From assembly GCA_003132405.1 (NCBI GenBank), contig PKXQ01000109.1:1-64000 (forward strand): DNA of 64,000 nt, given 5' to 3'. The notes beneath the pieces are model-generated. The model made no database searches. It worked only from the letters and a program-made list of their open reading frames with translations, and was not told the origin of the DNA. Shown here piece by piece: positions 1 to 64,000 of the stretch (position 1 is the first letter of the stretch; the number at the start of each line of letters is the position of its first letter). The position numbers and the translations under genes were made by a program. This DNA comes from Acidobacteriaceae bacterium. GTDB lineage: Bacteria; Acidobacteriota; Terriglobia; Terriglobales; Acidobacteriaceae.

Positions 1-79
1 CAGAGACGCGATTTATCGCCAACCACCTCAGGGTTTCCGGTTTTTCGACCGTCCGGGAGATGGAAATGGGTAGCCGAGT

Positions 80-1984
80 TTAGAGATCGGGACTCGGCGT
101 TGCAGCCTCGTTTGTATTACCGTTGGGCAAGCGCAAGAGTCCCAATGCGGCCATCACGTTCACGCCGTTCGTGCGAGTTAGCACACCCGGACGCATCCGA
201 TAGTCAAATCGCATCTCGCCGTTCTGATAGTATTCTTCAAAATGCACATTGATTGCCCGGTCGTCGAGAGCTTTGACCACCTCAGTAACAGCTAGATCGT
301 GGGTCGTTACAAGGCCGATCGCGCCCTTTGCGGCCAATTGTTCAATTACCGCTCTTGCCCCAACCAAGCGGTCAGCCGAATTTGTCCCGCCAAGCATCTC
401 GTCCAGTAAAAAGAGGACGTTGTTCGTGCGCGATAGATTGAGTATCCACTTCAGCCGCTCCACCTCGGCCTGGAATCGCGATTTTCCCAGCAACAGGGAG
501 TCATGAACAGAAATCGAGCACCCGATCTGCAATGGCGAGATCTGGAGTCGAGCGGCGCGCACCGGAGCCCCTGCCAATGCCAACACGGAGTTCAAGCCGA
601 CCGCACGCAGCAGAGTGCTCTTGCCTGCCATGTTTGAACCGCTCACCATGATCAACTGTGTCGTTTGACCATCAAGCTGCAGATCGCATCTCACGCAGGT
701 TTGCCGATCGAGTAATGGGTGGCCCAGTGCCTCGGCATGAAATAGCGGAGACGACTGGGGATTCAGGATGGCAAAAGTATGGTCTGGGTTTTCGTAGCAA
801 TACCGAGCCAAACAGAGCAATGCTTCAAACTCGCCGAGCGAATCCAACCATCTGGCCAATCCTTCCCGGTTTTGCCGTCGCCAACGTTCGATAAGAATTG
901 CAAGATTCGTTCCCCAAAGAAGCGGCGAGGCAAGCAGCGCAAAGTATTCAATTTGTCGAAAATTCAGAAGCCAAGCCCACAGGCGCAATCGTCGAATCTG
1001 TTTCGAGGGACGACCCGGCAAGCCCGTAAGGCGCAACTGCAGCGCCTTAAGCAAAGGACACTGGAAATTTTCCGCCTCGATGCGTTCCAACAACGGAGCA
1101 AGCAGCGAAAGCTCGAATGAAGGAAGGACAAGGTTAGCGGCTGTCAGCCTCGTTTTCTTTAGAAGTACAGCCGCGAGCATTACTTCCAGCCCGACTAAGA
1201 CGCCAATAGCCCAAAGCCAGCCACGAGTATAGGCCCCGATAGAAACAAATCCTGACAGGCCGATCAGGCAAATTGGGAGAAGGATCGCGAGCGTCTGCGC
1301 ATAAGGCGGAAAACTAATGACAGGACCACTTGCCCAGTCCCGAGCCGATGCACCCGACGCACCGGCCTGATCGAATGCACCTCCGTCTACAGACGCCCAG
1401 TCCTCTCGAAGGTCGAGCTGATCACGAAGTTCAGCAACCGCTCGCTGCCGCTCAGCGATCTCAGCGCACTCCGCCGGATTGAGCAACCATTTCGCCAGGA
1501 TAGCCCCACCGATGCCTGTGCGAGCCGTACAAAGCAGTTCGAAAAGAGATCCAGTGCCAAATAAATCCAGATCGGAAGCGTAGGGATGGCTCTCGGGCCG
1601 GAATTCCAAACCGCCAAACCCACGTCCTTGCTACTGGTGGTGCAAGCGTCCCACCCCGAGCTCGTAAAAACTTACGATCCATCGCATGCGGCTATGGAGG
1701 CGTGCATTCTTCGTAAGCGATTGGAAGATGGACAGAGCGACGACCAAAGGTAGCAGAATCCAAAGCGCAGAAACCGAGTGCAGCGAAAGCGCTGCCCAAG
1801 CCACAACGATACCAGCCAGAGCGGCCGTAATCAGATACGTCCACAGGCGCTGGTGCAGTTCCCTGATGCCCGCAAGCCGCCGTTGCATTTCGGCCAAACG
1901 GCGGGTGTATTCACCGTTTGGGATTTCCTGCGCTGTGTTAGTCAGGGCTTCGCGTCCCGCGAATTCAGAAGTACTCATGTCCAC
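80..1984 (-). pseudogene. Membrane-associated MutS-like ATPase, interrupted by an in-frame TAG (1631-1633)
   Basis: ORFs 1631..1984 and 80..1609 lie in the same minus-strand frame. Walker A (SGSNMAGKSTLL) and LLDEMLGGTN motifs; TM segments. The two parts read ...ELGVGRLHHQ*QGRGFGGLEFRPESHPYASDLDLFG..., continuous apart from one stop. Confidence 0.8.
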
Positions 1985-2469
1985 ACCGTCTCTCCAGGCC
2001 GGGGAGCCTGATTTTGTGTAACTAGAAAAGCAGCAGGCAGCGCCGTGCGCATCCGGCGTGCGCTCAGATCAAGAGGGGCTACAACGAGAGAGTGGGCGGG
2101 GGACGCTGAAAGAGCAGAGAAAGACTTGGTTCATTTGGAACGCCGATAGCCGCCTGCGATCGCTCTGTCCATCGCCGATCAACGCGCAACGAAAAAAAAG
2201 ACACTGGAAGCGCACGGAGAGAGGCGATTACGAATCTGCAGATATTTGCTGAGTGAACAACGACAAATGCAAGGAGGCAGGAAAGCACGACGAAAGCAAT
2301 TAGCTTGAAGAGACCAACAATAAGAAGTGGACGAAGATCTAGTACAAACAAACCAAAAAGACAGTAAGCGGCGTTAAAGAACGCTTGGATATGGCGATAG
2401 AGGCCCATGCGTGTCTCGCAGCAACAAGTATACAGCTGTCGACTCCCAGCGCCCTGTAGCCTCACCGAC

Positions 2470-2503
2470 GCGTAACATCGCATTAGCACTCATTGACCCT
2501 GCA
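2470..2503. repeat. Interspersed repeat copy 1 (GCGTAACATCGCRTTTACACTCATTGACCCTGC-type)
   Basis: GCGTAACATCGCATTAGCACTCATTGACCCTGC; related copies at 2957 and 4346. Confidence 0.8.
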
Positions 2504-2561
2504 GTCAAAACGCGCAATCGCCCGATAGGGTTCACTGGCATCGCGTGGGCCTGTTCCTATT

Positions 2562-2915
2562 TCAGCGCCGATTAAAGTGCTCAAGAACGATCCACGTGCA
2601 AACCATTGCAATGCCAGACGCGAGGACAAAGGCCCACCCCACGATCCGCACGCGGACAGCGAATCTATTTCGTCGATAAGTAACAATCAAGCCCGCAATC
2701 CAGCAGAAAGGGCTGATGACTGCAAGCAGAACCGGGGCAGCCACAACCGATGCGGAAACCAGAGAGCGGGCCGAGTGCGGAGCGAGTTTGATTGTGAGGA
2801 CTAGCGCAGCGCAATACGCCGTTATTCCCCAGCAGGGGATGCAGAGCAGCAGAGCCGTCAGCGGAAGGAAAACGCTCTTGCGATCTGCGCCAATACTTGT
2901 TGAACTGTCGGCCAC
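2562..2915 (-). CDS. Small hypothetical membrane protein
   Basis: 117 aa ORF with three hydrophobic segments; no family recognised. Confidence 0.4.
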   Translation of the reverse strand: MADSSTSIGADRKSVFLPLTALLLCIPCWGITAYCAALVLTIKLAPHSARSLVSASVVAAPVLLAVISPFCWIAGLIVTYRRNRFAVRVRIVGWAFVLASGIAMVCTWIVLEHFNRR

Positions 2916-2954
2916 TCGGGCGATTGTATCTCAATCAATTCACGAGGACCCTTG

Positions 2955-2990
2955 TTGGCGTAACATCCCGATTTCACTCATCGACCCAGC
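2955..2990. repeat. Interspersed repeat copy 2
   Basis: TTGGCGTAACATCCCGATTTCACTCATCGACCCAGC. Confidence 0.8.
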
Positions 2991-3204
2991 AAAAGGCGAA
3001 ACAAAGGCGCAAGCTTGTGCTAACGCCTGTGTTACAACAATGAAGAGCTTTTTCTTTTTGCGCAACCATCTTGAGGACCTTGGATATTTGGAAGCTCTTA
3101 CTGCAGCGCCTGTTTCCTTTCGCCAGACGGAACATTAGAATGTTCGTCGGATTACCAGCTTACCTTTGACCCGGAGGTACGTCTTATTTTTCAACGAGGA
3201 TGCC

Positions 3205-4323
3205 ATGAACCGGTCCCGCCTGTTGCTCGTTGCTTGTATCGCTTTCAGTTTCACCATCAGTTTTGCGGTCGCGGATGCAGCATTTCGTGCGGCTGCATCG
3301 CGCGTGGAGACGGTCACGCCCGCCGCGCCGATGCTCCAACCACGCTCGGGACAGACCGCCACTCTCCTTCCCGACGGGAAAGTTCTCATTGCTGGTGGCA
3401 TGCGCCGTAACCAGGATTTCTTCAGGTCTGCCGAGCTCTATGATCCTGCGACCGGCAAGTTTCAGCCAACCGGAGAGATGACCGAGCGGCGTGTGGGACA
3501 TATCGCGGTGCTGCTGCGGTCGGGAAAGGTTCTGATCGCCGGAGGTTGGGTGGGCCACGGTACAACTGACTCCGCCGAGCTGTACGATCCGGCGACGCGG
3601 AAGTTCACAGCGACAGCAAAGCTGACGGCTCGGCGCGGCGAACCCCGCGCGACCATGCTGGCCAATGGCGACGTGCTCATTACGGGAGGAGACGATCACG
3701 ACGGGGCGGACGGGCATTTAGCCTCGGCTGAAGTCTTCCGCGCGGCGACCCTGTCGTTCCAGGCAACTGGGGCGATGCATCATGCCCACGAGGCGCACAC
3801 AGCGACATTGCTCAACGACGGGAAGGTGCTGATCGCTGGAGGCAAAGGCGAAAGTTTGACCGCAAGGGCCGAGCTTTACGATCCGAAGACTGGAACATTC
3901 AGTGAGACCGGCAGTTTGGTCACGGCGCGCTATAAGCACACGGCGGGGCTACTCGCGGATGGTCGTGTGCTCATCGCGGGAGGATCCGACGAGCGTGACT
4001 GGAGCGGGAATCTGAACAGTGCGGAAGTCTACGATCCGCGCACGGGGAAGTTCTTACTGACACCCTCAATGAATGACAGCCGCTTTAAGTTGCCGGAAGA
4101 AGCAGTGCAGTTGCAGGATGGAAAACTGCTCGTTGCTGGTGGAAGCAGAGAAGTAGAAATCTTCGATCCGGCAAGCGGGAGGTTTCTCGTGGTGTTGGGC
4201 CAGATGAATGACAAGTGGCACTACATGACTGAAACAAGGCTCCGCGACGGCAGCGTATTGCTGGCGGGCGGATATCCGAACAGCGATCAGGCAACAGCGC
4301 AGACCTGGATCTACCGGCCGTAA
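3205..4323 (+). CDS. Kelch-repeat secreted protein
   Basis: Signal peptide (MNRSRLLLVACIAFSFTISFAVADA) and repeated LLPDGKVLIAGG...AELYDPATGKF units. ATG at 3205 is preferred over the 3166 start. Confidence 0.85.
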   Translation: MNRSRLLLVACIAFSFTISFAVADAAFRAAASRVETVTPAAPMLQPRSGQTATLLPDGKVLIAGGMRRNQDFFRSAELYDPATGKFQPTGEMTERRVGHIAVLLRSGKVLIAGGWVGHGTTDSAELYDPATRKFTATAKLTARRGEPRATMLANGDVLITGGDDHDGADGHLASAEVFRAATLSFQATGAMHHAHEAHTATLLNDGKVLIAGGKGESLTARAELYDPKTGTFSETGSLVTARYKHTAGLLADGRVLIAGGSDERDWSGNLNSAEVYDPRTGKFLLTPSMNDSRFKLPEEAVQLQDGKLLVAGGSREVEIFDPASGRFLVVLGQMNDKWHYMTETRLRDGSVLLAGGYPNSDQATAQTWIYRP

Positions 4324-4343
4324 GGAGATCCCTGCGCACATAA

Positions 4344-4379
4344 TTGGCGTAACATCGCGTTTACACTCATTGACCCTGC
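4344..4379. repeat. Interspersed repeat copy 3
   Basis: TTGGCGTAACATCGCGTTTACACTCATTGACCCTGC. Confidence 0.8.
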
Positions 4380-4694
4380 GCGGGGTTTTGAGTGTAATCG
4401 CCTGTGGCTGTTAAAAAACTCGCGTTTCGTCCCTAACAACCGAAATTTGGGGGATAGAAAATGTCTGGGCGACCCGAGAGAATCGATTGTGGGGCTTCCT
4501 GACGCAATTTTATTTTTGCGAATTTCGTGGGAAGGAGTTTTTCAACAGCCCACGCCTGATTGCAACAGTCAGCTTAAATTCAGTCCGCTTTTAATTGTTT
4601 CACCTGCCTTCCTACCATAAGGGCAGTGCGCAGTAGGTACACTTCTTGGCGCGCACGACTCGGCACGGCTCAAGCATGCCCGAACTGTTCTCCA

Positions 4695-5085
4695 CAAGTC
4701 GGAGGGCCCGAACGCGGTGACCGGCGGAAAGAAGCCCGGCAATAAAGGGATATTTTGTCGAGCCGACCGTGCTCGTAAATACGAAAGACGACATGCGTGA
4801 AGAAATCTTCGGTCCGGTGGTGGCGGCAACGCCATTCGATGATCCAGAGGAACTCACTCCGCGCGCCAATGACAAAGTTTACGGTCTCGCGGCGGGAATC
4901 TGGACCAAGGGATATTTCCAAGGCGCACCGCCTCGCAGCTGCTCTGCGTGCCGGAACCATCTGGATCAACTGTTACAACATATTCGACGGGCTCTGCCCT
5001 TTGGCGGTTACAAACAATCCGCTGGGGACGCGAAATGAGCAAAGATGTTCTCAGTCTCTACATGCAGACGAAAGCAGTGTGCGCT
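4695..5085 (+). pseudogene. Aldehyde dehydrogenase C-terminal relic with several frameshifts
   Basis: Across frames: KSEGPNAVTGGKKPGNKG / [53 protein letters not shown] / [26 protein letters not shown] / [10 protein letters not shown] / [15 protein letters not shown]. Confidence 0.85.
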
Positions 5086-5110
5086 CGGATTTAATTAACA
5101 GGTAAGAAAT

Positions 5111-5140
5111 AAAAAGGCGGCACTCGGGTCGCCTTTTTTA
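5111..5140 (+). terminator. Rho-independent-type terminator
   Basis: AAAAAGGCG-gcactcgggt-CGCCTTTTTT hairpin with T-run. Confidence 0.7.
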
Positions 5141-5358
5141 TTTCGTGAGGTCTTCTGTGGACGGAGATTTCAGGCCTTCGCCGGAACTATGCACTTACCG
5201 CTCCGGCTTCTGCGGCGCTCGCCTTGCGTTGCGCGTGCCGGATCCCGGATTGATAGGGTGGGTTGACGGTCACCTTGACCAGTGACGTTCGTCCTTGCGC
5301 CATTTTTCGCGGCGGTCTGAAATGAAGACGTAAATGGTCGGTCGTCAGACCAATTGCC

Positions 5359-6072
5359 ATGACAGCCACCGCAGCACCTGCGCGAGTCGAGTTTGAAGCG
5401 ATTCCCAGAAATAAGGTTTACCAGGAGGTCGCCAAGCGGCTGGAGCGCCATATTGCGGAAGAGCTGAAGCCGGGTGACCGGCTCCCATCGGAACGTGAGC
5501 TGGTTAGGATGCTCTGCGTGAGCCGCGGGTCCGTGCGGGACGCGATTCGGACATTGGAAGTGATGGGTCTGCTTGAGCCACGCCAGGGCATCGGCACCGT
5601 GGTTTGCATTCCCGGCTCCGGGCCAGCCAGTCCCTTGACGAGCGCGCTCCGGGAAAAACGCAAGATGATTGCCGAACTGCTCGACGTGCGCAAGATGCTC
5701 GAGCCACCCCTGGCCGGGCGTGCCGCTCTGCACGCCTCTTCCGATGAGATCTCCGACATGCAGGACATTCTTCTACGCCAGGAGGCGAAGCAGAGCCAGG
5801 GTGATCTCGGAATTGAAGAAGACTCTGAGTTTCATTACAGCATCGCCCTGGCATCCAGCAACACCGTGGTATTGAAAGTGGTGGATGTGCTGATGGACTT
5901 GTTGAGGGAGACTCGGGAGCGTTCTTTGCAGGGAGAAGGGCGGCAAGCAAAGTCGCTCGCCGCGCACCATCGAATTCTCTCGGCCGTGAAGCGAGGCGAC
6001 GCCGCAGCCGCCGAGGCTGCCATGCGCCGGCATTTGCAGGAGATTGAAAACATAGTTCTGAAGAAGCTCTGA
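5359..6072 (+). CDS. GntR/FadR-family transcriptional regulator (FCD domain)
   Basis: N-terminal wHTH (YQEVAKRLERHIAEELKPGDRLPSERELVRMLCVSRGSVRDAIRTLEVMGLLEPRQGIGTVV) and FCD-like C-terminus. Confidence 0.9.
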   Translation: MTATAAPARVEFEAIPRNKVYQEVAKRLERHIAEELKPGDRLPSERELVRMLCVSRGSVRDAIRTLEVMGLLEPRQGIGTVVCIPGSGPASPLTSALREKRKMIAELLDVRKMLEPPLAGRAALHASSDEISDMQDILLRQEAKQSQGDLGIEEDSEFHYSIALASSNTVVLKVVDVLMDLLRETRERSLQGEGRQAKSLAAHHRILSAVKRGDAAAAEAAMRRHLQEIENIVLKKL

Positions 6073-6101
6073 AAAAGTTGTAAAGAAATGGAGGTTGCAA
6101 A

Positions 6102-7283
6102 ATGGGCCAGCTATTTGCGGTTGAAGTCGTCTACCGAGGGGTCTTTCAGAAGACCCTGGCCAAGAACATAACCCGCGACATTGTTTTAGCCGCGCATAAC
6201 GAAGGTAAGCTGGGCATTTCCTTCGGCCGTTATGGAGATGCTCCGGAACGCAATGGGATTCCAGCAAAGAGTTTTGCCATCGTCGCTAACGATGAGCAAA
6301 CGCTCGAGGAAGGAATGGCTCAATATGAGCCCAAGCACGTCGATCTCACCGTGGTTCTCGATGACACGCTCTCAAAGGGCGCGGAGTCCTGGGCTTGGTA
6401 CGGCCTGCAGCCGGTTCATCATGCTTTAAAACCGGGCGCCACTCTTATCGTTATTTCTCAGGAGGACGCGCCTGCTCTACTGAAAAATATCCACCGTCGC
6501 GATAAGGCTTACAAACTGGCAATTCTGAAGGGCATCACTAGCTTCTCCGGCATGTGGGTATTCAAGGATGACCACACCGACGTCCGCGTCCTGGGCGCGA
6601 TCGCCAGTGCGCTGCCGCAATTGTTCAGCCTGAATTCGGTCCTGCAATTCATTAACGAAAAGTTGAAGAGCGAACTGAAAGTGATCTCAGCGCGCAATGC
6701 TTTCGATCGCTTTTCGACGGTTGATGTGCCAGCGGGACAAGGCAATCCCGAAGAGCTGTTCAAGTTTGAACTGCCTGGCTGGGATCACATGCGAGATGGC
6801 GTCTCGATTAAAGGTCAGCCGCAGGGCGGGCCCTATGCCGACCCGGTGACTGGAGAAGTTGGCGGCTTCCGGCCAGCGCGCAACGAGCTGTTCAAGAAGT
6901 ACTCTACGCGCAGTATGCGACCGGTGGTGAACTTCTCCACTTGCACGAAATGCACGCTGTGCGGGCTCAACTGTCCGGACGCGTCGTTCGACATCACGCC
7001 TGATGGACACTACGACGCCAATCTCGAGTCGTGCTGCGGCTGTGGCATTTGCGAAGAGGTTTGCCCGGTGAAGGAGTGCGTCACCATGGTGAACGAATCG
7101 GAATTCCACGATAACAAGAGCCAGTGGGAGGCGTTCAGAAAAGATAAAGATGCCTATTTGAACTGGCTGGAAACCACGATTGCGAAGGCTTCTCCGATCG
7201 AGAAACGGTCGCATGGATTCCGTTATCGGGGGCAGTATCAAGAACAGGTCCCCGAAGCCCTGGAAGTTGCTCGCAAAGGCTAG
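6102..7283 (+). CDS. 2-oxoacid:ferredoxin oxidoreductase, fused gamma-delta subunit (candidate oxalate oxidoreductase)
   Basis: Gamma domain plus two [4Fe-4S] motifs (CTKCTLCGLNCPD, CCGCGICEEVCPVKEC); RBS-like tggagg upstream. Confidence 0.9.
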   Translation: MGQLFAVEVVYRGVFQKTLAKNITRDIVLAAHNEGKLGISFGRYGDAPERNGIPAKSFAIVANDEQTLEEGMAQYEPKHVDLTVVLDDTLSKGAESWAWYGLQPVHHALKPGATLIVISQEDAPALLKNIHRRDKAYKLAILKGITSFSGMWVFKDDHTDVRVLGAIASALPQLFSLNSVLQFINEKLKSELKVISARNAFDRFSTVDVPAGQGNPEELFKFELPGWDHMRDGVSIKGQPQGGPYADPVTGEVGGFRPARNELFKKYSTRSMRPVVNFSTCTKCTLCGLNCPDASFDITPDGHYDANLESCCGCGICEEVCPVKECVTMVNESEFHDNKSQWEAFRKDKDAYLNWLETTIAKASPIEKRSHGFRYRGQYQEQVPEALEVARKG

Positions 7284-7335
7284 TGGCCACAGGCGCAAGC
7301 CTGAAGACCTTTCCCTGAAAAACAAGGAGATTGAA

Positions 7336-8577
7336 ATGGCGACACTGACATTACCGGTTGAGGAAAAAAAGAAAAGCAAGATTAATGAGCAGGAAGCCCT
7401 GATCACGGGCGCCGAGGCCATTGCGATTGCCTGCAAACTGGCGAACGTCGACGTGGTCACGGCTTACCCGATTCGGCCGTACGACACGGTGATGCAATAC
7501 ATCAGCCAACTGGTAGCAGACGGCGAGATGGACTGCGAGTACATCGTGGCGGAAGGCGAGCATTCTCAATTCGAAATCGTGAAGCATGCGTCGGTTTGCG
7601 GAGCACGCGTGTTCTGCGGTTCGAGCGGCGTGGGCTGGATGTATGCCATGGAAGCGCTGACCGTCAGTCCGGCTCTGCGCGTGCCCATGGTGTGCATGGT
7701 GGGCAACCGGGCGCTCGACGATCCCGGCGCCTTTGGCGTGGAACATAACGATGCCCTGGCAGTCCGCGACCTGGGCTGGCTGTTGACCTGGGTCGATAGC
7801 GCGCAGGAAGCACTCGACACCGCACTGATCGCCTATCGTGTGGCGGAAGATCGCCGCATTTTTGTTCCTCTGGCGATCAGCTGCGACGGCGCATTTCTCA
7901 CTCACTCGCAAGCGCTGGTTAAGATTCCGGCGGCCGAGTTGGTTAAGAAATTCCTGCCGGCTTACAACCGCGGCGATCTGCTGCTCCATCCCGACAATGT
8001 TATTTCGGTGGCTCCACAGGCCAACGAAGATTGGGTGATGGAGATTCGACGGCAGAATTACAAAGTCACTGAAGTTGCCTGCGACGTGATTCGCGAAGTC
8101 TATGCCGAGTTCGAGCATACGTTCGGACGCAAGTACGGCAATCCGTTCTTCGAAGAATATATGACCGAGGGTGCGGACGTCGTGTTGCTGGGCATGGGAA
8201 CCATGTCAACGCCGGTGAAAGTGGCGGTTCGCAAGCTGCGCGAGGAAGGAAAGAAGGTTGGCTTCGTACGGCTGCGCTGGTTCCGGCCGTTTGCCGGTCC
8301 GGAGATTGCGAAGTGCCTGGAGCGGTTCAAGGCTGTCGGCGTCATCGATCGCGACTTCTCGTTCGGTTCGCCGGACCTGAGTGGCGTGGTGGCGACGGAA
8401 GTTCGCTCCGCCATGTACTCGAGCAGCAGCACCAGACCGCCGGTGATTGGCTTTATCGGTGGACTGGGTGGCCGCGAAATCACCGTGCCCGACGTGGAGA
8501 CGATGACCGATATCGTGTTCCGAGCCGCGAAAGGTAAGGCGCAACCCCTGACGCAATGGTTTGGGCTGCGGGAGTAA
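7336..8577 (+). CDS. 2-oxoacid:ferredoxin oxidoreductase alpha subunit (candidate oxalate oxidoreductase)
   Basis: PorA-like; AYPIRPYDTVMQ instead of YPITP, VAEGEHSQFE, GSSGVGWMYAMEAL, RALDDPGAFGVEHND. ATG at 7336 after aacaaggag. Confidence 0.9.
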   Translation: MATLTLPVEEKKKSKINEQEALITGAEAIAIACKLANVDVVTAYPIRPYDTVMQYISQLVADGEMDCEYIVAEGEHSQFEIVKHASVCGARVFCGSSGVGWMYAMEALTVSPALRVPMVCMVGNRALDDPGAFGVEHNDALAVRDLGWLLTWVDSAQEALDTALIAYRVAEDRRIFVPLAISCDGAFLTHSQALVKIPAAELVKKFLPAYNRGDLLLHPDNVISVAPQANEDWVMEIRRQNYKVTEVACDVIREVYAEFEHTFGRKYGNPFFEEYMTEGADVVLLGMGTMSTPVKVAVRKLREEGKKVGFVRLRWFRPFAGPEIAKCLERFKAVGVIDRDFSFGSPDLSGVVATEVRSAMYSSSSTRPPVIGFIGGLGGREITVPDVETMTDIVFRAAKGKAQPLTQWFGLRE

Positions 8578-8581
8578 CACG

Positions 8582-8632
8582 TGTGGTGGCGGGGCTTTGC
8601 CCCGCCTGGACGGGGCAGAGCCCGTCACCACA
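8582..8632. repeat. Long imperfect hairpin between alpha and beta genes
   Basis: TGTGGTGGCGGGGCTTTGCCCCG ... CGGGGCAGAGCCCGTCACCACA; arms complementary except for two mismatches and one gap. Confidence 0.85.
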
Positions 8633-8667
8633 CAGACATACTCCAGAGCCGGAAAGGACAAACAATT

Positions 8668-9687
8668 ATGACCACGAGCACTTTTGTAGATGAAAAACCG
8701 ACACAAAACCTGGAACCCTTCAAAGGCGTCAAGAAGGTTCCACACGAGGAGTACTACACGTCCGGCCACCGCACCTGCCAGGGCTGCGAGTCTGCGCAAA
8801 TCATGAAACTGATGGCGAAGGCTGCTGGCCCGCGAACGATCGTTCTGGGCAGCACGGGTTGCATGTACGTGGCGAACACCTCTTACTATTCAACCCCGTG
8901 GGGCGTGCCGTGGATGCACACGCAACTGGGCAGTTCGGGCTCGGCCGCGCTGGGAGCGGCGGCGGCCTTCCGCGTCCAGATGCGCAAGGGCGCGATGAAG
9001 GATGAACCCATCAACGTCATCGCGTTCTGCGGCGACGGCGGCGGTGCGGACATGGGACTGGGCGCGATCTCGGCCACCATGTGCCATCCCGATTACAACC
9101 TGCTGATCCTGATGTACGACAACGAGTCCTATGCCAATACCGATATCCAGATTTCGGGGGCATCGCCGTATGGCGTGAACACTTCGTTCAGTACGCCGGG
9201 AAAAGTGAAACGGATCATGAATCACCGCTGGAAAAAGAACATGGCGCCGTTGATCGCGGTCGGCCATCCCACGGTGAAGTATGTATCGACCATCTCGACG
9301 TCCTATCCTCTGCAGGCGATGAACAGCGTTCGCAAGGCGCTGTCGGTCGGCGGTCCAACGTTCATTCACTGCTTGAATCCCTGCCCGAAAGGCTGGGACT
9401 TCGATCCTGTGCTTTCTTTCCAATTGGGCGAACTGGCCGTGAACACGGGCATTTTCCCTCTCTACGAGATCGAGAATGGCAAGCTGAAAATGTACGGCAA
9501 GAGCAAGGATATTGTGAACGGAAGATTCAAACGTCTTCCGGTTCGCGACTATTTGCTCAAGCAGGGAAGGTTCGCGCATTTCATCGAGGAAGATATCGAA
9601 TACTTCCAGAGCAAGATCGACGAGACGTGGGATAAGTGGCTGGTGCCGGGAATCATTCCGCTCCAGAAAGACGTCGAAGCCGAATAA
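8668..9687 (+). CDS. 2-oxoacid:ferredoxin oxidoreductase beta subunit (TPP binding)
   Basis: PorB-like; CQGCESAQIM, AFCGDGGGADMGLGAISATM...YDNESYANTDIQISG. Confidence 0.92.
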   Translation: MTTSTFVDEKPTQNLEPFKGVKKVPHEEYYTSGHRTCQGCESAQIMKLMAKAAGPRTIVLGSTGCMYVANTSYYSTPWGVPWMHTQLGSSGSAALGAAAAFRVQMRKGAMKDEPINVIAFCGDGGGADMGLGAISATMCHPDYNLLILMYDNESYANTDIQISGASPYGVNTSFSTPGKVKRIMNHRWKKNMAPLIAVGHPTVKYVSTISTSYPLQAMNSVRKALSVGGPTFIHCLNPCPKGWDFDPVLSFQLGELAVNTGIFPLYEIENGKLKMYGKSKDIVNGRFKRLPVRDYLLKQGRFAHFIEEDIEYFQSKIDETWDKWLVPGIIPLQKDVEAE

Positions 9688-9690
9688 CAC

Positions 9691-9717
9691 ACCCGCCCCA
9701 TACCGGGCGGGTTTTTC
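9691..9717 (+). terminator. Rho-independent-type terminator after the oxidoreductase operon
   Basis: ACCCGCCCcataccGGGCGGGTTTTT. Confidence 0.8.
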
Positions 9718-9781
9718 ATTTTCCGGAAGCTTCCGGCAAGGGGCCTAAGCGCGAACAATCGACAATTAGTAGGAGGACGTT

Positions 9782-11233
9782 ATGGCCACGAATGTGACCT
9801 CCCTAGTTCCCACCGAAGTGACCAGCCAAGTTCGTACTGAGACCACACTCGGCAGAGTCGCTGGAAACCGGTGGATCCAGTTGGTGTGCGGCATCATCGC
9901 GATGATCGTCATCTCCAACTATCAATATGCCTTCACCCTCTTTACTCCGGGCATGAAGCAAACATTCACCGGCGTACCCTACGCGAAAATAGCAGCCATT
10001 TTTTCAGCATTCATTTTGTTCGAGACCTGGCCCATGCCGGTGGCCGGATACTTTGTCGATAAGTTCGGCATCCGGAAGCTGATGACGTTCGGCGCGACGT
10101 GTATTGCGCTCGGATGGATACTGGGCGGAACCATCGCCAAATCCCCGCTGGACTTGTACATCTATTACGGCGTAATTGCCGGAACTGGTGCGGGCATCAT
10201 TTATATTTCCTGCGTTGCCAATGCGGTGAAGTGGTTCCCTGACAAACGAGGTCTGGCGGTTGGGCTGACTGCCGCAGGCTTCGGAGGCGGCGCCGCGCTC
10301 ACCATCATGCCTATCGCCAGCACCATCCACATCATGGGTTGGGCGACTGCCATGGCGGTCTGGGGACTAGGCCAAGGCATTATTGCATTCGCCGCAGCCT
10401 TGGTACTCCGCCATCCCCCGAGTGGCTGGGCGCCCGCCGGGTGGGTCGCGAGCGCAAAGCCGGTGCACACAGGGGTTGCACAGTCGAAGGTCAACTTTAC
10501 CTGGATTCAAACTCTGGGCAGGCCCGAATTCTATTTGCTCTACACCATGTTTTTCTTTTCCTGTGCGGGAGGGTTGATCGCGACCGGAAACCTTTCCCAG
10601 ATTGCCAAGTCTCTGCATGTTAGCGAAGCGAAAATATGGGGTCTGGCGATTGTTCCGCTGGCAGCAACTCTGACCTCACTCTGCAACGCGCTGTCGAGAA
10701 TCGTGTGGGGATCAGTCTCGGACCAGTTGGGACGAGAATACACGATGTGTCTAACTTTCGGAGTCGAAGCAGTGCTCGTATTCCTAGTGACCCGAATCGC
10801 CGGAACTCCGATCGGTTTCTTGGTTCTGTTCTCGTTCATCTTCCTTTTCTGGGGTGAAATCTACTCGTTGTTCTCAGCGACGACGGGTGACATTTTCGGA
10901 CCAAAGAACGCGTCTGCCAATTACGGCATGGTGTACACGGCCAAAGGATTGGCTTCCATTTTTGCCGGCTTTGGAGCAGCCACGCTGGCCGCATACTTCG
11001 GCGGATCTTTTGCGATGGCATTCTACGTTTCGGCCGTCCTGTGCGGGATTGCCGCGATCTTCTCTCTGTTTGTTCTGAGGCCTCTGGTTAGAGGAAGAAT
11101 TTCGCACGAGGTGCGTGTGGCCGAGGGAATGGCTCTGTCAGCAGCATTGGCACAAGCTATCTCGGCCAAAGAAAAAAATAAGAATAATAAAGAGACGCAG
11201 GATGAGAAACATCCTGCTGTTGTTAGCCGGTAG
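9782..11233 (+). CDS. MFS transporter, OFA (oxalate/formate antiporter) family
   Basis: 12-TM MFS; NYQYAFTLFTPGMKQTF, TGAGIIYISCVANAVKWFPDKRGLAVGLTAAGFGGGAALT typical of OFA proteins. Confidence 0.88.
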   Translation: MATNVTSLVPTEVTSQVRTETTLGRVAGNRWIQLVCGIIAMIVISNYQYAFTLFTPGMKQTFTGVPYAKIAAIFSAFILFETWPMPVAGYFVDKFGIRKLMTFGATCIALGWILGGTIAKSPLDLYIYYGVIAGTGAGIIYISCVANAVKWFPDKRGLAVGLTAAGFGGGAALTIMPIASTIHIMGWATAMAVWGLGQGIIAFAAALVLRHPPSGWAPAGWVASAKPVHTGVAQSKVNFTWIQTLGRPEFYLLYTMFFFSCAGGLIATGNLSQIAKSLHVSEAKIWGLAIVPLAATLTSLCNALSRIVWGSVSDQLGREYTMCLTFGVEAVLVFLVTRIAGTPIGFLVLFSFIFLFWGEIYSLFSATTGDIFGPKNASANYGMVYTAKGLASIFAGFGAATLAAYFGGSFAMAFYVSAVLCGIAAIFSLFVLRPLVRGRISHEVRVAEGMALSAALAQAISAKEKNKNNKETQDEKHPAVVSR

Positions 11234-11339
11234 CCAGCGAGTGTCCACTGGAAAAGCTGGTCACGTAGCCACGTAGGTATGGACTGTTATGAACTGGAAG
11301 AAATTTTTCGCGGTATAACTGGAGAGTCGCAATAGGATT

Positions 11340-11837
11340 ATGCTCACTAACTCGAAGATGCCCCCGCTTCCTTCGAACGACAAGCGCTGGCGGATCGTCA
11401 CTGGCACCATGCGGCGGCACGGGTTTGCCCGAGACGCCCTGATCGAGACTCTGCACACCGTGCAGGAATATTTCGGATACCTTGACAAACCATCCCTGAG
11501 GTTCGTCGCCGCGTCCTTGCACGTACCGTTGAGTCAGGCCTACGGTGTCGCGACTTTCTATCACTATTTCACGTTGAAGCCTCCCGGCAAGCACACGTGC
11601 CTGGTCTGCCTGGGCACGGCTTGCTACATCACGGGAGCCGGCCAACTGCTGGCTGCGGCAGAAGCGTCGCTGAACGTCAAGGCGGGTGAAACCACGCCCG
11701 ACGGCAATGTTTCCCTGGTGAGCGCGCGGTGCATTGGCTCGTGCAGCATGGCGCCCGCGCTTATTTTTGATGGAGAAACCGCCGGCAATGTCAGTGAGAC
11801 CGTTCTTCGCAACAAGCTGCAAGGATGGAATAACTGA
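11340..11837 (+). CDS. hoxE: Bidirectional [NiFe] hydrogenase diaphorase subunit HoxE (NuoE-like)
   Basis: Thioredoxin-like [2Fe-2S] protein with CLGTACYITGA and CIGSCSMAPAL; first gene of a hoxEFUYH order. Confidence 0.9.
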   Translation: MLTNSKMPPLPSNDKRWRIVTGTMRRHGFARDALIETLHTVQEYFGYLDKPSLRFVAASLHVPLSQAYGVATFYHYFTLKPPGKHTCLVCLGTACYITGAGQLLAAAEASLNVKAGETTPDGNVSLVSARCIGSCSMAPALIFDGETAGNVSETVLRNKLQGWNN

Positions 11838-13480
11838 TGACGTTCGAGGAACTCGAACAAATTGCGACCGATGCGCGCGCGGCGAAAGAAACATTTCCAC
11901 GTGCCTTGAACGTTTGCGTTGCCGCGGGCTGCTTGTCTCTGCACAGCGATGCCATCAAGTCAGCGCTGGAGAAGGAAGTGCGCCGCAGGGGCGCGAATTG
12001 TCGCGTAGCTGGAACTGGATGCATGGGGCTTTGCTCCCTCGGTCCGTTAGTGACCAGGGAGCCTGATGGGCATCTCTTAAAGAACGTGGCGGAGTCGGAT
12101 GCGCCGGAGATCGTCGCAAAACTGAACAGCGCCATGCCTGAGCGTCTACTCTACTCGCGCGACCAACCGTTCTTCCAACGGCAAACCGCTATCGTTCTGG
12201 AAAACTCCGGCCGAATTGACCCGGAAAAAATAGAGGAGTATATCGCCGCGTACGGCTACCAGGCTCTACTCCACGCGCTGACCGACCTGACTCCGGCGCA
12301 GATCGTACAGGAAGTTTCGAAGAGCGGGCTGCGCGGCCGCGGCGGGGCTGGTTATCCCACCGGTCTCAAGTGGGGCACCGTAGCCAAGACAATCGGGACG
12401 ACGAAATATGTGATCTGCAATGCCGACGAGGGCGACCCTGGCGCGTTCATGGATCGCAGTGTGCTGGAGAGCGATCCGCATCGAGTGCTGGAGGGAATGA
12501 TCGTCGCCGGCTACGCGGTGGGAGCGAATCTCGGCTACATCTACGTGCGCGCGGAGTATCCGCTGGCGATCAAGAGGCTGCAAGTCGCAATTCGCGATGC
12601 GCGCCGGCTGGGCTTTTTGGGCAGTCAGATTTGCAATACGAAGTTCAGCTTTGACATTGAAATCCGTATCGGCGGCGGCGCATTCGTTTGCGGTGAAGAG
12701 ACCGCCCTGATCGCTTCGATTGAAGGCAGGCGGGGCACACCACGGCCGCGACCGCCGTTTCCGGCGCAGTCTGGCCTGTGGGAAATGCCGACGCTGATCA
12801 ACAACGTGGAATCGTTTGCCAATATTCCGACCATCTTGCGGCGTGGCGGTGAATGGTATGCCTCCCTGGGCACGAACAAAAGCAAAGGGACGAAAGTATT
12901 CGCACTCTGCGGGAAAGTGCGGAATGTGGGCTTGATTGAGGTGCCTATGGGCACTCCGTTGCGCCAGATTATTTTTGATATTGGCGGCGGAGTACCAGAA
13001 GGCCATCGCTTCAAAGCGGTTCAGACCGGCGGCCCTTCCGGCGGCTGCATTCCTGAGCAGTTTCTCGATCTTCCGGTGGACTATGAATCGTTGAAGGAAG
13101 TGGGTTCGATCATGGGCTCGGGCGGGATGATCGTGATGGATGACAGTGCCTGCATGGTCAATGTTGCGCGCTACTTTATGGAGTTCTGTATGTCCGAGTC
13201 GTGCGGCAAATGCATTCCGTGCCGCGCTGGCACGGCACAGATGTTCGAACTCCTGACGCGCATGACCAATGGAACGGCAAAGCTGAATGATCTCGATCTC
13301 CTGGAAGAACTCTGCGACATGGTCAGCAGCACCAGCTTGTGCGGATTGGGGCAGAGCGCGCCGAATCCTGTGCTGAGCACGCTGCGTTACTTCCGCGAAG
13401 AATACATGGAGCACATCGTGCGCAAACATTGCCGCGCGGGCGTATGTGAATGCAATAAGCTTGCGGAGGTCTCCGCGTGA
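11837..13480 (+). CDS. hoxF: Hydrogenase diaphorase subunit HoxF (NuoF-like)
   Basis: [43 protein letters not shown] motifs. Confidence 0.95.
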
Positions 13481-14196
13481 GCCCAGCGCCCGCAGTAAAG
13501 ACGCTCTTGATCGATGGCAAGGACGTGAGCGCCAGTGGCGATCAGACGATTCTAGGCGCCGCGCGCGAAAATGGGATTTCGATACCTACTCTCTGCCACC
13601 TCGACGGCCTCACGGAAGTGGGGGCCTGCCGGTTGTGCCTGGTGGAACTGAAAGGTTCCACTCGGCTGCAGCCCGCCTGCGTAATGCTGGTGGAAGAAGG
13701 CATGGAGGTCACCACCCACACGCCACGCCTGCAAAAATACCGGCGGATGATTCTGGAACTTCTGTTTGCCGAACGGAATCACGTCTGTTCCGTATGCGTC
13801 GCCAACAATATGTGTGAGTTGCAGGATCAGGCAGAGGCGCATGGCATCACTCATGTGCGTTTTCCCTACCGCTCGCCATCACTTCCCGTGGATGCGTCGC
13901 ACGAACGCTTTGCGTTGGATCACAATCGCTGCATTCTGTGCACGCGTTGCGTGCGGGTGTGCAACGAGATTGAGGGCGCGCACACTTGGGATCTCCTGGG
14001 CCGCGGCGTGAACTCCCTGCTCATCAGCGATCTCCATGAGCCTTGGGGCGAATCCGATACATGTACGAGTTGCGGCAAGTGCGTCCAGGTGTGCCCCACC
14101 GGTGCGCTTTTCGATAAGAGTAAAGTTGGCGGCAAAGTGAGAAAGAATCCCGACTTTCTTTCTTACTTGAACGAGATGCGGGAAGGTCTGCGATGA
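13477..14196 (+). CDS. hoxU: Hydrogenase diaphorase Fe-S subunit HoxU (NuoG N-terminal-like)
   Basis: [62 protein letters not shown]. Confidence 0.95.
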
Positions 14197-14741
14197 GCAA
14201 ATCGACGGCCAGCAAACCGACGCTTGCGACCGTCTGGCTCGACGGCTGCTCCGGTTGTCACATGTCTATCCTGGATATGGATGAACGTCTGGTGGAGTTG
14301 AGCGACCAGTTCGATCTGGTGTATTCGCCGCTGGTGGATTACAAGGAGTTTCCCGCGCACGTCGATGTTGCGCTGATCGAAGGTTCAGTGAGCAGCGATG
14401 AGGACGAACGCAAAATACGACTGGTGCGGGCGCATACACGAATGCTGGTTTCTCTCGGCGATTGCGCGGTGACGGGCAATGTTCCCGCGATGCGCAACCC
14501 CATACCCGTCTCCGAGTTGCTGGATTGCGTTTACAAGGGAAACGGTTTGCTGCAAGAGCAGATTCCCGCGGAGCGCCTGCCCTCCCTGTTGCCGCGCGTT
14601 CGGCCAGTGCACGAAGTAGTGGAGGTCGATGTGTTCGTTCCGGGCTGCCCGCCCTCCGCCGACACAATTTTCACGGTGATTAGCGAGTTGCTTGCTGGCC
14701 GCGTTCCGCAGATAGCGGCTTTGTCTCGCTTTGGGGCTTAG
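14193..14741 (+). CDS. hoxY: [NiFe] hydrogenase small subunit HoxY
   Basis: [45 protein letters not shown]. Confidence 0.94.
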
Positions 14742-14768
14742 CTGACTAGGGATTCGGAAAACAGGAAG

Positions 14769-16214
14769 ATGTCTAAGACGATTACGATCGATCCGGTTAC
14801 ACGCATCGAAGGCCACGCCAAGATCACGCTGCAAATTGACGATCGGAGCGAGGTCTCCGAGGCGTATTTCCACGTCACACAATTCCGCGGATTCGAAAAA
14901 ATCTGCGTAGGGCGCCCCTTCTACGAGATGCCCACCCTGATGGAGCGGATCTGCGGGATCTGCCCGGTAAGCCATCTTTTAGCCTCGGCCAAGGCATGCG
15001 ATGCACTGCTGGCCATGAAGGTTCCGCCGTCGGCGGGAAAGCTGCGGCGCATCCTCAACCTGGCGCAACTCATTCAGTCGCACGCGCTGAGTTTTTTCTA
15101 TCTTTCGTCGCCGGACTTGCTCATCGGGATGGATGGCGACCCTAAAGATCGAAATCTGTTCGGCGTGATGCGCAAGCATCCGGAGCTGGGGCGCGGAGGC
15201 ATCCGGTTACGGCAATTCGGGCAGCAAGTAATTGAAACTCTCGCCGGCAAGCGCATTCATCCCGCATGGGTGGTTCCTGGTGGCGTGACTGAGCCCCTGA
15301 GCATCGAGAAACGCGACAAGCTGTTGGCGCAGATTCCGGAAGTGATTGCCATCGTTCAGAAGACCCTGGCGTGGTTCAAAATCGAATTCGAGAACTTTCG
15401 TGAAGAGATCCGCTCCTTCGCGAATTTTCCCAGCCTGTTCATGGGATTGGTTACCGCGGACGACCGCGCAGGTTACTACGAAGGCAAACTGCGTTTTACA
15501 GACTCCCACGGAAACATCGTGGCCGACAAACTCGAAGCTGCGAACTACGCCGACTTTCTGGGAGAAGCGGTAGAACCGTTCACCTTCATGAAGCTTCCCT
15601 ATTACAAGCCCCTCGGCTATCCCGGCGGCATCTACCGTGTAGGTCCTCTCGCGCGCATCAACATGGTGGAGAACTGCGGCACGCCGCTAGCCCAGCAGGA
15701 ATGGATTGAGTTCCGCGCCCTGGAACGCGGTGCCGTGTTGAGCTCATTTCATTATCACTACGCGCGGCTGATCGAGATGCTTTTTGCGCTCGAGCACATC
15801 GAAGAGTATTTACTTGATCCCATCATCACCGAGACCCACGCCCGGTATTCCGCGTCGCTCAATAATCTTGAAGGGGTTGGCTGTTGTGAAGCACCGAGGG
15901 GCACGCTCATTCATCACTATCGTGTGGATGAACAGGGCCTTATCACCTGGGCTAACCTGGTCATCGCGACCGGGCACAACAATTTGGCGATGAATCGCGG
16001 GATCCTTCAGGTCGCGCGCCATTTTGTGCGGAGCGAGAAGCTCAACGAAGGAATGCTGAACCACGTCGAAGCGGTCATCCGCGCCTTTGACCCCTGCCTC
16101 AGTTGCTCCACCCACGCGTACGGACAAATGCCGCTGCAGATTCGATTGCTTTCTGCTGACGGGAAACTGCTGGACGAACTGCACCGGAAATCATCTTCCG
16201 GGAATCATGATTAA
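14769..16214 (+). CDS. hoxH: [NiFe] hydrogenase large subunit HoxH
   Basis: L1 motif RICGICPVSH and L2 motif DPCLSCSTHA with C-terminal extension. Confidence 0.96.
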   Translation: MSKTITIDPVTRIEGHAKITLQIDDRSEVSEAYFHVTQFRGFEKICVGRPFYEMPTLMERICGICPVSHLLASAKACDALLAMKVPPSAGKLRRILNLAQLIQSHALSFFYLSSPDLLIGMDGDPKDRNLFGVMRKHPELGRGGIRLRQFGQQVIETLAGKRIHPAWVVPGGVTEPLSIEKRDKLLAQIPEVIAIVQKTLAWFKIEFENFREEIRSFANFPSLFMGLVTADDRAGYYEGKLRFTDSHGNIVADKLEAANYADFLGEAVEPFTFMKLPYYKPLGYPGGIYRVGPLARINMVENCGTPLAQQEWIEFRALERGAVLSSFHYHYARLIEMLFALEHIEEYLLDPIITETHARYSASLNNLEGVGCCEAPRGTLIHHYRVDEQGLITWANLVIATGHNNLAMNRGILQVARHFVRSEKLNEGMLNHVEAVIRAFDPCLSCSTHAYGQMPLQIRLLSADGKLLDELHRKSSSGNHD

Positions 16215-16665
16215 AGCGCTCGTGCTGGCGTGTGGGAACTCTCTGCGTGGCGACGACGGCGTTGCACTCCAGGTGGTGAATGACTTGCAGAAAACCGGGT
16301 GCGATCCGGCGACAGAATTTCGTTGGCCGCAACAGTGGACCCCCGAACTCGCTGAACCGATCAGCAAAGCAGAGGTCGTAGTATTCGTGGACGCTGCTCT
16401 CGATGCGCCGGCGGGATCAATTGCCTGCACCCACCTGTTGCCGAACCGCAGCACATCGCTTGGCGGCACTCATCACAGTTCTCCGGAATCTCTGTTGCTG
16501 CTCGCTGAGGAACTCTATGGGAAACGGCCATTGCGCGCCTATCTCGTGACAGTTGCGGGAGCAGCCTTTGAGCTGGAGGAAAACCTGTCTGATCCCGTTC
16601 GCAGCGCGATCCCCGGCGCGGTCGAACGGATCAAAGCGCTACTATCGGTCTCAGTGCCAGATTAG
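16207..16665 (+). CDS. hoxW: Hydrogenase maturation protease (HoxW/HyaD family)
   Basis: LACGNSLRGDDGVALQVV, VVVFVDAALDAPAG; ATG 16207 overlaps the hoxH end. Confidence 0.88.
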   Translation: MIKALVLACGNSLRGDDGVALQVVNDLQKTGCDPATEFRWPQQWTPELAEPISKAEVVVFVDAALDAPAGSIACTHLLPNRSTSLGGTHHSSPESLLLLAEELYGKRPLRAYLVTVAGAAFELEENLSDPVRSAIPGAVERIKALLSVSVPD

Positions 16666-16811
16666 CCAGCGGCCACATCACTCCGAGAACTCCAGTGGCG
16701 ACTCTGTGGCAAGTTTTTTAGCAACTACCTAGAGTTAAACTCTTATTCGCCCTCAATTGCTTGACGAGCGCGATACGATTCATCATTAAGAATTGCAGAC
16801 CGGAGGACCTA

Positions 16812-17147
16812 ATGGCTTCCTACCGTCAACCGCTAGCTGTACTTGTCATGAGCGTCGTCCAGACCGTGGCGCTGGGACAGAGCGCGAACCACGTTATAGG
16901 TCTGCCATCATTTCGCGTGGCCGGTGAGCCACTCTCCGCAACCCAGATGCTTGATTACGAGCCTACGGGAAACTCTTCCGATCCGGTGGCAGTTAATAGA
17001 GACGGAACGTTGTATCGGGATTCGGAGGGGCGGACGCGGACGGAATTGAAGTCTCCCGGCCAGCGACCCAGACGCTTTGGGGTTTGCCGCCTTTCTCACC
17101 GTCAGTTGCGCCACGGGCGACTTCGTAGTCGATGTCGGTGGGTTTGA
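16812..17147 (+). pseudogene. 3'-truncated secreted hypothetical protein
   Basis: Signal-peptide-like start; FRVAGEPLSATQMLDYEP...VNRDGTLYRDSEGRTRTELK, then loses coherence where it meets the opposing MFS fragment. Confidence 0.5.
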
Positions 17148-17700
17148 TTAGGAGCAGAACGAGAATTGTTGGGACCGCGAATGCCGCGACAAAGAAGAAG
17201 ATGCTGCGGTTGGAGATGAAGTAGCCGAGCAGTCCCATTGATACGGCGGCGATCACGTTGCCTGCCGAGTTGAACGTCTGATTGCGACCTTGGCGAGTGT
17301 CGAATGCGGCACGTCCCACGATACCCAGTGACATGGCGCAGATGGCGGGGAGGAAGACGCTGGACGTACCCCCAATCAAGACCTGAGCGCCCATGACAGG
17401 CCAGAACCTCGGAAATAAAGCGATTAGCAAAGCGCCCGCTGCCAGCGAGACCACTGCTGCGCTGACCAGCCCCCGCTTCGATCGCACGGCATCTACCAGT
17501 CCGCCAGCCGGGGTCTGCGTGAGAATTCCTGCGATGCCGCCGACCATAAGCGCAAGCCCTACACGCTCTTCGTCCCACTTGTAGCCAGCGAGGTAAATCG
17601 CGAGGAACGGTCCTACCCCCGTTTGCACGTCGGCGAGGAGAAAATTGAGCCAATCAAGTCCAAGCAACGTTCGCCGCGAAGGGGACGATTTGGTCTCGAC
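17050..17700 (-). pseudogene. 5' half of an MFS transporter, C-terminal half missing
   Basis: LLGLDWLNFLLADVQTGVGPFLAIYLAGYKWDEERVGLALMVGGIAGILTQTPAGGLVD...; coherent only for about six TM helices. Confidence 0.65.
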
Positions 17701-17827
17701 GGAGGTGTCAGGCTCTCTAGCTTTCTTAATTCGGAATCTCCTCTTCTTCGGTTTTTGAGCCAGTCGTTAGCTGACTGCAAGCGTCAGCGTCGCGATCCGT
17801 CGCAACCTTGCCGAAAGAATCAACGTT

Positions 17828-19075
17828 CTATTTAACCCACTCCAGCCATGCCCATCCCACAATTAAAGTCATCGCCGTAATCGGTAGCCCAACTCGGAAA
17901 TATTCCCAGAACCCGATCTTCACTTCCGGCTTGGCGCTCTCGACCACAATGATGTTCGCCACGCTGCCCGTGATCGTCAGATTCCCCGCCAGCGTTGAAG
18001 CCATTGCCAGTACCAGCCACGCCGTATGCGGATTCGCAAAATTTGGTGCCAGCGACTTCAAGAGCATCACCGCTGGTACATTGCTCACTATATTGCTCAG
18101 CAACGACACGGCGACCGTGAAGACCCCCAGATTGTGGAGATTCCAATGTTCTGCGATTCCCAGAAACCGTCCTATGATTCCGGCATTTTGTGCCCCGCCC
18201 ACAATCAAGAAAAGCCCGACAAAGAACACCAGAAGACCCCAGTCCACTTCCTCGTACAGTTTTCGTGGCTCCAGCGTCCGGGTAATCAGCAATACCGCCG
18301 CGCCTAAAGCCGCCGCCATCGCTGGAGGCACACCTACAAAAAAAGCGATCACAACTGCGGTTACCACAATCGCGGGTTTCGTCAGCCGCGAAAGATCGAG
18401 CGGTGGCAAAGGAATCCTGTCCTTCACCAACCCTGTATGCTTCACCTTCCGCATGTGCACCCAGTGCAACACCATCCAATCTAGGAACAAACCCACCATC
18501 GCCACCGGAGCGAGATGTAGCAGGAAGTCACGATAAGAAATGCCGGAGAACGAGCCGATCAGCATGTTCTGCGGATTTCCTGTGATACTCGCCACACTGC
18601 CAATATTCGATGCGGTCGCCACTGCCAACAGATACGGCAATGACTCCAGCCGCAGCTTGCGCGTAATATTCAGCACGAACGGCACCATCACAAGGCAGAC
18701 AATATCGTTCACGAAAAACGCGGAAAGTACTCCCGAGGTGAAGACCACCGCAGGCAGGAGATGCGACGGATTCAGCCGCCGCAGCACCATCTCCGCAGTC
18801 CACTCGAAGAATCCCACCAGATGAAGATTGCCTACAATCAGCATCATCGAGAACAACAGCACCAACGTGGGAAAATCTATGAAACTCAGCGCGTCAGCAG
18901 GATGCACGATGCGGAGCGCAACCATGCCCACAGCGCCGATGATCGCCGCACCTGCGCGGTCAATTTTTAGTCCGGGGAATTTCCCCAGCGCAAAGACCAG
19001 ATAGCTCGCGAAAAAGATGGCGTAAGCGGCCAGAGTTTGAACGTCGAAGACTGTCGTCGGCGAGAGATGAACCAT
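17828..19075 (-). CDS. ArsB/NhaD-type ion transporter
   Basis: 415 aa, about 11 TM; FFVNDIVCLVMVPFVLNITRKL, ASNIGSVASITGNPQNMLIG. Confidence 0.85.
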   Translation of the reverse strand: MVHLSPTTVFDVQTLAAYAIFFASYLVFALGKFPGLKIDRAGAAIIGAVGMVALRIVHPADALSFIDFPTLVLLFSMMLIVGNLHLVGFFEWTAEMVLRRLNPSHLLPAVVFTSGVLSAFFVNDIVCLVMVPFVLNITRKLRLESLPYLLAVATASNIGSVASITGNPQNMLIGSFSGISYRDFLLHLAPVAMVGLFLDWMVLHWVHMRKVKHTGLVKDRIPLPPLDLSRLTKPAIVVTAVVIAFFVGVPPAMAAALGAAVLLITRTLEPRKLYEEVDWGLLVFFVGLFLIVGGAQNAGIIGRFLGIAEHWNLHNLGVFTVAVSLLSNIVSNVPAVMLLKSLAPNFANPHTAWLVLAMASTLAGNLTITGSVANIIVVESAKPEVKIGFWEYFRVGLPITAMTLIVGWAWLEWVK

Positions 19076-19268
19076 CTTGTTCGGAGCCGCTTGTGCAGGC
19101 GCAACTCATGGTAGCAAAAGGGATCGGCGACTTCAGCCTGAACAAAGATTCCCCTTGAGAACTCAACACCTTCGCAAGAAGACGCCTCGGCTGCGTAAAA
19201 GCCGATAATAGCTCCCCAGAATATCTACAGAATGTTCTGTATCGAACAGAGAACTAACCTCCAGTAAA

Positions 19269-19487
19269 ATGCCACCGGTGCCCTCGGAAACCGAATCTCG
19301 AATTGAAGGCCTTTGCGCTCGGATTCGAAGCCTTTGCAGTAAGGCGCACACACCGCAGGCTGAATCAGAGCTTAGAAGGCTCGCGAAGGAACTCCGCTTG
19401 GCCATTGAGCAGCATATGAAGATGGCGAAGAGTTCTCTGGGCGCGAAGAAGGCAGCCATTATCAAGCGCGATCAAGGCGAGAAGTAG
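19269..19487 (+). CDS. Small hypothetical helical protein
   Basis: 72 aa, coherent charged helical composition; no family recognised. Confidence 0.4.
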   Translation: MPPVPSETESRIEGLCARIRSLCSKAHTPQAESELRRLAKELRLAIEQHMKMAKSSLGAKKAAIIKRDQGEK

Positions 19488-19540
19488 CATCCAACTCCGC
19501 TTGCGCTACTCCGACAAGAATTCCTCTTGACCACTGGGCG

Positions 19541-19768
19541 TCAACGGTTCTTCGTCGTCGTGGTCTTGCGACTGCGACCCGTCTTGATTCTGGCTTCTCG
19601 CGTCCTGCCGTCCACGCCTCCCCTGTCCCAGAGAGTCGAGCGGCATTTCTTGGACGGGCAATTTGGCGGGTTCTCGGTCTCCGGTATCCACCTGTGCCCG
19701 CAGACGTCGCATACGGCGATCTGCATTCTCGTCCAGCCCATGTCGCCATTGTATCGCATTATGTCCAC
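19541..19768 (-). CDS. Small zinc-ribbon-like protein
   Basis: CDVCGHRWIPETENPPNCPSKKCRSTLWD; start overlaps a perfect dyad. Confidence 0.55.
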   Translation of the reverse strand: MDIMRYNGDMGWTRMQIAVCDVCGHRWIPETENPPNCPSKKCRSTLWDRGGVDGRTREARIKTGRSRKTTTTKNR

Positions 19769-19778
19769 AGGACATAAT
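19758..19778. promoter_or_regulatory. Perfect palindromic operator-like site 1
   Basis: ATTATGTCC-aca-GGACATAAT. Confidence 0.65.
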
Positions 19779-19806
19779 ACCTCTGACTCTTTGGTTGAAA
19801 AGCTTC

Positions 19807-19833
19807 TATAATATGTCCAGTGGACAGATTATA
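19807..19833. promoter_or_regulatory. Palindromic operator-like site 2
   Basis: TATAATATGTCC-agt-GGACAGATTATA, one mismatch; same TGTCC-N3-GGACA core as site 1. Confidence 0.65.
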
Positions 19834-19973
19834 GGAACAGTGGACGAGCGGCGCGGTTTTTTAATCGGCATAATACCCAATGCGAAATATCTTCCTCCGG
19901 ACGCCCAATTCACCCAATGGGCGGCGTGTTACAAACTCGGAGCGAGCCCTCACCACATTGCCCTGCGCTAACC

Positions 19974-21068
19974 CTACTGCTTGTGGAAGGCGTCGAGCGC
20001 AGCGCCCAGCCTTTCCAGTCCACCGCGAACCGTTTCAGTCTTTCCGCAGAAGCCTATGCGGAAGTGTTGCGGCTGCTCGAAAAATTCTCCTGGCACGACG
20101 CTGGTTTCAAACTGCTCGCGCAGCATGGTGACAAATTTGTCGGCGTGGCCTGCGCGGAGCCGCGGAAACACAGTTGTCCCAAAGCGGCTGGGCTCGCAAT
20201 CGAGCGTCGGATGTGCAGACAGGAATTCGTTTACTAGCGCACGATTCGTGGTCAGCAAATCGCGAGCGCGATCGCGAACCCGATCAAAATTGTCGAGCGC
20301 GATTACTCCGAGAAGTTCGGCTGGATGGACGGGGCTTCCGTAGGTGAAGTCAACGATCTGCCACATGCGTTGCACCAGTTCCGGCTGCGCCAGGATCCAT
20401 CCGCAGCGGATGCCGCTCAGGCCGTAAGCTTTCGTGAGGCTGCTGGTGATGACAAAGTTCGATCCCAGGTGGAACGCCGAGCGCCACGGCTCGTCGAAGA
20501 GCGTCTCGAGATAAACTTCGTCGACCAGTACGCGGGCGCCCACCTTCGCCGCCATCTCCCCTACCTGCCGCATCGTGCTTTCGTCGGTCAAGGCGCTGCT
20601 CGGGTTGTGAAGATTGCAGAGAACCACGAGACGAGTTTGACGAGTGAGATTGCGTTCCAGTTCACCGAGGCCTAGACGGAATCCCTTGTCGGCCCGCCGT
20701 TCAAAGCGGCGCACATTCACTCCGATGTGTTCGAGGACCGTGAGCAGCGGGTCGTAGGTGGGCTTCTCCACCAGCACTTCGTCGCCGCGGTGTACGAGCG
20801 CCGTCAGCGCTATGAAGTTTGCCATCGAGGTCCCGAACGTATAGACGAGGCAATCTTCTGGCACTTCTGCCTTCGCGGCTAAGCGCTCTATCAGTGGCTT
20901 ATAGCCGTAGGGGCCCGTTCCGCCAATCTCGAGGTCTTGGATGCGGACCGGAAGTTCGGACAGCGGATAGTCCAACACCCCGCTGGCCGCCAGGTTGAAG
21001 GGCGCGTTCGAGTGCAATTTGGCCCAGGCTAGGTAGTGTGAAACTGCTTCTGTCTGCAAAATATTCAT
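19974..21068 (-). CDS. PLP-dependent aminotransferase, class I/II
   Basis: Class I/II fold; VITSSLTKAYGLSGIRCGW with catalytic Lys. Confidence 0.9.
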   Translation of the reverse strand: MNILQTEAVSHYLAWAKLHSNAPFNLAASGVLDYPLSELPVRIQDLEIGGTGPYGYKPLIERLAAKAEVPEDCLVYTFGTSMANFIALTALVHRGDEVLVEKPTYDPLLTVLEHIGVNVRRFERRADKGFRLGLGELERNLTRQTRLVVLCNLHNPSSALTDESTMRQVGEMAAKVGARVLVDEVYLETLFDEPWRSAFHLGSNFVITSSLTKAYGLSGIRCGWILAQPELVQRMWQIVDFTYGSPVHPAELLGVIALDNFDRVRDRARDLLTTNRALVNEFLSAHPTLDCEPSRFGTTVFPRLRAGHADKFVTMLREQFETSVVPGEFFEQPQHFRIGFCGKTETVRGGLERLGAALDAFHKQ

Positions 21069-21098
21069 TATTTTTTTCTCGATACCGCAAAATCAGGT

Positions 21099-22475
21099 CT
21101 ACACATCGCGATTGACGCCGACCGATCGCGACGATGCTCGCCGGCTCCAGAACCAATACACGGGAACGCCCGCCAGCAGCAACGCGTAGCCGACGAGGCT
21201 GTTGCGCGGATAGCGGTAGATGGTATTTGCCACCACCCACCAGCATATCGCGACAAAAATTGCCGTGCTGACTGGATGGCCGGGCATGCGATAGCCGGCG
21301 CCACTTTTCATTTCACCGCGCGCGGCACGGCGGCGGAAGACGAATATCGTCGTTGCCGTCAAACCGAAAAATAGAAAATCCATGGCGATGACGTAATTGA
21401 GAATCTGTTCGTAGCGGCCTGAGAGTGCGATCACGATCGTCCAAACACTCTGCAACACGATGGCGACCACGGGGACGCGAGTGCGCGGATCGAGCCAGGC
21501 CACCGCCCCGAAGAATAGCCCGTCATCGGCCATGGCAAAGTAGACGCGAGGCGCGGTCAATATCGACTGACTGAGGAATCCGAGGGTTGAGATAGCAATG
21601 GCCGCCGCAATGAACGTTGCGCCGCGCTGGCCTAATGCCAGGCGCATTACGGAGGTCGCAGGAGTGCTTGTGACGGCCAGCATTTGCGGACCGAGAGCGC
21701 GCAGGCATACCCAATTCACGGAGATGTAGAGGACCACTACGCCGAGCACCCCGAGCAGTAGTCCTCGGGGCAGATTCTTTCTTGGCTCTCTCACCTCGGC
21801 GGCGAGAAAGTTTGCAGTCTGCCATCCACCGTAAGAAAAGAGCACTGGCACCATGGCAGCGCCGAAGGATGTCAGCGATGAGTGCCGCTCTGACGCAGTG
21901 GTAATCGTCACGTGCTTGCCGGCAAATGCCGCTCCCGCGATCACCAGCGCGGCGATGGCGAGAATTTTCATCACCATGAGTGCGCTCTGCGTTCGTCCGC
22001 CGGTTTTCACGCCCAGACAATTGACGAGTGTGAGGATAGCGAGAGCAGTCGTGGCGACGATCCAGTCAGGAGTGTGCAGGCCGGTGAGTTCGAGGAAATA
22101 GCGCGCGAAAGTAATGGAGACGGCCGCCATGCCTCCTGTCTGGATCACGAGCAGTAAGACCCATCCGTATAGGAACGCGACGGCTGGATGATAGGCCTCG
22201 CGGAGATATGCATATTGGCCTCCGACTTCGGGAAGCGTGGCCGCCAGTTCAGCCCAAACAAATGCGCCGCCTAAGCCGATGATGCCGCCGAAAATCCAGG
22301 CTCCTAAAATGAGTGCAGGAGTGTGCACCTGCTGGGCGACAACATAAGGATTCATGAAAATGCCCGAGCCGACGATGCCGCCCATGACCAGCATCGTGAC
22401 ATCGAAGAGGCCAAGTTGGCGCGCCAGGCTTGGCTTTGCGGAGGAATCGCGATTCACGGCCGGGAGGTCAATCAC
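21099..22475 (-). CDS. APC-family amino acid permease
   Basis: LGLFDVTMLVMGGIVGSGIFMNPYVVAQ, 12 TM. Confidence 0.9.
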   Translation of the reverse strand: MIDLPAVNRDSSAKPSLARQLGLFDVTMLVMGGIVGSGIFMNPYVVAQQVHTPALILGAWIFGGIIGLGGAFVWAELAATLPEVGGQYAYLREAYHPAVAFLYGWVLLLVIQTGGMAAVSITFARYFLELTGLHTPDWIVATTALAILTLVNCLGVKTGGRTQSALMVMKILAIAALVIAGAAFAGKHVTITTASERHSSLTSFGAAMVPVLFSYGGWQTANFLAAEVREPRKNLPRGLLLGVLGVVVLYISVNWVCLRALGPQMLAVTSTPATSVMRLALGQRGATFIAAAIAISTLGFLSQSILTAPRVYFAMADDGLFFGAVAWLDPRTRVPVVAIVLQSVWTIVIALSGRYEQILNYVIAMDFLFFGLTATTIFVFRRRAARGEMKSGAGYRMPGHPVSTAIFVAICWWVVANTIYRYPRNSLVGYALLLAGVPVYWFWSRRASSRSVGVNRDV

Positions 22476-22913
22476 GGTGTCTGCTTGCCTAGGATTTCCG
22501 TCTTGATCTCCATCCTGGTGGGATGCGCCGGGCCTTATGATTTGTCCGGAACAATTCTACCGCGCCGCGCGAACCTCGTACTACACTCGTTCTGAACCTA
22601 AAAGGTCTGATGCGGCCGAGATGCAAACCACTTCCGCGGCCTTGATCCGTAACGCCAACTGAGCGCTGGCCTTAATCGCTTTCGGAGGTCTTCCAACTGA
22701 TCGCGATAGAGTCACGATCTACGGTGACATCGGTCACTGCGGTCATTCTCCCCAACGTTGAAACTCTAAACAGTCAGCCGCTGGAGTTGCTGAGCTTTGT
22801 TACATTCCGTTTAGTGGAAGGCTCACTGGTGGTTACTTTCGCAATATCGAACCGCGAATCGAACTGCCGATTTCATCAGGCTGCCCAATTTCGCAAGGAG
22901 AAGAAGTTAAATC

Positions 22914-23228
22914 ATGAAAACGACGAAGCTAGTGACGTTGGTAATGACAATTGCGATGACCTTATTCATTCTGATTCCTAATCTGTCATGGGCCGAGGAT
23001 GGAGCCACTCTTTACAAGGCGAAATGTGCCGCCTGCCACGGAGCAGACGCTGCAGGCAAGCCTGCCGCGAAAATTCCGAGCTTGATTTCGGACGAGGCAA
23101 AGAAGCAGTCAGATGCCGATCTTACCAAAGGCATTGCTGAGACGGCGAAGCACCCGGGTGCAGTGAAGAGTCTGACGGGCGACGACACGAAAGCGATCGT
23201 GACTTACATTCGCAGCCTGCAAAAGTAG
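22914..23228 (+). CDS. Periplasmic monohaem cytochrome c
   Basis: Signal peptide, CAACHGADAAGK haem motif. Confidence 0.9.
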   Translation: MKTTKLVTLVMTIAMTLFILIPNLSWAEDGATLYKAKCAACHGADAAGKPAAKIPSLISDEAKKQSDADLTKGIAETAKHPGAVKSLTGDDTKAIVTYIRSLQK

Positions 23229-23400
23229 TAATTCGTGCTGGAGTTTGTAGTAACCGTGACTGTTCTTTATTGCTATTCGTCGCTGTCACGAATGGCCGGT
23301 ACAGCGACGGAGGGAAGAGTTGGTTGACTATGGAGGTCTTTGACTCAATTCGGCAGTTGTCGGGTCCGGGTGAACGTATGTCCGGACCAGGCCTCCTTCT

Positions 23401-23468
23401 TATAGCCACTCTTTATGTAGTCAATTGTCTTATAGTCAGTATTTTTATAGTCAGTCTGTCTAGTCAGT
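23401..23468. repeat. Degenerate ~15-bp tandem array (TATAGTCAGT core)
   Basis: TATAGCCACT 23401, TGTAGTCAAT 23416, TATAGTCAGT 23431, TATAGTCAGT 23446, TCTAGTCAGT 23459. Confidence 0.7.
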
Positions 23469-23580
23469 CCCAGCGGCTGTTCTGTACGCGTTCCGAGTCT
23501 GTTTTCTGCCAGCGCAGTCTTACTTCATACATTTCGACAGGAACGGATGTCTCACTTGGGAGCGGCGAGGAGTAATTCCT

Positions 23581-24351
23581 ATGAGTAAAGCCTTACTATA
23601 TGACGCGACTATGTGCATTGGCTGCAAACAGTGCGAAGCCGCCTGCGCACAGCAAAACAATCTGCCCTATGACGACACGGTGGCTGCCGAGACCGTGCAG
23701 TCGGCACATAAATATACGGTCGTCAAGACCATGGACGACAAATTCATGCGCCGCCTGTGCATGCACTGCGAGAAACCCGCCTGCGCTTCGGCTTGTCCGG
23801 TAGGCGCTTTCCATAAAACCGCAGCCGGTCCAGTTGTTTACGACGTGTGGAAGTGTATCGGCTGCCGCTACTGCATGGTGGCCTGCGCGTTCAACCAGCC
23901 CAAGTATGAATGGCAGTCGCTGAATCCGCGGGTGCGCAAGTGCATTATGTGTCCAGATCGTATCGCGGCCGGCAAGCAGACCGCCTGCGCCGAGATCTGC
24001 CCGACCGGGGCCACTAAGTTCGGAGAGCGCGATGACCTTATTCGAGAGGCCAAGGATCGCATCCGCAAGGACCCCAAATACATCGATCGCATTTATGGCT
24101 TGAACGAAGTCGGCGGAACTTCTGTCCTTATCATTTCTGACGAGAACCCCGAGCAATACGGCTATCCTGCTTCCGCCAAGATCGGCGACACTCCGATTCC
24201 GGAATATACGGGGCGAGTGATGGATCGAATTCCAGACTTTGTCCCCGTGTGGACGTTGGTACTGGGCGGCATTTACTGGGTTTCGCATCGTCGCGATGAA
24301 GTAGCCGCTGCTGAAGCGGAAGAAGAAAAGCAGATCGAGGGTGGGAAATGA
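23581..24351 (+). CDS. HybA-like 4Fe-4S ferredoxin subunit with C-terminal TM anchor
   Basis: CIGCKQCEAAC, CMHCEKPACASACP, CIGCRYCMVAC, CIMCPDRI..CAEICPTGA; hydrophobic C-terminus. Confidence 0.88.
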   Translation: MSKALLYDATMCIGCKQCEAACAQQNNLPYDDTVAAETVQSAHKYTVVKTMDDKFMRRLCMHCEKPACASACPVGAFHKTAAGPVVYDVWKCIGCRYCMVACAFNQPKYEWQSLNPRVRKCIMCPDRIAAGKQTACAEICPTGATKFGERDDLIREAKDRIRKDPKYIDRIYGLNEVGGTSVLIISDENPEQYGYPASAKIGDTPIPEYTGRVMDRIPDFVPVWTLVLGGIYWVSHRRDEVAAAEAEEEKQIEGGK

Positions 24352-25535
24352 AAATCAAACTGACTTTTTGGAGAGTTGTATTCATCGTAGTTATGGTGTT
24401 GGGCCTCTACTCTTCCTATATCCGCTATTTCCGCGGCCTGGGCGCGGTTTCAAACATGACAGACCAGTTCCCCTGGGGCCTATGGATTGGCTTCGATTGT
24501 TTGTGCGGCGTCATGCTGGCGGCCGGCGGCTTCATCATGGTCGGCGCTGTCTATTTATTTAATGTCGAGCGCTTGCACAGCGTGGTGCGGCCCGCGGTGT
24601 TGACCGCATTCTTGGGCTACGTGCTCTTCATCGTTGGCCTGCTCTTCGATCTCGGCCGCCCCTGGTATATCTGGCATCAGCTCATCTACATGAACCCGCA
24701 CTCAGTTATGTTCGAGGTGGGCATGTGTGTGATGACCTACACCACGGTGTTATTGTTCGAATTCCTTCCCAATGTATTCGAAGCGGTCAATTGGAAGGCT
24801 CCCATCAAGTGGATTAACAAGATCTATCCGGTGCTGATCGTGTTGGGCATCCTGCTTTCAACGCTGCACCAGAGTTCCCTTGGATCGCTCTATCTGATCA
24901 TGCCAAGCAAGCTGCATCCCTTCTGGTACACGCCGGCGCTGCCGTTCTTCTTCTTCGGGTCGGCGGTTGCGGTCGGTTTGGCGATGACGATTTTCGAGTC
25001 CACCCAGAGCGCAAGAGTATTCGGTCGTCAGCTTGAGCTTCCGGTGTTGGTGACTCTTGGCGGTGCGTTGCTGGTCGCTCTCTGGGTCAACTTGCTTCTC
25101 CGCTTCGAAGACTATTTTCATCGCGGCCTGCTTCGCGAAATCTTCAAACCGAGCTATGAAGCGTACTTTCTCTGGCTCGAACTTGTGCTGACCTTTGTGC
25201 TTCCCATCGCCATACTGAGCTTCAAGAAGGCCAGGCTGTCGCCACAGTGGTTATATCTGGCGTCGATCTTTACGGTGCTGGGATTCATCACTAACCGGCT
25301 CAATATCGCGCTCATCGGCTTTGAGACTTACGTTGGACATCACTACGTGCCGAAGTGGACGGAATTCTCGATCACGCTGATGATCATCGCGATGGGCTTC
25401 GCGTTGTTCGCGGTGGCAGTGAGATACTTGCCGATTTTCCCACAGGAGGAACACGGAGTGAAGCCACGGCTTCGCAGCGAACCCGCGACCAGTCCAATGG
25501 TTTCTACGCCCGTGTTAGGCCATGCAGGAGACTGA
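24348..25535 (+). CDS. HybB/NrfD-type integral membrane quinone-interacting subunit
   Basis: About 10 TM; overlaps the HybA-like gene; WGLWIGFDCLCGVMLAAGGFIM. Confidence 0.88.
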   Translation: MKIKLTFWRVVFIVVMVLGLYSSYIRYFRGLGAVSNMTDQFPWGLWIGFDCLCGVMLAAGGFIMVGAVYLFNVERLHSVVRPAVLTAFLGYVLFIVGLLFDLGRPWYIWHQLIYMNPHSVMFEVGMCVMTYTTVLLFEFLPNVFEAVNWKAPIKWINKIYPVLIVLGILLSTLHQSSLGSLYLIMPSKLHPFWYTPALPFFFFGSAVAVGLAMTIFESTQSARVFGRQLELPVLVTLGGALLVALWVNLLLRFEDYFHRGLLREIFKPSYEAYFLWLELVLTFVLPIAILSFKKARLSPQWLYLASIFTVLGFITNRLNIALIGFETYVGHHYVPKWTEFSITLMIIAMGFALFAVAVRYLPIFPQEEHGVKPRLRSEPATSPMVSTPVLGHAGD

Positions 25536-27213
25536 GCGAAGTCGCGGCGATCATCGAAGCAAGCGATCAAAGCGGTTGACGCACAGTATTAGCACAAAAT
25601 TAATCGTGTCGCTGCTAGCGATCATGGTCGCCATCTTCGCTTTATTCGGATACTTGAATATCCGACTCCATCGCCAGGACTTGGAAGCATCCCAGTTGGC
25701 CAACGCCGAGCGGATCAGCGATGTCATCAGGCGCGCCACCATCGACTACATGCTGCGCGACGATCGCCAGGGCCTCTACCGTGCGATCCAAACCATAGCG
25801 GACGAGCCGGGCATGGTGAAGGTACGCATTCTTGACCAGGAAGGCCGGATCAGCTATTCCACGGATCCGAAGGAAGTCAGCCGAATTCTCGACAAGAGCG
25901 CTGAGTCCTGCTATGGCTGCCACACGCAATCGCAACCGCTGGCGCGTCTGAATCGCCCCGACCGCTTTCGCATTTATCGCAGTGCCGGTCAGCGGGTGCT
26001 GGGAATTATCACCCCCATCGAAAATCAGCCCAACTGCGCCAATGCCAGTTGCCACGCGCATTCGGCGGATCAGCAGGTTCTGGGCGTGCTGGACACCAAT
26101 CTTTCGCTGGCGAAAGCGGACGCGCAACTTGCTGTCAGCAGCGCTCGCATGTCGTATTACACGGGCGGGGCGCTGATCGTGGTGGCGGCTCTGAGCTGGT
26201 TGTTCGTCTGGCGCGTGGTCGACAAACCAATCAAAGCTCTCAAGAACGGCACGGAACGCCTTGCTCGCGGCGAACTCGGTTACCAGATCAAGGTGCGATC
26301 GCAGGACGAAGTCGGCGACCTGGCTCGTTCCTTCAACGACATGAGTCTGCAGTTGCGCGTCGCCAATGAAGAAATCATCGATTGGGCGAAGACTTTGGAA
26401 GATCGTGTTGAACAAAAGACGACGGAGTTGCAACGCGCTCACGATCACGTGCTGCACGTAGAACGAATGGCGTCTATCGGGAAAATGGCGGCGGTAGTGG
26501 CGCACGAAGTCAATAACCCGCTATCCGGGATTCTTACTTACGCAAAACTCTTGCGGAAGTGGGTGGGGACGGGCCAAACCGAGCGTGAAAAACGCGAGGA
26601 AGCGATGCAGTGTCTGGAACTGATCGCCACGGAAAGCCGTCGTTGTGGCGATCTTATCCATAACCTGCTGTCTCTTTCGCGAACCGCTCCTATGAACGTG
26701 CAGTCGACCGACCTGAACGCAGTGATTCATCGCTGCGTGCAACTGGTGCGGCATCAACTGGACTTGGCCGGAATCGAGTTGCAACTGAAACTGGCGACCG
26801 ACCTACCCTTTGTGGCGTGCGATCCGGCGCAGATGGAACAAGTCTTTATCGCACTGATCATGAACGCGGTCGATGCCATGCCCGACGGTGGCACTCTCTG
26901 GCTTGAAGATCAGCTTGCCCGCACTGACGACAAGACTGAAATCGAGGTGCGGGTACGCGACGACGGAACAGGCATCGCTCCCGACGTTCTCCCGCATATC
27001 TTCGAACCCTTTATGACAACGAAAGAGCATGGCCGCGGAACCGGGCTGGGATTGGCGATCGCTCGCGGCATCATGGAGCGGCATAACGGGCGCATCGAAG
27101 TCGAAACGGAGTTCGGAAGGGGTACGACTTTTATTCTGACTCTGCCCAGTCAGGTTCCTGACGCAGCGCTGGTGGAGGTTGCGGCGGGGGGCTTTGCGAC
27201 CAAGGCGAGGTGA
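25522..27213 (+). CDS. Membrane sensor histidine kinase with CxxCH-containing periplasmic domain
   Basis: CYGCH and CANASCH between two TM segments; HAMP; HisKA H-box (VVAHEVNNPLSGI) and HATPase motifs. Confidence 0.92.
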   Translation: MQETERSRGDHRSKRSKRLTHSISTKLIVSLLAIMVAIFALFGYLNIRLHRQDLEASQLANAERISDVIRRATIDYMLRDDRQGLYRAIQTIADEPGMVKVRILDQEGRISYSTDPKEVSRILDKSAESCYGCHTQSQPLARLNRPDRFRIYRSAGQRVLGIITPIENQPNCANASCHAHSADQQVLGVLDTNLSLAKADAQLAVSSARMSYYTGGALIVVAALSWLFVWRVVDKPIKALKNGTERLARGELGYQIKVRSQDEVGDLARSFNDMSLQLRVANEEIIDWAKTLEDRVEQKTTELQRAHDHVLHVERMASIGKMAAVVAHEVNNPLSGILTYAKLLRKWVGTGQTEREKREEAMQCLELIATESRRCGDLIHNLLSLSRTAPMNVQSTDLNAVIHRCVQLVRHQLDLAGIELQLKLATDLPFVACDPAQMEQVFIALIMNAVDAMPDGGTLWLEDQLARTDDKTEIEVRVRDDGTGIAPDVLPHIFEPFMTTKEHGRGTGLGLAIARGIMERHNGRIEVETEFGRGTTFILTLPSQVPDAALVEVAAGGFATKAR

Positions 27214-28580
27214 CCGAAGTGAGTACACAGGGAAGACTGCTGGTCGTAGATGACGAACTAAGCGTGCGCGATTCGCTGGACAAATGGTTTCGCGAGGAAG
27301 GCTATGAAGTCGGCACGGCGGAGAATGCCAACGACGCACTTACTCGTTTGGCGGAACATCGATGGGATGCCGCTCTCGTCGATATCAAGATGCACGGAAC
27401 CGACGGAATCGAGTTACAGCGCCGTATGCACGAAATCGATCCGGACTTAGTCGTGATTATGATGACCGGCTATGCCTCGGTCGAGACAGCGGTGACGGCT
27501 CTGAAAAATGGCGCCTATGACTATGTGACGAAGCCGCTCGACCCGGACGATATCGCGCATCTGATCAAGAACGCGCTGGCGCATAAACGCACGACGCAGG
27601 AAAATGTGCTGCTGCGCGAAACCGTCGCCGATATCGCTCGTCCAGGAGACATCGTTGGCCAGAGCGGTCTCATGCGCAAACTCTTCAACGCGATTGAGAC
27701 GGTTGGCCCAACCGACGCCACGGTCCTGATCACGGGCGAAAGCGGCACAGGAAAAGAGCTGGTGGCGCGTGCCATTCATCACGCCAGTCCGCGAAGATTC
27801 CATCCTCTGGTCGCAATCCACTGCGGTGCCTTGACCGAGACGCTTCTCGAAAGCGAACTCTTTGGCCACGAAAAAGGCGCGTTCACCGGCGCGCAATATC
27901 GCAAGAAAGGCAAATTCGAAATTGCCGAAGGTGGAACGGTTTTTCTCGATGAGATCGGCGACATTAGCTTAAAGACGCAGACCGACCTGCTGCGGGTTTT
28001 GCAGGAACGGGAAATCACTCGCGTCGGTGGCAATCAAAACATCAAGGTGGACTTCCGCTGCGTCGCCGCCACCAACAAAGATCTCGAGAAGCTGATCGAG
28101 GAAGGTAAGTTCCGCCCCGACCTTTTCTACCGGCTGAACGTGTTCCGCATTGAGCTGCCGCCGCTACGTGAGCGCCGCGAAGACATTCCCCTGCTGGTGG
28201 ACAATTTCGTTCGAAAGTTTTCCCTGGCGATGAATAAACGCATCACCCGCGTTTCACCGGCGGCAATGAATCAGTTGCAGCAGCAGTCCTGGGTTGGAAA
28301 TGTCCGTGAACTGGAGAATGCCGTCGAGCGCGCCATGGTTGTCGGGCACGAGCCGGAACTGCACGAACAGGATTTTATTTTCAAGTCACCAGCCATCTCC
28401 AACGGCGTGGGCAAGAAGCTCGAAGACATGGAGCGCGCGCATATACTGCGGGTGGTGGAGGAATGTGGAGGCAATCAGAGCCACGCCGCCGAGATCCTCG
28501 ACATCGACCGGGTCACGCTCTATCACAAGCTGAAAAAGTACGGTTGGTCGCGCACACCAGTCGAGGCACGATCCAACTAG
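27210..28580 (+). CDS. Sigma54-dependent NtrC-family response regulator
   Basis: REC domain, GESGTGKE Walker A, GAFTGA loop, C-terminal Fis-type HTH. Confidence 0.96.
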   Translation: MTEVSTQGRLLVVDDELSVRDSLDKWFREEGYEVGTAENANDALTRLAEHRWDAALVDIKMHGTDGIELQRRMHEIDPDLVVIMMTGYASVETAVTALKNGAYDYVTKPLDPDDIAHLIKNALAHKRTTQENVLLRETVADIARPGDIVGQSGLMRKLFNAIETVGPTDATVLITGESGTGKELVARAIHHASPRRFHPLVAIHCGALTETLLESELFGHEKGAFTGAQYRKKGKFEIAEGGTVFLDEIGDISLKTQTDLLRVLQEREITRVGGNQNIKVDFRCVAATNKDLEKLIEEGKFRPDLFYRLNVFRIELPPLRERREDIPLLVDNFVRKFSLAMNKRITRVSPAAMNQLQQQSWVGNVRELENAVERAMVVGHEPELHEQDFIFKSPAISNGVGKKLEDMERAHILRVVEECGGNQSHAAEILDIDRVTLYHKLKKYGWSRTPVEARSN

Positions 28581-28664
28581 TTCTCAGTTCCCAGTTCTCA
28601 GCTCTCACTTTTCGAGTAAACCGAGTAAACAACACTGAGAGCTGAGAGCCGGGAACCGAGAACC
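28577..28664. repeat. Stop-anchored 7-nt tandem hairpin A
   Basis: Units CTAGTTC TCAGTTC CCAGTTC TCAGCTC; right arm TGAGAGC TGAGAGC CGGGAAC CGAGAAC; 29-nt arms, 25/29 complementary. Confidence 0.9.
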
Positions 28665-28670
28665 GCCGCA

Positions 28671-29231
28671 ATGAAGCTGCTCCACCTGTTACCGATCGGG
28701 AATGTGGAGGACGAGCTGCTGCACGAGCTTCGTCCCGCTGTCGAAGAAACTTTTCACGTTTCCTGTCAGGTGCTACCGGCGCGATTGGATCCCGAATTCG
28801 CCTTCCACGGAGAGCGGCAGCAATACCACTCGTCGGAAATCCTGCATCGCATGCAGAGCTTTCTTACCGCGGACTCATGGCGCCTGCTTGGAGTCGTTGC
28901 CGTCGATCTTTACATCCCGATTCTCACCTTTGTTTTTGGCGAAGCGCAGATGGGAGGCCCCTGCGCGGTGGTTTCAGCGCACCGGTTGCGGCAGGAGTTC
29001 TACGGGCTTCCTCCTGATCGCGACCTGTTTCGCCAGCGTGTAATCAAGGAGTCGGTTCATGAAATCGGCCACACCCTGAGCTTGACTCACTGCGAGGATT
29101 ACAGCTGCGCCATGGCGCCGTCGCACGCTGTGGAGTGGATCGATCTCAAGCAAGGTTCGCTATGCACGACGTGCCGAGAAGCGGCAACGCCGATGACCAG
29201 GATTTCGTCGGCAAATCTTTTGAAATCGTAG
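28671..29231 (+). CDS. amzA: Archaemetzincin-family zinc metalloprotease
   Basis: HEIGHTLSLTHCEDYSCAM followed by CTTCR. Confidence 0.9.
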   Translation: MKLLHLLPIGNVEDELLHELRPAVEETFHVSCQVLPARLDPEFAFHGERQQYHSSEILHRMQSFLTADSWRLLGVVAVDLYIPILTFVFGEAQMGGPCAVVSAHRLRQEFYGLPPDRDLFRQRVIKESVHEIGHTLSLTHCEDYSCAMAPSHAVEWIDLKQGSLCTTCREAATPMTRISSANLLKS

Positions 29232-29386
29232 ACTGGGCTGGACTCGCCGACACTCTTGGTTTCGCTATCGCAAAAACATCGGCCGCCCGGCTCCTGGTTT
29301 TTAACCTTGGATCCGGACGGCCTGATGTTTCCAACGGTCCTCGTTACGGCGACCTGCGAGGTGGCTCGCTCTCGCGGAGCGTCACT

Positions 29387-30067
29387 CTAGGACAGGAAGA
29401 ATTCTTTCGCCAGCGGCAGCCACTCCTGGTCGGGAATGTGGGTGGATACGTCGTTGATGGCCACTCCACCGTCCTGGGCCAAGGCTCCGAGCGCTACTGG
29501 CATGCGGACGCGCAGGCGTCGGGCTGCTTCGTCCATCCAGGAGCGGGCGAGCCCGCCGCCTAACAGGTTCTTGAAACTGGTCTTGGCATCGGGCGCCTGC
29601 ACGGTTACGAGCCAGCCCTCGCCGTAAGGATCGTTGAGCGCCAGCTTTGGATCGCATTCAACCGCCGGGTTGATATCAGCTACCGTGCCCTCGATGGGCG
29701 AAACCATATCAACCTTGCAGCCGTCGCGATAGATGGTGAACATCTTTTGGCCTTGGCGAATCCATTGTCCGCGTTGCGGCAGCGTGATGTTCTCGAGTTT
29801 GCCGATCAGCTTGGTGGCAAAGTCGTCCATACCCACGCGCACCAGGCTGGGGCTCTCGGTCAATGCCCAAGTGTGACCTGGATGATAGCGCAGGTTTTCC
29901 GGCACGGCGAACCCGCCTACTAAGGCCGGCTGAAGACGGGGCGGAGCGTTACGTTCCGCCGCGGCGGCGCGTGTCATCGTAATCGGTTCGGCAATCGTGT
30001 TACGGGTGCGGAAGTAGTCGATTAGTAAGAAGGCTACGAACGTGAAGAGAACCAGTAGGACTGTCAT
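29387..30067 (-). CDS. Membrane-anchored GcvH-like lipoyl-domain protein
   Basis: N-terminal TM; HPGHTWALTESPSLVRVGMDDFATKLIGKLENITLPQRG, GCKVDMVSPIEGTVADIN. Confidence 0.85.
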   Translation of the reverse strand: MTVLLVLFTFVAFLLIDYFRTRNTIAEPITMTRAAAAERNAPPRLQPALVGGFAVPENLRYHPGHTWALTESPSLVRVGMDDFATKLIGKLENITLPQRGQWIRQGQKMFTIYRDGCKVDMVSPIEGTVADINPAVECDPKLALNDPYGEGWLVTVQAPDAKTSFKNLLGGGLARSWMDEAARRLRVRMPVALGALAQDGGVAINDVSTHIPDQEWLPLAKEFFLS

Positions 30068-30456
30068 AAGTCACCTCGTCGGAGGGCCGTCTAGCGAGCC
30101 ACTCAGCACTTTTCTTAAAGGCAATCGCCTCGCCATACCGAAACGTGTCGGGGACGAGCATCCTGCTGTCGCTTATCTGCCCTGAAATGACGAAGATGCG
30201 TGGAACGCGTTTTGTGGTGCGAGATTTCGACATGAAATTGTCAACAACGCTTTGATGCAGTTCGCAACGGTCAAAAAGGCCGCGTTCCAATATTTGAATT
30301 TGGCCGGCGCGAACGACGATTTGAAATCAGTTACTTGCGGGTGGGTGAATGCATCGTTGCATCTGACAACACCAAAGTCGAAGAATGCAACGGTGAAAAT
30401 CGGTCGTGAGATGGGCCGGTTGCAAAACAGCGTTCGCGGCCTGCAAACTACTAAAC

Positions 30457-31356
30457 GTGCCGGAACTGCCCGATATCGCAGCCTACATCAGCGCGCTTGA
30501 GCCGCGGATCGTTGCCCAGCCAATCGAGCACATACGCGTGTCGAGCCCTTTTCTGTTACGTACCGTGCAACCGTCCCTTAAAGATGTGGAAGGCCGCGTG
30601 GTGCGCGAGTTGCGGCGAATCGGCAAGCGCATTGCCATTGGCCTAGACGGCGATCTCTGGCTGGTGCTGCACTTGATGATCGCCGGGCGACTGCACTGGC
30701 GCCAGAGAGGAGCAAAACTGGCAGGTCGCCAGAGCCTGGCAGCTTTCGATTTTCCGAATGGCTCTCTCGTGCTCACGGAGGGCGGCACAAAGCATCGCGC
30801 ATCGCTCTATGTCCTCAGCGGCGAAGAGAGCTTGCAATCGGTCGACCCTGGTGGAATCGACGTCCTCAGTAGCAATTTCGAATCGTTTCGCGAAGCGCTG
30901 ACGGCTGAGAACCGCACGCTGAAAAGAGCGCTTACCGATCCGCGAATATTAAGCGGTATCGGCAATGCGTATTCGGACGAGATCTTGCACGCCGCCCAGT
31001 TGTCTCCTATCGCGCTAACGCAAAAGCTCAAACCCGATGAATGGGAAAGGTTATTCGCCGCGACTCGCGATACTCTGCGGCTGTGGATAGACCGTTTGCG
31101 CGCAGAAGCAAAGGCGGGCTTTCCCGAAAAAGTGACCGCCTTCCGCAAGGAGATGGCAGTTCACGGACATTACGGAGAACCTTGCCCGAGGTGTGGAGAA
31201 AAGATTCAGCGGATTCGCTACGCTGACAACGAAACCAACTATTGTGCTCGCTGCCAGACCGGCGGAAAAGTTTTGGCTGATCGAAGCTTGTCGCGGCTGT
31301 TGCGATCAGACTGGCCGCGTACACTGGACGAACTCGAAGCTCTTAAACGCCGCTAG
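30457..31356 (+). CDS. mutM: Formamidopyrimidine-DNA glycosylase / endonuclease VIII family
   Basis: GTG start, (M)PELPDIAAYISAL; C-terminal zinc finger CPRCGEKIQRIRYADNETNYCARCQ. Confidence 0.88.
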   Translation: MPELPDIAAYISALEPRIVAQPIEHIRVSSPFLLRTVQPSLKDVEGRVVRELRRIGKRIAIGLDGDLWLVLHLMIAGRLHWRQRGAKLAGRQSLAAFDFPNGSLVLTEGGTKHRASLYVLSGEESLQSVDPGGIDVLSSNFESFREALTAENRTLKRALTDPRILSGIGNAYSDEILHAAQLSPIALTQKLKPDEWERLFAATRDTLRLWIDRLRAEAKAGFPEKVTAFRKEMAVHGHYGEPCPRCGEKIQRIRYADNETNYCARCQTGGKVLADRSLSRLLRSDWPRTLDELEALKRR

Positions 31357-31446
31357 AATGTGAAACGCCGACAATTGGACACAAGCCACCTTCGAGACTC
31401 CAATAGCGCGATCCATGTGGAGATTGCCGGTCAGGAGTCGTGACGT

Positions 31447-32076
31447 CTAGGCAGAGACTCTTGCGTCGAGGGTCTGCATAACATCCAGAATCATGCGAAC
31501 GACCGCTTCATCCCCTATGGTTGTATTAATCATCGAGTGGTAAACGACGCGGTCCGGCCATTCAACGTGGAAATACTTTTGGATGAAATCGATGCGTTCG
31601 CGATCGACTGTATCCACGAGCTGTTCGGCTTCATCCGCGCTCTTTCCGCGAGCCCGCAGCCGCCGCACTTTATCTTCTCTCGGAGCGTATAGAAACACGC
31701 GCAACGTATCTTGCCGATTCTTGAGAAACTGCTGCGACCCTCGTCCGACGATGATCGAGTTTCCCGTCTTGGCCGCCTGTTGCACGACCTGTTCCGTAAA
31801 TTTCAAAATGCATTCGCTGTCGACCAGCTTGAGTTTGTGCGCGTTGAGGCTTCCTTCATAACTCCCGCGCAAAAAAGATTTGAAGAGCCTGTAATAAAGA
31901 GGATCGGTTTTTTCCTCTCGACACTCGACGACTGATTTGGGACAGTCAGCCAGCCGCGCGATCTCTTCTGTCAGCAACTGGTCCCAAAGTTTCCACCCCA
32001 GCTGCTTCGACAGAAGTTGAGCGATCTCCCCGCCGCCGCTGCCGTACTCGCGTTCAATGGTGATGATTTTTATCAT
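31447..32076 (-). CDS. Cytidylate kinase-like family protein
   Basis: ITIEREYGSGGGEIAQLLSKQLGWKLWDQLL; P-loop-like start and LID Arg cluster. Confidence 0.85.
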   Translation of the reverse strand: MIKIITIEREYGSGGGEIAQLLSKQLGWKLWDQLLTEEIARLADCPKSVVECREEKTDPLYYRLFKSFLRGSYEGSLNAHKLKLVDSECILKFTEQVVQQAAKTGNSIIVGRGSQQFLKNRQDTLRVFLYAPREDKVRRLRARGKSADEAEQLVDTVDRERIDFIQKYFHVEWPDRVVYHSMINTTIGDEAVVRMILDVMQTLDARVSA

Positions 32077-32117
32077 GTTTGTACAATTCTAAGTCCACGC
32101 GCCTCGCGTTTCGATTC

Positions 32118-33020
32118 TCAAATGTGTACGGCGAGAACGGGGCACGGTCCCAGCTGCAGCACCCTATAGGTTGTCGAACCAAACACCGCTAGATCCAACG
32201 CGCCACGGCCACGCACTCCCATCGCCACCATGTCGATTTGCGCTTCCACGGCGAGCTGAATGATCTGCTGGTACGGCTTTCCAACGCGCACCGCCGTTTT
32301 AATCTTGAGTGTCTTGCGCACTTCTTGTGGAATCAGTTTATCGAGTTGCTCCGTCGCTGTCGCTGTAGCCTGCTCCAAGCTGGGCGCGCTGGGGACGTCC
32401 TCCAACACGTGCAGCAATGTGAGCTCGGCGTTGTACTCTTCTGTTGCCGAGACGGCCCAGTGTAAAGCTCGCTCTGAATTCTCGGAGAAATCCGTACAGA
32501 AAACAATTCGGTCCAGGTGGTGGTGGCGTTCCCGCTCTTGATTCGCGGCGGTGTCCGCTGCAGTCGACTCCCGTCGCGGATTACATACCGCCAGCACCGG
32601 ACAGGGAGTCCTACGCATCACTCGATTGGTCACGGACCCCAGCACCAGGCGATCATAGCCTCGCCGCCCGTGCGTTCCCATGACGATCAAGTCCGCTTTG
32701 TGTGCCTGCACAAATGAAAAAATACAGTCTGGAGCCGTTCCCTCGTGCACCACCAGATCTGGCAGAATTTCGCTGCGGGTGTGTTTCTTCACAAATTCAC
32801 TTAGCTGCTCATCGCCCCCCTCGCGAAGCGTCCGGCAGAATTCCGCATAGTCTCCTGCGCTCGCAGCGTAGTCGGCGTAAGGATAGCGCGACACCTCCAC
32901 GATGTTCAGCGCCACCAGCCTGGCTCGATAGTGCTCGGCCACCGATAGAGCATAACGATATGCCCTGATCGAGAACTCCGAGAAATCGATGGGGCAAACG
33001 ATGAGTTTAATTTCCAGCAT
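32118..33020 (-). CDS. Tandem universal stress protein (UspA x2)
   Basis: Two Usp domains; VMGTHGRRGYDRLVLGSVTNRVMR and AMGVRGRGALDLAVFGSTTYRVL. Confidence 0.92.
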   Translation of the reverse strand: MLEIKLIVCPIDFSEFSIRAYRYALSVAEHYRARLVALNIVEVSRYPYADYAASAGDYAEFCRTLREGGDEQLSEFVKKHTRSEILPDLVVHEGTAPDCIFSFVQAHKADLIVMGTHGRRGYDRLVLGSVTNRVMRRTPCPVLAVCNPRRESTAADTAANQERERHHHLDRIVFCTDFSENSERALHWAVSATEEYNAELTLLHVLEDVPSAPSLEQATATATEQLDKLIPQEVRKTLKIKTAVRVGKPYQQIIQLAVEAQIDMVAMGVRGRGALDLAVFGSTTYRVLQLGPCPVLAVHI

Positions 33021-33062
33021 GGCTGCCTTCGTAACTCACTCCGCATTGCATCAAATTAATTA

Positions 33063-34658
33063 TTACTCCGCGACTCTTACCCCGCCACCACCGGGATCAT
33101 TCTTCCTCAAAGCAAAAGACAGACAGAACATGATCCCAGCGCCCACGCAAAGAACCATAAATGTATCGATGTACGCCAAGCTTGCCGCCTGTGCCTGCAA
33201 TGATTGATAAATCTGGGCGTAAGCCGTCATCTGCGACTCGTGCTTGCCCACGCCTGAGTTGGCCAGGCGCTGAGCGAGGCCGTTCGCCGAATTGATGAAA
33301 TTGGGATTGTCGACTCTCACAGTTTCCACCAGCCGTGCCTGATGGAATTGCGAACGCCGCGCAATCAATGTCGTGACTAAGGACGTTCCCACGCTGCTTC
33401 CCATATTGCGCATAAAATTGATGATGCCGGCGACCGAGTTGTTCTTATCGGGAGCGATTCCGACGTAAGCCACCAGCGTAATCGGAACGAAGAGGAATCC
33501 GAGACCAATGACCTGTGTGATGCGCAGCCATGTGGCGGCGCTGAAACTGATCTGCAAATCAATTCGCTTAGTAGAATAGAACATAGCAATCGACAGCGCG
33601 AGCCAGCCAAATCCGATCAATCGCCGCGCCTGAATCTTCGTCGTTAACTGGCCCATGATGGGCATCTCAATCAGCAAGACCAGGCCTCCCGCCGAAAGAG
33701 CCAGCCCCGCAAGTTGCGATGTGTATCCCAAAAGCGTTTGAAGAAATTGCGGCATTAGGACCAGACTGCTGAACAACAGAATGCCGAGCGTGAACATCAT
33801 CAAGCTCGAACTCGCGAAGTTAAAGCTCTTGAACATGCGGACGTCGATGATCGGCGCTTTTTGATACCACTCCCAGATCACCAGCGAGATCAGGCAAACG
33901 GTTGAGACAACGATCAAAGTCGTGATGAAGCGCGATCCGAACCAATCATCTTCCTGACCCTTATCGAGCAGCACCTGCAATGCTCCGACGCCGAGCGCCA
34001 GCAGAGCGATGCCGATGTAGTCCAATTTCACTCCGGCCGCTTTGATCCGGGCTAAATAAGGAGGATCCTCGACAAAGCGCCGCACCAGAAACCATGTCGC
34101 TACGCCAACCGGCAGATTGATGAAAAAAATCCAGCGCCACGAATAGTTAAAAGTGATCCAGCCGCCGAGCGTTGGCCCAATAGTGGGCGCCATGATGGCG
34201 GTGATGCCATAAAGCGCAAACGCCAGGCCCCGCTGTTGTGGCGGAAATGTATCTGCCAGAATGGCCTGAGCCATCGGCTGCAATCCGCCGCCGCCGAAAC
34301 CCTGCAACACCCGGAAGAGAAGAAGAAATCCGAGACTCGGCGCAATACCGCACAGCAGGGAACTCACGGTAAAAATGCCGAGGCAGGCCATGAAAAACCG
34401 CTTTCGTCCGAATGCGCCTGCGAGCCAGCCGCTGATCGGCAGAATAATGGCGTTCGAGACGAGATACGAAGTCAACACCCAAGTACTTTGATCGTTGCTT
34501 GCGCCCAGATTTCCGGCCATATAGGGCAAGGCCACATTGGCGATGCTGGTGTCGAGCACCTCCATGAAGGCCGCCAGAGCCACAACAACGGCAATCAGCC
34601 AAGGATTGTACTTGGGCCGCCAAACATCCTGGTCGAGGGCTAGAGTAGCCGAGCTCAT
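33063..34658 (-). CDS. DHA2-family MFS efflux transporter (EmrB-like)
   Basis: 14-TM DHA2; LAAFMEVLDTSIANVALPYMAGNLGAS. Confidence 0.93.
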   Translation of the reverse strand: MSSATLALDQDVWRPKYNPWLIAVVVALAAFMEVLDTSIANVALPYMAGNLGASNDQSTWVLTSYLVSNAIILPISGWLAGAFGRKRFFMACLGIFTVSSLLCGIAPSLGFLLLFRVLQGFGGGGLQPMAQAILADTFPPQQRGLAFALYGITAIMAPTIGPTLGGWITFNYSWRWIFFINLPVGVATWFLVRRFVEDPPYLARIKAAGVKLDYIGIALLALGVGALQVLLDKGQEDDWFGSRFITTLIVVSTVCLISLVIWEWYQKAPIIDVRMFKSFNFASSSLMMFTLGILLFSSLVLMPQFLQTLLGYTSQLAGLALSAGGLVLLIEMPIMGQLTTKIQARRLIGFGWLALSIAMFYSTKRIDLQISFSAATWLRITQVIGLGFLFVPITLVAYVGIAPDKNNSVAGIINFMRNMGSSVGTSLVTTLIARRSQFHQARLVETVRVDNPNFINSANGLAQRLANSGVGKHESQMTAYAQIYQSLQAQAASLAYIDTFMVLCVGAGIMFCLSFALRKNDPGGGGVRVAE

Positions 34659-34682
34659 CTTGCGGAACTCACAAAGCAGAAA

Positions 34683-35954
34683 TCATTGCAGGTACACGTC
34701 GGGCACCACGTTCATGCCCGGTCGAAGCCGGCGGTCATGATTCTCTCCAGGATCGAGAACGATCTTTACTGGAATCCTCTGCACAATCTTCACGTAGTTT
34801 CCAGTGGCATTCTCCGGCGGAAGCAGACTGAAGAGCGGCCCGGTTGCGCCCGCGATGCTGTCCACGTGACCCTTGAGCGTGCGCCCGCTCGAGTCAATAT
34901 GAATCTCAGCTCTCTGCCCAACCTGCATGTGCTTCAGCTGGGTCTCTTTAAAGTTTGCTGTGACCCACACTTCATCGAGCGGCACCACGGTAAGCAGTTG
35001 CTGCCCGTCGGCCACATTCATCCCGACGACGACAGTCTTATTTACTTCACCGTTGACCGGAGCAACGATCTTCGTGTATCCGAGATTCAGCTGCGCCTGC
35101 TCCAGCAGCGCACGCTTTTGCTCAACATCCGCGAGTGCAGCCTGGACGCGAGCCCGGGTCGATGACACTTGCTGCGGGCCAGTCTCCGCAGACTGGTGGT
35201 TGGCATCGGCCTGCACCAAGCGGCTCCGTGCCTGGTTCACGAATTGCTGCGCGGCGGATTCACTGGCATGGGCTGACGCTACTGTCGCCGTGCTCGACTT
35301 AGCCGCAGCCAATGCCTGATCGTAGATTTGCTGCGACACTTCCCGCTTGTCGACCAGCAACTTATAACGGTGCAGATCGTCTTGCGCTTTAACATCGTTT
35401 GCTTCGGCCGCCTCCACTTGCGATTGAGCGGCATTTAGCTGCCTCTCGGCGGCGATGACTCCGGCGTTTGCATCTTCGATGCCCGACGCGGCAAACTTCA
35501 ACTGGCTCGTAGTGTTTACCGACGTAATCGGAACTGTGATATTCAGCGATTTCGCGGTTTGTTCGGCATTGGCAAGATTCGCCTGTGCCTGCGCCACCGC
35601 AACCTCATAGTCTTTGGGATCGATCTCCACCAGCACCGTGCCCTTCTCGATCCACTGGTTGTCGTCGACGTTGACTTTCACCACGTAGCCGGAAACGCGC
35701 GCGCTCACAGGGTAGAGGTGAACATCCGCCTGCGCGTCGTCAGTCGATTCGTAGCTGTTCAGGTAGCGCCACAAGAACACGCCGCCGATAATCACGACCG
35801 CGACGACCACCAGAATTATGATATTTCTGCGGAGTTTGGGACTTCGGCGTGCAGGCGGCGTATAGTTTCGATCCGCCAGGGGCGGCGAGCCAGCCGGCGA
35901 TTCTTTGCCTGCCTCAGGTACTGAACGGGGTGGGTTCTCTTCCGCCATGTTCAT
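34683..35954 (-). CDS. HlyD/EmrA-family membrane fusion protein
   Basis: Single TM, lipoyl/barrel-sandwich segments, EIDPKDYEVAVAQAQANL. Confidence 0.93.
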   Translation of the reverse strand: MNMAEENPPRSVPEAGKESPAGSPPLADRNYTPPARRSPKLRRNIIILVVVAVVIIGGVFLWRYLNSYESTDDAQADVHLYPVSARVSGYVVKVNVDDNQWIEKGTVLVEIDPKDYEVAVAQAQANLANAEQTAKSLNITVPITSVNTTSQLKFAASGIEDANAGVIAAERQLNAAQSQVEAAEANDVKAQDDLHRYKLLVDKREVSQQIYDQALAAAKSSTATVASAHASESAAQQFVNQARSRLVQADANHQSAETGPQQVSSTRARVQAALADVEQKRALLEQAQLNLGYTKIVAPVNGEVNKTVVVGMNVADGQQLLTVVPLDEVWVTANFKETQLKHMQVGQRAEIHIDSSGRTLKGHVDSIAGATGPLFSLLPPENATGNYVKIVQRIPVKIVLDPGENHDRRLRPGMNVVPDVYLQ

Positions 35955-37447
35955 TTTCCTTTGAAATATTCCTTGACGCCCGCTTCGGCAGTGCCGAAAG
36001 CGCGAACCAGGGAAATTTTTGCGTAATTATAGTCGTAGAGACTTGAGATGTACTGCTCGTGCGCACTCGCGACCGCCTCTTGCGATTGCACCACTTCCAC
36101 GGTGTCGGTGACACCCGCGCTGAAACGGTCGCGCGACTGGGTCAGCGTCTGTTCCGCCAAATCGATGTTGCTCTGCGCCACGCTTACCAGAGCCGCCGAC
36201 GATTGCAGATTGAGCAACGCAGCGCGCACGTCGGAGTCGATCTGCGCTCGCAGATTCTCCAGGCGTTCTCGGCTCTGCTCGAGTCTCGCATCGGCCTGCA
36301 AAACATCGCCGTGAACGCTACCACCCTGAAAGATCGGAATCGTCAGCGTCCCACGCACATCTGCGACAGTCGTTGCCGTAGAAGGATGCGACCCTCCCAG
36401 CCCATAATCCGCGTCCACCGAGAGCGACGGGAGATACCCGCCCAGCGCGGCCTTCCGTGAGAACTCCGCTGCCCTCACGTCGTTCATCGCCGCCTGATAA
36501 TCGGAGCGCGAAGCGTATGCGCGTTTCAAAGCCTCCTCGACGGTAATGTCTTCGAACGGCTGGTAAGGCGACTTGTCCGCGAATTCGAATTCCTGCCCCG
36601 GAGCCAAGCCGATCACCCGCGCCACGGTCAGCTTCTGGATGGCGAAGTTGTTCTTCGCCTGGATCAACTGTTGCTGCCGGGTCTGGAACTCCACCTTGGC
36701 GCGCAGGCCGTCGATGTCCGGCGATGTGCCCGCATTCACCTGGTCCGTTGCCTGATCGTAGATCGCCTGTGCCGTCTGCACCTGCGCTTCTGCCGTTTCA
36801 ATGCGGGCTCCGTCGGCGATCGCCTGCAAATAGGTATAGCCCACGGCCAGCACAACCAGATCGCGAGCGTCCTTGAAGGTATAGCTGGCTGCCCTCAAAC
36901 TCTGGCTGGCCGCGCGGGTAGAGTTGATTGACTTCCAATCGAATAGCTTCTCTGTCACATTCGCACGCGCGTCAAAGTAAGAAAAAGGGCCCACGGATGG
37001 TGAGGGGAGATGGAAGGCGCTAGCGAGACCAGCAAAGCCCAGTTCATCAATATTGACTTTCGACTCCGCTGCGTAAGGCGACGCCGTCACGTGCGGCAGA
37101 AGAACGCTTAATGCCTCCCAGCGCTCTCCGCGCGCCGCGCCAATGTCCGCGTGCGAAAGCAGCAGCCCGAGATTTTGTTTCAATCCGCGATCGATGGCTT
37201 CCTGCAGCGAAAGCGACAGCACCCCCGGAACCAGTTTAGCGGGCACGCTGCTTGCAAATGGACTCACTCCGCCTGTTCCGGGGATGGCCTGGCCCGGAGT
37301 GCTCGGCCCCGAGGGGGTCCCCGTTTGTGCAAGGGATGTTGCTGCTCCAAAAAGCAAGACTCCAGCCAGCACGAAACTGCGGCGGCATTCGTCTATGAAT
37401 TCCAAAGAGACTCCTTCTTTTAGTGACACTAAGACTCTTGCCCACAA
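35951..37447 (-). CDS. TolC-family outer membrane efflux protein
   Basis: Two OEP-type repeats; overlaps the EmrA-like start. Confidence 0.92.
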   Translation of the reverse strand: MWARVLVSLKEGVSLEFIDECRRSFVLAGVLLFGAATSLAQTGTPSGPSTPGQAIPGTGGVSPFASSVPAKLVPGVLSLSLQEAIDRGLKQNLGLLLSHADIGAARGERWEALSVLLPHVTASPYAAESKVNIDELGFAGLASAFHLPSPSVGPFSYFDARANVTEKLFDWKSINSTRAASQSLRAASYTFKDARDLVVLAVGYTYLQAIADGARIETAEAQVQTAQAIYDQATDQVNAGTSPDIDGLRAKVEFQTRQQQLIQAKNNFAIQKLTVARVIGLAPGQEFEFADKSPYQPFEDITVEEALKRAYASRSDYQAAMNDVRAAEFSRKAALGGYLPSLSVDADYGLGGSHPSTATTVADVRGTLTIPIFQGGSVHGDVLQADARLEQSRERLENLRAQIDSDVRAALLNLQSSAALVSVAQSNIDLAEQTLTQSRDRFSAGVTDTVEVVQSQEAVASAHEQYISSLYDYNYAKISLVRAFGTAEAGVKEYFKGK

Positions 37448-37551
37448 GCAGGTGGGATAAGATAATACGCCGCGTGGTGGAGCACAAGCGCCTTCGGCCG
37501 CTTCGTGGTCTTCTCTGGCCTATCGCGCCGCCATCTTACGGGGCGGATGCG

Positions 37552-38145
37552 TCAAGCTCGCGCCTTCTCGATCATTTCCTCCCAGATGCCTTTTGATTTG
37601 AGAATCACTTCAATGGATTCACGGACTGCGCCTTTTCCTGCGACCGCTTTTGTCGTATAGTGCGCCGTTTCTTTTACTTCGGGCACGGCGTCGCCGACAG
37701 CGATCGCGAGACCGGCACGCCGCATTAATGGGAGATCGGGAAGATCATCGCCGATATAAGCGACAGCCGAATCGGAAACGCCTGCTTTCCGCAGGATTTC
37801 TTCATAGGCTGGCATCTTTAGTGGCTGTTTCATATAGATGAATTCCATCTTCATTTCGTGAGCACGGCGTAGAAGCGCAGCACTCTCGCGGCCCGTAATG
37901 CAGCCGGTGCGCAGGCCGGCGGTTTGGGCCAAAGTGAGGCCCTGACCGTCGTGCGCATCAAAAGTTTTAATTTCGAGCGCCGTGCCGTCTGTCTTTGAAA
38001 GCAGCGTGACGCCGCCGTCGGTCATGGTGCCGTCCACATCCATGAGGAGCAGTTTGATTTGAGCAGCGCGCTTTTTGAGCGCAGGAGAAATTTTTGGAAA
38101 ACGGGCCAATGATGCCTCCACAGAAGTCAAAGTGAGTCTAGTCAA
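37552..38145 (-). CDS. KdsC-like HAD phosphatase
   Basis: LLLMDVDGTMTDGGV, TGRESAALLRRA, YIGDDLPDLPLMRRAGLAIAVGDA. Confidence 0.88.
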   Translation of the reverse strand: MTRLTLTSVEASLARFPKISPALKKRAAQIKLLLMDVDGTMTDGGVTLLSKTDGTALEIKTFDAHDGQGLTLAQTAGLRTGCITGRESAALLRRAHEMKMEFIYMKQPLKMPAYEEILRKAGVSDSAVAYIGDDLPDLPLMRRAGLAIAVGDAVPEVKETAHYTTKAVAGKGAVRESIEVILKSKGIWEEMIEKARA

Positions 38146-38284
38146 AACCCTTGTTGCTCGTTGCCTGCTACAGTCTCCGCTCGCGAAATGGAGCGGCGCT
38201 GATCTATACAGTCGAAGGAGAACAGTCTAACCGACTATCGTCTGGGTTTTGCCGCCGGCATAGCGTCGGTGCTAGACTGCGCCA

Positions 38285-38764
38285 ATGGCTACCAAGAAGA
38301 AAGCTAGAAACAAGTCGACAACATCCAAGAAAAGCACCAGTAAGAAGTCGAAGCCGGTGCAAAAGAAGCCGACGCGGAAACGAACAACGCCTACGAAATC
38401 AGCGAAGCGAGTGGTCACTCCGAAAAGAGCCACAGCGAAAAACAAGGTCGTGCAGAAAACAGCTAGCCGGAAGATCGCCAGCGCGCGCAATAAGAAGACT
38501 CGGACCAAGAACCAGGAGCGGGAAGTGTTCGGCCTCCCGCGTGGTGTCTCACGCTCGGGCGAGGAAGCGGGAGATTTGCAGGGCTTATCGAACGTCGAGA
38601 GTGCTGATTCGGAAAGTGTCGACGAGTTGGTCGAGGAGGGAAACGCCTTTGAGGCTGGAGTGATATCGGGAGTCGAAGAGGCGGGAGACCGCGACGAGAA
38701 GGAAGTGCGCACCCGCGAGGTGCCCGAAGATGACATACCCGGCGAGTACCTCGATGAAGACTAA
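38285..38764 (+). CDS. Histone H1-like basic N-terminus fused to an acidic C-terminal domain
   Basis: MATKKKARNKSTTSKKSTSKKSKPVQKK... then VDELVEEGNAFEAGVISGVEEAGDRDEKEVRTREVPEDDIPGEYLDED. Confidence 0.8.
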   Translation: MATKKKARNKSTTSKKSTSKKSKPVQKKPTRKRTTPTKSAKRVVTPKRATAKNKVVQKTASRKIASARNKKTRTKNQEREVFGLPRGVSRSGEEAGDLQGLSNVESADSESVDELVEEGNAFEAGVISGVEEAGDRDEKEVRTREVPEDDIPGEYLDED

Positions 38765-38808
38765 CAAAGACGAAGATTAACGGGACGAAGATTAAAGACG
38801 AAGACTGA
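38753..38808. repeat. Stop-anchored iteration of GAYGAAGAYTRA
   Basis: GATGAAGACTAA (true stop) 38753, GACGAAGATTAA 38769 and 38784, GACGAAGACTGA 38797. Confidence 0.8.
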
Positions 38809-39029
38809 CTCGAGTCGCAATCCGCTCTTTTTCTCTCGGTAGCTGACCGATAGCCGTCAACTCTTGTTCTGCGCAAACGCCCGCAAGCTTGCGCGCAGAC
38901 CGGAAATCGCCTGTCTGGGCAAATTGTGGACAATGACAGATTTGATCATTTGGCGATAATCCTCGAAACCACGCGCCCCTCGCCTCCTATACAATTAGGG
39001 CCGCACCAAAAATACCCGAGGGGGTGAAA

Positions 39030-39389
39030 ATGTCCAATCTACAGAATGCATTACGCGAGCTTCGCGAAAAGCGCCATCGAGCGCAGATGGAAATTGAGAA
39101 GTTGAACCAGGTGATTTCCGGGATCGAGTCCTTGAGCGGCGCGGAAACATCCCACAAGGCAACCCAACCGACGCGAGTAGTATCGGCAGCGTCGCGGCGA
39201 AAAATGGCTCAGGCGCAGAAAGCGCGATGGGCAAGCATACGGAAACAGTCGCAGTCGGCGTCGGCGGGAAAGACAGCCAGTTCCGCTCCTGCGAAAAAGC
39301 GCACTATGTCGGCCGCCGCGCGCAAGAAAATCGCAGCAGCTCAAAAAGCACGGTGGGCGAAGGTTAAAGCACAGCAGAAAGCGGCCTAG
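39030..39389 (+). CDS. Small basic protein with repeated KARWA motif
   Basis: SAASRRKMAQAQKARWASIRKQ and SAAARKKIAAAQKARWAKVKAQ internal duplication. Confidence 0.75.
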   Translation: MSNLQNALRELREKRHRAQMEIEKLNQVISGIESLSGAETSHKATQPTRVVSAASRRKMAQAQKARWASIRKQSQSASAGKTASSAPAKKRTMSAAARKKIAAAQKARWAKVKAQQKAA

Positions 39390-39898
39390 ATCTATATTTG
39401 TCAGTCAGGGCGGTTACCGCCCAGGCCCTGTGAGAGCAGGTCGCGCTCGGATCGTTTGCGTGGCCTGGCTCACCTGCCCGTTCACTTTCTTGGCTAAGCA
39501 GGGCGATGAAGAAACCTGCGTTGCGAGTGACCAAATGGCTAAAGGATATTCCCATTGAAGGTTGCTGCAGCTTGTGTCCGGGGACGCTCTTCCAGGCAGC
39601 ATCGCCTCATCACCGCCCCGAAAAGGCTGAATACGTCGAAAGATTGCAACTAGCATTTGATCGGCATGTCGCTGATTTGCATAGCCAGAAAGCGCCACTC
39701 TGACTCTTTTTGCAAGTCGGTAGCCGACGACCAAGGTGATTGTCGGGCGCGAAAATTCCCACTTGAGTGCCCCCACCCGCTTGTGTTCTCATTAACCAGG
39801 GAAGCTGCCTCGTGGGGCTGCCCCAGCGCGCTATAACCTTTAACCCTCAACCTCATCTTTCAGCCGAAATTACGAGAGGAACATCTGAGGAGAAAATC

Positions 39899-40366
39899 AT
39901 GAAAAAAGTTAATTACATTCCAGAAGGCTACAACACGATTACTCCATACCTGGTCATCAAGGGTGCCGCGAAAGCTATCGACTACTATAAGAAAGTCTTT
40001 GGCGCTACGGTAGTCGTGCGCATGGACGGTCCCGACGGCAAGGTGGGCCACGCCGAACTGCAGATCGGCGACTCGCGCATTATGCTGGCCGACGAAAATC
40101 CCGCCATGGGCAACCGCAGCGCCGAGAACATTGGCGGCTCTCCGGTGAGCCTGTACGTCTACCTGCCCGACTGCGACGCGGTCGTCGCAAAGGCCACTGC
40201 CGAGGGGGCCAAAATTTTGAAGCCGGTGCAGGATCAGTTCTATGGAGATCGCTCTGGCTTCATCCAGGATCCGTTCGGGCATCTCTGGGGCGTCGCAACT
40301 CACAAGGAAGATGTGTCGCCCAAAGAAATGAGCGAACGCGCCAAGAAAGCGATGCAGGCAGCCTGA
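39899..40366 (+). CDS. VOC-family (PhnB-like) protein
   Basis: ITPYLVIKGAAKAIDYYKKVFGATVVVRMDGPDGKVGHAELQIGDS. Confidence 0.9.
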   Translation: MKKVNYIPEGYNTITPYLVIKGAAKAIDYYKKVFGATVVVRMDGPDGKVGHAELQIGDSRIMLADENPAMGNRSAENIGGSPVSLYVYLPDCDAVVAKATAEGAKILKPVQDQFYGDRSGFIQDPFGHLWGVATHKEDVSPKEMSERAKKAMQAA

Positions 40367-40371
40367 AAACC

Positions 40372-40465
40372 GCTCTTGGCTTTTGGCTCCTAGCTCCTGG
40401 CTTGATGCCCTTGGCTTGATCGGCGATCGGGCTTGGCTAAAGGCTAAGAGCTAACGGCCAAGGCC
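40372..40465. repeat. Stop-adjacent 7-nt tandem hairpin B
   Basis: GCTCTTG GCTTTTG GCTCCTA GCTCCTG GCTTGAT GCCCTTG GCTTGAT ... GCTTGGC TAAAGGC TAAGAGC TAACGGC CAAGGCC, in strict 7-nt phase. Confidence 0.9.
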
Positions 40466-40528
40466 ACGCTGTTTCACGCGCCGTCGATCTCGTACAATTG
40501 AAGAGATAACTTAGAAAGGACTCTCCCT

Positions 40529-40996
40529 ATGCTCGCTGCAGGCAATCCGTTTCCAAACTTCTCTCTGCCCAATCAGGACGGCAAGACCGTCAAGCTCTCC
40601 GATTTCGCGGGACATTGGCTCGTCGTTTACTTCTATCCGAAAGATGACACCCCCGGCTGCACCGTCCAAGGCAAGGCGTTCACGGCGAGCAAGGCCGATT
40701 TCGACGCGGCCGGAATCAAAGTTGTTGGCGTCAGCTCCGACGACGTGACCTCGCATAAGAACTTCTCTCACAAATTTGCCTTCACCATCGAATTGCTCTC
40801 CGACACCGATTCCACTCTCATGAAGACGCTTGGCCTCGGCCAGGCAGAGTGGAAGGGAATGAAATTCTGGGAGCGCACTACTTTTGTGGTCGACCCGAAA
40901 GGCACTATTGTCAAGGTCTATGACAAAGTTAACCCAGACGGCCATGAGAAAGTGCTGCTCGACGATATCAATGGGATGAAGGCGAAGGCGGCCTGA
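40529..40996 (+). CDS. bcp: Peroxiredoxin (BCP/AhpC-TSA family)
   Basis: FYPKDDTPGCTVQGKAF. Confidence 0.92.
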   Translation: MLAAGNPFPNFSLPNQDGKTVKLSDFAGHWLVVYFYPKDDTPGCTVQGKAFTASKADFDAAGIKVVGVSSDDVTSHKNFSHKFAFTIELLSDTDSTLMKTLGLGQAEWKGMKFWERTTFVVDPKGTIVKVYDKVNPDGHEKVLLDDINGMKAKAA

Positions 40997-41015
40997 GTCC
41001 CGCAAAAGAAGCTTC

Positions 41016-41092
41016 AACCACGAAGGCCACAAAAATTCACGAAGGTTTCAGTCTCAGCTTTTCCTTCGTGAACCTTTGTGGCCTTCGTGGTT
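41016..41092. repeat. Long inverted repeat between convergent genes (hairpin C)
   Basis: AACCACGAAGGCCACAAAAATTCACGAAGG / CCTTCGTGAACCTTTGTGGCCTTCGTGGTT; 30-nt arms, 28/30 complementary. Confidence 0.92.
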
Positions 41093-41147
41093 AACGATTC
41101 CGCGAAGGCCGCCACAAGACGCAAGCGGCATTGATACTTCGGAGCGC

Positions 41148-42389
41148 TTATTCAACCAACGGATTGGCAGAGAATTCCGAGTTGCCGGTTTTATTCCACG
41201 GCCAGCCGAACGTTCCCGCGAGGCCTTCCTTCAGCACGGCGGGCAGGATTCGGTAGAGCCGCGTGCGCAAGTCGCCATAGCCTTGTATTCCCGCAAAAAG
41301 GTCGCTCATCAATTCGCGGAAGGTAGCGCTTTGCGCAGTCAAACCCACCATTCGCTTCAGCACGCTGTCGCCGAAAACTTGTCCATTGTAAAAACGCTGT
41401 GACACGCGAGCGGCTAGTCGCAACTCCGGCAATATCTCTTCTGCGAGTTGAGTCCGATAGTCGTCAGGTTGTCCGCCCAGCAATGCGCCGGCGCACAACT
41501 CCGCCGATCGAAGGGCGTAATAGAGGCCTTCGCCAGTGATCGGATCAACCAGGCCAGCACTGTCGCCGATCATCGCCCAGCCATTGCCGCAGACTTCGAG
41601 CGTCTCAAAAGTTTGCGCGCGAAACGAAGGCAGGATGTGCGAATAAAAGCCCGCGCCATCCAGACGAAAGCGATTTTCGACGAGCCATTTTTCCAGGATG
41701 CGCCGCAACTCGCCGGTAGAGATTTCGCCCATCTTGCCAGCGATACCGGCAGAGACATGATCGGCCCGCGGAAACACCCATATATAGCCCGTTATGCCTT
41801 GCAGAAACTGAATCTGCATCAGCGAGCCATCGCCCGGAGAACTCCCGCGAGGTATGAAGTAGCCGGCGGTAACCATAAGATCGCTCGGCGAAATCGGAGA
41901 GAGAAATTGCGCGCGGAACGGATTGCGCGCGCCCGCCGCGAGTATCAGGTAAGAAGCTTTGTATTCGCGCTGAGGCGTGATCAGTTGCCAACCATCGTCC
42001 GTTCGCGCGACACGCGTAACCCGCTCGTTCCTTATCTCGACGCTCAGCCCCGCGCGGCGGGCTCGTTCCAACAACAATCCATTAAGGCCCATGCGCGAGA
42101 AGATCGCCACCGGATGCTGTAACTGAAAACGTACACGTTGTCCTGATGGGCTAATTAGTTCGCAGTGTTCAACCAGATTACTCCCGCTCCCCGCGTCGGC
42201 CAAAAACGGATAGCGCTCCAAGGCTTTGTGCGTAACTCCGCCGCCGCAGGGTTTCTCCCAAGCCAGCTTTTCGTCGAAGAGCAGAACATCCCTGCCTCCC
42301 GCGCCCAGCAGCGCCGCCGCCAGCGCGCCCGCCGGACCACCTCCGACTATAGCGATAGGAAGTTCTGCGATAGGAAGTTTAATGCTCAC
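41148..42389 (-). CDS. Geranylgeranyl reductase family FAD-dependent oxidoreductase
   Basis: AIVGGGPAGALAAALLGAGGRDVLLFDE, GWAMIGDSAGLVDPITGEGLYYALRSAE. Confidence 0.9.
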   Translation of the reverse strand: MSIKLPIAELPIAIVGGGPAGALAAALLGAGGRDVLLFDEKLAWEKPCGGGVTHKALERYPFLADAGSGSNLVEHCELISPSGQRVRFQLQHPVAIFSRMGLNGLLLERARRAGLSVEIRNERVTRVARTDDGWQLITPQREYKASYLILAAGARNPFRAQFLSPISPSDLMVTAGYFIPRGSSPGDGSLMQIQFLQGITGYIWVFPRADHVSAGIAGKMGEISTGELRRILEKWLVENRFRLDGAGFYSHILPSFRAQTFETLEVCGNGWAMIGDSAGLVDPITGEGLYYALRSAELCAGALLGGQPDDYRTQLAEEILPELRLAARVSQRFYNGQVFGDSVLKRMVGLTAQSATFRELMSDLFAGIQGYGDLRTRLYRILPAVLKEGLAGTFGWPWNKTGNSEFSANPLVE

Positions 42390-42517
42390 GCCGCGAGGTG
42401 GATTTTATCGCAGCGGAGAACGCTGGCCAATATGCTCAGCGACACGCCACCACGGGGCTGGTGCGCTCTCCGCAAGCCGGTGCAAAGTCAAGGTCCGCGA
42501 CTCTGCGAGCGGGTTGG

Positions 42518-42799
42518 CTATTGCAGAGTGGTCGAGTTACTCAGCCCTTGATAAATAAATAATCCCGCAATGACCAGGATCATGACTCCCGACAAGGCGC
42601 CGAGCACCTTGACGATGGGTGTGATCTTGTTCATCTTGGCCAGCACTTCTACCTGGTCTTTGTGCATTTGGGATTCGGTTTCATGCAGAAAGATGGAATC
42701 ATCTTCGTGCATGGTGAGGGTGCTGCGATAGATCAGGAGGATGATGAGCACCCCCGTCAGTACACCCCACGCGACTAGCAGCCCGAACATAGGAGACAT
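42518..42799 (-). CDS. Small two-TM hypothetical protein
   Basis: 93 aa, two hydrophobic helices. Confidence 0.5.
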   Translation of the reverse strand: MSPMFGLLVAWGVLTGVLIILLIYRSTLTMHEDDSIFLHETESQMHKDQVEVLAKMNKITPIVKVLGALSGVMILVIAGLFIYQGLSNSTTLQ

Positions 42800-43056
42800 A
42801 TTCCACCCCGGACTTGAGATCGAGCCAGTTCCCGAAGTGCCTTCTATCGCCGCAGCAAAACCACGTGGTTTTCGCTAACGTTCGGGTACGGCCCCCTGCT
42901 GGCAATGATTATAGACCCGATGCAAGGGGTGGTCGCGACTTCTTCTTAACCCCAGGCATCTAATGGTTAGATACCAGAGGACGCACCCCCCGCAAAAAGC
43001 CCTTGCAGGGCCGGTTGCGACCTTTGTTATAATGAATCGATACAAGGAGATTACCG

Positions 43057-43443
43057 ATGGCGACTACCACTACACCTGATGTACAACATGGACAGCCCAA
43101 TGTGCAGCCGAAAACCGCGGCACCCGTCTTAACCCCTGCCGCGATTGCCAAGGTCAAAGAGATCATGGCCTCGCAGGCGCCAGTTCCCACGGGTTTGCGG
43201 TTGTCCGTAGTCGGCGGCGGTTGCTCCGGCTTTCAATATTCCATGGCCTTCGAAAACGGCGCCGGAATGATGGATAAGGTTTTCGACTTTGACGGCCTGA
43301 AGGTTTACGTCGATGCCACGTCCCTGATGTATCTGGGCGGGGCGCACGTCGATTACATTGAGACCCTCGAAGGCGCGGGCTTCAAGTTCGAAAACCCGAA
43401 CGTGAAGAGCACCTGCGGCTGCGGCTCGTCGTTCAACGTGTAA
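43057..43443 (+). CDS. Iron-sulfur cluster assembly A-type carrier (IscA/ErpA family)
   Basis: GGGCSGFQY and CGCGSSF. Confidence 0.93.
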   Translation: MATTTTPDVQHGQPNVQPKTAAPVLTPAAIAKVKEIMASQAPVPTGLRLSVVGGGCSGFQYSMAFENGAGMMDKVFDFDGLKVYVDATSLMYLGGAHVDYIETLEGAGFKFENPNVKSTCGCGSSFNV

Positions 43444-43467
43444 ACTGATTTTAGTATTAGGTTCTTG

Positions 43468-43494
43468 AAAGCCCTGCTCCCTTGCGGGGCTTTT
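43468..43494 (+). terminator. Rho-independent-type terminator
   Basis: AAAGCCC-tgctcccttgcg-GGGCTTTT. Confidence 0.65.
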
Positions 43495-43527
43495 CTCTTT
43501 GGCGAAGACTTTATAAGGGTTCGTAGT

Positions 43528-44586
43528 CTATTGCTGCGGCGGCTGAGAAGGCGTTTGCGGAGCTGGCGATTGCGGACTCTGCCCGCCTAATCCTTGGCTG
43601 CCTCCTGGTCCAAAGGAACTTTGTCCAAATCCGCCTTGTCCCGGCATTCCACCGGGCATTCCTGGCATTCCAGGAGTGACTGCGCCTGGAATTCCGGAAG
43701 TCACGCCACCCGTAGGATTTACCGGCCCATTCAACAAGCCGCCGCGGTCAGCCATAGGCAGGTAAATAAAGAGCCAGTCGTTGTAATGGTTCTTGGTGTA
43801 GAAGACGTGAATGCTTTTCTCTTTGCTCGTGCTGGCAACGCCGAGAATCGGCCCGCCTCCAAACGTCTGCCCACCCAGGTTGGAACTGGAGATGGAATTC
43901 GACGACGGCGATCCAGATGAAGACGACCCATTTGAATTCGCGTCGGGGTTGCCGGAAGAAGAGCTGTCTGACGCGCCGCCCGCCGACGCATTCGCGGAAT
44001 TGCCGCCTGCGGAATTTTGATTGCCCGGCTGTTGCAGTCCACCCGGTTGCGCTCCGAAGCCGCCAATGCTGGCAACGCCGCCCTGCCCTCCGCCAAATGC
44101 TCCGGCACCGCCAAATCCGCTTTGTCCGGGCGCGCCTCCGCCCATCAGGCTCGAGGCTCCGCCTTGCAGATTCGTCCCCGGGGTTTGTCCGAGGACCATT
44201 CCATTGTTCAGGCTGATGTCCTGCTGATGCAGAAATTTAAAGTCTTTTTCCTTGCGCGTGGTCTTGTCGATATTCACGGGATCGGTATAACGCTTGCGCA
44301 GGAAGCGCAGGTTGTTGGTGCTCTCCAGCTCTTCAACCCGCGTCGGATAGCGCCCGAATTTCTTGTAGAAATGTTGAATGGCGCGCATGTAAGCCGTGCC
44401 CCGATGCCGCAACTCATCTTCGCGATCGCGGACAATCTGCTGTTTGATCTCCGGCAGCACGGCCAGCAAACCAATGGTGATCAGCGCCAGCGCCAGCATC
44501 AGCGTGATCATCACGTAGCCGCGCTGCTGGATTTGTGATTTGCGATTTGTAATTTGTAATCTGGGAGGTCTCAAGCTAAAACGCTG
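43528..44586 (-). CDS. GspG-like pseudopilin with long Gly/Ser/Pro/Gln low-complexity tail; start uncertain
   Basis: QQRGYVMITLMLALALITIGLLAVLPEIKQQIVRDREDELRHRGTAYMRAIQHFYKKFGRYPTRVEEL, then GMPGMPGGMPGQGGFGQSSF. Confidence 0.75.
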   Translation of the reverse strand, partial: QRFSLRPPRLQITNRKSQIQQRGYVMITLMLALALITIGLLAVLPEIKQQIVRDREDELRHRGTAYMRAIQHFYKKFGRYPTRVEELESTNNLRFLRKRYTDPVNIDKTTRKEKDFKFLHQQDISLNNGMVLGQTPGTNLQGGASSLMGGGAPGQSGFGGAGAFGGGQGGVASIGGFGAQPGGLQQPGNQNSAGGNSANASAGGASDSSSSGNPDANSNGSSSSGSPSSNSISSSNLGGQTFGGGPILGVASTSKEKSIHVFYTKNHYNDWLFIYLPMADRGGLLNGPVNPTGGVTSGIPGAVTPGMPGMPGGMPGQGGFGQSSFGPGGSQGLGGQSPQSPAPQTPSQPPQQ

Positions 44587-44642
44587 CATAACGCTCACTC
44601 GCCTTCGAAATCACGAATTACAAATCGCCAATTGCAAATCGC
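44530..44642. repeat. Stop-adjacent 7-nt tandem hairpin D
   Basis: GATTTGT GATTTGC GATTTGT AATTTGT AATCTGG; right arm reverse complement GATTTGC AATTGGC GATTTGT AATTCGT GATTTCG. Confidence 0.88.
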
Positions 44643-44644
44643 TC

Positions 44645-45229
44645 TCATCCCTGCGTTAAAGGCAGGCTCTGCCGGTTGTTGTTGAGCACATCTTCCACGT
44701 CCACCGCGTTCGGCGAGATGTGCAGAACGCGATAACGCCGGTCGACAATGTCGCCCTCAGAGGCGATAAAAATATCCTCGCCCTGCGACAGGAAGATTTT
44801 CTTCGTCTCCCCGGGCCGATTGGCAAAACCGAAAAACTTGAGATTGATCGGCGGAGGCGGCGCGATGGGCGGAGGTGTGTTGATCCCGGCCGTCTGAGTC
44901 TCCGTCGTTCCGTTTTTCTTAGGAACTTCGATTTGTGCCACCGACCCGGCGACAAAAATATTCCTGCCGTTGCCCGCATACTTAATTTCCTCGCTTTGCC
45001 GCAGCAGATTCAGATCGAGTGTCGGATCAAGGCGAGGCGCAACCACTGCCACCATTTTCCCGGAAGCCGTGCGGCGCATCGCCGGTTTAGCAGGCGCCGC
45101 GCTGGTTGGCGCCGCGGGCGGCGCCGTCGGCGATGAGGGCCAAAACTCGCGCCCCACCGATACCAGTGCGATCGCACCCAGCACGCCCAGCCATATCAAC
45201 TGCTTCCGATTTTCAATTCCCAGTTTCAT
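44645..45229 (-). CDS. PilP-like pilus assembly protein
   Basis: N-terminal TM, Pro-rich linker, FGFANRPGETKKIFLSQGEDIFIASEGDIVDRRYRVLHISPNAVDVEDV. Confidence 0.65.
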   Translation of the reverse strand: MKLGIENRKQLIWLGVLGAIALVSVGREFWPSSPTAPPAAPTSAAPAKPAMRRTASGKMVAVVAPRLDPTLDLNLLRQSEEIKYAGNGRNIFVAGSVAQIEVPKKNGTTETQTAGINTPPPIAPPPPINLKFFGFANRPGETKKIFLSQGEDIFIASEGDIVDRRYRVLHISPNAVDVEDVLNNNRQSLPLTQG

Positions 45230-45765
45230 GTACTCGACCGCAAATAACTGTGGATCGTGATTCCCAGCTTGACCGGCCCCCCGCCTTCGCCCGCCAGGTC
45301 CACGCTATCCACTTCGAAAAACATCTTCGATCTTTCCAGCGTATTGATGAAGCGCACCAGTTGCAGGTAGTCGCCTGAAAAACTTCCTTCGATTTCGACC
45401 GGCACTATGCCGGAGGTTTCCGCTTCTTCCTCTTTGTATCTCGCCTGTTGGATGTGTATGCCATTCTCCGCCGCCAGCTTTCCCAGTTCCTTGGTCAGGT
45501 CGGAATCTTTTTCCGCAAAACGGTCTTTATAAAATCCGCTGATCTGGCCCTTCGCCAGCACAACCTTCTGGTCGATGTGGCGCAGCGGCATCACATCGCG
45601 CGTCTTCCTCGTCAGTTCGGCTTTGAGTTCATTGATTTGCAGCCGCCGCGAATCCGCCGAACCGACAAGCGGCGAAAACAGCACAGCCGCCGCGATCACA
45701 TCGACCGCCAGCATCGCCCCAATTGCAATCTTCAACTTGCGCCGCGAGTTCCCCAGGTCGGGCAT
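45226..45765 (-). CDS. pilO: Type IV pilus assembly protein PilO
   Basis: MPDLGNSRRKLKIAIGAMLAVDVIAAAV...EIEGSFSGDYLQLVRFINTLERSKMFF. Confidence 0.85.
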   Translation of the reverse strand: MPDLGNSRRKLKIAIGAMLAVDVIAAAVLFSPLVGSADSRRLQINELKAELTRKTRDVMPLRHIDQKVVLAKGQISGFYKDRFAEKDSDLTKELGKLAAENGIHIQQARYKEEEAETSGIVPVEIEGSFSGDYLQLVRFINTLERSKMFFEVDSVDLAGEGGGPVKLGITIHSYLRSST

Positions 45766-46343
45766 TACTTGCCGCTCCTCTCGGTCACGTCCGGAACATA
45801 AATCGACACCACCGTCGCGCCCACGCCCGCTTGCGCTTCCTGATTTTCCGCCACCAGTTGCGCTGACTGAAAGTGCTTCGAGCCTTCCATGCGATGGACC
45901 AAGTCCACCGCTGCTTCGCGCGTGTCGCCCAGTACCTTCATATTCAGCTCGACCTGTCCCTGCTCGTCCAATTCTGGCCGCAGCGAGACCACGTGCAGGT
46001 TCGTCGGCATCACCTGCTCCAGATCCTCGAACACCCGCGTCCACGAAAACGCTTTGCGCTGAATCAGTCCATTCAAGAACTGTGACTGATCGCGCGTGCT
46101 GCGATTCGCGGCTTGGTCGAGAAAGGCCTGCGCCTGCGCTCGTTCGTCGTCGCGCTCTTTAATCTGCGCGTTTAAGCGAGCAATCTCCTGACGATCTCTG
46201 CCCGCGTGTCTCCACTCACTCACCGTCCAGAGAAGAAGGAGCAGAGTCAAAGCGGCAAGAGCGCCGACACCCAGCCCCCAGCGCAGCCAGAACTGCCGCG
46301 CATCTTCATAAGGCCGGGTCGCGAGATTGATGTCTAAACGCAT
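45765..46343 (-). CDS. pilN: Type IV pilus assembly protein PilN
   Basis: MRLDINLATRPYEDARQFWLRWGLGVGALAALTLLL. Confidence 0.85.
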   Translation of the reverse strand: MRLDINLATRPYEDARQFWLRWGLGVGALAALTLLLLLWTVSEWRHAGRDRQEIARLNAQIKERDDERAQAQAFLDQAANRSTRDQSQFLNGLIQRKAFSWTRVFEDLEQVMPTNLHVVSLRPELDEQGQVELNMKVLGDTREAAVDLVHRMEGSKHFQSAQLVAENQEAQAGVGATVVSIYVPDVTERSGK

Positions 46344-46379
46344 TAGTTAGGAAATCCCAAAAATTCAAAATGCTTTTAA

Positions 46380-46430
46380 GCTCTTAGCCTTTGGCCTTTA
46401 GCTAAAGTCAAGCGCCAAGAGCTAATAGCC
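46380..46430. repeat. Stop-adjacent 7-nt tandem hairpin E
   Basis: GCTCTTA GCCTTTG GCCTTTA GCTAAAG TCAAGC GCCAAGA GCTAATA GCC. Confidence 0.85.
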
Positions 46431-46434
46431 GTAC

Positions 46435-47331
46435 TTAAGAAATCAGGGCCCCCACAACTCCCGCCATGCGCCATCGTGGGACCGTTCCTGTCGTCGACGC
46501 GATCTGCGTTGCCGCCACCAGTTCTTCAACGGTCGCTCCCGACTGATTTTTCAGCGCCGAGGCGGCGCCTCCCGATTCGGATTGGCCCGCCACGTAGATG
46601 CGCTCGATATTCAGACTGTAAGTGTCTTGGAAAAATACCACCGACGGATAAACTTCCTCTGCCAGTTGATCGCCCGTGATGGTCACGCCACGCACATTTT
46701 CGAGTGTGCGGAAGAGCAACAGTTGCTCCTGATCGAGAATCGCGATGCTGATCGTGCGGGCGTCTACTTTTACCACCAGCGTCGGCCGTTCCGCATCCGC
46801 CGCTCCCAGCGCCGCCAGCATCGACGGCATCACCATCCCCGGGTTATAGCCCGCATCGCGAAACGCCGATTCATATTCCTCGAGAACCGTGTTCAGCACC
46901 ACAGCAGCCACCGCTCGCACTCCCTTGCCCGTCGACTGCGCGTGATAAGAAATGCGGGCATTGGCGGGATCAAAGGGCAACGACTTCTTCAGCCGGAAGC
47001 GAACTACGGCCTCCGCCTCCTCGCGCTTCGAGGGCAGCGTTTCAAAATCGAGCAGGACTACGCGAACAGAGGTGTCGGGCAAAATCGCAATTACATCCCG
47101 CGATCGGCTGCCGACGCTGGCTAGTGAGCTTTCAATTGCCTGTCGAACCGCGGCGCCGTCGCGCAGATTCGCTTCCATCAAATCCGGAACCACCGTTCCC
47201 GGGGCCAGTTCCCGCGCCGATGCGATCTCGACCATCCGCCCCGCATCAGCGGCGCGCCCCGCCAGCACGCGGTCGGCTGCAATTTCACAAGCGAGCGTCG
47301 GTCGGCGTTCGTGTTTGGATGTGGAGGCCAT
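46435..47331 (-). CDS. pilM: Type IV pilus assembly ATPase-fold protein PilM
   Basis: Actin-like fold motifs; position between pilB and pilN; start MASTSKHERRPTLACEI. Confidence 0.8.
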   Translation of the reverse strand: MASTSKHERRPTLACEIAADRVLAGRAADAGRMVEIASARELAPGTVVPDLMEANLRDGAAVRQAIESSLASVGSRSRDVIAILPDTSVRVVLLDFETLPSKREEAEAVVRFRLKKSLPFDPANARISYHAQSTGKGVRAVAAVVLNTVLEEYESAFRDAGYNPGMVMPSMLAALGAADAERPTLVVKVDARTISIAILDQEQLLLFRTLENVRGVTITGDQLAEEVYPSVVFFQDTYSLNIERIYVAGQSESGGAASALKNQSGATVEELVAATQIASTTGTVPRWRMAGVVGALIS

Positions 47332-47437
47332 AACTACTGTCTGATGATATTCCCTACCGTCACGAGGAGAGTAGTTACCTCCGGGGATGCCGGGAACAGG
47401 AAGCCGGTCATGCGGAGAGTAACCAGTTACTCCTGCC

Positions 47438-49120
47438 TCAACGCATGGTCTCAATAAAGGTGACCTTGTTGATCTCTTTCAGAGTGGTAAATCCCCCGCG
47501 CACCTTGTCAAGCGCCGATTCGCGCAGGAAGCGCATCCCTTCTTCGCGGGCGGCCTTCCGGATCTCCGACGTCGACTTGCGATCGAGAATCATTTCGCGA
47601 ATACGGTCGGTCAAATCCAGAAGCTCATGAATCGCCGTTCGCCCCCGGAATCCCGTGCCCGCGCACTCGATGCAGCCCTGCCCCTCGTACAAAGGAACCT
47701 GCGACCACACTTGCGGGTCCAGACCGCTCGCCTCCAGCACGTCGTTCGGATAATGCACCGCGGTGCGGCAAGAATCGCAAATGATGCGCACCAGCCGCTG
47801 CGCCAGAATGCAGTTCAGCGCCGAGACAAAGTTGTACGGCTCGACTCCCATGTTCAAAAAGCGTCCCAGCACGTCGACCACGTTATTGGCGTGGACGGTC
47901 GTAAACACGAGGTGGCCGGTCAGCGCCGATTGGATGGCGATCTGCGCCGTTTCGTTGTCGCGAATTTCGCCCACCATGATCTTGTCCGGATCGTGGCGCA
48001 AAATGGAACGCAGGCCGCGGGCGAAGGTCAGTCCCTTTTTTTCGTTGACCGGAATCTGGGTGATGCCGCGCAGTTGATACTCGACCGGATCTTCAATGGT
48101 GATGATCTTGTCTTCGTCGGTCTTGATCTCGTTGACGGCCGCATAGAGCGTTGTAGTTTTACCGCTGCCCGTCGGCCCCGTCACCAGCACCATGCCATAC
48201 GGTTCCTTGATGTAGCGGCGAAAGCGGCGCAGGTCGTCTTCCGCGAAGCCGACGACGTCGAGCGTGAGTTTCTTGAACTTTTCGCTCATCGACTCTTTAT
48301 CGAGTACGCGAAGCACCGCGTCTTCGCCGTGAATCGACGGCATGATGGAGACGCGGAAGTCGATGGCGCGCCCGTTGTACTTCACGCGGAAGCGGCCGTC
48401 CTGCGGCACGCGGCGCTCGGAAATGTCGAGCTCGCTCATCACCTTGATGCGCGAAATGATGGTCGAGTGGTGCTCTTTGCCGATGGGCGGCATGGCGTTG
48501 GTGAGCACGCCGTCGATGCGAAACTTGATGCCCACCGAGTCGTCCCGCGTCTCGATGTGAATGTCGCTTGCCCGCCGCTGCAACGCTGTAAAAATCGTAG
48601 TGTCGACTAGGCGGATGATAGGGCTCATGTCCGCCCCCGCCGTCGCCGTCAACTTGTCGATGGAGATGGTCTCGTCGTTCCCGGCTTCGTCCTCGCGAAT
48701 CACGTCGAGCGTGAATCCCTCGCTCGCGTCTTCCAGCACGCGCTTGGACTGTTCGGTCTTCTGCAGAATGTCGGAGATCTGCTTGTCGGTGGAAACTTTG
48801 GTGACGATGCGCTTGCCGAGCAGCAGGCTGATCTCGTCGATCATCATGAGCTGGCTCGGATTCGCAATCGCAATCACCAGCCGCCCGTCTTCGGTTTCGT
48901 TCAGAGGCACGAATTTATAGCGGAACATCAAGTGCACGGGGATCTTCTCGAACAGATCGTGGTGCAACTGGAAATCGCTCAGATCGATGAATTCGCAGCG
49001 GTAGCGCCGCGCAATATCGCGCGCATGCACCAGTTCGTCGGTCACTGGCGCCACTTCCGGCACCAGCTTCCCGCCATTTGCGCCGCTTACCACTGCTGTC
49101 TTCTTATCCGCCATTGCCAT
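47438..49120 (-). CDS. pilB: Type IV pilus assembly / type II secretion ATPase PilB/GspE
   Basis: GPTGSGKTTTLYAAVNEI, RSILRHDPDKIMVGEIRDNETAQIAIQSALTGHLV, tetracysteine zinc motif. Confidence 0.95.
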   Translation of the reverse strand: MAMADKKTAVVSGANGGKLVPEVAPVTDELVHARDIARRYRCEFIDLSDFQLHHDLFEKIPVHLMFRYKFVPLNETEDGRLVIAIANPSQLMMIDEISLLLGKRIVTKVSTDKQISDILQKTEQSKRVLEDASEGFTLDVIREDEAGNDETISIDKLTATAGADMSPIIRLVDTTIFTALQRRASDIHIETRDDSVGIKFRIDGVLTNAMPPIGKEHHSTIISRIKVMSELDISERRVPQDGRFRVKYNGRAIDFRVSIMPSIHGEDAVLRVLDKESMSEKFKKLTLDVVGFAEDDLRRFRRYIKEPYGMVLVTGPTGSGKTTTLYAAVNEIKTDEDKIITIEDPVEYQLRGITQIPVNEKKGLTFARGLRSILRHDPDKIMVGEIRDNETAQIAIQSALTGHLVFTTVHANNVVDVLGRFLNMGVEPYNFVSALNCILAQRLVRIICDSCRTAVHYPNDVLEASGLDPQVWSQVPLYEGQGCIECAGTGFRGRTAIHELLDLTDRIREMILDRKSTSEIRKAAREEGMRFLRESALDKVRGGFTTLKEINKVTFIETMR

Positions 49121-49145
49121 ACCAGTTTACCGCTTCTTACCAGCC

Positions 49146-49245
49146 AGGTTTCAAGGTTTCAGAGTTTCAAGGTTTCAAAGTTGCTGAGCTGCAAATTCGA
49201 TTAGGCCGTAGCTTTTGTCTTTGAAACCTTGAAACTCTGAAACCT
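49146..49245. repeat. Stop-adjacent 8-nt tandem hairpin F
   Basis: AGGTTTCA AGGTTTCA GAGTTTCA AGGTTTCA; 26-nt perfect inverted repeat 49154-49179 / 49220-49245. Confidence 0.93.
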
Positions 49246-49249
49246 ATTC

Positions 49250-50461
49250 CTAATGCACATTCGCCCCCAGCGTGAATATCGGCATATAAAGCGAAATCAA
49301 TATCCCGCCCACAAATACCGCCATGATGATTAGAATCAACGGCTCAATCAACGCCATCGCCGCGCCCAGCGCGGTCTGCACGTCCTCTTCGTAGAACTCA
49401 GCCACCGATGCCAGCATCGCCGGCAGAGCGCCCGTCGATTCGCCTACCTCCAGCATCTCCACCGCCAGATCGGGGAAGAGCTTCTGCGTCTCCAGCGCGT
49501 GCGCCAGGCTCTGACCTTCTTTCACCCGCTCCGCCGCGGCGTTGACTCCATTCAACATCTGTCGGCTGCTCAACGATTCGGCCGCCGTTTCCATAGCCGG
49601 TACTAAAGGCAGTCCCCCCTGAAGTAGCGTGCCCAAAATGCGCGAGAAATTCGCCACCTGATACTTCAGCCGAATTTCACCAATCAGCGGCAGACCCAGC
49701 AGAAAATGATCGATGCGTTCGGCGCCTTTGTCGCTCTGCTTCCAGCGCCACAGGAGGATGCCGCCCACGATCAAGACCAATGCTACGATCCACCCATATT
49801 TCTGCGCATTCAGGCCGATCGTCAGCATGAACACCGTGATCGCCGGCAAGTCCGCGCCCAGATTGTTGAACAGGTCGGCAAACTTCGGAACCACGAAGGT
49901 GATCAGAAAAACCAGCATCACCGTCACCATCGTAATCAGCAGCGCCGGATACACCAGAGATACCAGAAGCTTCTTGCGGAAAGTCTGCACCATCCGCTGA
50001 TAGGTGATGTAGCGGCTGAGCACCTCTTCCATGTTGCCGCTCTTTTCGCCCGCCAGCAGTGTGGTCGTATACATCTTCGGAAACACCTGCTGCGCGGCGA
50101 ACGCATCCGACAGCAACTCGCCGCCCTTGACCCGCTCGCGGACATTTTCCAGCAGCCGCAGCAGTGATTTGTCCCGCTGCCGCTTGATCAACAAATCCAG
50201 CGCCGTCAGGATTGGCAGACCGGCCTTGATCAATGTCAGAAACTGCTGGTTAAAAATCAGGAATGTCGATTGCCGCAGCCTTCCGCTGCGCTGCCCAAAC
50301 TGCCCTCCGCGAGCGCTTAGCAGCGTCCGCGGCTTGACCCAATACACAAGGTAGCCCTGCTGGGCGAAGCGGTCGTGCACCTCCGCCTCCGAATAGCCGT
50401 GCTCCACCTGCTGCCGCAGATGGCCCTGTTCGTCGGCGACTTTGATCAGGAATTCTGCCAT
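49250..50461 (-). CDS. pilC: Type IV pilus inner membrane platform PilC/GspF
   Basis: GspF domains, FLIFNQQFLTLIKAGLPILTALDLL. Confidence 0.94.
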   Translation of the reverse strand: MAEFLIKVADEQGHLRQQVEHGYSEAEVHDRFAQQGYLVYWVKPRTLLSARGGQFGQRSGRLRQSTFLIFNQQFLTLIKAGLPILTALDLLIKRQRDKSLLRLLENVRERVKGGELLSDAFAAQQVFPKMYTTTLLAGEKSGNMEEVLSRYITYQRMVQTFRKKLLVSLVYPALLITMVTVMLVFLITFVVPKFADLFNNLGADLPAITVFMLTIGLNAQKYGWIVALVLIVGGILLWRWKQSDKGAERIDHFLLGLPLIGEIRLKYQVANFSRILGTLLQGGLPLVPAMETAAESLSSRQMLNGVNAAAERVKEGQSLAHALETQKLFPDLAVEMLEVGESTGALPAMLASVAEFYEEDVQTALGAAMALIEPLILIIMAVFVGGILISLYMPIFTLGANVH

Positions 50462-50631
50462 GACGCTATCCGACTGCTTTCAAGCCCGGGGGGTGAGCCG
50501 TGAGTGCTTTAGGTCAAGTGTAACATTCTGTGCCCAAAGCGCTTAATGCAACTTGACCAACCGTGTAGTACGCAAGTAACCGGCTCCATCTTAATCTCAG
50601 ATCCCCGATCTTAGATCGCCCGATTTCTTTC

Positions 50632-51378
50632 CTAGGGACCCAATTCCCCCTCAACCGTCTCCACTCCCGCCGGAGGCGTAAATTGAAACCGGCTGTCACT
50701 GATCTCCAAATTCTCTTTCCAGCCGGCAAAGCGAAACTCTGTCTCCGCACCGTCAGCGTCCATTAACACGATGCGGATAATCTGGTCTGACGGCGTGATC
50801 TCCAACTGCACCTCGCTCACCTGCCCCGCCATCCCCGATGGAACTCCACGCAAAATCGTGTTTCGCGAATCCAGAGGAGCCTCATCAACCACCTTCGAAA
50901 GCCCGGTCAATTCCTTTTCCAGCTTGGTCTTGCCGAGCAGGAACGCCAGCGGCGATCGCAGGTCATCAAGCTTCTTGAGAGCGGTTTTCCTGGCTTGCCG
51001 TTCCTCCGGCATATAAAACCACACAACTTCGCCGTCGCTGATAAACAGCTTCTCTTTGGGAGAACGATACTCCCAGCGCATCTTGCGGGGCTTTTTCAAG
51101 CACAAAGTCCCCGACTCCACTCGCTCCGGCCCATCGCCGCGATAGATCTCAGTGAAGTCCGATTGGAGGCTGCGCAGATGGTTGTAGTGGTTGTCGACCG
51201 CCTGCGCGAGTTGATGAACGTCCTGCGCCTGAGTTTTTGAGGCCAGTAAGCAGAACAGCACTCCGCCCAACCAAGCTGTCAACAGCAGAGGATTCTTTCG
51301 CGACACGGTTTCTATTTTAGATGCGGAATAGCGAGCGAGGAAGTGCAGTCGGCGTAGGACCTCGGCTAGCTGCTCCAA
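50632..51378 (-). CDS. LolA-like outer-membrane lipoprotein carrier
   Basis: LRSLQSDFTEIYRGDGPERVESGTLCLKKPRKMRWEYRSPKEKLFISDGEVVWFYMPEERQ; upstream start uncertain. Confidence 0.82.
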   Translation of the reverse strand: MEQLAEVLRRLHFLARYSASKIETVSRKNPLLLTAWLGGVLFCLLASKTQAQDVHQLAQAVDNHYNHLRSLQSDFTEIYRGDGPERVESGTLCLKKPRKMRWEYRSPKEKLFISDGEVVWFYMPEERQARKTALKKLDDLRSPLAFLLGKTKLEKELTGLSKVVDEAPLDSRNTILRGVPSGMAGQVSEVQLEITPSDQIIRIVLMDADGAETEFRFAGWKENLEISDSRFQFTPPAGVETVEGELGP

Positions 51379-52019
51379 GAAAAGATGGAATACTGCTCCG
51401 TACCACCGACTTTCTTAAGGGCTGTGCGCTCAGCGATAAGCTGCTCAAGGAGCGGATTATGATAGAGCACATACACCGCACGTGGATTCTCCGCTAGACT
51501 CTTTTCCAGGTTAGCAATCAGCCGTTTCATCCCCGCCTCCGGCAACGGATTAAATAGATAGACCACGAGCGGCCCATCAGGAAAAGCGAACTCGCAAGCA
51601 TCCGCGCACACCGCCTCAATCTGCAAGCAGCGCTGCGTCGCCGATTTGTAGGCGCGTATGTTCTCCTCCGCCGCGCGATGTAGCTCCGCAATCAACTCCA
51701 CTCCTAAAATTCTTCGAAACGGATATTCCGACGCCATCAGCAGCGTTCGCCCTTTACCGGACCCAATATCGACGAACGTGAATTGATCGAAGGCGATCGG
51801 CAGGCTCGCCATCATCTCGCGAAACAGCCCAGGCTCTGTCGGTTGATACGGAGAATGAAAAGCTCCCAGCAGCCGCGCCCGCCAGCCCACCGTGCCGCTC
51901 GTGGTATTGACGCGATGCTCCCAGTCGAACTCCATGTCGCCATAGCGCTGCCGTCGCCGCGATGGCGTAGAGTCGCGAAGAAAATTCCAGAGATTGCGAA
52001 ACAGGGTAGTACTTAGCAT
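51366..52019 (-). CDS. Class I SAM-dependent methyltransferase
   Basis: FTFVDIGSGKGRTLLMASEYPFRRILGVELI. Confidence 0.85.
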   Translation of the reverse strand: MLSTTLFRNLWNFLRDSTPSRRRQRYGDMEFDWEHRVNTTSGTVGWRARLLGAFHSPYQPTEPGLFREMMASLPIAFDQFTFVDIGSGKGRTLLMASEYPFRRILGVELIAELHRAAEENIRAYKSATQRCLQIEAVCADACEFAFPDGPLVVYLFNPLPEAGMKRLIANLEKSLAENPRAVYVLYHNPLLEQLIAERTALKKVGGTEQYSIFSWSS

Positions 52020-52097
52020 TTAGCCGTTAGCACTTGTGAAACCGCGATAAGCAATATTTTTGATGCACTACGCTAAATGCTAAATGCTAACCGCTAA
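52013..52097. repeat. Stop-anchored 7-nt tandem hairpin G
   Basis: TTAGCAT TTAGCCG TTAGCAC and reverse complement arm TTAGCGG TTAGCAT TTAGCAT TTAGC. Confidence 0.92.
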
Positions 52098-53029
52098 CTG
52101 CCGCTCTTCTCCCGCGGGGGCTGCGGAGGCGACGCTCCGGGTGGAAGGCCCTTCGTGATGAAGTATAGGATCTTCGGATTCTGTACTTCGATCCGCCCAT
52201 CGGACATCAACTGGTAAGCGTTGCCCTTTGGATCGGCAGGCGTTCCATGAATGAATCCCGCTCGCTCCAGATCGCCCATGTTCTCCGGCAGTCGTCCTGT
52301 CTGTTGGCGATAGCGTTCGACGACATGCTCTAACTGCTTCACCTCCTCATCAACCTGCAGAGCGAGCAAATGTTCGACTGCGTTCTGCCGTATGCGCGGT
52401 TCCTTGGTGCTCTGATAGGTGGTGACCCACAACATGCGCGCCGTGTCGAACTCGCCGGCGTGCTGCGCCATTCGTGCCGCCAGAATCGGCATGAATTCGT
52501 TGGTCACTGGCAGCGCCGCACCTTGCTTAAATACCTCCGCCGCCTTGGCATAGTCCTTGAACTCGGTGTAATAGAGGAACCCGAGGTTGTAGTAGAGCCG
52601 CCACTGATCGGGGTTATGTTCGATGCCGTATTTCATGAGCGAAAGCGCCGCGCCCGGCAAACCCGCGCCGCTCGGCGGTTTCGGCGCTAGAAAGTTGGCT
52701 CCAAACTCGTAGGCGGGCAAAAGCTTCGGATCCAGCTCAGTCGTCACTTCGAGCAGCGGAGCCAGCAGGCGGAAATCGCCGGAGCCGCTATGATGCTGGA
52801 CGCCGAAATACTGCACTGCGCGCGTCCAATAAATATCGGCCAGCAGGCCGGTGTAGCCGAGGCTCATCCGCCGCAGCACTCTTGGAGAGCTGATATAAAG
52901 CTCGTCCTGCGCCACCGGTTCCCGCCGCGTGCGGTCCATGGCATAGAGAGTCGTCATGGCGCCCGCCAAAGAAAAGAAAAGCACCGCCAGCGCCGCCAGA
53001 TTGACGCGCCCCGTTGCACTCATTTTCAT
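52094..53029 (-). CDS. Tetratricopeptide-repeat membrane protein
   Basis: TM at N-terminus; YYNLGFLYYTEFKDYAKAAEVFKQGAALP. Confidence 0.75.
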   Translation of the reverse strand: MKMSATGRVNLAALAVLFFSLAGAMTTLYAMDRTRREPVAQDELYISSPRVLRRMSLGYTGLLADIYWTRAVQYFGVQHHSGSGDFRLLAPLLEVTTELDPKLLPAYEFGANFLAPKPPSGAGLPGAALSLMKYGIEHNPDQWRLYYNLGFLYYTEFKDYAKAAEVFKQGAALPVTNEFMPILAARMAQHAGEFDTARMLWVTTYQSTKEPRIRQNAVEHLLALQVDEEVKQLEHVVERYRQQTGRLPENMGDLERAGFIHGTPADPKGNAYQLMSDGRIEVQNPKILYFITKGLPPGASPPQPPREKSGS

Positions 53030-53802
53030 TTCAGGTTCCGGCGCTGAAAGATCAGCACCGCTCCCGAGATCGCCATTGCCGAATACAGCAGCGCGTACGC
53101 CGTGTTATAGAGAATCAGTCGTCCCGCGACCGGGTCGCCATGCGCCACCTGGCTGATCACATTCAACGCGGAAAAATTCGGCACCAGATAAGCGATGCCC
53201 GTCGCCAGCCAACCGCCCAATCCATGCGTGATGCGGGCAAAGCCGCGCAGATCCTCCGCCAGGCTCCCGATTACGAACAACGCGAAGGTGAACACCGCCG
53301 ACATCAGCGGCGTCGAAAACGACGAGAAAAACAACGCCAGCGCGCACACGATGAAGAATTGCAGCACGATGAAATACAGCGCGACGAGCACCCACTGGTC
53401 CATCTTCTCGAACTTATGCGACACGTATAGCAGCGCCAGAAACACGCCAAGAGCCATGCACACCGTGTTAACGACCAGCGTTCCTGTCAGTCCGAAGAAC
53501 TTCCCAACAACGAATTCCCAGCGCCGCACCGGCCGCGACAGCACAGTATAGAGCGTGCGTTTTTCGATCTCTTTCGAGACCAGACCAATCCCTATGAAGA
53601 TGGCAATGATCACTCCGAAGAGCGAGACCGCCGTCAGCCCCAGGTTCACTACCACCAGGCGCTCGATGTCGATGGAGATTTCTCCCACCAGAATCGCGGC
53701 GCCCGAGAGCAGCAGAGCAAAGGCGATCAGGTTATAAAGCACACGGTCGCGCACTGCCTCACGAAAAGTGTTGAAGGCGATATAACCGACGCGTGAGTTC
53801 AT
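53026..53802 (-). CDS. ABC transporter permease (ABC-2/NosY type)
   Basis: Six TM; RVGYIAFNTFREAVRDRVLYNLIAFALLLS, EKRTLYTVLSRPVRRWEFVVGKF. Confidence 0.88.
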   Translation of the reverse strand: MNSRVGYIAFNTFREAVRDRVLYNLIAFALLLSGAAILVGEISIDIERLVVVNLGLTAVSLFGVIIAIFIGIGLVSKEIEKRTLYTVLSRPVRRWEFVVGKFFGLTGTLVVNTVCMALGVFLALLYVSHKFEKMDQWVLVALYFIVLQFFIVCALALFFSSFSTPLMSAVFTFALFVIGSLAEDLRGFARITHGLGGWLATGIAYLVPNFSALNVISQVAHGDPVAGRLILYNTAYALLYSAMAISGAVLIFQRRNLK

Positions 53803-54782
53803 ACACCAACCCCTTTCCGGTTTTCTTCGTTGCGCGCTTCGTCTTCCTCATCTTCTTTCTCGACGTCAGTGGGCTGCAGTCTCTGAATGTAATACTCCTC
53901 GAGCGAGTTGCGCACCGGCGCCAGCGAAATCAGCTTGAGGCGTTCGCGGCGCAAAAGTTCGAGCGCCGCATCCTGCTGTTCCTCCGGCAACACGGCGTTG
54001 ACCATGTCGCCGCTGATCCTGGCCACGGCCCCGAGCGCCGTCAAGCCCGCCGGTACCTTGGCAGCATAAAAAATAATCTCGATTTTGCCTTGCGTTCCCG
54101 AAGTCAAATCCGCGACCGCTCCGACGCCCCGCAACTCCCCCTGGTGAATCACGGCCACGCGGTCGCAAAGCGCCTCGGCGTCCGACAGAATGTGGGTCGA
54201 AAAGAAAACCGTTTTGCCCTCCGATCGCAATTGTTGGATCAGATCCCGCACCTCGCGCCGTCCCATCGGGTCCAGCCCCGACATCGGTTCGTCCAGAAAC
54301 ACCAGCTTCGGATCGTGCAGAATCGCCTGCGCCAGCCCTACCCGCTGCAACATGCCCTTGGAGAATTTTCGCAACTGCACACTCGCCGAACCGCTTAATC
54401 CCACTCGTTCCAGCATCTGCTCCACCCGCGCCGCCCGCCCTTTCGCCGGAACCCCGGAAAGCTGCCCGTAATAATTGAGCAATTCGCGTGCAGTCAGATG
54501 ATCGTAGAAATAAGGCTGTTCGGGCAGGAATCCAATCTGCGATTTCACCGCTGGATCATCCAACTCTTTTCCCAAAATCCGCGCCGTGCCCGCCGTGGGG
54601 AACACCAATCCCATCAGCAGTTTCAGAGTCGTGGTCTTGCCCGCGCCATTAGGGCCGAGGAAACCGAAAACCTCGCCCTCTTCGACCGTCAGGCGCAGGG
54701 GGCGCAGCGCAAGCTTCGGGCGCTTGCGCCAGAATCCAACCAGATAACTTTTTTCGAGATCGAGAATCTCAATCGCTGCCAT
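53799..54782 (-). CDS. ABC transporter ATP-binding protein
   Basis: [47 protein letters not shown]. Confidence 0.95.
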
Positions 54783-55025
54783 GATGATGCGCGAACTGCC
54801 CAGCTCCTTAGACGGCGTTTGCGTGGAGTTAAATCGAATCGTGAAATTCGGTTTCCAGTTCTCCGATTCCAATTCTCTGATTCATTCTAATGAAGAGATT
54901 ATAAGCAATGCGTGAACGCTGAGCGCCGTCGAGCGGCGTAGGCAGGTTACCAAGGTAAAGCGCGTAGCCCGACCAGCGCCTCTTTAGAGAATCGACTGGG
55001 GAGAAATGCGAAGCGGCCGTGTCGA

Positions 55026-55502
55026 CTAATTTTGCGGGGGCACGGTGCCATCGCAAACCGTGATGACCGTCACACTGGCTCGCACCACGGCGTCTTCATA
55101 GGAGCAGAAATAGCGCATGCCCGAATAGTCCCATAAGATCGGACTACCGATCACATTGTAGGTCGCGTTCGGCGAGCCGGTGACATTCGTGACCGTGAAG
55201 ATGTAGCCGTTTTTTTGGCCAGAAGCCAGGACCGAATCAATCAGACAGGCGCCCGTTGAAGTCGGCGGAGCGCAACTGGTGCCACCGAGAGCTCCCAGGG
55301 TAGACGCAAAACCGACGGTTGGGTATGCCGAGTTGTAGGAAATCTGTGCCGTGTTCAGAGTTCGGACCGACGCCACGGCCGACGATTCTGCAGCCACAAT
55401 GCGCGAACGCAGAAAACTCGGTACCGCAATGGCCGCAATGATCAGAATGATGGCCACAACGATTAACAGTTCGATAAGCGAAAATCCCTTGCTGCTGCGC
55501 AT
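55026..55502 (-). CDS. Type IV pilin 1
   Basis: MRSSKGFSLIELLIVVAIILIIAAIAVPSFLRSRI prepilin signature. Confidence 0.93.
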   Translation of the reverse strand: MRSSKGFSLIELLIVVAIILIIAAIAVPSFLRSRIVAAESSAVASVRTLNTAQISYNSAYPTVGFASTLGALGGTSCAPPTSTGACLIDSVLASGQKNGYIFTVTNVTGSPNATYNVIGSPILWDYSGMRYFCSYEDAVVRASVTVITVCDGTVPPQN

Positions 55503-55783
55503 CGCGTCTCCTGGTTTGCCGAATCATCCTTATGGGTCGCTCTCCGTTGATGATACCGGAGGAGCGTGTCCGATCAATCCCCAGACAACTGTTGCATTTC
55601 TCGTGCCGTACTTTTTCAGAATGACGAAAATGTATCTCCATGAAAATGCAATACAATTCACCAGACATTTTTAGCGCCGCACTTTTTCGCTAGGCTCTTG
55701 CCATCGGAGTTGACATTTTGTGTCACTCGACTTGCTCCTGCTTGGCGGAGCGATACTTGCCCGTACAAGAAAAGCCGTGCCAA

Positions 55784-55815
55784 CAGAAAAAGCAGAGGGC
55801 TGTCCTCTGCTTTCT
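55784..55815 (-). terminator. Terminator-like hairpin downstream of pilin 2 and the relic
   Basis: AAAAAGCAGAGGgctgtCCTCTGCTT; T-run on minus strand. Confidence 0.75.
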
Positions 55816-55869
55816 TGTGGCCACCCTGGAATGTCCTCTGGCAAATTGCTTACCCAGAGACATCAGATC

Positions 55870-56010
55870 TTATTGCAATGGCGACACGGAGGTCGGGCAG
55901 GTGGTCAGCGCTGTGGTGCTGTATCGCACCCACCGCGTCCGCGACGATCCAAATAAAAAGCGCCCGGATCTCTCCCTCCGCTTCTCTACGGCTGATACCG
56001 TCAGCGCTCC
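55870..56010 (-). pseudogene. Fourth pilin C-terminal relic, frameshifted
   Basis: Minus strand reads VADAV, then in shifted frame VRYSTTALTTCPTSVSPLQ*, against the intact pilin end VADAVVRYSTAALTSCAGTETPLQ*. Confidence 0.82.
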
Positions 56011-56025
56011 CCACTGATGCGGAGC

Positions 56026-56502
56026 CTATTGCAGCGGGGTTTCGGTTCCAGCGCAGCTGGTTAGTGCAGCGGTGCTGTAGCGCACCACCGCATCCGCAAC
56101 CGAGCAGAAGGAGCGCACCCCCGTCTGGTTCGCAGTCAACGGCGACGCGGCGGCATAGTACGAGCCAGCCGGGCTGGAGCCTGAGGACGCCGCCACGAAC
56201 GAGTAGCCGCTCTTGGTGCCCGACGCCAACTGGGTGTCGATCAAACAAGCTTGGGTAGAGTCTGGCGGGGAGCATCCGTTGCTGGTGAGAGCGGTCAGGT
56301 TAGCCGCATACCCCACCGTCGGATAGGACGAGTTGTACGAAATCATCGCGGTGTTGATGGTACGAATCGACGCCACTGCAGACGTCTCGTTAGCCGCAAT
56401 ACGTGCACGCAGCAGATTCGGGATCGCAATCGCTGCGATGATCAGGATGATCGCCACCACAATGAGCAGTTCGATGAGTGAGAAGCCCTTTTGTTTCCGC
56501 AT
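56026..56502 (-). CDS. Type IV pilin 2
   Basis: MRKQKGFSLIELLIVVAIILIIAAIAIPNLLRARI. Confidence 0.95.
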   Translation of the reverse strand: MRKQKGFSLIELLIVVAIILIIAAIAIPNLLRARIAANETSAVASIRTINTAMISYNSSYPTVGYAANLTALTSNGCSPPDSTQACLIDTQLASGTKSGYSFVAASSGSSPAGSYYAAASPLTANQTGVRSFCSVADAVVRYSTAALTSCAGTETPLQ

Positions 56503-56769
56503 CTGAAAGTTTCCTTTTCCCGCTTGAAATGTCCTAACCGAAAAACACTTAGCTCGCTTGTTCTATCGGCCGTCTATCGCAAGGGGTTAAGTGACGAATG
56601 TCGGATGCTATCCGGCAACCTGGTTTTCAACGCCGTTTTCCGCGAGCGTTACAACCCTCGCTATTTCAGCAGAATTGACACTTTCCGGAAGTGAGACTGA
56701 CAAAAAAATTGGCTATCCAGAAGCCCTCCCACAAAGCGGGCGCTCTGTGGTTGCGCGTTTCACAAAAAA

Positions 56770-56803
56770 TAAAAAAGCAGAGGATTTCTCCTCTGCTTCT
56801 TTA
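56770..56803 (-). terminator. Terminator-like hairpin downstream of pilin 3
   Basis: AAAAAAGCAGAGGatttctCCTCTGCTT; same stem as the pilin 2 terminator. Confidence 0.78.
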
Positions 56804-56843
56804 AGGCTTGTACCCTCCCCCAGGTACTTTGCCAAATTCAAGC

Positions 56844-57326
56844 TTACTGGAGCGGGGTCTCAGTTCCAGCGCAGCTGGTTAGCGCAGCCGAGCTGTAGCG
56901 AACGACCGCATCCGCGATCGAACAGAACGAGCGTACGCCCGTCTGGTTCGGGGTCAGCGGTGAGCCGGCCGCATAGTAGGACCCGGCCGGAGAGCTGCCC
57001 GAGGCCGCAGCGGTGAACGAATAGCCGCTCTTGGTGCCCGACGCCAGCTGGCTGTCAATCAAGCAACCGTTGGCGGAGGTAGGCGGAGTGCAGCTCGATC
57101 CCGAACCAGAGAGAGCGGTCAGGTTAGCAGCAAAGCCCACCGTCGGATAGGCAGAGTTATACGAAATCATCGCGGTGTTAATGGTACGAATCGACGCTAC
57201 TGCGGACGATTCATTGGCCGCAATACGTGCACGTAGCAGGTTCGGGATAGCAATCGCGGCGATGATCAGGATGATCGCCACCACAATCAGCAATTCAATC
57301 AGTGAGAAGCCCTTTTGTTTCCGCAT
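56844..57326 (-). CDS. Type IV pilin 3
   Basis: Nearly identical N-terminus to pilin 2, same ...VVRYSSAALTSCAGTETPLQ end. Confidence 0.95.
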   Translation of the reverse strand: MRKQKGFSLIELLIVVAIILIIAAIAIPNLLRARIAANESSAVASIRTINTAMISYNSAYPTVGFAANLTALSGSGSSCTPPTSANGCLIDSQLASGTKSGYSFTAAASGSSPAGSYYAAGSPLTPNQTGVRSFCSIADAVVRYSSAALTSCAGTETPLQ

Positions 57327-57690
57327 TTAAATTTTCCTCGTCTCCGTTTGACTGGTTTTGGTTGGATGACCAACTCGCCTGTACTATCGCACTCTAATTG
57401 CCACAGGCCCTAGTGACGGAAGTCAGATGTCCTTCCGGATGCAAACCCAGCATTTTCAGCGACGCCACGCAACAAAGTTACCTCCGCCATTACCGGCTAT
57501 CGCTCTGTTATGACACTTTCAGAGACTCCGATTGACAAATTTTGCCATCGGTTCCCGTCTCCACCCGCCCCTGCAAACCGCCCGTCGGAAGCCGCAACTC
57601 CCGAATTGGGAACGCTCGAAACATCCTTTCTTGCGACGGCGTTCTTTGCCGTCTTCTGGTGCGGACTGGTCGCTCCTGGATCATCGCTCT

Positions 57691-59607
57691 TCATTTGCTG
57701 GAGAGTAGCGACTCCGCTTCTTTCTGCGCTCCGGGGAGATCCGGCGACGAGCGCGCGACGCGCTCGTAAATTGCCTTCGCGTCAGCGAGAAGGCCCTCCC
57801 GCTGCAAGGCCTGCGCTAATAGCAAGGACGCGACGTCACCCGGTTGCGTTGCCACGGCGCGCGAATACCAGCGAACCGCCGCTGCCAGGTCGCCACTATC
57901 CTGCGCAACCAGGCCGAGACCGATCATCGCCCTGGTCCGCTCCGGAGCCAACGTCAGAGCTGTTTCGAAACACTGCTTGGCTTTCATCGACTGTCCCATT
58001 TGGCGATAAACAAATCCGAGACTTCCATAGGCGGTTGCGCGCATACCGACGTCGCCCGCGTGATTAATTACCATCTGATAATGGTCAATGGCTGCAGGCA
58101 AATTGCCGCGACGGTCCTCGTACGCGCCCAGATTCAGATTGGCAATCATGCCCTGCGGACGAATCGCCAGCGCGGCGCGGAAATGGTTGGCAGCTTCATC
58201 GGATCTTCCCTGGTTAAACAAGAACTCGCCCAAATTAGCCTCAGCGACATAGTTGTCATGAGTGAGCGCCAAAGTGCGCAGCCAGAACGACTGCGTATCG
58301 TGCCAGTAGCCAACTTGCCGGTAGGTGAGCGTGCCGAGCGTGAGCAGACAAGCAACCGCTGGGACGGCAAGCCATTTGGGCGAAATTTTGCGAGCATCGG
58401 CCCATTCACCCGCGAGCCAGATCGACATAAGAAACAGGCCTATGAACGGGAGGTAAGCGTAGCGATCGGCCATCGCCTGGAGTCCGACCTGTACGAGCCC
58501 GATCATGGGTACCAGTGTGCCCAGAAACCAGAGCCATCCGACAGCAAGATACCGCTGCTTCCGGCAACGGAGCGCCCAAGCGGTGACGAGAATCAACAAA
58601 ACCACTGCCGCGCCCGCTTGCCACGCAGGATAAAGCTTGTCAGGGTGAGGATAGAGCCCCACTAATTTCGCTGGCCAGAAAGCCTTCCCGATGTAGCGAA
58701 CATACGAAATCGCGGCGGTTTCCAGCCGCAGGAGGAAACTATACTCAGAAAGATTCTTGACGGCGCCTCCCGCCTTCTGAGCCTTCATCGTAACCACGGC
58801 GCTTGCTGCCGAGAGCAAAAGCAGGGGCAACTTTTCGAGCAGCAGCCATGCACTCCGCCATCCAAAAAGGTCTTGCCCCCGCTCCGCGAAAGAATCCGAA
58901 CCACCCACACGGCCGAGCGGCCAGTAATCCCACAGCAAAAGCACAAACGGAAATGTGATCACCTGGGGCTTGCTGAGCAGTGCCAGTGCGAAGCAAACTG
59001 CCACCGTTGCGTATCGGCCAAGCCCCGGTCGCCGCGCATACCAGCCGTAGGCATACAAGGCGAGCAGAAAAAACATCATGCTCAATACATTCTTCCGCTC
59101 CGCTATCCAGGCCACGGACTCGACATTGATCGGATGCAGCGCAAAAAGAGCAGCGACCATCAGGCTGCGCCAGCGAAATCCCGTGGCGCTCTGGAGCAAT
59201 AGAAAGAGAAGCACTGCATTGACCGCGTGCAGCAGGACATTCATGTAGTGATGACCCGCCGGTTTCAGGCCGAAAAGTTCGCAGTCAAGGGCATGGGAAA
59301 GCCAGGTCAGCGGATGCCAGTTCGCCACTTCATAGGTGGTAAACGCCCATTTCACCGTGGTCCAGGTGACGCCCGCTCTTACATGCAGGTTGTCGGCGAT
59401 GTATCTGTCGTCGTCATATCTGAGGAACCCATTGTTCGTCACCGGGTTATAGGAAATAAGCACGGCCACGGTCAGCAGCAGGCAAAACAGCAGCGTGCGG
59501 CTCCTCGGCGACTGAAACGGCCTGGAGGAACTCGAGAATCGAGGTTCTTCCAGACGTTTCATGGCTGCGGCAGAAGAGGACGAACTCATGGATTCAACTA
59601 TTCTCAA
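57691..59607 (-). CDS. Multi-TM glycosyltransferase-like protein with C-terminal TPRs (copy 1)
   Basis: FLRYDDDRYIADNLHVRAGVTWTTVKWAFTTYEVANWHPLTWLSHALDCELFGLKPAGHHYMN; TPR C-terminus. Confidence 0.85.
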   Translation of the reverse strand: MRIVESMSSSSSAAAMKRLEEPRFSSSSRPFQSPRSRTLLFCLLLTVAVLISYNPVTNNGFLRYDDDRYIADNLHVRAGVTWTTVKWAFTTYEVANWHPLTWLSHALDCELFGLKPAGHHYMNVLLHAVNAVLLFLLLQSATGFRWRSLMVAALFALHPINVESVAWIAERKNVLSMMFFLLALYAYGWYARRPGLGRYATVAVCFALALLSKPQVITFPFVLLLWDYWPLGRVGGSDSFAERGQDLFGWRSAWLLLEKLPLLLLSAASAVVTMKAQKAGGAVKNLSEYSFLLRLETAAISYVRYIGKAFWPAKLVGLYPHPDKLYPAWQAGAAVVLLILVTAWALRCRKQRYLAVGWLWFLGTLVPMIGLVQVGLQAMADRYAYLPFIGLFLMSIWLAGEWADARKISPKWLAVPAVACLLTLGTLTYRQVGYWHDTQSFWLRTLALTHDNYVAEANLGEFLFNQGRSDEAANHFRAALAIRPQGMIANLNLGAYEDRRGNLPAAIDHYQMVINHAGDVGMRATAYGSLGFVYRQMGQSMKAKQCFETALTLAPERTRAMIGLGLVAQDSGDLAAAVRWYSRAVATQPGDVASLLLAQALQREGLLADAKAIYERVARSSPDLPGAQKEAESLLSSK

Positions 59608-59721
59608 CTAGACACGAACGTCGGCGGAAAGGAACTGCGAAGAATAAGTACCCTTGGTAACTGCGGAGAGTTCACGCAAGCGTTTCTCCGCTGCGGTAAA
59701 ATGGCCCCTCGCCGGAGAGCC

Positions 59722-60816
59722 ATGCCAAACCTGCAACTCAACACCGATCGCGACATCGCCCGCGCTTCTACCCTTCCCGCGCCTCTCTATTTCACTCCGG
59801 CAGCTTTTGAGCGGGAAAAAGCCACCATCTTCGCCTCAACCTGGCAAGTTGTCGGCCATGTTCACCAGGCCGCAAATCCCGGCGACTACTTTACCTTCGA
59901 CCTCGTCGGGGAGCCGCTTCTCATCGTCCGTGGCGACGACGGAGTCCTTCGCGGCTTCTATAACGTCTGCCGCCATCGCGCCGGCAATCCTGCCACCGGC
60001 TGCGGCAATCGCAAGCTCTTCCGCTGTGGCTACCACGGCTGGACTTACCGCCTCGACGGCGCACTGCTGGTCACCCCGGAATTTGACGGCGTTGAGGATT
60101 TCGATCCCGCAGACTTTGGCCTCGCTCCTGTGCGTCTCGAAGAGTGGTTCAACCTCATCTTCGTCAATCTCGATCCCGAGGCGCGCCCTTTACGCGAATC
60201 GCTCGGCGAACTGCCCGTCCAGGCCGAGAAGTTCGATTTCCGCAACATGAAGTTCTCCGAGCGCCGTACCTACGAGATGAACTGCAACTGGAAAACTTAT
60301 ATCGACAATTATCTCGAGGGCTATCACGTACCGAGCGTTCATCCGGCGCTCAATCGCGAAATCAACTACGGCGGCTACGTAGTCGAGCCTTACCCGCAGT
60401 ACGTTCGCCAGTGGACTCCAATCCGCGGCGCTCAGCCCGGCGACGCGACTCCTCGGCGGTACGAATCGGGCCAGCATTCGGGCAAAGACCTCACCGCCGA
60501 CTATTTCTGGATCTTCCCCAACTGGATGCTCAACTGTTATCCCGATAATGTCTCGTTGAACATCATCCTGCCGCTTGCCCTCGAGCGCACCCTGGCCATC
60601 TTCGAATGGTATCTGCCCGAGCAGGATCTAGGCGGCGAAGCGGCAGCCAAAGCTTTAGCCTTCAGCGACGAGATACAGGTAGAAGACGTCAGCATCTGCG
60701 AGATCGTGCAGAAAAACCTCCACTCCCGCAGCTATCTCAGCGGCCGCTACAGTGTGAAGCAGGAAAAAGGCGTCCACGCCTTCCACCAGATGTATCGCGA
60801 ACTGATGCCCGGATAA
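59722..60816 (+). CDS. Rieske [2Fe-2S] ring-hydroxylating oxygenase alpha subunit family
   Basis: CRHRAGNPATGCGNRKLFRCGYHGW Rieske motif; NYLEGYHVPSVHP mononuclear iron ligands. Confidence 0.92.
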   Translation: MPNLQLNTDRDIARASTLPAPLYFTPAAFEREKATIFASTWQVVGHVHQAANPGDYFTFDLVGEPLLIVRGDDGVLRGFYNVCRHRAGNPATGCGNRKLFRCGYHGWTYRLDGALLVTPEFDGVEDFDPADFGLAPVRLEEWFNLIFVNLDPEARPLRESLGELPVQAEKFDFRNMKFSERRTYEMNCNWKTYIDNYLEGYHVPSVHPALNREINYGGYVVEPYPQYVRQWTPIRGAQPGDATPRRYESGQHSGKDLTADYFWIFPNWMLNCYPDNVSLNIILPLALERTLAIFEWYLPEQDLGGEAAAKALAFSDEIQVEDVSICEIVQKNLHSRSYLSGRYSVKQEKGVHAFHQMYRELMPG

Positions 60817-60844
60817 CCCGCACTCTACCCGGATAACCCGCACT
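60808..60844. repeat. Tandem duplication spanning the Rieske stop codon
   Basis: CCCGGATAACCCGCACT at 60808-60824 and 60828-60844 (20-nt period, 17 nt identical). Confidence 0.9.
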
Positions 60845-60965
60845 TTAGGAGATGTTACTTCGGATTGGCGGCGGCTTTCTCAGAACGATCGCAGGGAATC
60901 CAATTTCGCTAAAATTGTCCTAGGGCGGTGCGCCGTTTTAGACCGCGTCTCGACTGCTCTACGAC

Positions 60966-62882
60966 ATGCCAGCCTCCGTAGAAAAGCGCGTAGTCATCTT
61001 CTGCCTGCTGCTGGTAGCAGCCACGCTCGCTTTTTACAATCCCATCGTTCATAACGGATTCATCGAATTCGATGATTCTGCCTATATTGTGAAGAATCCT
61101 CAGGTTCAGAGCGGCCTGACGTGGAATACCATTAAGTGGTCGTTCACAACCTTTCACGTCGCAAACTGGCATCCGATGACATGGTTGTCGCACGCCGCGG
61201 ATTGCCAGATGTTTGGACTCAATCCGGTTGGACACCACTACATCAACCTCCTGTTGCACGCCGCCGACGCAGTGCTGCTCTTTTTATTGTTGTGGCGGGC
61301 GACCGGGCTCACATGGCCGAGCCTGATCGTAAGCGCGTTGTTCGCGCTCCATCCCATCAACGTCGAATCAGTAGCCTGGGTAGCCGAGCGCAAGAATGTC
61401 CTGAGCATGACGTTCTTCCTGCTTGCTCTGCACGCCTATGACCTCTATGCGCGCACCGGCAAACGATCTCTCTACGCGTGGGTCGCGATTTTATTTGCCG
61501 TGGGATTGATGGCCAAGCCGCAGATCGTCACTCTGCCCTTTGTGCTCCTGCTCTGGGATTACTGGCCGCTCCAGCGCCTTGCTGTATCGCATATAAGCGG
61601 ATCGCAAGCGCACGCGGAATCAGCCGTCGCTACCGGTTCGTCCGCATCGCCTGCCGCACGTTCGCTCAGCTTTCTAGTCTGGGAGAAATGGCCGCTCTTC
61701 ATGCTCGCTGCGGCAGATTCGGTCATCACGGTGATCGCGCAGCGCGCTGGCTCCGCAGTTCGCACGGCGGCGGAAGTATCCATACCCGCGCGCATCGACA
61801 ATGTCTTCGTTTCCTATGTGCGCTATCTGGGGAAAATGTTTTGGCCCTCCCATCTCGCTCCGATGTATCCGCATCCCGGGAATTCGCTGCCGCCAGTTGA
61901 GGTAATGGGCGCCCTGTCTCTACTGCTTTTGATTTCCGCGCTCGTATGCCACTGGCGTGATCGCCGCTATTTGCTGGTTGGCTGGCTGTGGTTTCTGGGA
62001 ACGTTAGTCCCCATGATCGGAATCGTCACCGTCGGCGAGCAAGCCATGGCCGACCGCTTTGCCTACATTCCATTCATCGGTTTGTTCATCGCTGTGGTTT
62101 GGACTGTGAATGACTGGGCGACAAACACTCAGGCACAAAGCGCGCAAACCTCGCATCCTCGCACCAGCCCGGCGTGGCTCGCCGCTGCCGCCGTCGTTAT
62201 TTGCTCTCTAGGATTTCTCACTTACCACCAACTTAGCTACTGGCGCGACGACGAAACTCTCTGGCGCTACACCTTGAGCGTCACCGAGCGTAATTACATG
62301 GCGCACGACAATCTCGCCCTCGCTCTCGCCAAGCAGGGACGATCCGATGAAGCCGTGGTCGAATTCCGCGCGGCGAACGCGCTGCATAAGTATCCGCCTG
62401 CTCAGGTCGTCGCCCTGGCTTTATATGAAGAGCGCGTCGGTCATGCCCAGGAAGCGATCGAAGAATCCAATTCAGTGCTGCGCGCGTCCGCCAACAATAA
62501 CGACTCCAGGCTTCAATCCGCTGCCTGGAGCGCGCTCGGCCAAGCCCACCTGCAACTGCGCCAATACGACGAAGCCGCCGAGAGCTACGAGAATGCCCTG
62601 CGCCTGCGCCCGGAAAATGAAATGGCGCTAATCGGTTCTAGTTTGGTAGCGCTCAGTCAGGAAAAATCCAACGAAGCAGTCGCCAATTTGGCACACGCGG
62701 TAAAAATTGATCCGAGCGACGTGAACTTTCTCTTGCTAGCGCAAGCTCTGCGCCAAGCCGGCCGTCAAGACGATGCTGAGCAGGCGACCAACGAAGCCCG
62801 CAAAATCTCCCCTAACTTAAGCCAGGCGCAAAGCGCAGCCGGGCAGCTGCTTTCCGTCGCCGAGCTGACGAACCGCAACTGA
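60966..62882 (+). CDS. Multi-TM glycosyltransferase-like protein with C-terminal TPRs (copy 2)
   Basis: FIEFDDSAYIVKNPQVQSGLTWNTIKWSFTTFHVANWHPMTWLSHAADCQMFGLNPVGHHYIN; TPR C-terminus. Confidence 0.85.
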   Translation: MPASVEKRVVIFCLLLVAATLAFYNPIVHNGFIEFDDSAYIVKNPQVQSGLTWNTIKWSFTTFHVANWHPMTWLSHAADCQMFGLNPVGHHYINLLLHAADAVLLFLLLWRATGLTWPSLIVSALFALHPINVESVAWVAERKNVLSMTFFLLALHAYDLYARTGKRSLYAWVAILFAVGLMAKPQIVTLPFVLLLWDYWPLQRLAVSHISGSQAHAESAVATGSSASPAARSLSFLVWEKWPLFMLAAADSVITVIAQRAGSAVRTAAEVSIPARIDNVFVSYVRYLGKMFWPSHLAPMYPHPGNSLPPVEVMGALSLLLLISALVCHWRDRRYLLVGWLWFLGTLVPMIGIVTVGEQAMADRFAYIPFIGLFIAVVWTVNDWATNTQAQSAQTSHPRTSPAWLAAAAVVICSLGFLTYHQLSYWRDDETLWRYTLSVTERNYMAHDNLALALAKQGRSDEAVVEFRAANALHKYPPAQVVALALYEERVGHAQEAIEESNSVLRASANNNDSRLQSAAWSALGQAHLQLRQYDEAAESYENALRLRPENEMALIGSSLVALSQEKSNEAVANLAHAVKIDPSDVNFLLLAQALRQAGRQDDAEQATNEARKISPNLSQAQSAAGQLLSVAELTNRN

Positions 62883-62918
62883 AAACTGATAACTGAAAAC
62901 TGATAACTGACAACTGAG
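62877..62918. repeat. Stop-anchored 7-nt tandem array H
   Basis: AACTGAA AACTGAT AACTGAA AACTGAT AACTGAC AACTGAG; TGA every 7 nt, the first being the true stop. Confidence 0.95.
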
Positions 62919-62940
62919 AGCGGCCAGCCGGCAGCGGTCC

Positions 62941-64000
62941 CTACGTGTGCTTCAACAGCAAACAAGTAATGTCATCGTGCTGCGGAGTATTCCCCACAAA
63001 CTTGTCCAACTCCGCCATCAGGCTCCGCAACATTTCCGCAGGGGCCGCCCCCGCCTCGCGATCCACCAGCCGTATCAATTCCGGCTCTCCATACTCTTCC
63101 GTCTTCGAATTTTCCGCCTCGACCACGCCGTCGGTGAAAATCACCAGCCAGTCACCGGCCTCCAGCCGCGCCGTTCCCACCTGGTAGGGCGACTCGCCGA
63201 AAATCCCGATCGGAATGCCGCCCACTTCCAGCCGTTCGATCGCGCCCGCCTTCTTGCGAAGAAGCGGAACGTTATGCCCGGCGTTGACATAAGCGATGTC
63301 TCCCGCCGCCGGATCGAGCTCTGCAAAAAAAGCAGTCGTGAAGCGAACTCCTCCCATGCTGTTTGAACAAGCGTACTGATTCACCCCCGCCACCAGTTCC
63401 GCCAGCCCAACACCGCTCGTCGACAGCGTCCGCAGACTGGCCTGAAAAGTCGCCATCAGCATCGCCGCCGGAATACTTTTTCCCGCCACATCGGCGACCA
63501 CAAACAAAATGCGCCCGTCGCTCGCCGTACGCCCCGGCCGCAAGATCACGTCATAGTAATCGCCCGCCACTGTGTTCGCCGGACGCGTCGCATAAGCAAT
63601 CTGATATCCCGAAATCTGCAGCGGCGCGCCCGGCAGAAGCCATGCCTGAATATCCTTCGCGATCTCCAAGTCGCGCTTCATCACCACACGGTCCGCCAGT
63701 TCCAGCAACAGGACGGCAAACAGAAGCAATCCACCGACGACGTGGAAGTCCATTTGAAAGATTTCAACGTGTCCGGCCTCATCTTTGTAGGAAAATGAGC
63801 TGGAAGAAAAGAACAGAAAAATCAACCCCGCCAGCACCAGCACGCGCCGCGCCGGAGTCAGCTTCTCCAGGATTGCCCAGAACAGAGCCTTCGCCCACCG
63901 CCAGAATCGCCGCCGTCGCGACGGCTCTTCCTGCAGATTCTCCAGCCCCGCCGAATACAGCCGATAGCTGGAGCGCGCATCCTTTTGCAGTTGCGACCAG
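62941..64000 (-). CDS. SpoIIE/PP2C-type serine phosphatase, 5' end beyond the window
   Basis: AKDIQAWLLPGAPLQISGYQIAYATRPANTVAGDYYDVI, VVADVAGKSIPAAMLMATFQASLR; frame open to 64000. Confidence 0.9.
   Translation of the reverse strand, partial: WSQLQKDARSSYRLYSAGLENLQEEPSRRRRFWRWAKALFWAILEKLTPARRVLVLAGLIFLFFSSSSFSYKDEAGHVEIFQMDFHVVGGLLLFAVLLLELADRVVMKRDLEIAKDIQAWLLPGAPLQISGYQIAYATRPANTVAGDYYDVILRPGRTASDGRILFVVADVAGKSIPAAMLMATFQASLRTLSTSGVGLAELVAGVNQYACSNSMGGVRFTTAFFAELDPAAGDIAYVNAGHNVPLLRKKAGAIERLEVGGIPIGIFGESPYQVGTARLEAGDWLVIFTDGVVEAENSKTEEYGEPELIRLVDREAGAAPAEMLRSLMAELDKFVGNTPQHDDITCLLLKHT

Follow-up and report, generated by a model that had tools for sequence, protein, structure and literature searches.

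Heptanucleotide and octanucleotide word arrays form dispersed intergenic hairpins near gene ends in a Sulfotelmatobacter-like acidobacterium

RESULTS

Word arrays in the window

The DNA analyzed here (the window) is a 64,000-nt stretch of contig PKXQ01000109.1 from an Acidobacteriaceae bacterium; the host setting is that of soil Acidobacteria related to Sulfotelmatobacter. Intergenic gaps between protein-coding genes, including a pilC-like and pilB-like pair, hold repeats of 7- or 8-nt words, most of them paired with complementary words farther along the same gap (Table 1).

Table 1. Word arrays and hairpins in the window
Feature	Position	Strand	Details
AGTTCTC/CAGCTCT-word hairpin	28579..28664	+	5′ arm 28579-28607, 3′ arm ~28635-28664; fold z −7.4
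TTGGCTC/CTAGCTC words	40372..40466	+	5′ arm 40372-40402, complementary words ~40430-40466
GATTTGT-word hairpin	44530..44642	−	gap g44645->g43528
TTAGCTC/TTGGCGC-word hairpin	46374..46432	−	gap g46435->g45765; paired, yet under the tandem-array threshold
Octamer (GGTTTCAA) hairpin	49146..49245	−	between pilC-like (49250-50461) and pilB-like (47438-49120) genes; fold z −7.0
TTAGCAT-word hairpin	52013..52101	−	gap g52094->g51366; overlaps possible start codon of g51366
Solo array, ~six AACTGAN words	62877..62917	+	convergent gap; contains TGA stop of 60966-62882 (TPR protein)

Arrays were detected as lag-7 or lag-8 autocorrelation segments, with a score of ≥12 taken as a strong call and a score of 8 as the tandem threshold; dinucleotide shuffles of the window gave a background of ~0.05 segments scoring ≥12 per lag. 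The seven arrays listed in the initial annotation were recovered in part: strong calls were made at 28579, 28635, 44530, 52072, and 62877 (lag 7) and at 49146 (lag 8), but 40372 scores 9 and 46380 falls below 8. Its remark that the first 28 kb is free of arrays was borne out, with no lag-7 or lag-8 segment scoring ≥12 there. The loci at 38753 and 60808, which it had listed beside the arrays, are different things, namely, imperfect ~15-nt copies and a single 20-nt duplication across a stop.

It had also been proposed that each array begins ~0 to 5 nt from the stop codon of the upstream gene or includes that codon. This holds genome-wide for whole hairpins, but the left edges at 44.5, 46.4, 49.1, and 52.0 kb adjoin start codons because the genes there lie on the minus strand. 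The stop-side arm begins ~4 to 6 nt past the stop at 44.5 and 49.1 kb and reaches into the stop at 52.0 kb; specifically, the sense 5′ arm at 44.5 kb (44642-44608) begins ~4 nt past the stop, while the 3′ arm (44560-44530) precedes the next start. On the plus strand, the hairpin at 28579 overlaps the stop of gene 27210-28580 (sigma-54 response regulator), and the array at 40372 begins 5 nt past the stop at 40366, with a partner arm below significance under a strict test (P = 0.14). At 49.1 kb, the two arms match perfectly over 26 bp and are mirror-perfect, unit errors included, and the array at 49146-49182 has an identical second copy at C119:75097. The array at 62.9 kb has neither a complementary arm nor a stable fold, and it is absent after the stop of the upstream-gene orthologs at both plus-strand congener loci used (L031 and L034).

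Genome-wide abundance and hairpin architecture

Statistics were based on 764 to 841 kb of the 5.72-Mb genome (Acidobacteriota, Sulfotelmatobacter-like). Within 764 kb, the scan returned 28 lag-7 and 4 lag-8 arrays, compared with 0 to 0.1 in shuffled sequence, and all of them were intergenic, with none within genes; the period-7/8 signal noticed initially is genuine and far beyond chance expectation. Across the genome, intergenic DNA is dominated by lags of 7 and 8 and multiples of these, while lags 6, 9, 12, and 15 are chiefly intragenic. Arrays occupy 40 of 455 gaps (841 kb), comprising 29/318 co-directional, 8/57 convergent, and, rarely, divergent gaps (3/80). At least seven word families exist side by side in the genome, each with members scattered over many loci. 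Being made of tandem, degenerate 7-nt units that are mostly intergenic, the arrays share the characteristic build of STRRs (heptanucleotide repeats). The distribution across the phylum is very patchy, and a single-contig relative (G272) has no arrays in its first 120 kb.

Most arrays proved to be arms of one hairpin, i.e., a word array (W), a loop, and the reverse-complement array (W′), while about a third (9/29) are solo arrays with no hairpin. The median z-score of the predicted fold was −2.5 in array gaps versus −0.4 in array-free gaps. As short extragenic stem-loop palindromes present in many copies (40/455 gaps), these elements also answer to the description of REPs. Arms matched their own partner better than same-word arms at other loci (permutation P = 5 × 10⁻⁵). 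At 44.5 kb, exchanging arms from one species to another gave pairing at −33.2 kcal/mol versus −36.6 kcal/mol for own arms, i.e., almost equally good, so base-by-base co-evolution is weak there; likewise, arm-by-arm covariation across species was weak at 44.5 and 49.1 kb and clearer at 46.4 kb. Start-side arrays are all A+C-rich, and stop-side arrays are mostly G+T-rich. We rejected a transcription-linked origin of this polarity for the hairpins, where it is mere geometry because W-loop-W′ reads alike on either strand; it is informative only in the few solo arrays.

Position relative to gene ends

In same-direction gaps, 19 of 20 hairpins start ≤13 nt from the upstream stop, compared with 12.2 expected (P = 2 × 10⁻⁴), an excess that agrees with the stop proximity initially noted. 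In G170, a genome of another genus with contigs of up to 2.4 Mb, used for replication, 14 of 15 hairpins lie ≤20 nt from a stop (8.5 expected; P = 4 × 10⁻⁴), and hairpins in convergent gaps reach from one stop to the opposite stop. However, describing the arrays as stop-codon anchored is too narrow since hairpins of this kind also occupy the spacers beside tRNA genes in the rRNA operon: in the genome's own 16S-23S spacer they adjoin tRNA genes. The rRNA-operon spacers that carry them have fold z-scores of −5.2 and −5.3. A congener's rRNA-operon spacers do not have them. Thus, although near stops genome-wide, the arrays are not tied to translation stops.

Comparison with known element classes

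An intrinsic (Rho-independent) terminator was ruled out, as only 1 of 20 hairpins runs into a U-tract (≥5 T among the 8 nt that follow); U-tract hairpins are also rare across this genome's gaps (1/22 and 4/136). No Rfam 15 covariance model matched above its gathering score in the window, and a known structured RNA family was rejected there. The possibility that all loci share a known REP consensus, named initially as one that would undo the proposal, was not borne out: arms resemble each other only within a family, and no single consensus linked to RAYT was found. Among Y1_Tnp (RAYT) genes of this genome and its relatives, arrays lie near few of the 12 relative loci, at about background, and the genome's own RAYT gene at C119:3749 is flanked by another palindrome rather than by word arrays; RAYT-driven REPs were rejected for lack of association. 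The search for a parent element, which covered Y1 transposases, identified no mobilizing enzyme. No clean insertion with a target-site duplication, which in a classic MITE accompanies terminal inverted repeats and a parent transposon, could be read in the orthologous gaps at the sequence divergence available. Of the words, GATTTGT fits the named STRR word TDNGATT, and AACTGAN corresponds to TAACTGA-like words in rotation; the remaining words differ from named ones such as these and GGGAATC.

Turnover between relatives

The comparison of orthologous gaps suggested initially revealed hairpins gained, lost, or swapped between sister species, where the same gap may be empty or carry a different word or another hairpin family. 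Among 59 syntenic gaps, only two of eight array gaps were common to both sisters. The pilC-to-pilB gap measures 15 nt in G010, whereas its sister G004 has 184 nt there, including a heptamer hairpin whose two arms lie either side of the old pilB 5′ leader, so a single simple insertion fails to explain the locus. Across species, the 46.4-kb gap is 1 to 8 nt long in four and hairpin filled, in three vocabularies, in most others. At one orthologous site, the word period shifts from 7 to 8 nt.

DISCUSSION

The reading that we favor, with some reservation, is that the arrays represent several families of small, nonautonomous, REP-like dispersed hairpins with fast turnover, confined by selection to dispensable transcribed spacer. 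Copies would arise as short hairpin elements disperse; within the stem, slippage and fold-back copying would lengthen or shorten the arrays while holding both arms to one vocabulary. Purifying selection would purge copies wherever they touch genes, promoters, or ribosome-binding regions, and survivors would begin at the first dispensable base, just past a stop codon or the 3′ end of a tRNA. Judging from sequence, the hairpins probably act as 3′ mRNA structures: transcribed copies may behave as REPs do in E. coli, forming RNA hairpins at 3′ ends or between cistrons that can block 3′ exonucleases, and a hairpin within ~15 nt of a stop may affect ribosome release. The 3′-end hairpin proposed initially is supported by the stable predicted folds and by the 19 of 20 hairpins that start ≤13 nt from the stop. 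Such a putative RNA function would be a by-product put to use at certain loci and not the reason for the elements' existence. In favor of this explanation are the strictly intergenic, lag-7/8-specific placement, the fold z-scores, the starts near stops in two genera, the spread over gap types, the rRNA-spacer copies, the turnover between relatives, the recurrence of dispersed families, the better match of arms to their own partner, and the patchy distribution across the phylum. We counted against this explanation that neither a mobilizing enzyme nor a target duplication was identified, that RAYT genes are unflanked, and the arm layout of the G004 pilC-pilB gap; the near-equal pairing of swapped arms at 44.5 kb and the solo arrays (9/29) were counted likewise.

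The hairpins could instead be functional 3′-end devices under selection: they would set or shield the mRNA 3′ ends left by Rho termination, or insulate adjacent cistrons from one another, and the precise word would not matter. Strong predicted folds directly past stops would fit such devices, differing hairpin families substitute for each other at one site, and own arms pair better than swapped ones; moreover, U-tract hairpins are rare in this genome's gaps, so those with no U-tract could mark trimmed ends. We nevertheless regard this reading as unlikely, given the many orthologous gaps with no hairpin and the existence of solo arrays, and a termination role is opposed by hairpins inside the rRNA-operon spacer and the pil operon.

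Gene ends may undergo template switching or slippage, and the mirror-perfect arms at 49.1 kb, the change of period, and the solo arrays would all suit pure mutational scars that arise independently in every gap rather than by dispersal. Yet unrelated loci share the same long arms (e.g., AGGTCAGATTGCAGAGGT, CAGGTGAC..AGGAAAA, and GGTTTCAA), and copying between loci is therefore needed, which leaves this reading improbable. The initial annotation also considered multi-frame stop cassettes, which would halt translation after readthrough or a frameshift. Its claim of stops in all three frames holds for 11 of 29 arrays, and the mean number of frames with a stop (1.48) exceeds that of permuted words (1.09), but another 11 of 29 have no stop in any sense frame, the main word of the GTCGTTG family contains none, and arrays adjoin tRNA genes in the rRNA operon. 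The stop-free arrays and the rRNA-spacer copies led us to reject the cassette, which is largely refuted and scarcely credible.

The arrays connect what has been described piecemeal as heptamer repeats in bacteria with 3′ hairpins of the REP type. They offer a tractable system, as the same operon gap may be empty, 7-mer filled, 8-mer filled, or occupied by another hairpin in close relatives, and they make testable both the bacterial preference for 7-nt units and whether gene-end hairpins are selection-confined junk or 3′-end regulators. Caution is due with rRNA spacers, which bear such inserts in these bacteria.

Relation to known repeats

The initial view that stop-codon-linked repeat classes are unknown is contradicted by the Xanthomonas and Nostoc heptamers, which lie mostly 0 to 50 bp from a stop codon or overlap it (Rehm et al. 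2015, PMC4692102). Those repeats (GGGAATC or GGGGA(T/C)T) likewise vary in length and sequence among relatives and have no mobile-element link; however, they use one G-rich, quadruplex-forming word, and hairpin arms are not their main architecture. Also among the nearest systems are cyanobacterial STRRs and the P6b element of the Nostoc tRNA-Leu(UAA) group I intron, with Class I (TDNGATT) and Class II (NNTGAGT) words (Kaasalainen et al. 2015, PMC4476775). Like the hairpins here, P6b sets imperfect 7-nt words on one side against complementary words opposite, and its word class has switched at the same site among related strains; the 44.5-kb word GATTTGT even fits TDNGATT in rotation. P6b is, however, one intron locus in cyanobacteria, whereas in Acidobacteriota the elements sit at numerous gene ends and in rRNA spacers, and a genome uses seven or more vocabularies.

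TAACTGA repeats of Beggiatoaceae, Cyanobacteria, and Bacteroidetes (MacGregor 2015, PMC4679880) nearly match the 62.9-kb word AACTGAN and are likewise intergenic, some overlapping upstream stops, but they are hairpin-free direct repeats of one word, located mostly just 5′ of start codons in the main genome studied. Dispersed extragenic hairpins near stops, some providing the stop, are also known as enterobacterial REP/BIME elements and as GTAG/CGTC palindromes, for which effects on translation and on 3′ mRNA stability have been proposed (Di Nocera et al. 2013, PMC3733652; RepRanger 2025, PMC12306157). REPs share one conserved palindrome and are often accompanied by a RAYT partner, whereas the Acidobacteriota stems are word arrays in many vocabularies for which no RAYT link was found.

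A dedicated copying process common to distant phyla might write paired 7- or 8-nt W and W′ arms at transcribed-spacer borders (W past gene ends and W′ before starts, including separate arms as in the G004 pilC-pilB gap) and swap the word yet keep the hairpin; STRRs, trnL P6b, TAACTGA, GGGAATC, and the present elements would then form one class, which we consider quite unlikely. The arrays are not wholly new but add to isolated earlier accounts of heptamer repeats and of REP-like hairpins; new here are the Acidobacteriota host, the many vocabularies per genome, the genome-wide hairpin architecture, the rRNA-operon insertion, and the site-by-site turnover.

Intergenic arrays of 7- and 8-nt words

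Base i was scored against base i+p (+1 match, −2 mismatch) in the window, in 764–841 kb of its own genome (~15% of it), in relatives and in shuffled sequence. The window yielded five segments at lag 7 and one at lag 8 (score ≥12; ~0.05 expected per lag), and 764 kb of the genome yielded 28 and 4, respectively (score ≥11), all of them intergenic and none within genes, versus 0 to 0.1 in shuffled intergenic DNA. At the same threshold, lags 4, 5 and 11 gave zero segments, and segments at lags 6, 9, 12 and 15 lay mainly within genes, the pattern of codon-length repeats. Judged against shuffles and other lags, the arrays described in the initial annotation are thus genuine, with a period specifically of 7 or 8 nt. 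The draft assembly comprises 158 contigs (88.8% complete), and independent assemblies show the same features; genes came from a simple codon-usage caller whose stops are reliable and starts less so.

The majority of arrays form one arm of a hairpin (word array W, then a loop between a few and ~50 nt long, then reverse-complement W′). Folding z-scores had a median of −2.5 in 38 array gaps (16 below −3) versus −0.4 in array-free gaps (10/120 below −3). Among 29 same-direction array gaps, 18 had a significant partner arm, 2 were self-palindromic and 9 were solo. At least seven vocabularies occur in this genome (CAGTTCT; TTAGCTC; GTCGTTG; GATTTGT; AGGTCAG..TTGCAG; CAGGTGAC..AGGAAAA; octamer GGTTTCAA), and certain arms are repeated almost unaltered at unrelated loci. 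Across 28 hairpins, own-partner pairing was better than pairing with other-locus arms of the same vocabulary (permutation p = 5 × 10−5); in the AGGTCAG family the two did not differ, as expected if its copies are recent. Gaps of this genome also hold further dispersed hairpin families.

Coordinates of arrays, hairpin families and other repeats (C, contigs of the same genome; C67, the window contig)
Location	Feature
Window 49146	37-nt array; identical copy at C119:75097
C119:1-1300 (locus L016:1-1300)	16S-23S spacer; heptamer hairpins in each tRNA-flanking segment
C134:45712-45853; C67:40997-41147 (window 40997-41147); C25:116057-116210	Example gaps with further families GTCATCCTGAGCGAAGCGAAGGACC, ACCACGAAGGCCACAAAGG, CCTCAGCGGCTAAAGCCG..CAGCGGTAAACCGCTG
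Window 60808-60847	20-nt tandem duplication across the stop codon of 59722-60816; no heptamer array
Window 38753-38806	Imperfect ~15-nt copies of GACGAAGATTAA word at the end of gene 38411-38764

Position relative to genes

The proposed anchoring to stop codons held for position: in same-direction gaps, 19/20 hairpins began ≤13 nt past the upstream stop, versus 12.2 expected from random placement within the same gaps (p = 2 × 10−4, the test floor). Arrays occupied 29/318 co-directional, 8/57 convergent and 3/80 divergent gaps. G170, a genome from a different genus of the family (contigs up to 2.4 Mb), carried 29 lag-7 arrays, all intergenic, in stretches picked for YAGYT-type matches, so that array density is biased and placement unbiased; 14/15 hairpins started ≤20 nt from a stop (8.5 expected, p = 4 × 10−4), and three convergent gaps were filled stop to stop.

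Contig C119 opens with the last part of an rRNA operon, where ARAGORN called tRNA-Ala and tRNA-Ile. Heptamer hairpins lie in the 16S/tRNA-Ile (z −5.2), tRNA-Ile/tRNA-Ala (z −5.3) and tRNA-Ala/23S spacers; a congener's tRNA-tRNA spacer is short (~20 nt), without such a hairpin. Together with the 11/29 arrays that contain no stop in any sense frame, these hairpins largely rule out the suggested multi-frame stop cassette and indicate that the hairpins are no translation feature. An intrinsic terminator was likewise rejected, as five or more T in the eight bases after the hairpin occurred in 1/20. The spacer hairpins may inflate the 16S-23S spacer length used in typing.

Turnover and spread

The closest named neighbours are Candidatus Sulfotelmatobacter-like MAGs (Acidobacteriota, Terriglobales). 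The pil operon is syntenic across sixteen same-genus genomes, and its pilC-pilB gap holds the octamer hairpin in the window's genome, G006, G009 and G002 (one clade plus G002 in a FastTree phylogeny drawn with midpoint rooting), a CAGTTGC heptamer hairpin instead in G004, and a GTAGAGACG..CGTCTCTAC-type palindrome in G003, G029, G022 and G008; in several others it spans only 15–54 nt. In the G004 gap (L263), the old pilB leader now sits in the loop, flanked by two arms, and a duplicated 22–23 nt unit carries a new start codon. A second hairpin family, GTAGAGACGSGGC..GCCSCGTCTCTAC, occupies pil operon gaps L090, L091, L097 and L104, often at the same after-stop position in congeners. The 46.4-kb gap measures 1–8 nt in four species and 74–105 nt in most others, long versions being usually hairpin-filled (TTAGC, TTCGC or CAGCTCT words). 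Of the 59 syntenic gaps shared by the sister species G004 and G010 (91% median protein identity), 7 and 3, respectively, carry arrays, 2 of them in both; one of these common sites has 7-nt words in one species and 8-nt words in the other.

A fixed pattern of three consecutive YAGYT words matched 0 to 810 times per genome in 247 genomes of the phylum, differing widely even within one family or genus. Certain lineages had many matches to the reversed control pattern instead, meaning other vocabularies. The extreme outlier (810) is a distant relative, G203, with two of its arrays on locus L236. Eighty named Terriglobia loci, sampled without regard to arrays, gave 27 intergenic and 5 genic lag-7 segments.

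Proposed origin and known systems

The arrays are consistent with rapidly expanding and changing hairpin repeats that are dispersed and non-autonomous. Slippage and fold-back copying would account for repeated words and matched arms. Purifying selection would confine such repeats to spacer needed by nothing else, whose first dispensable base lies just past a stop codon or tRNA; leaders before starts and promoters in divergent gaps would be needed, excluding repeats there. Such selection would explain stop proximity without a stop-seeking process. Once transcribed, the hairpins should, by analogy, behave like REPs, which lower translation when <16 nt from the stop and whose structures block exonucleases (work summarised in RepRanger 2025, PMC12306157).

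No report of such repeats in Acidobacteriota spacers was found in the open-access papers searched. GTAG palindromes supply stop codons, and Acidobacteria have related tyrosine transposases (PMC3733652). GGGAATC-type heptamers, with published stop proximity and coding-strand polarity, are stop-proximal like the present arrays (PMC4692102), and the Nostoc trnL intron shares with our hairpins complementary-heptamer stems and word switching between relatives (PMC4476775). TAACTGA heptamer arrays are described near starts, with some of them overlapping upstream stops (PMC4679880).
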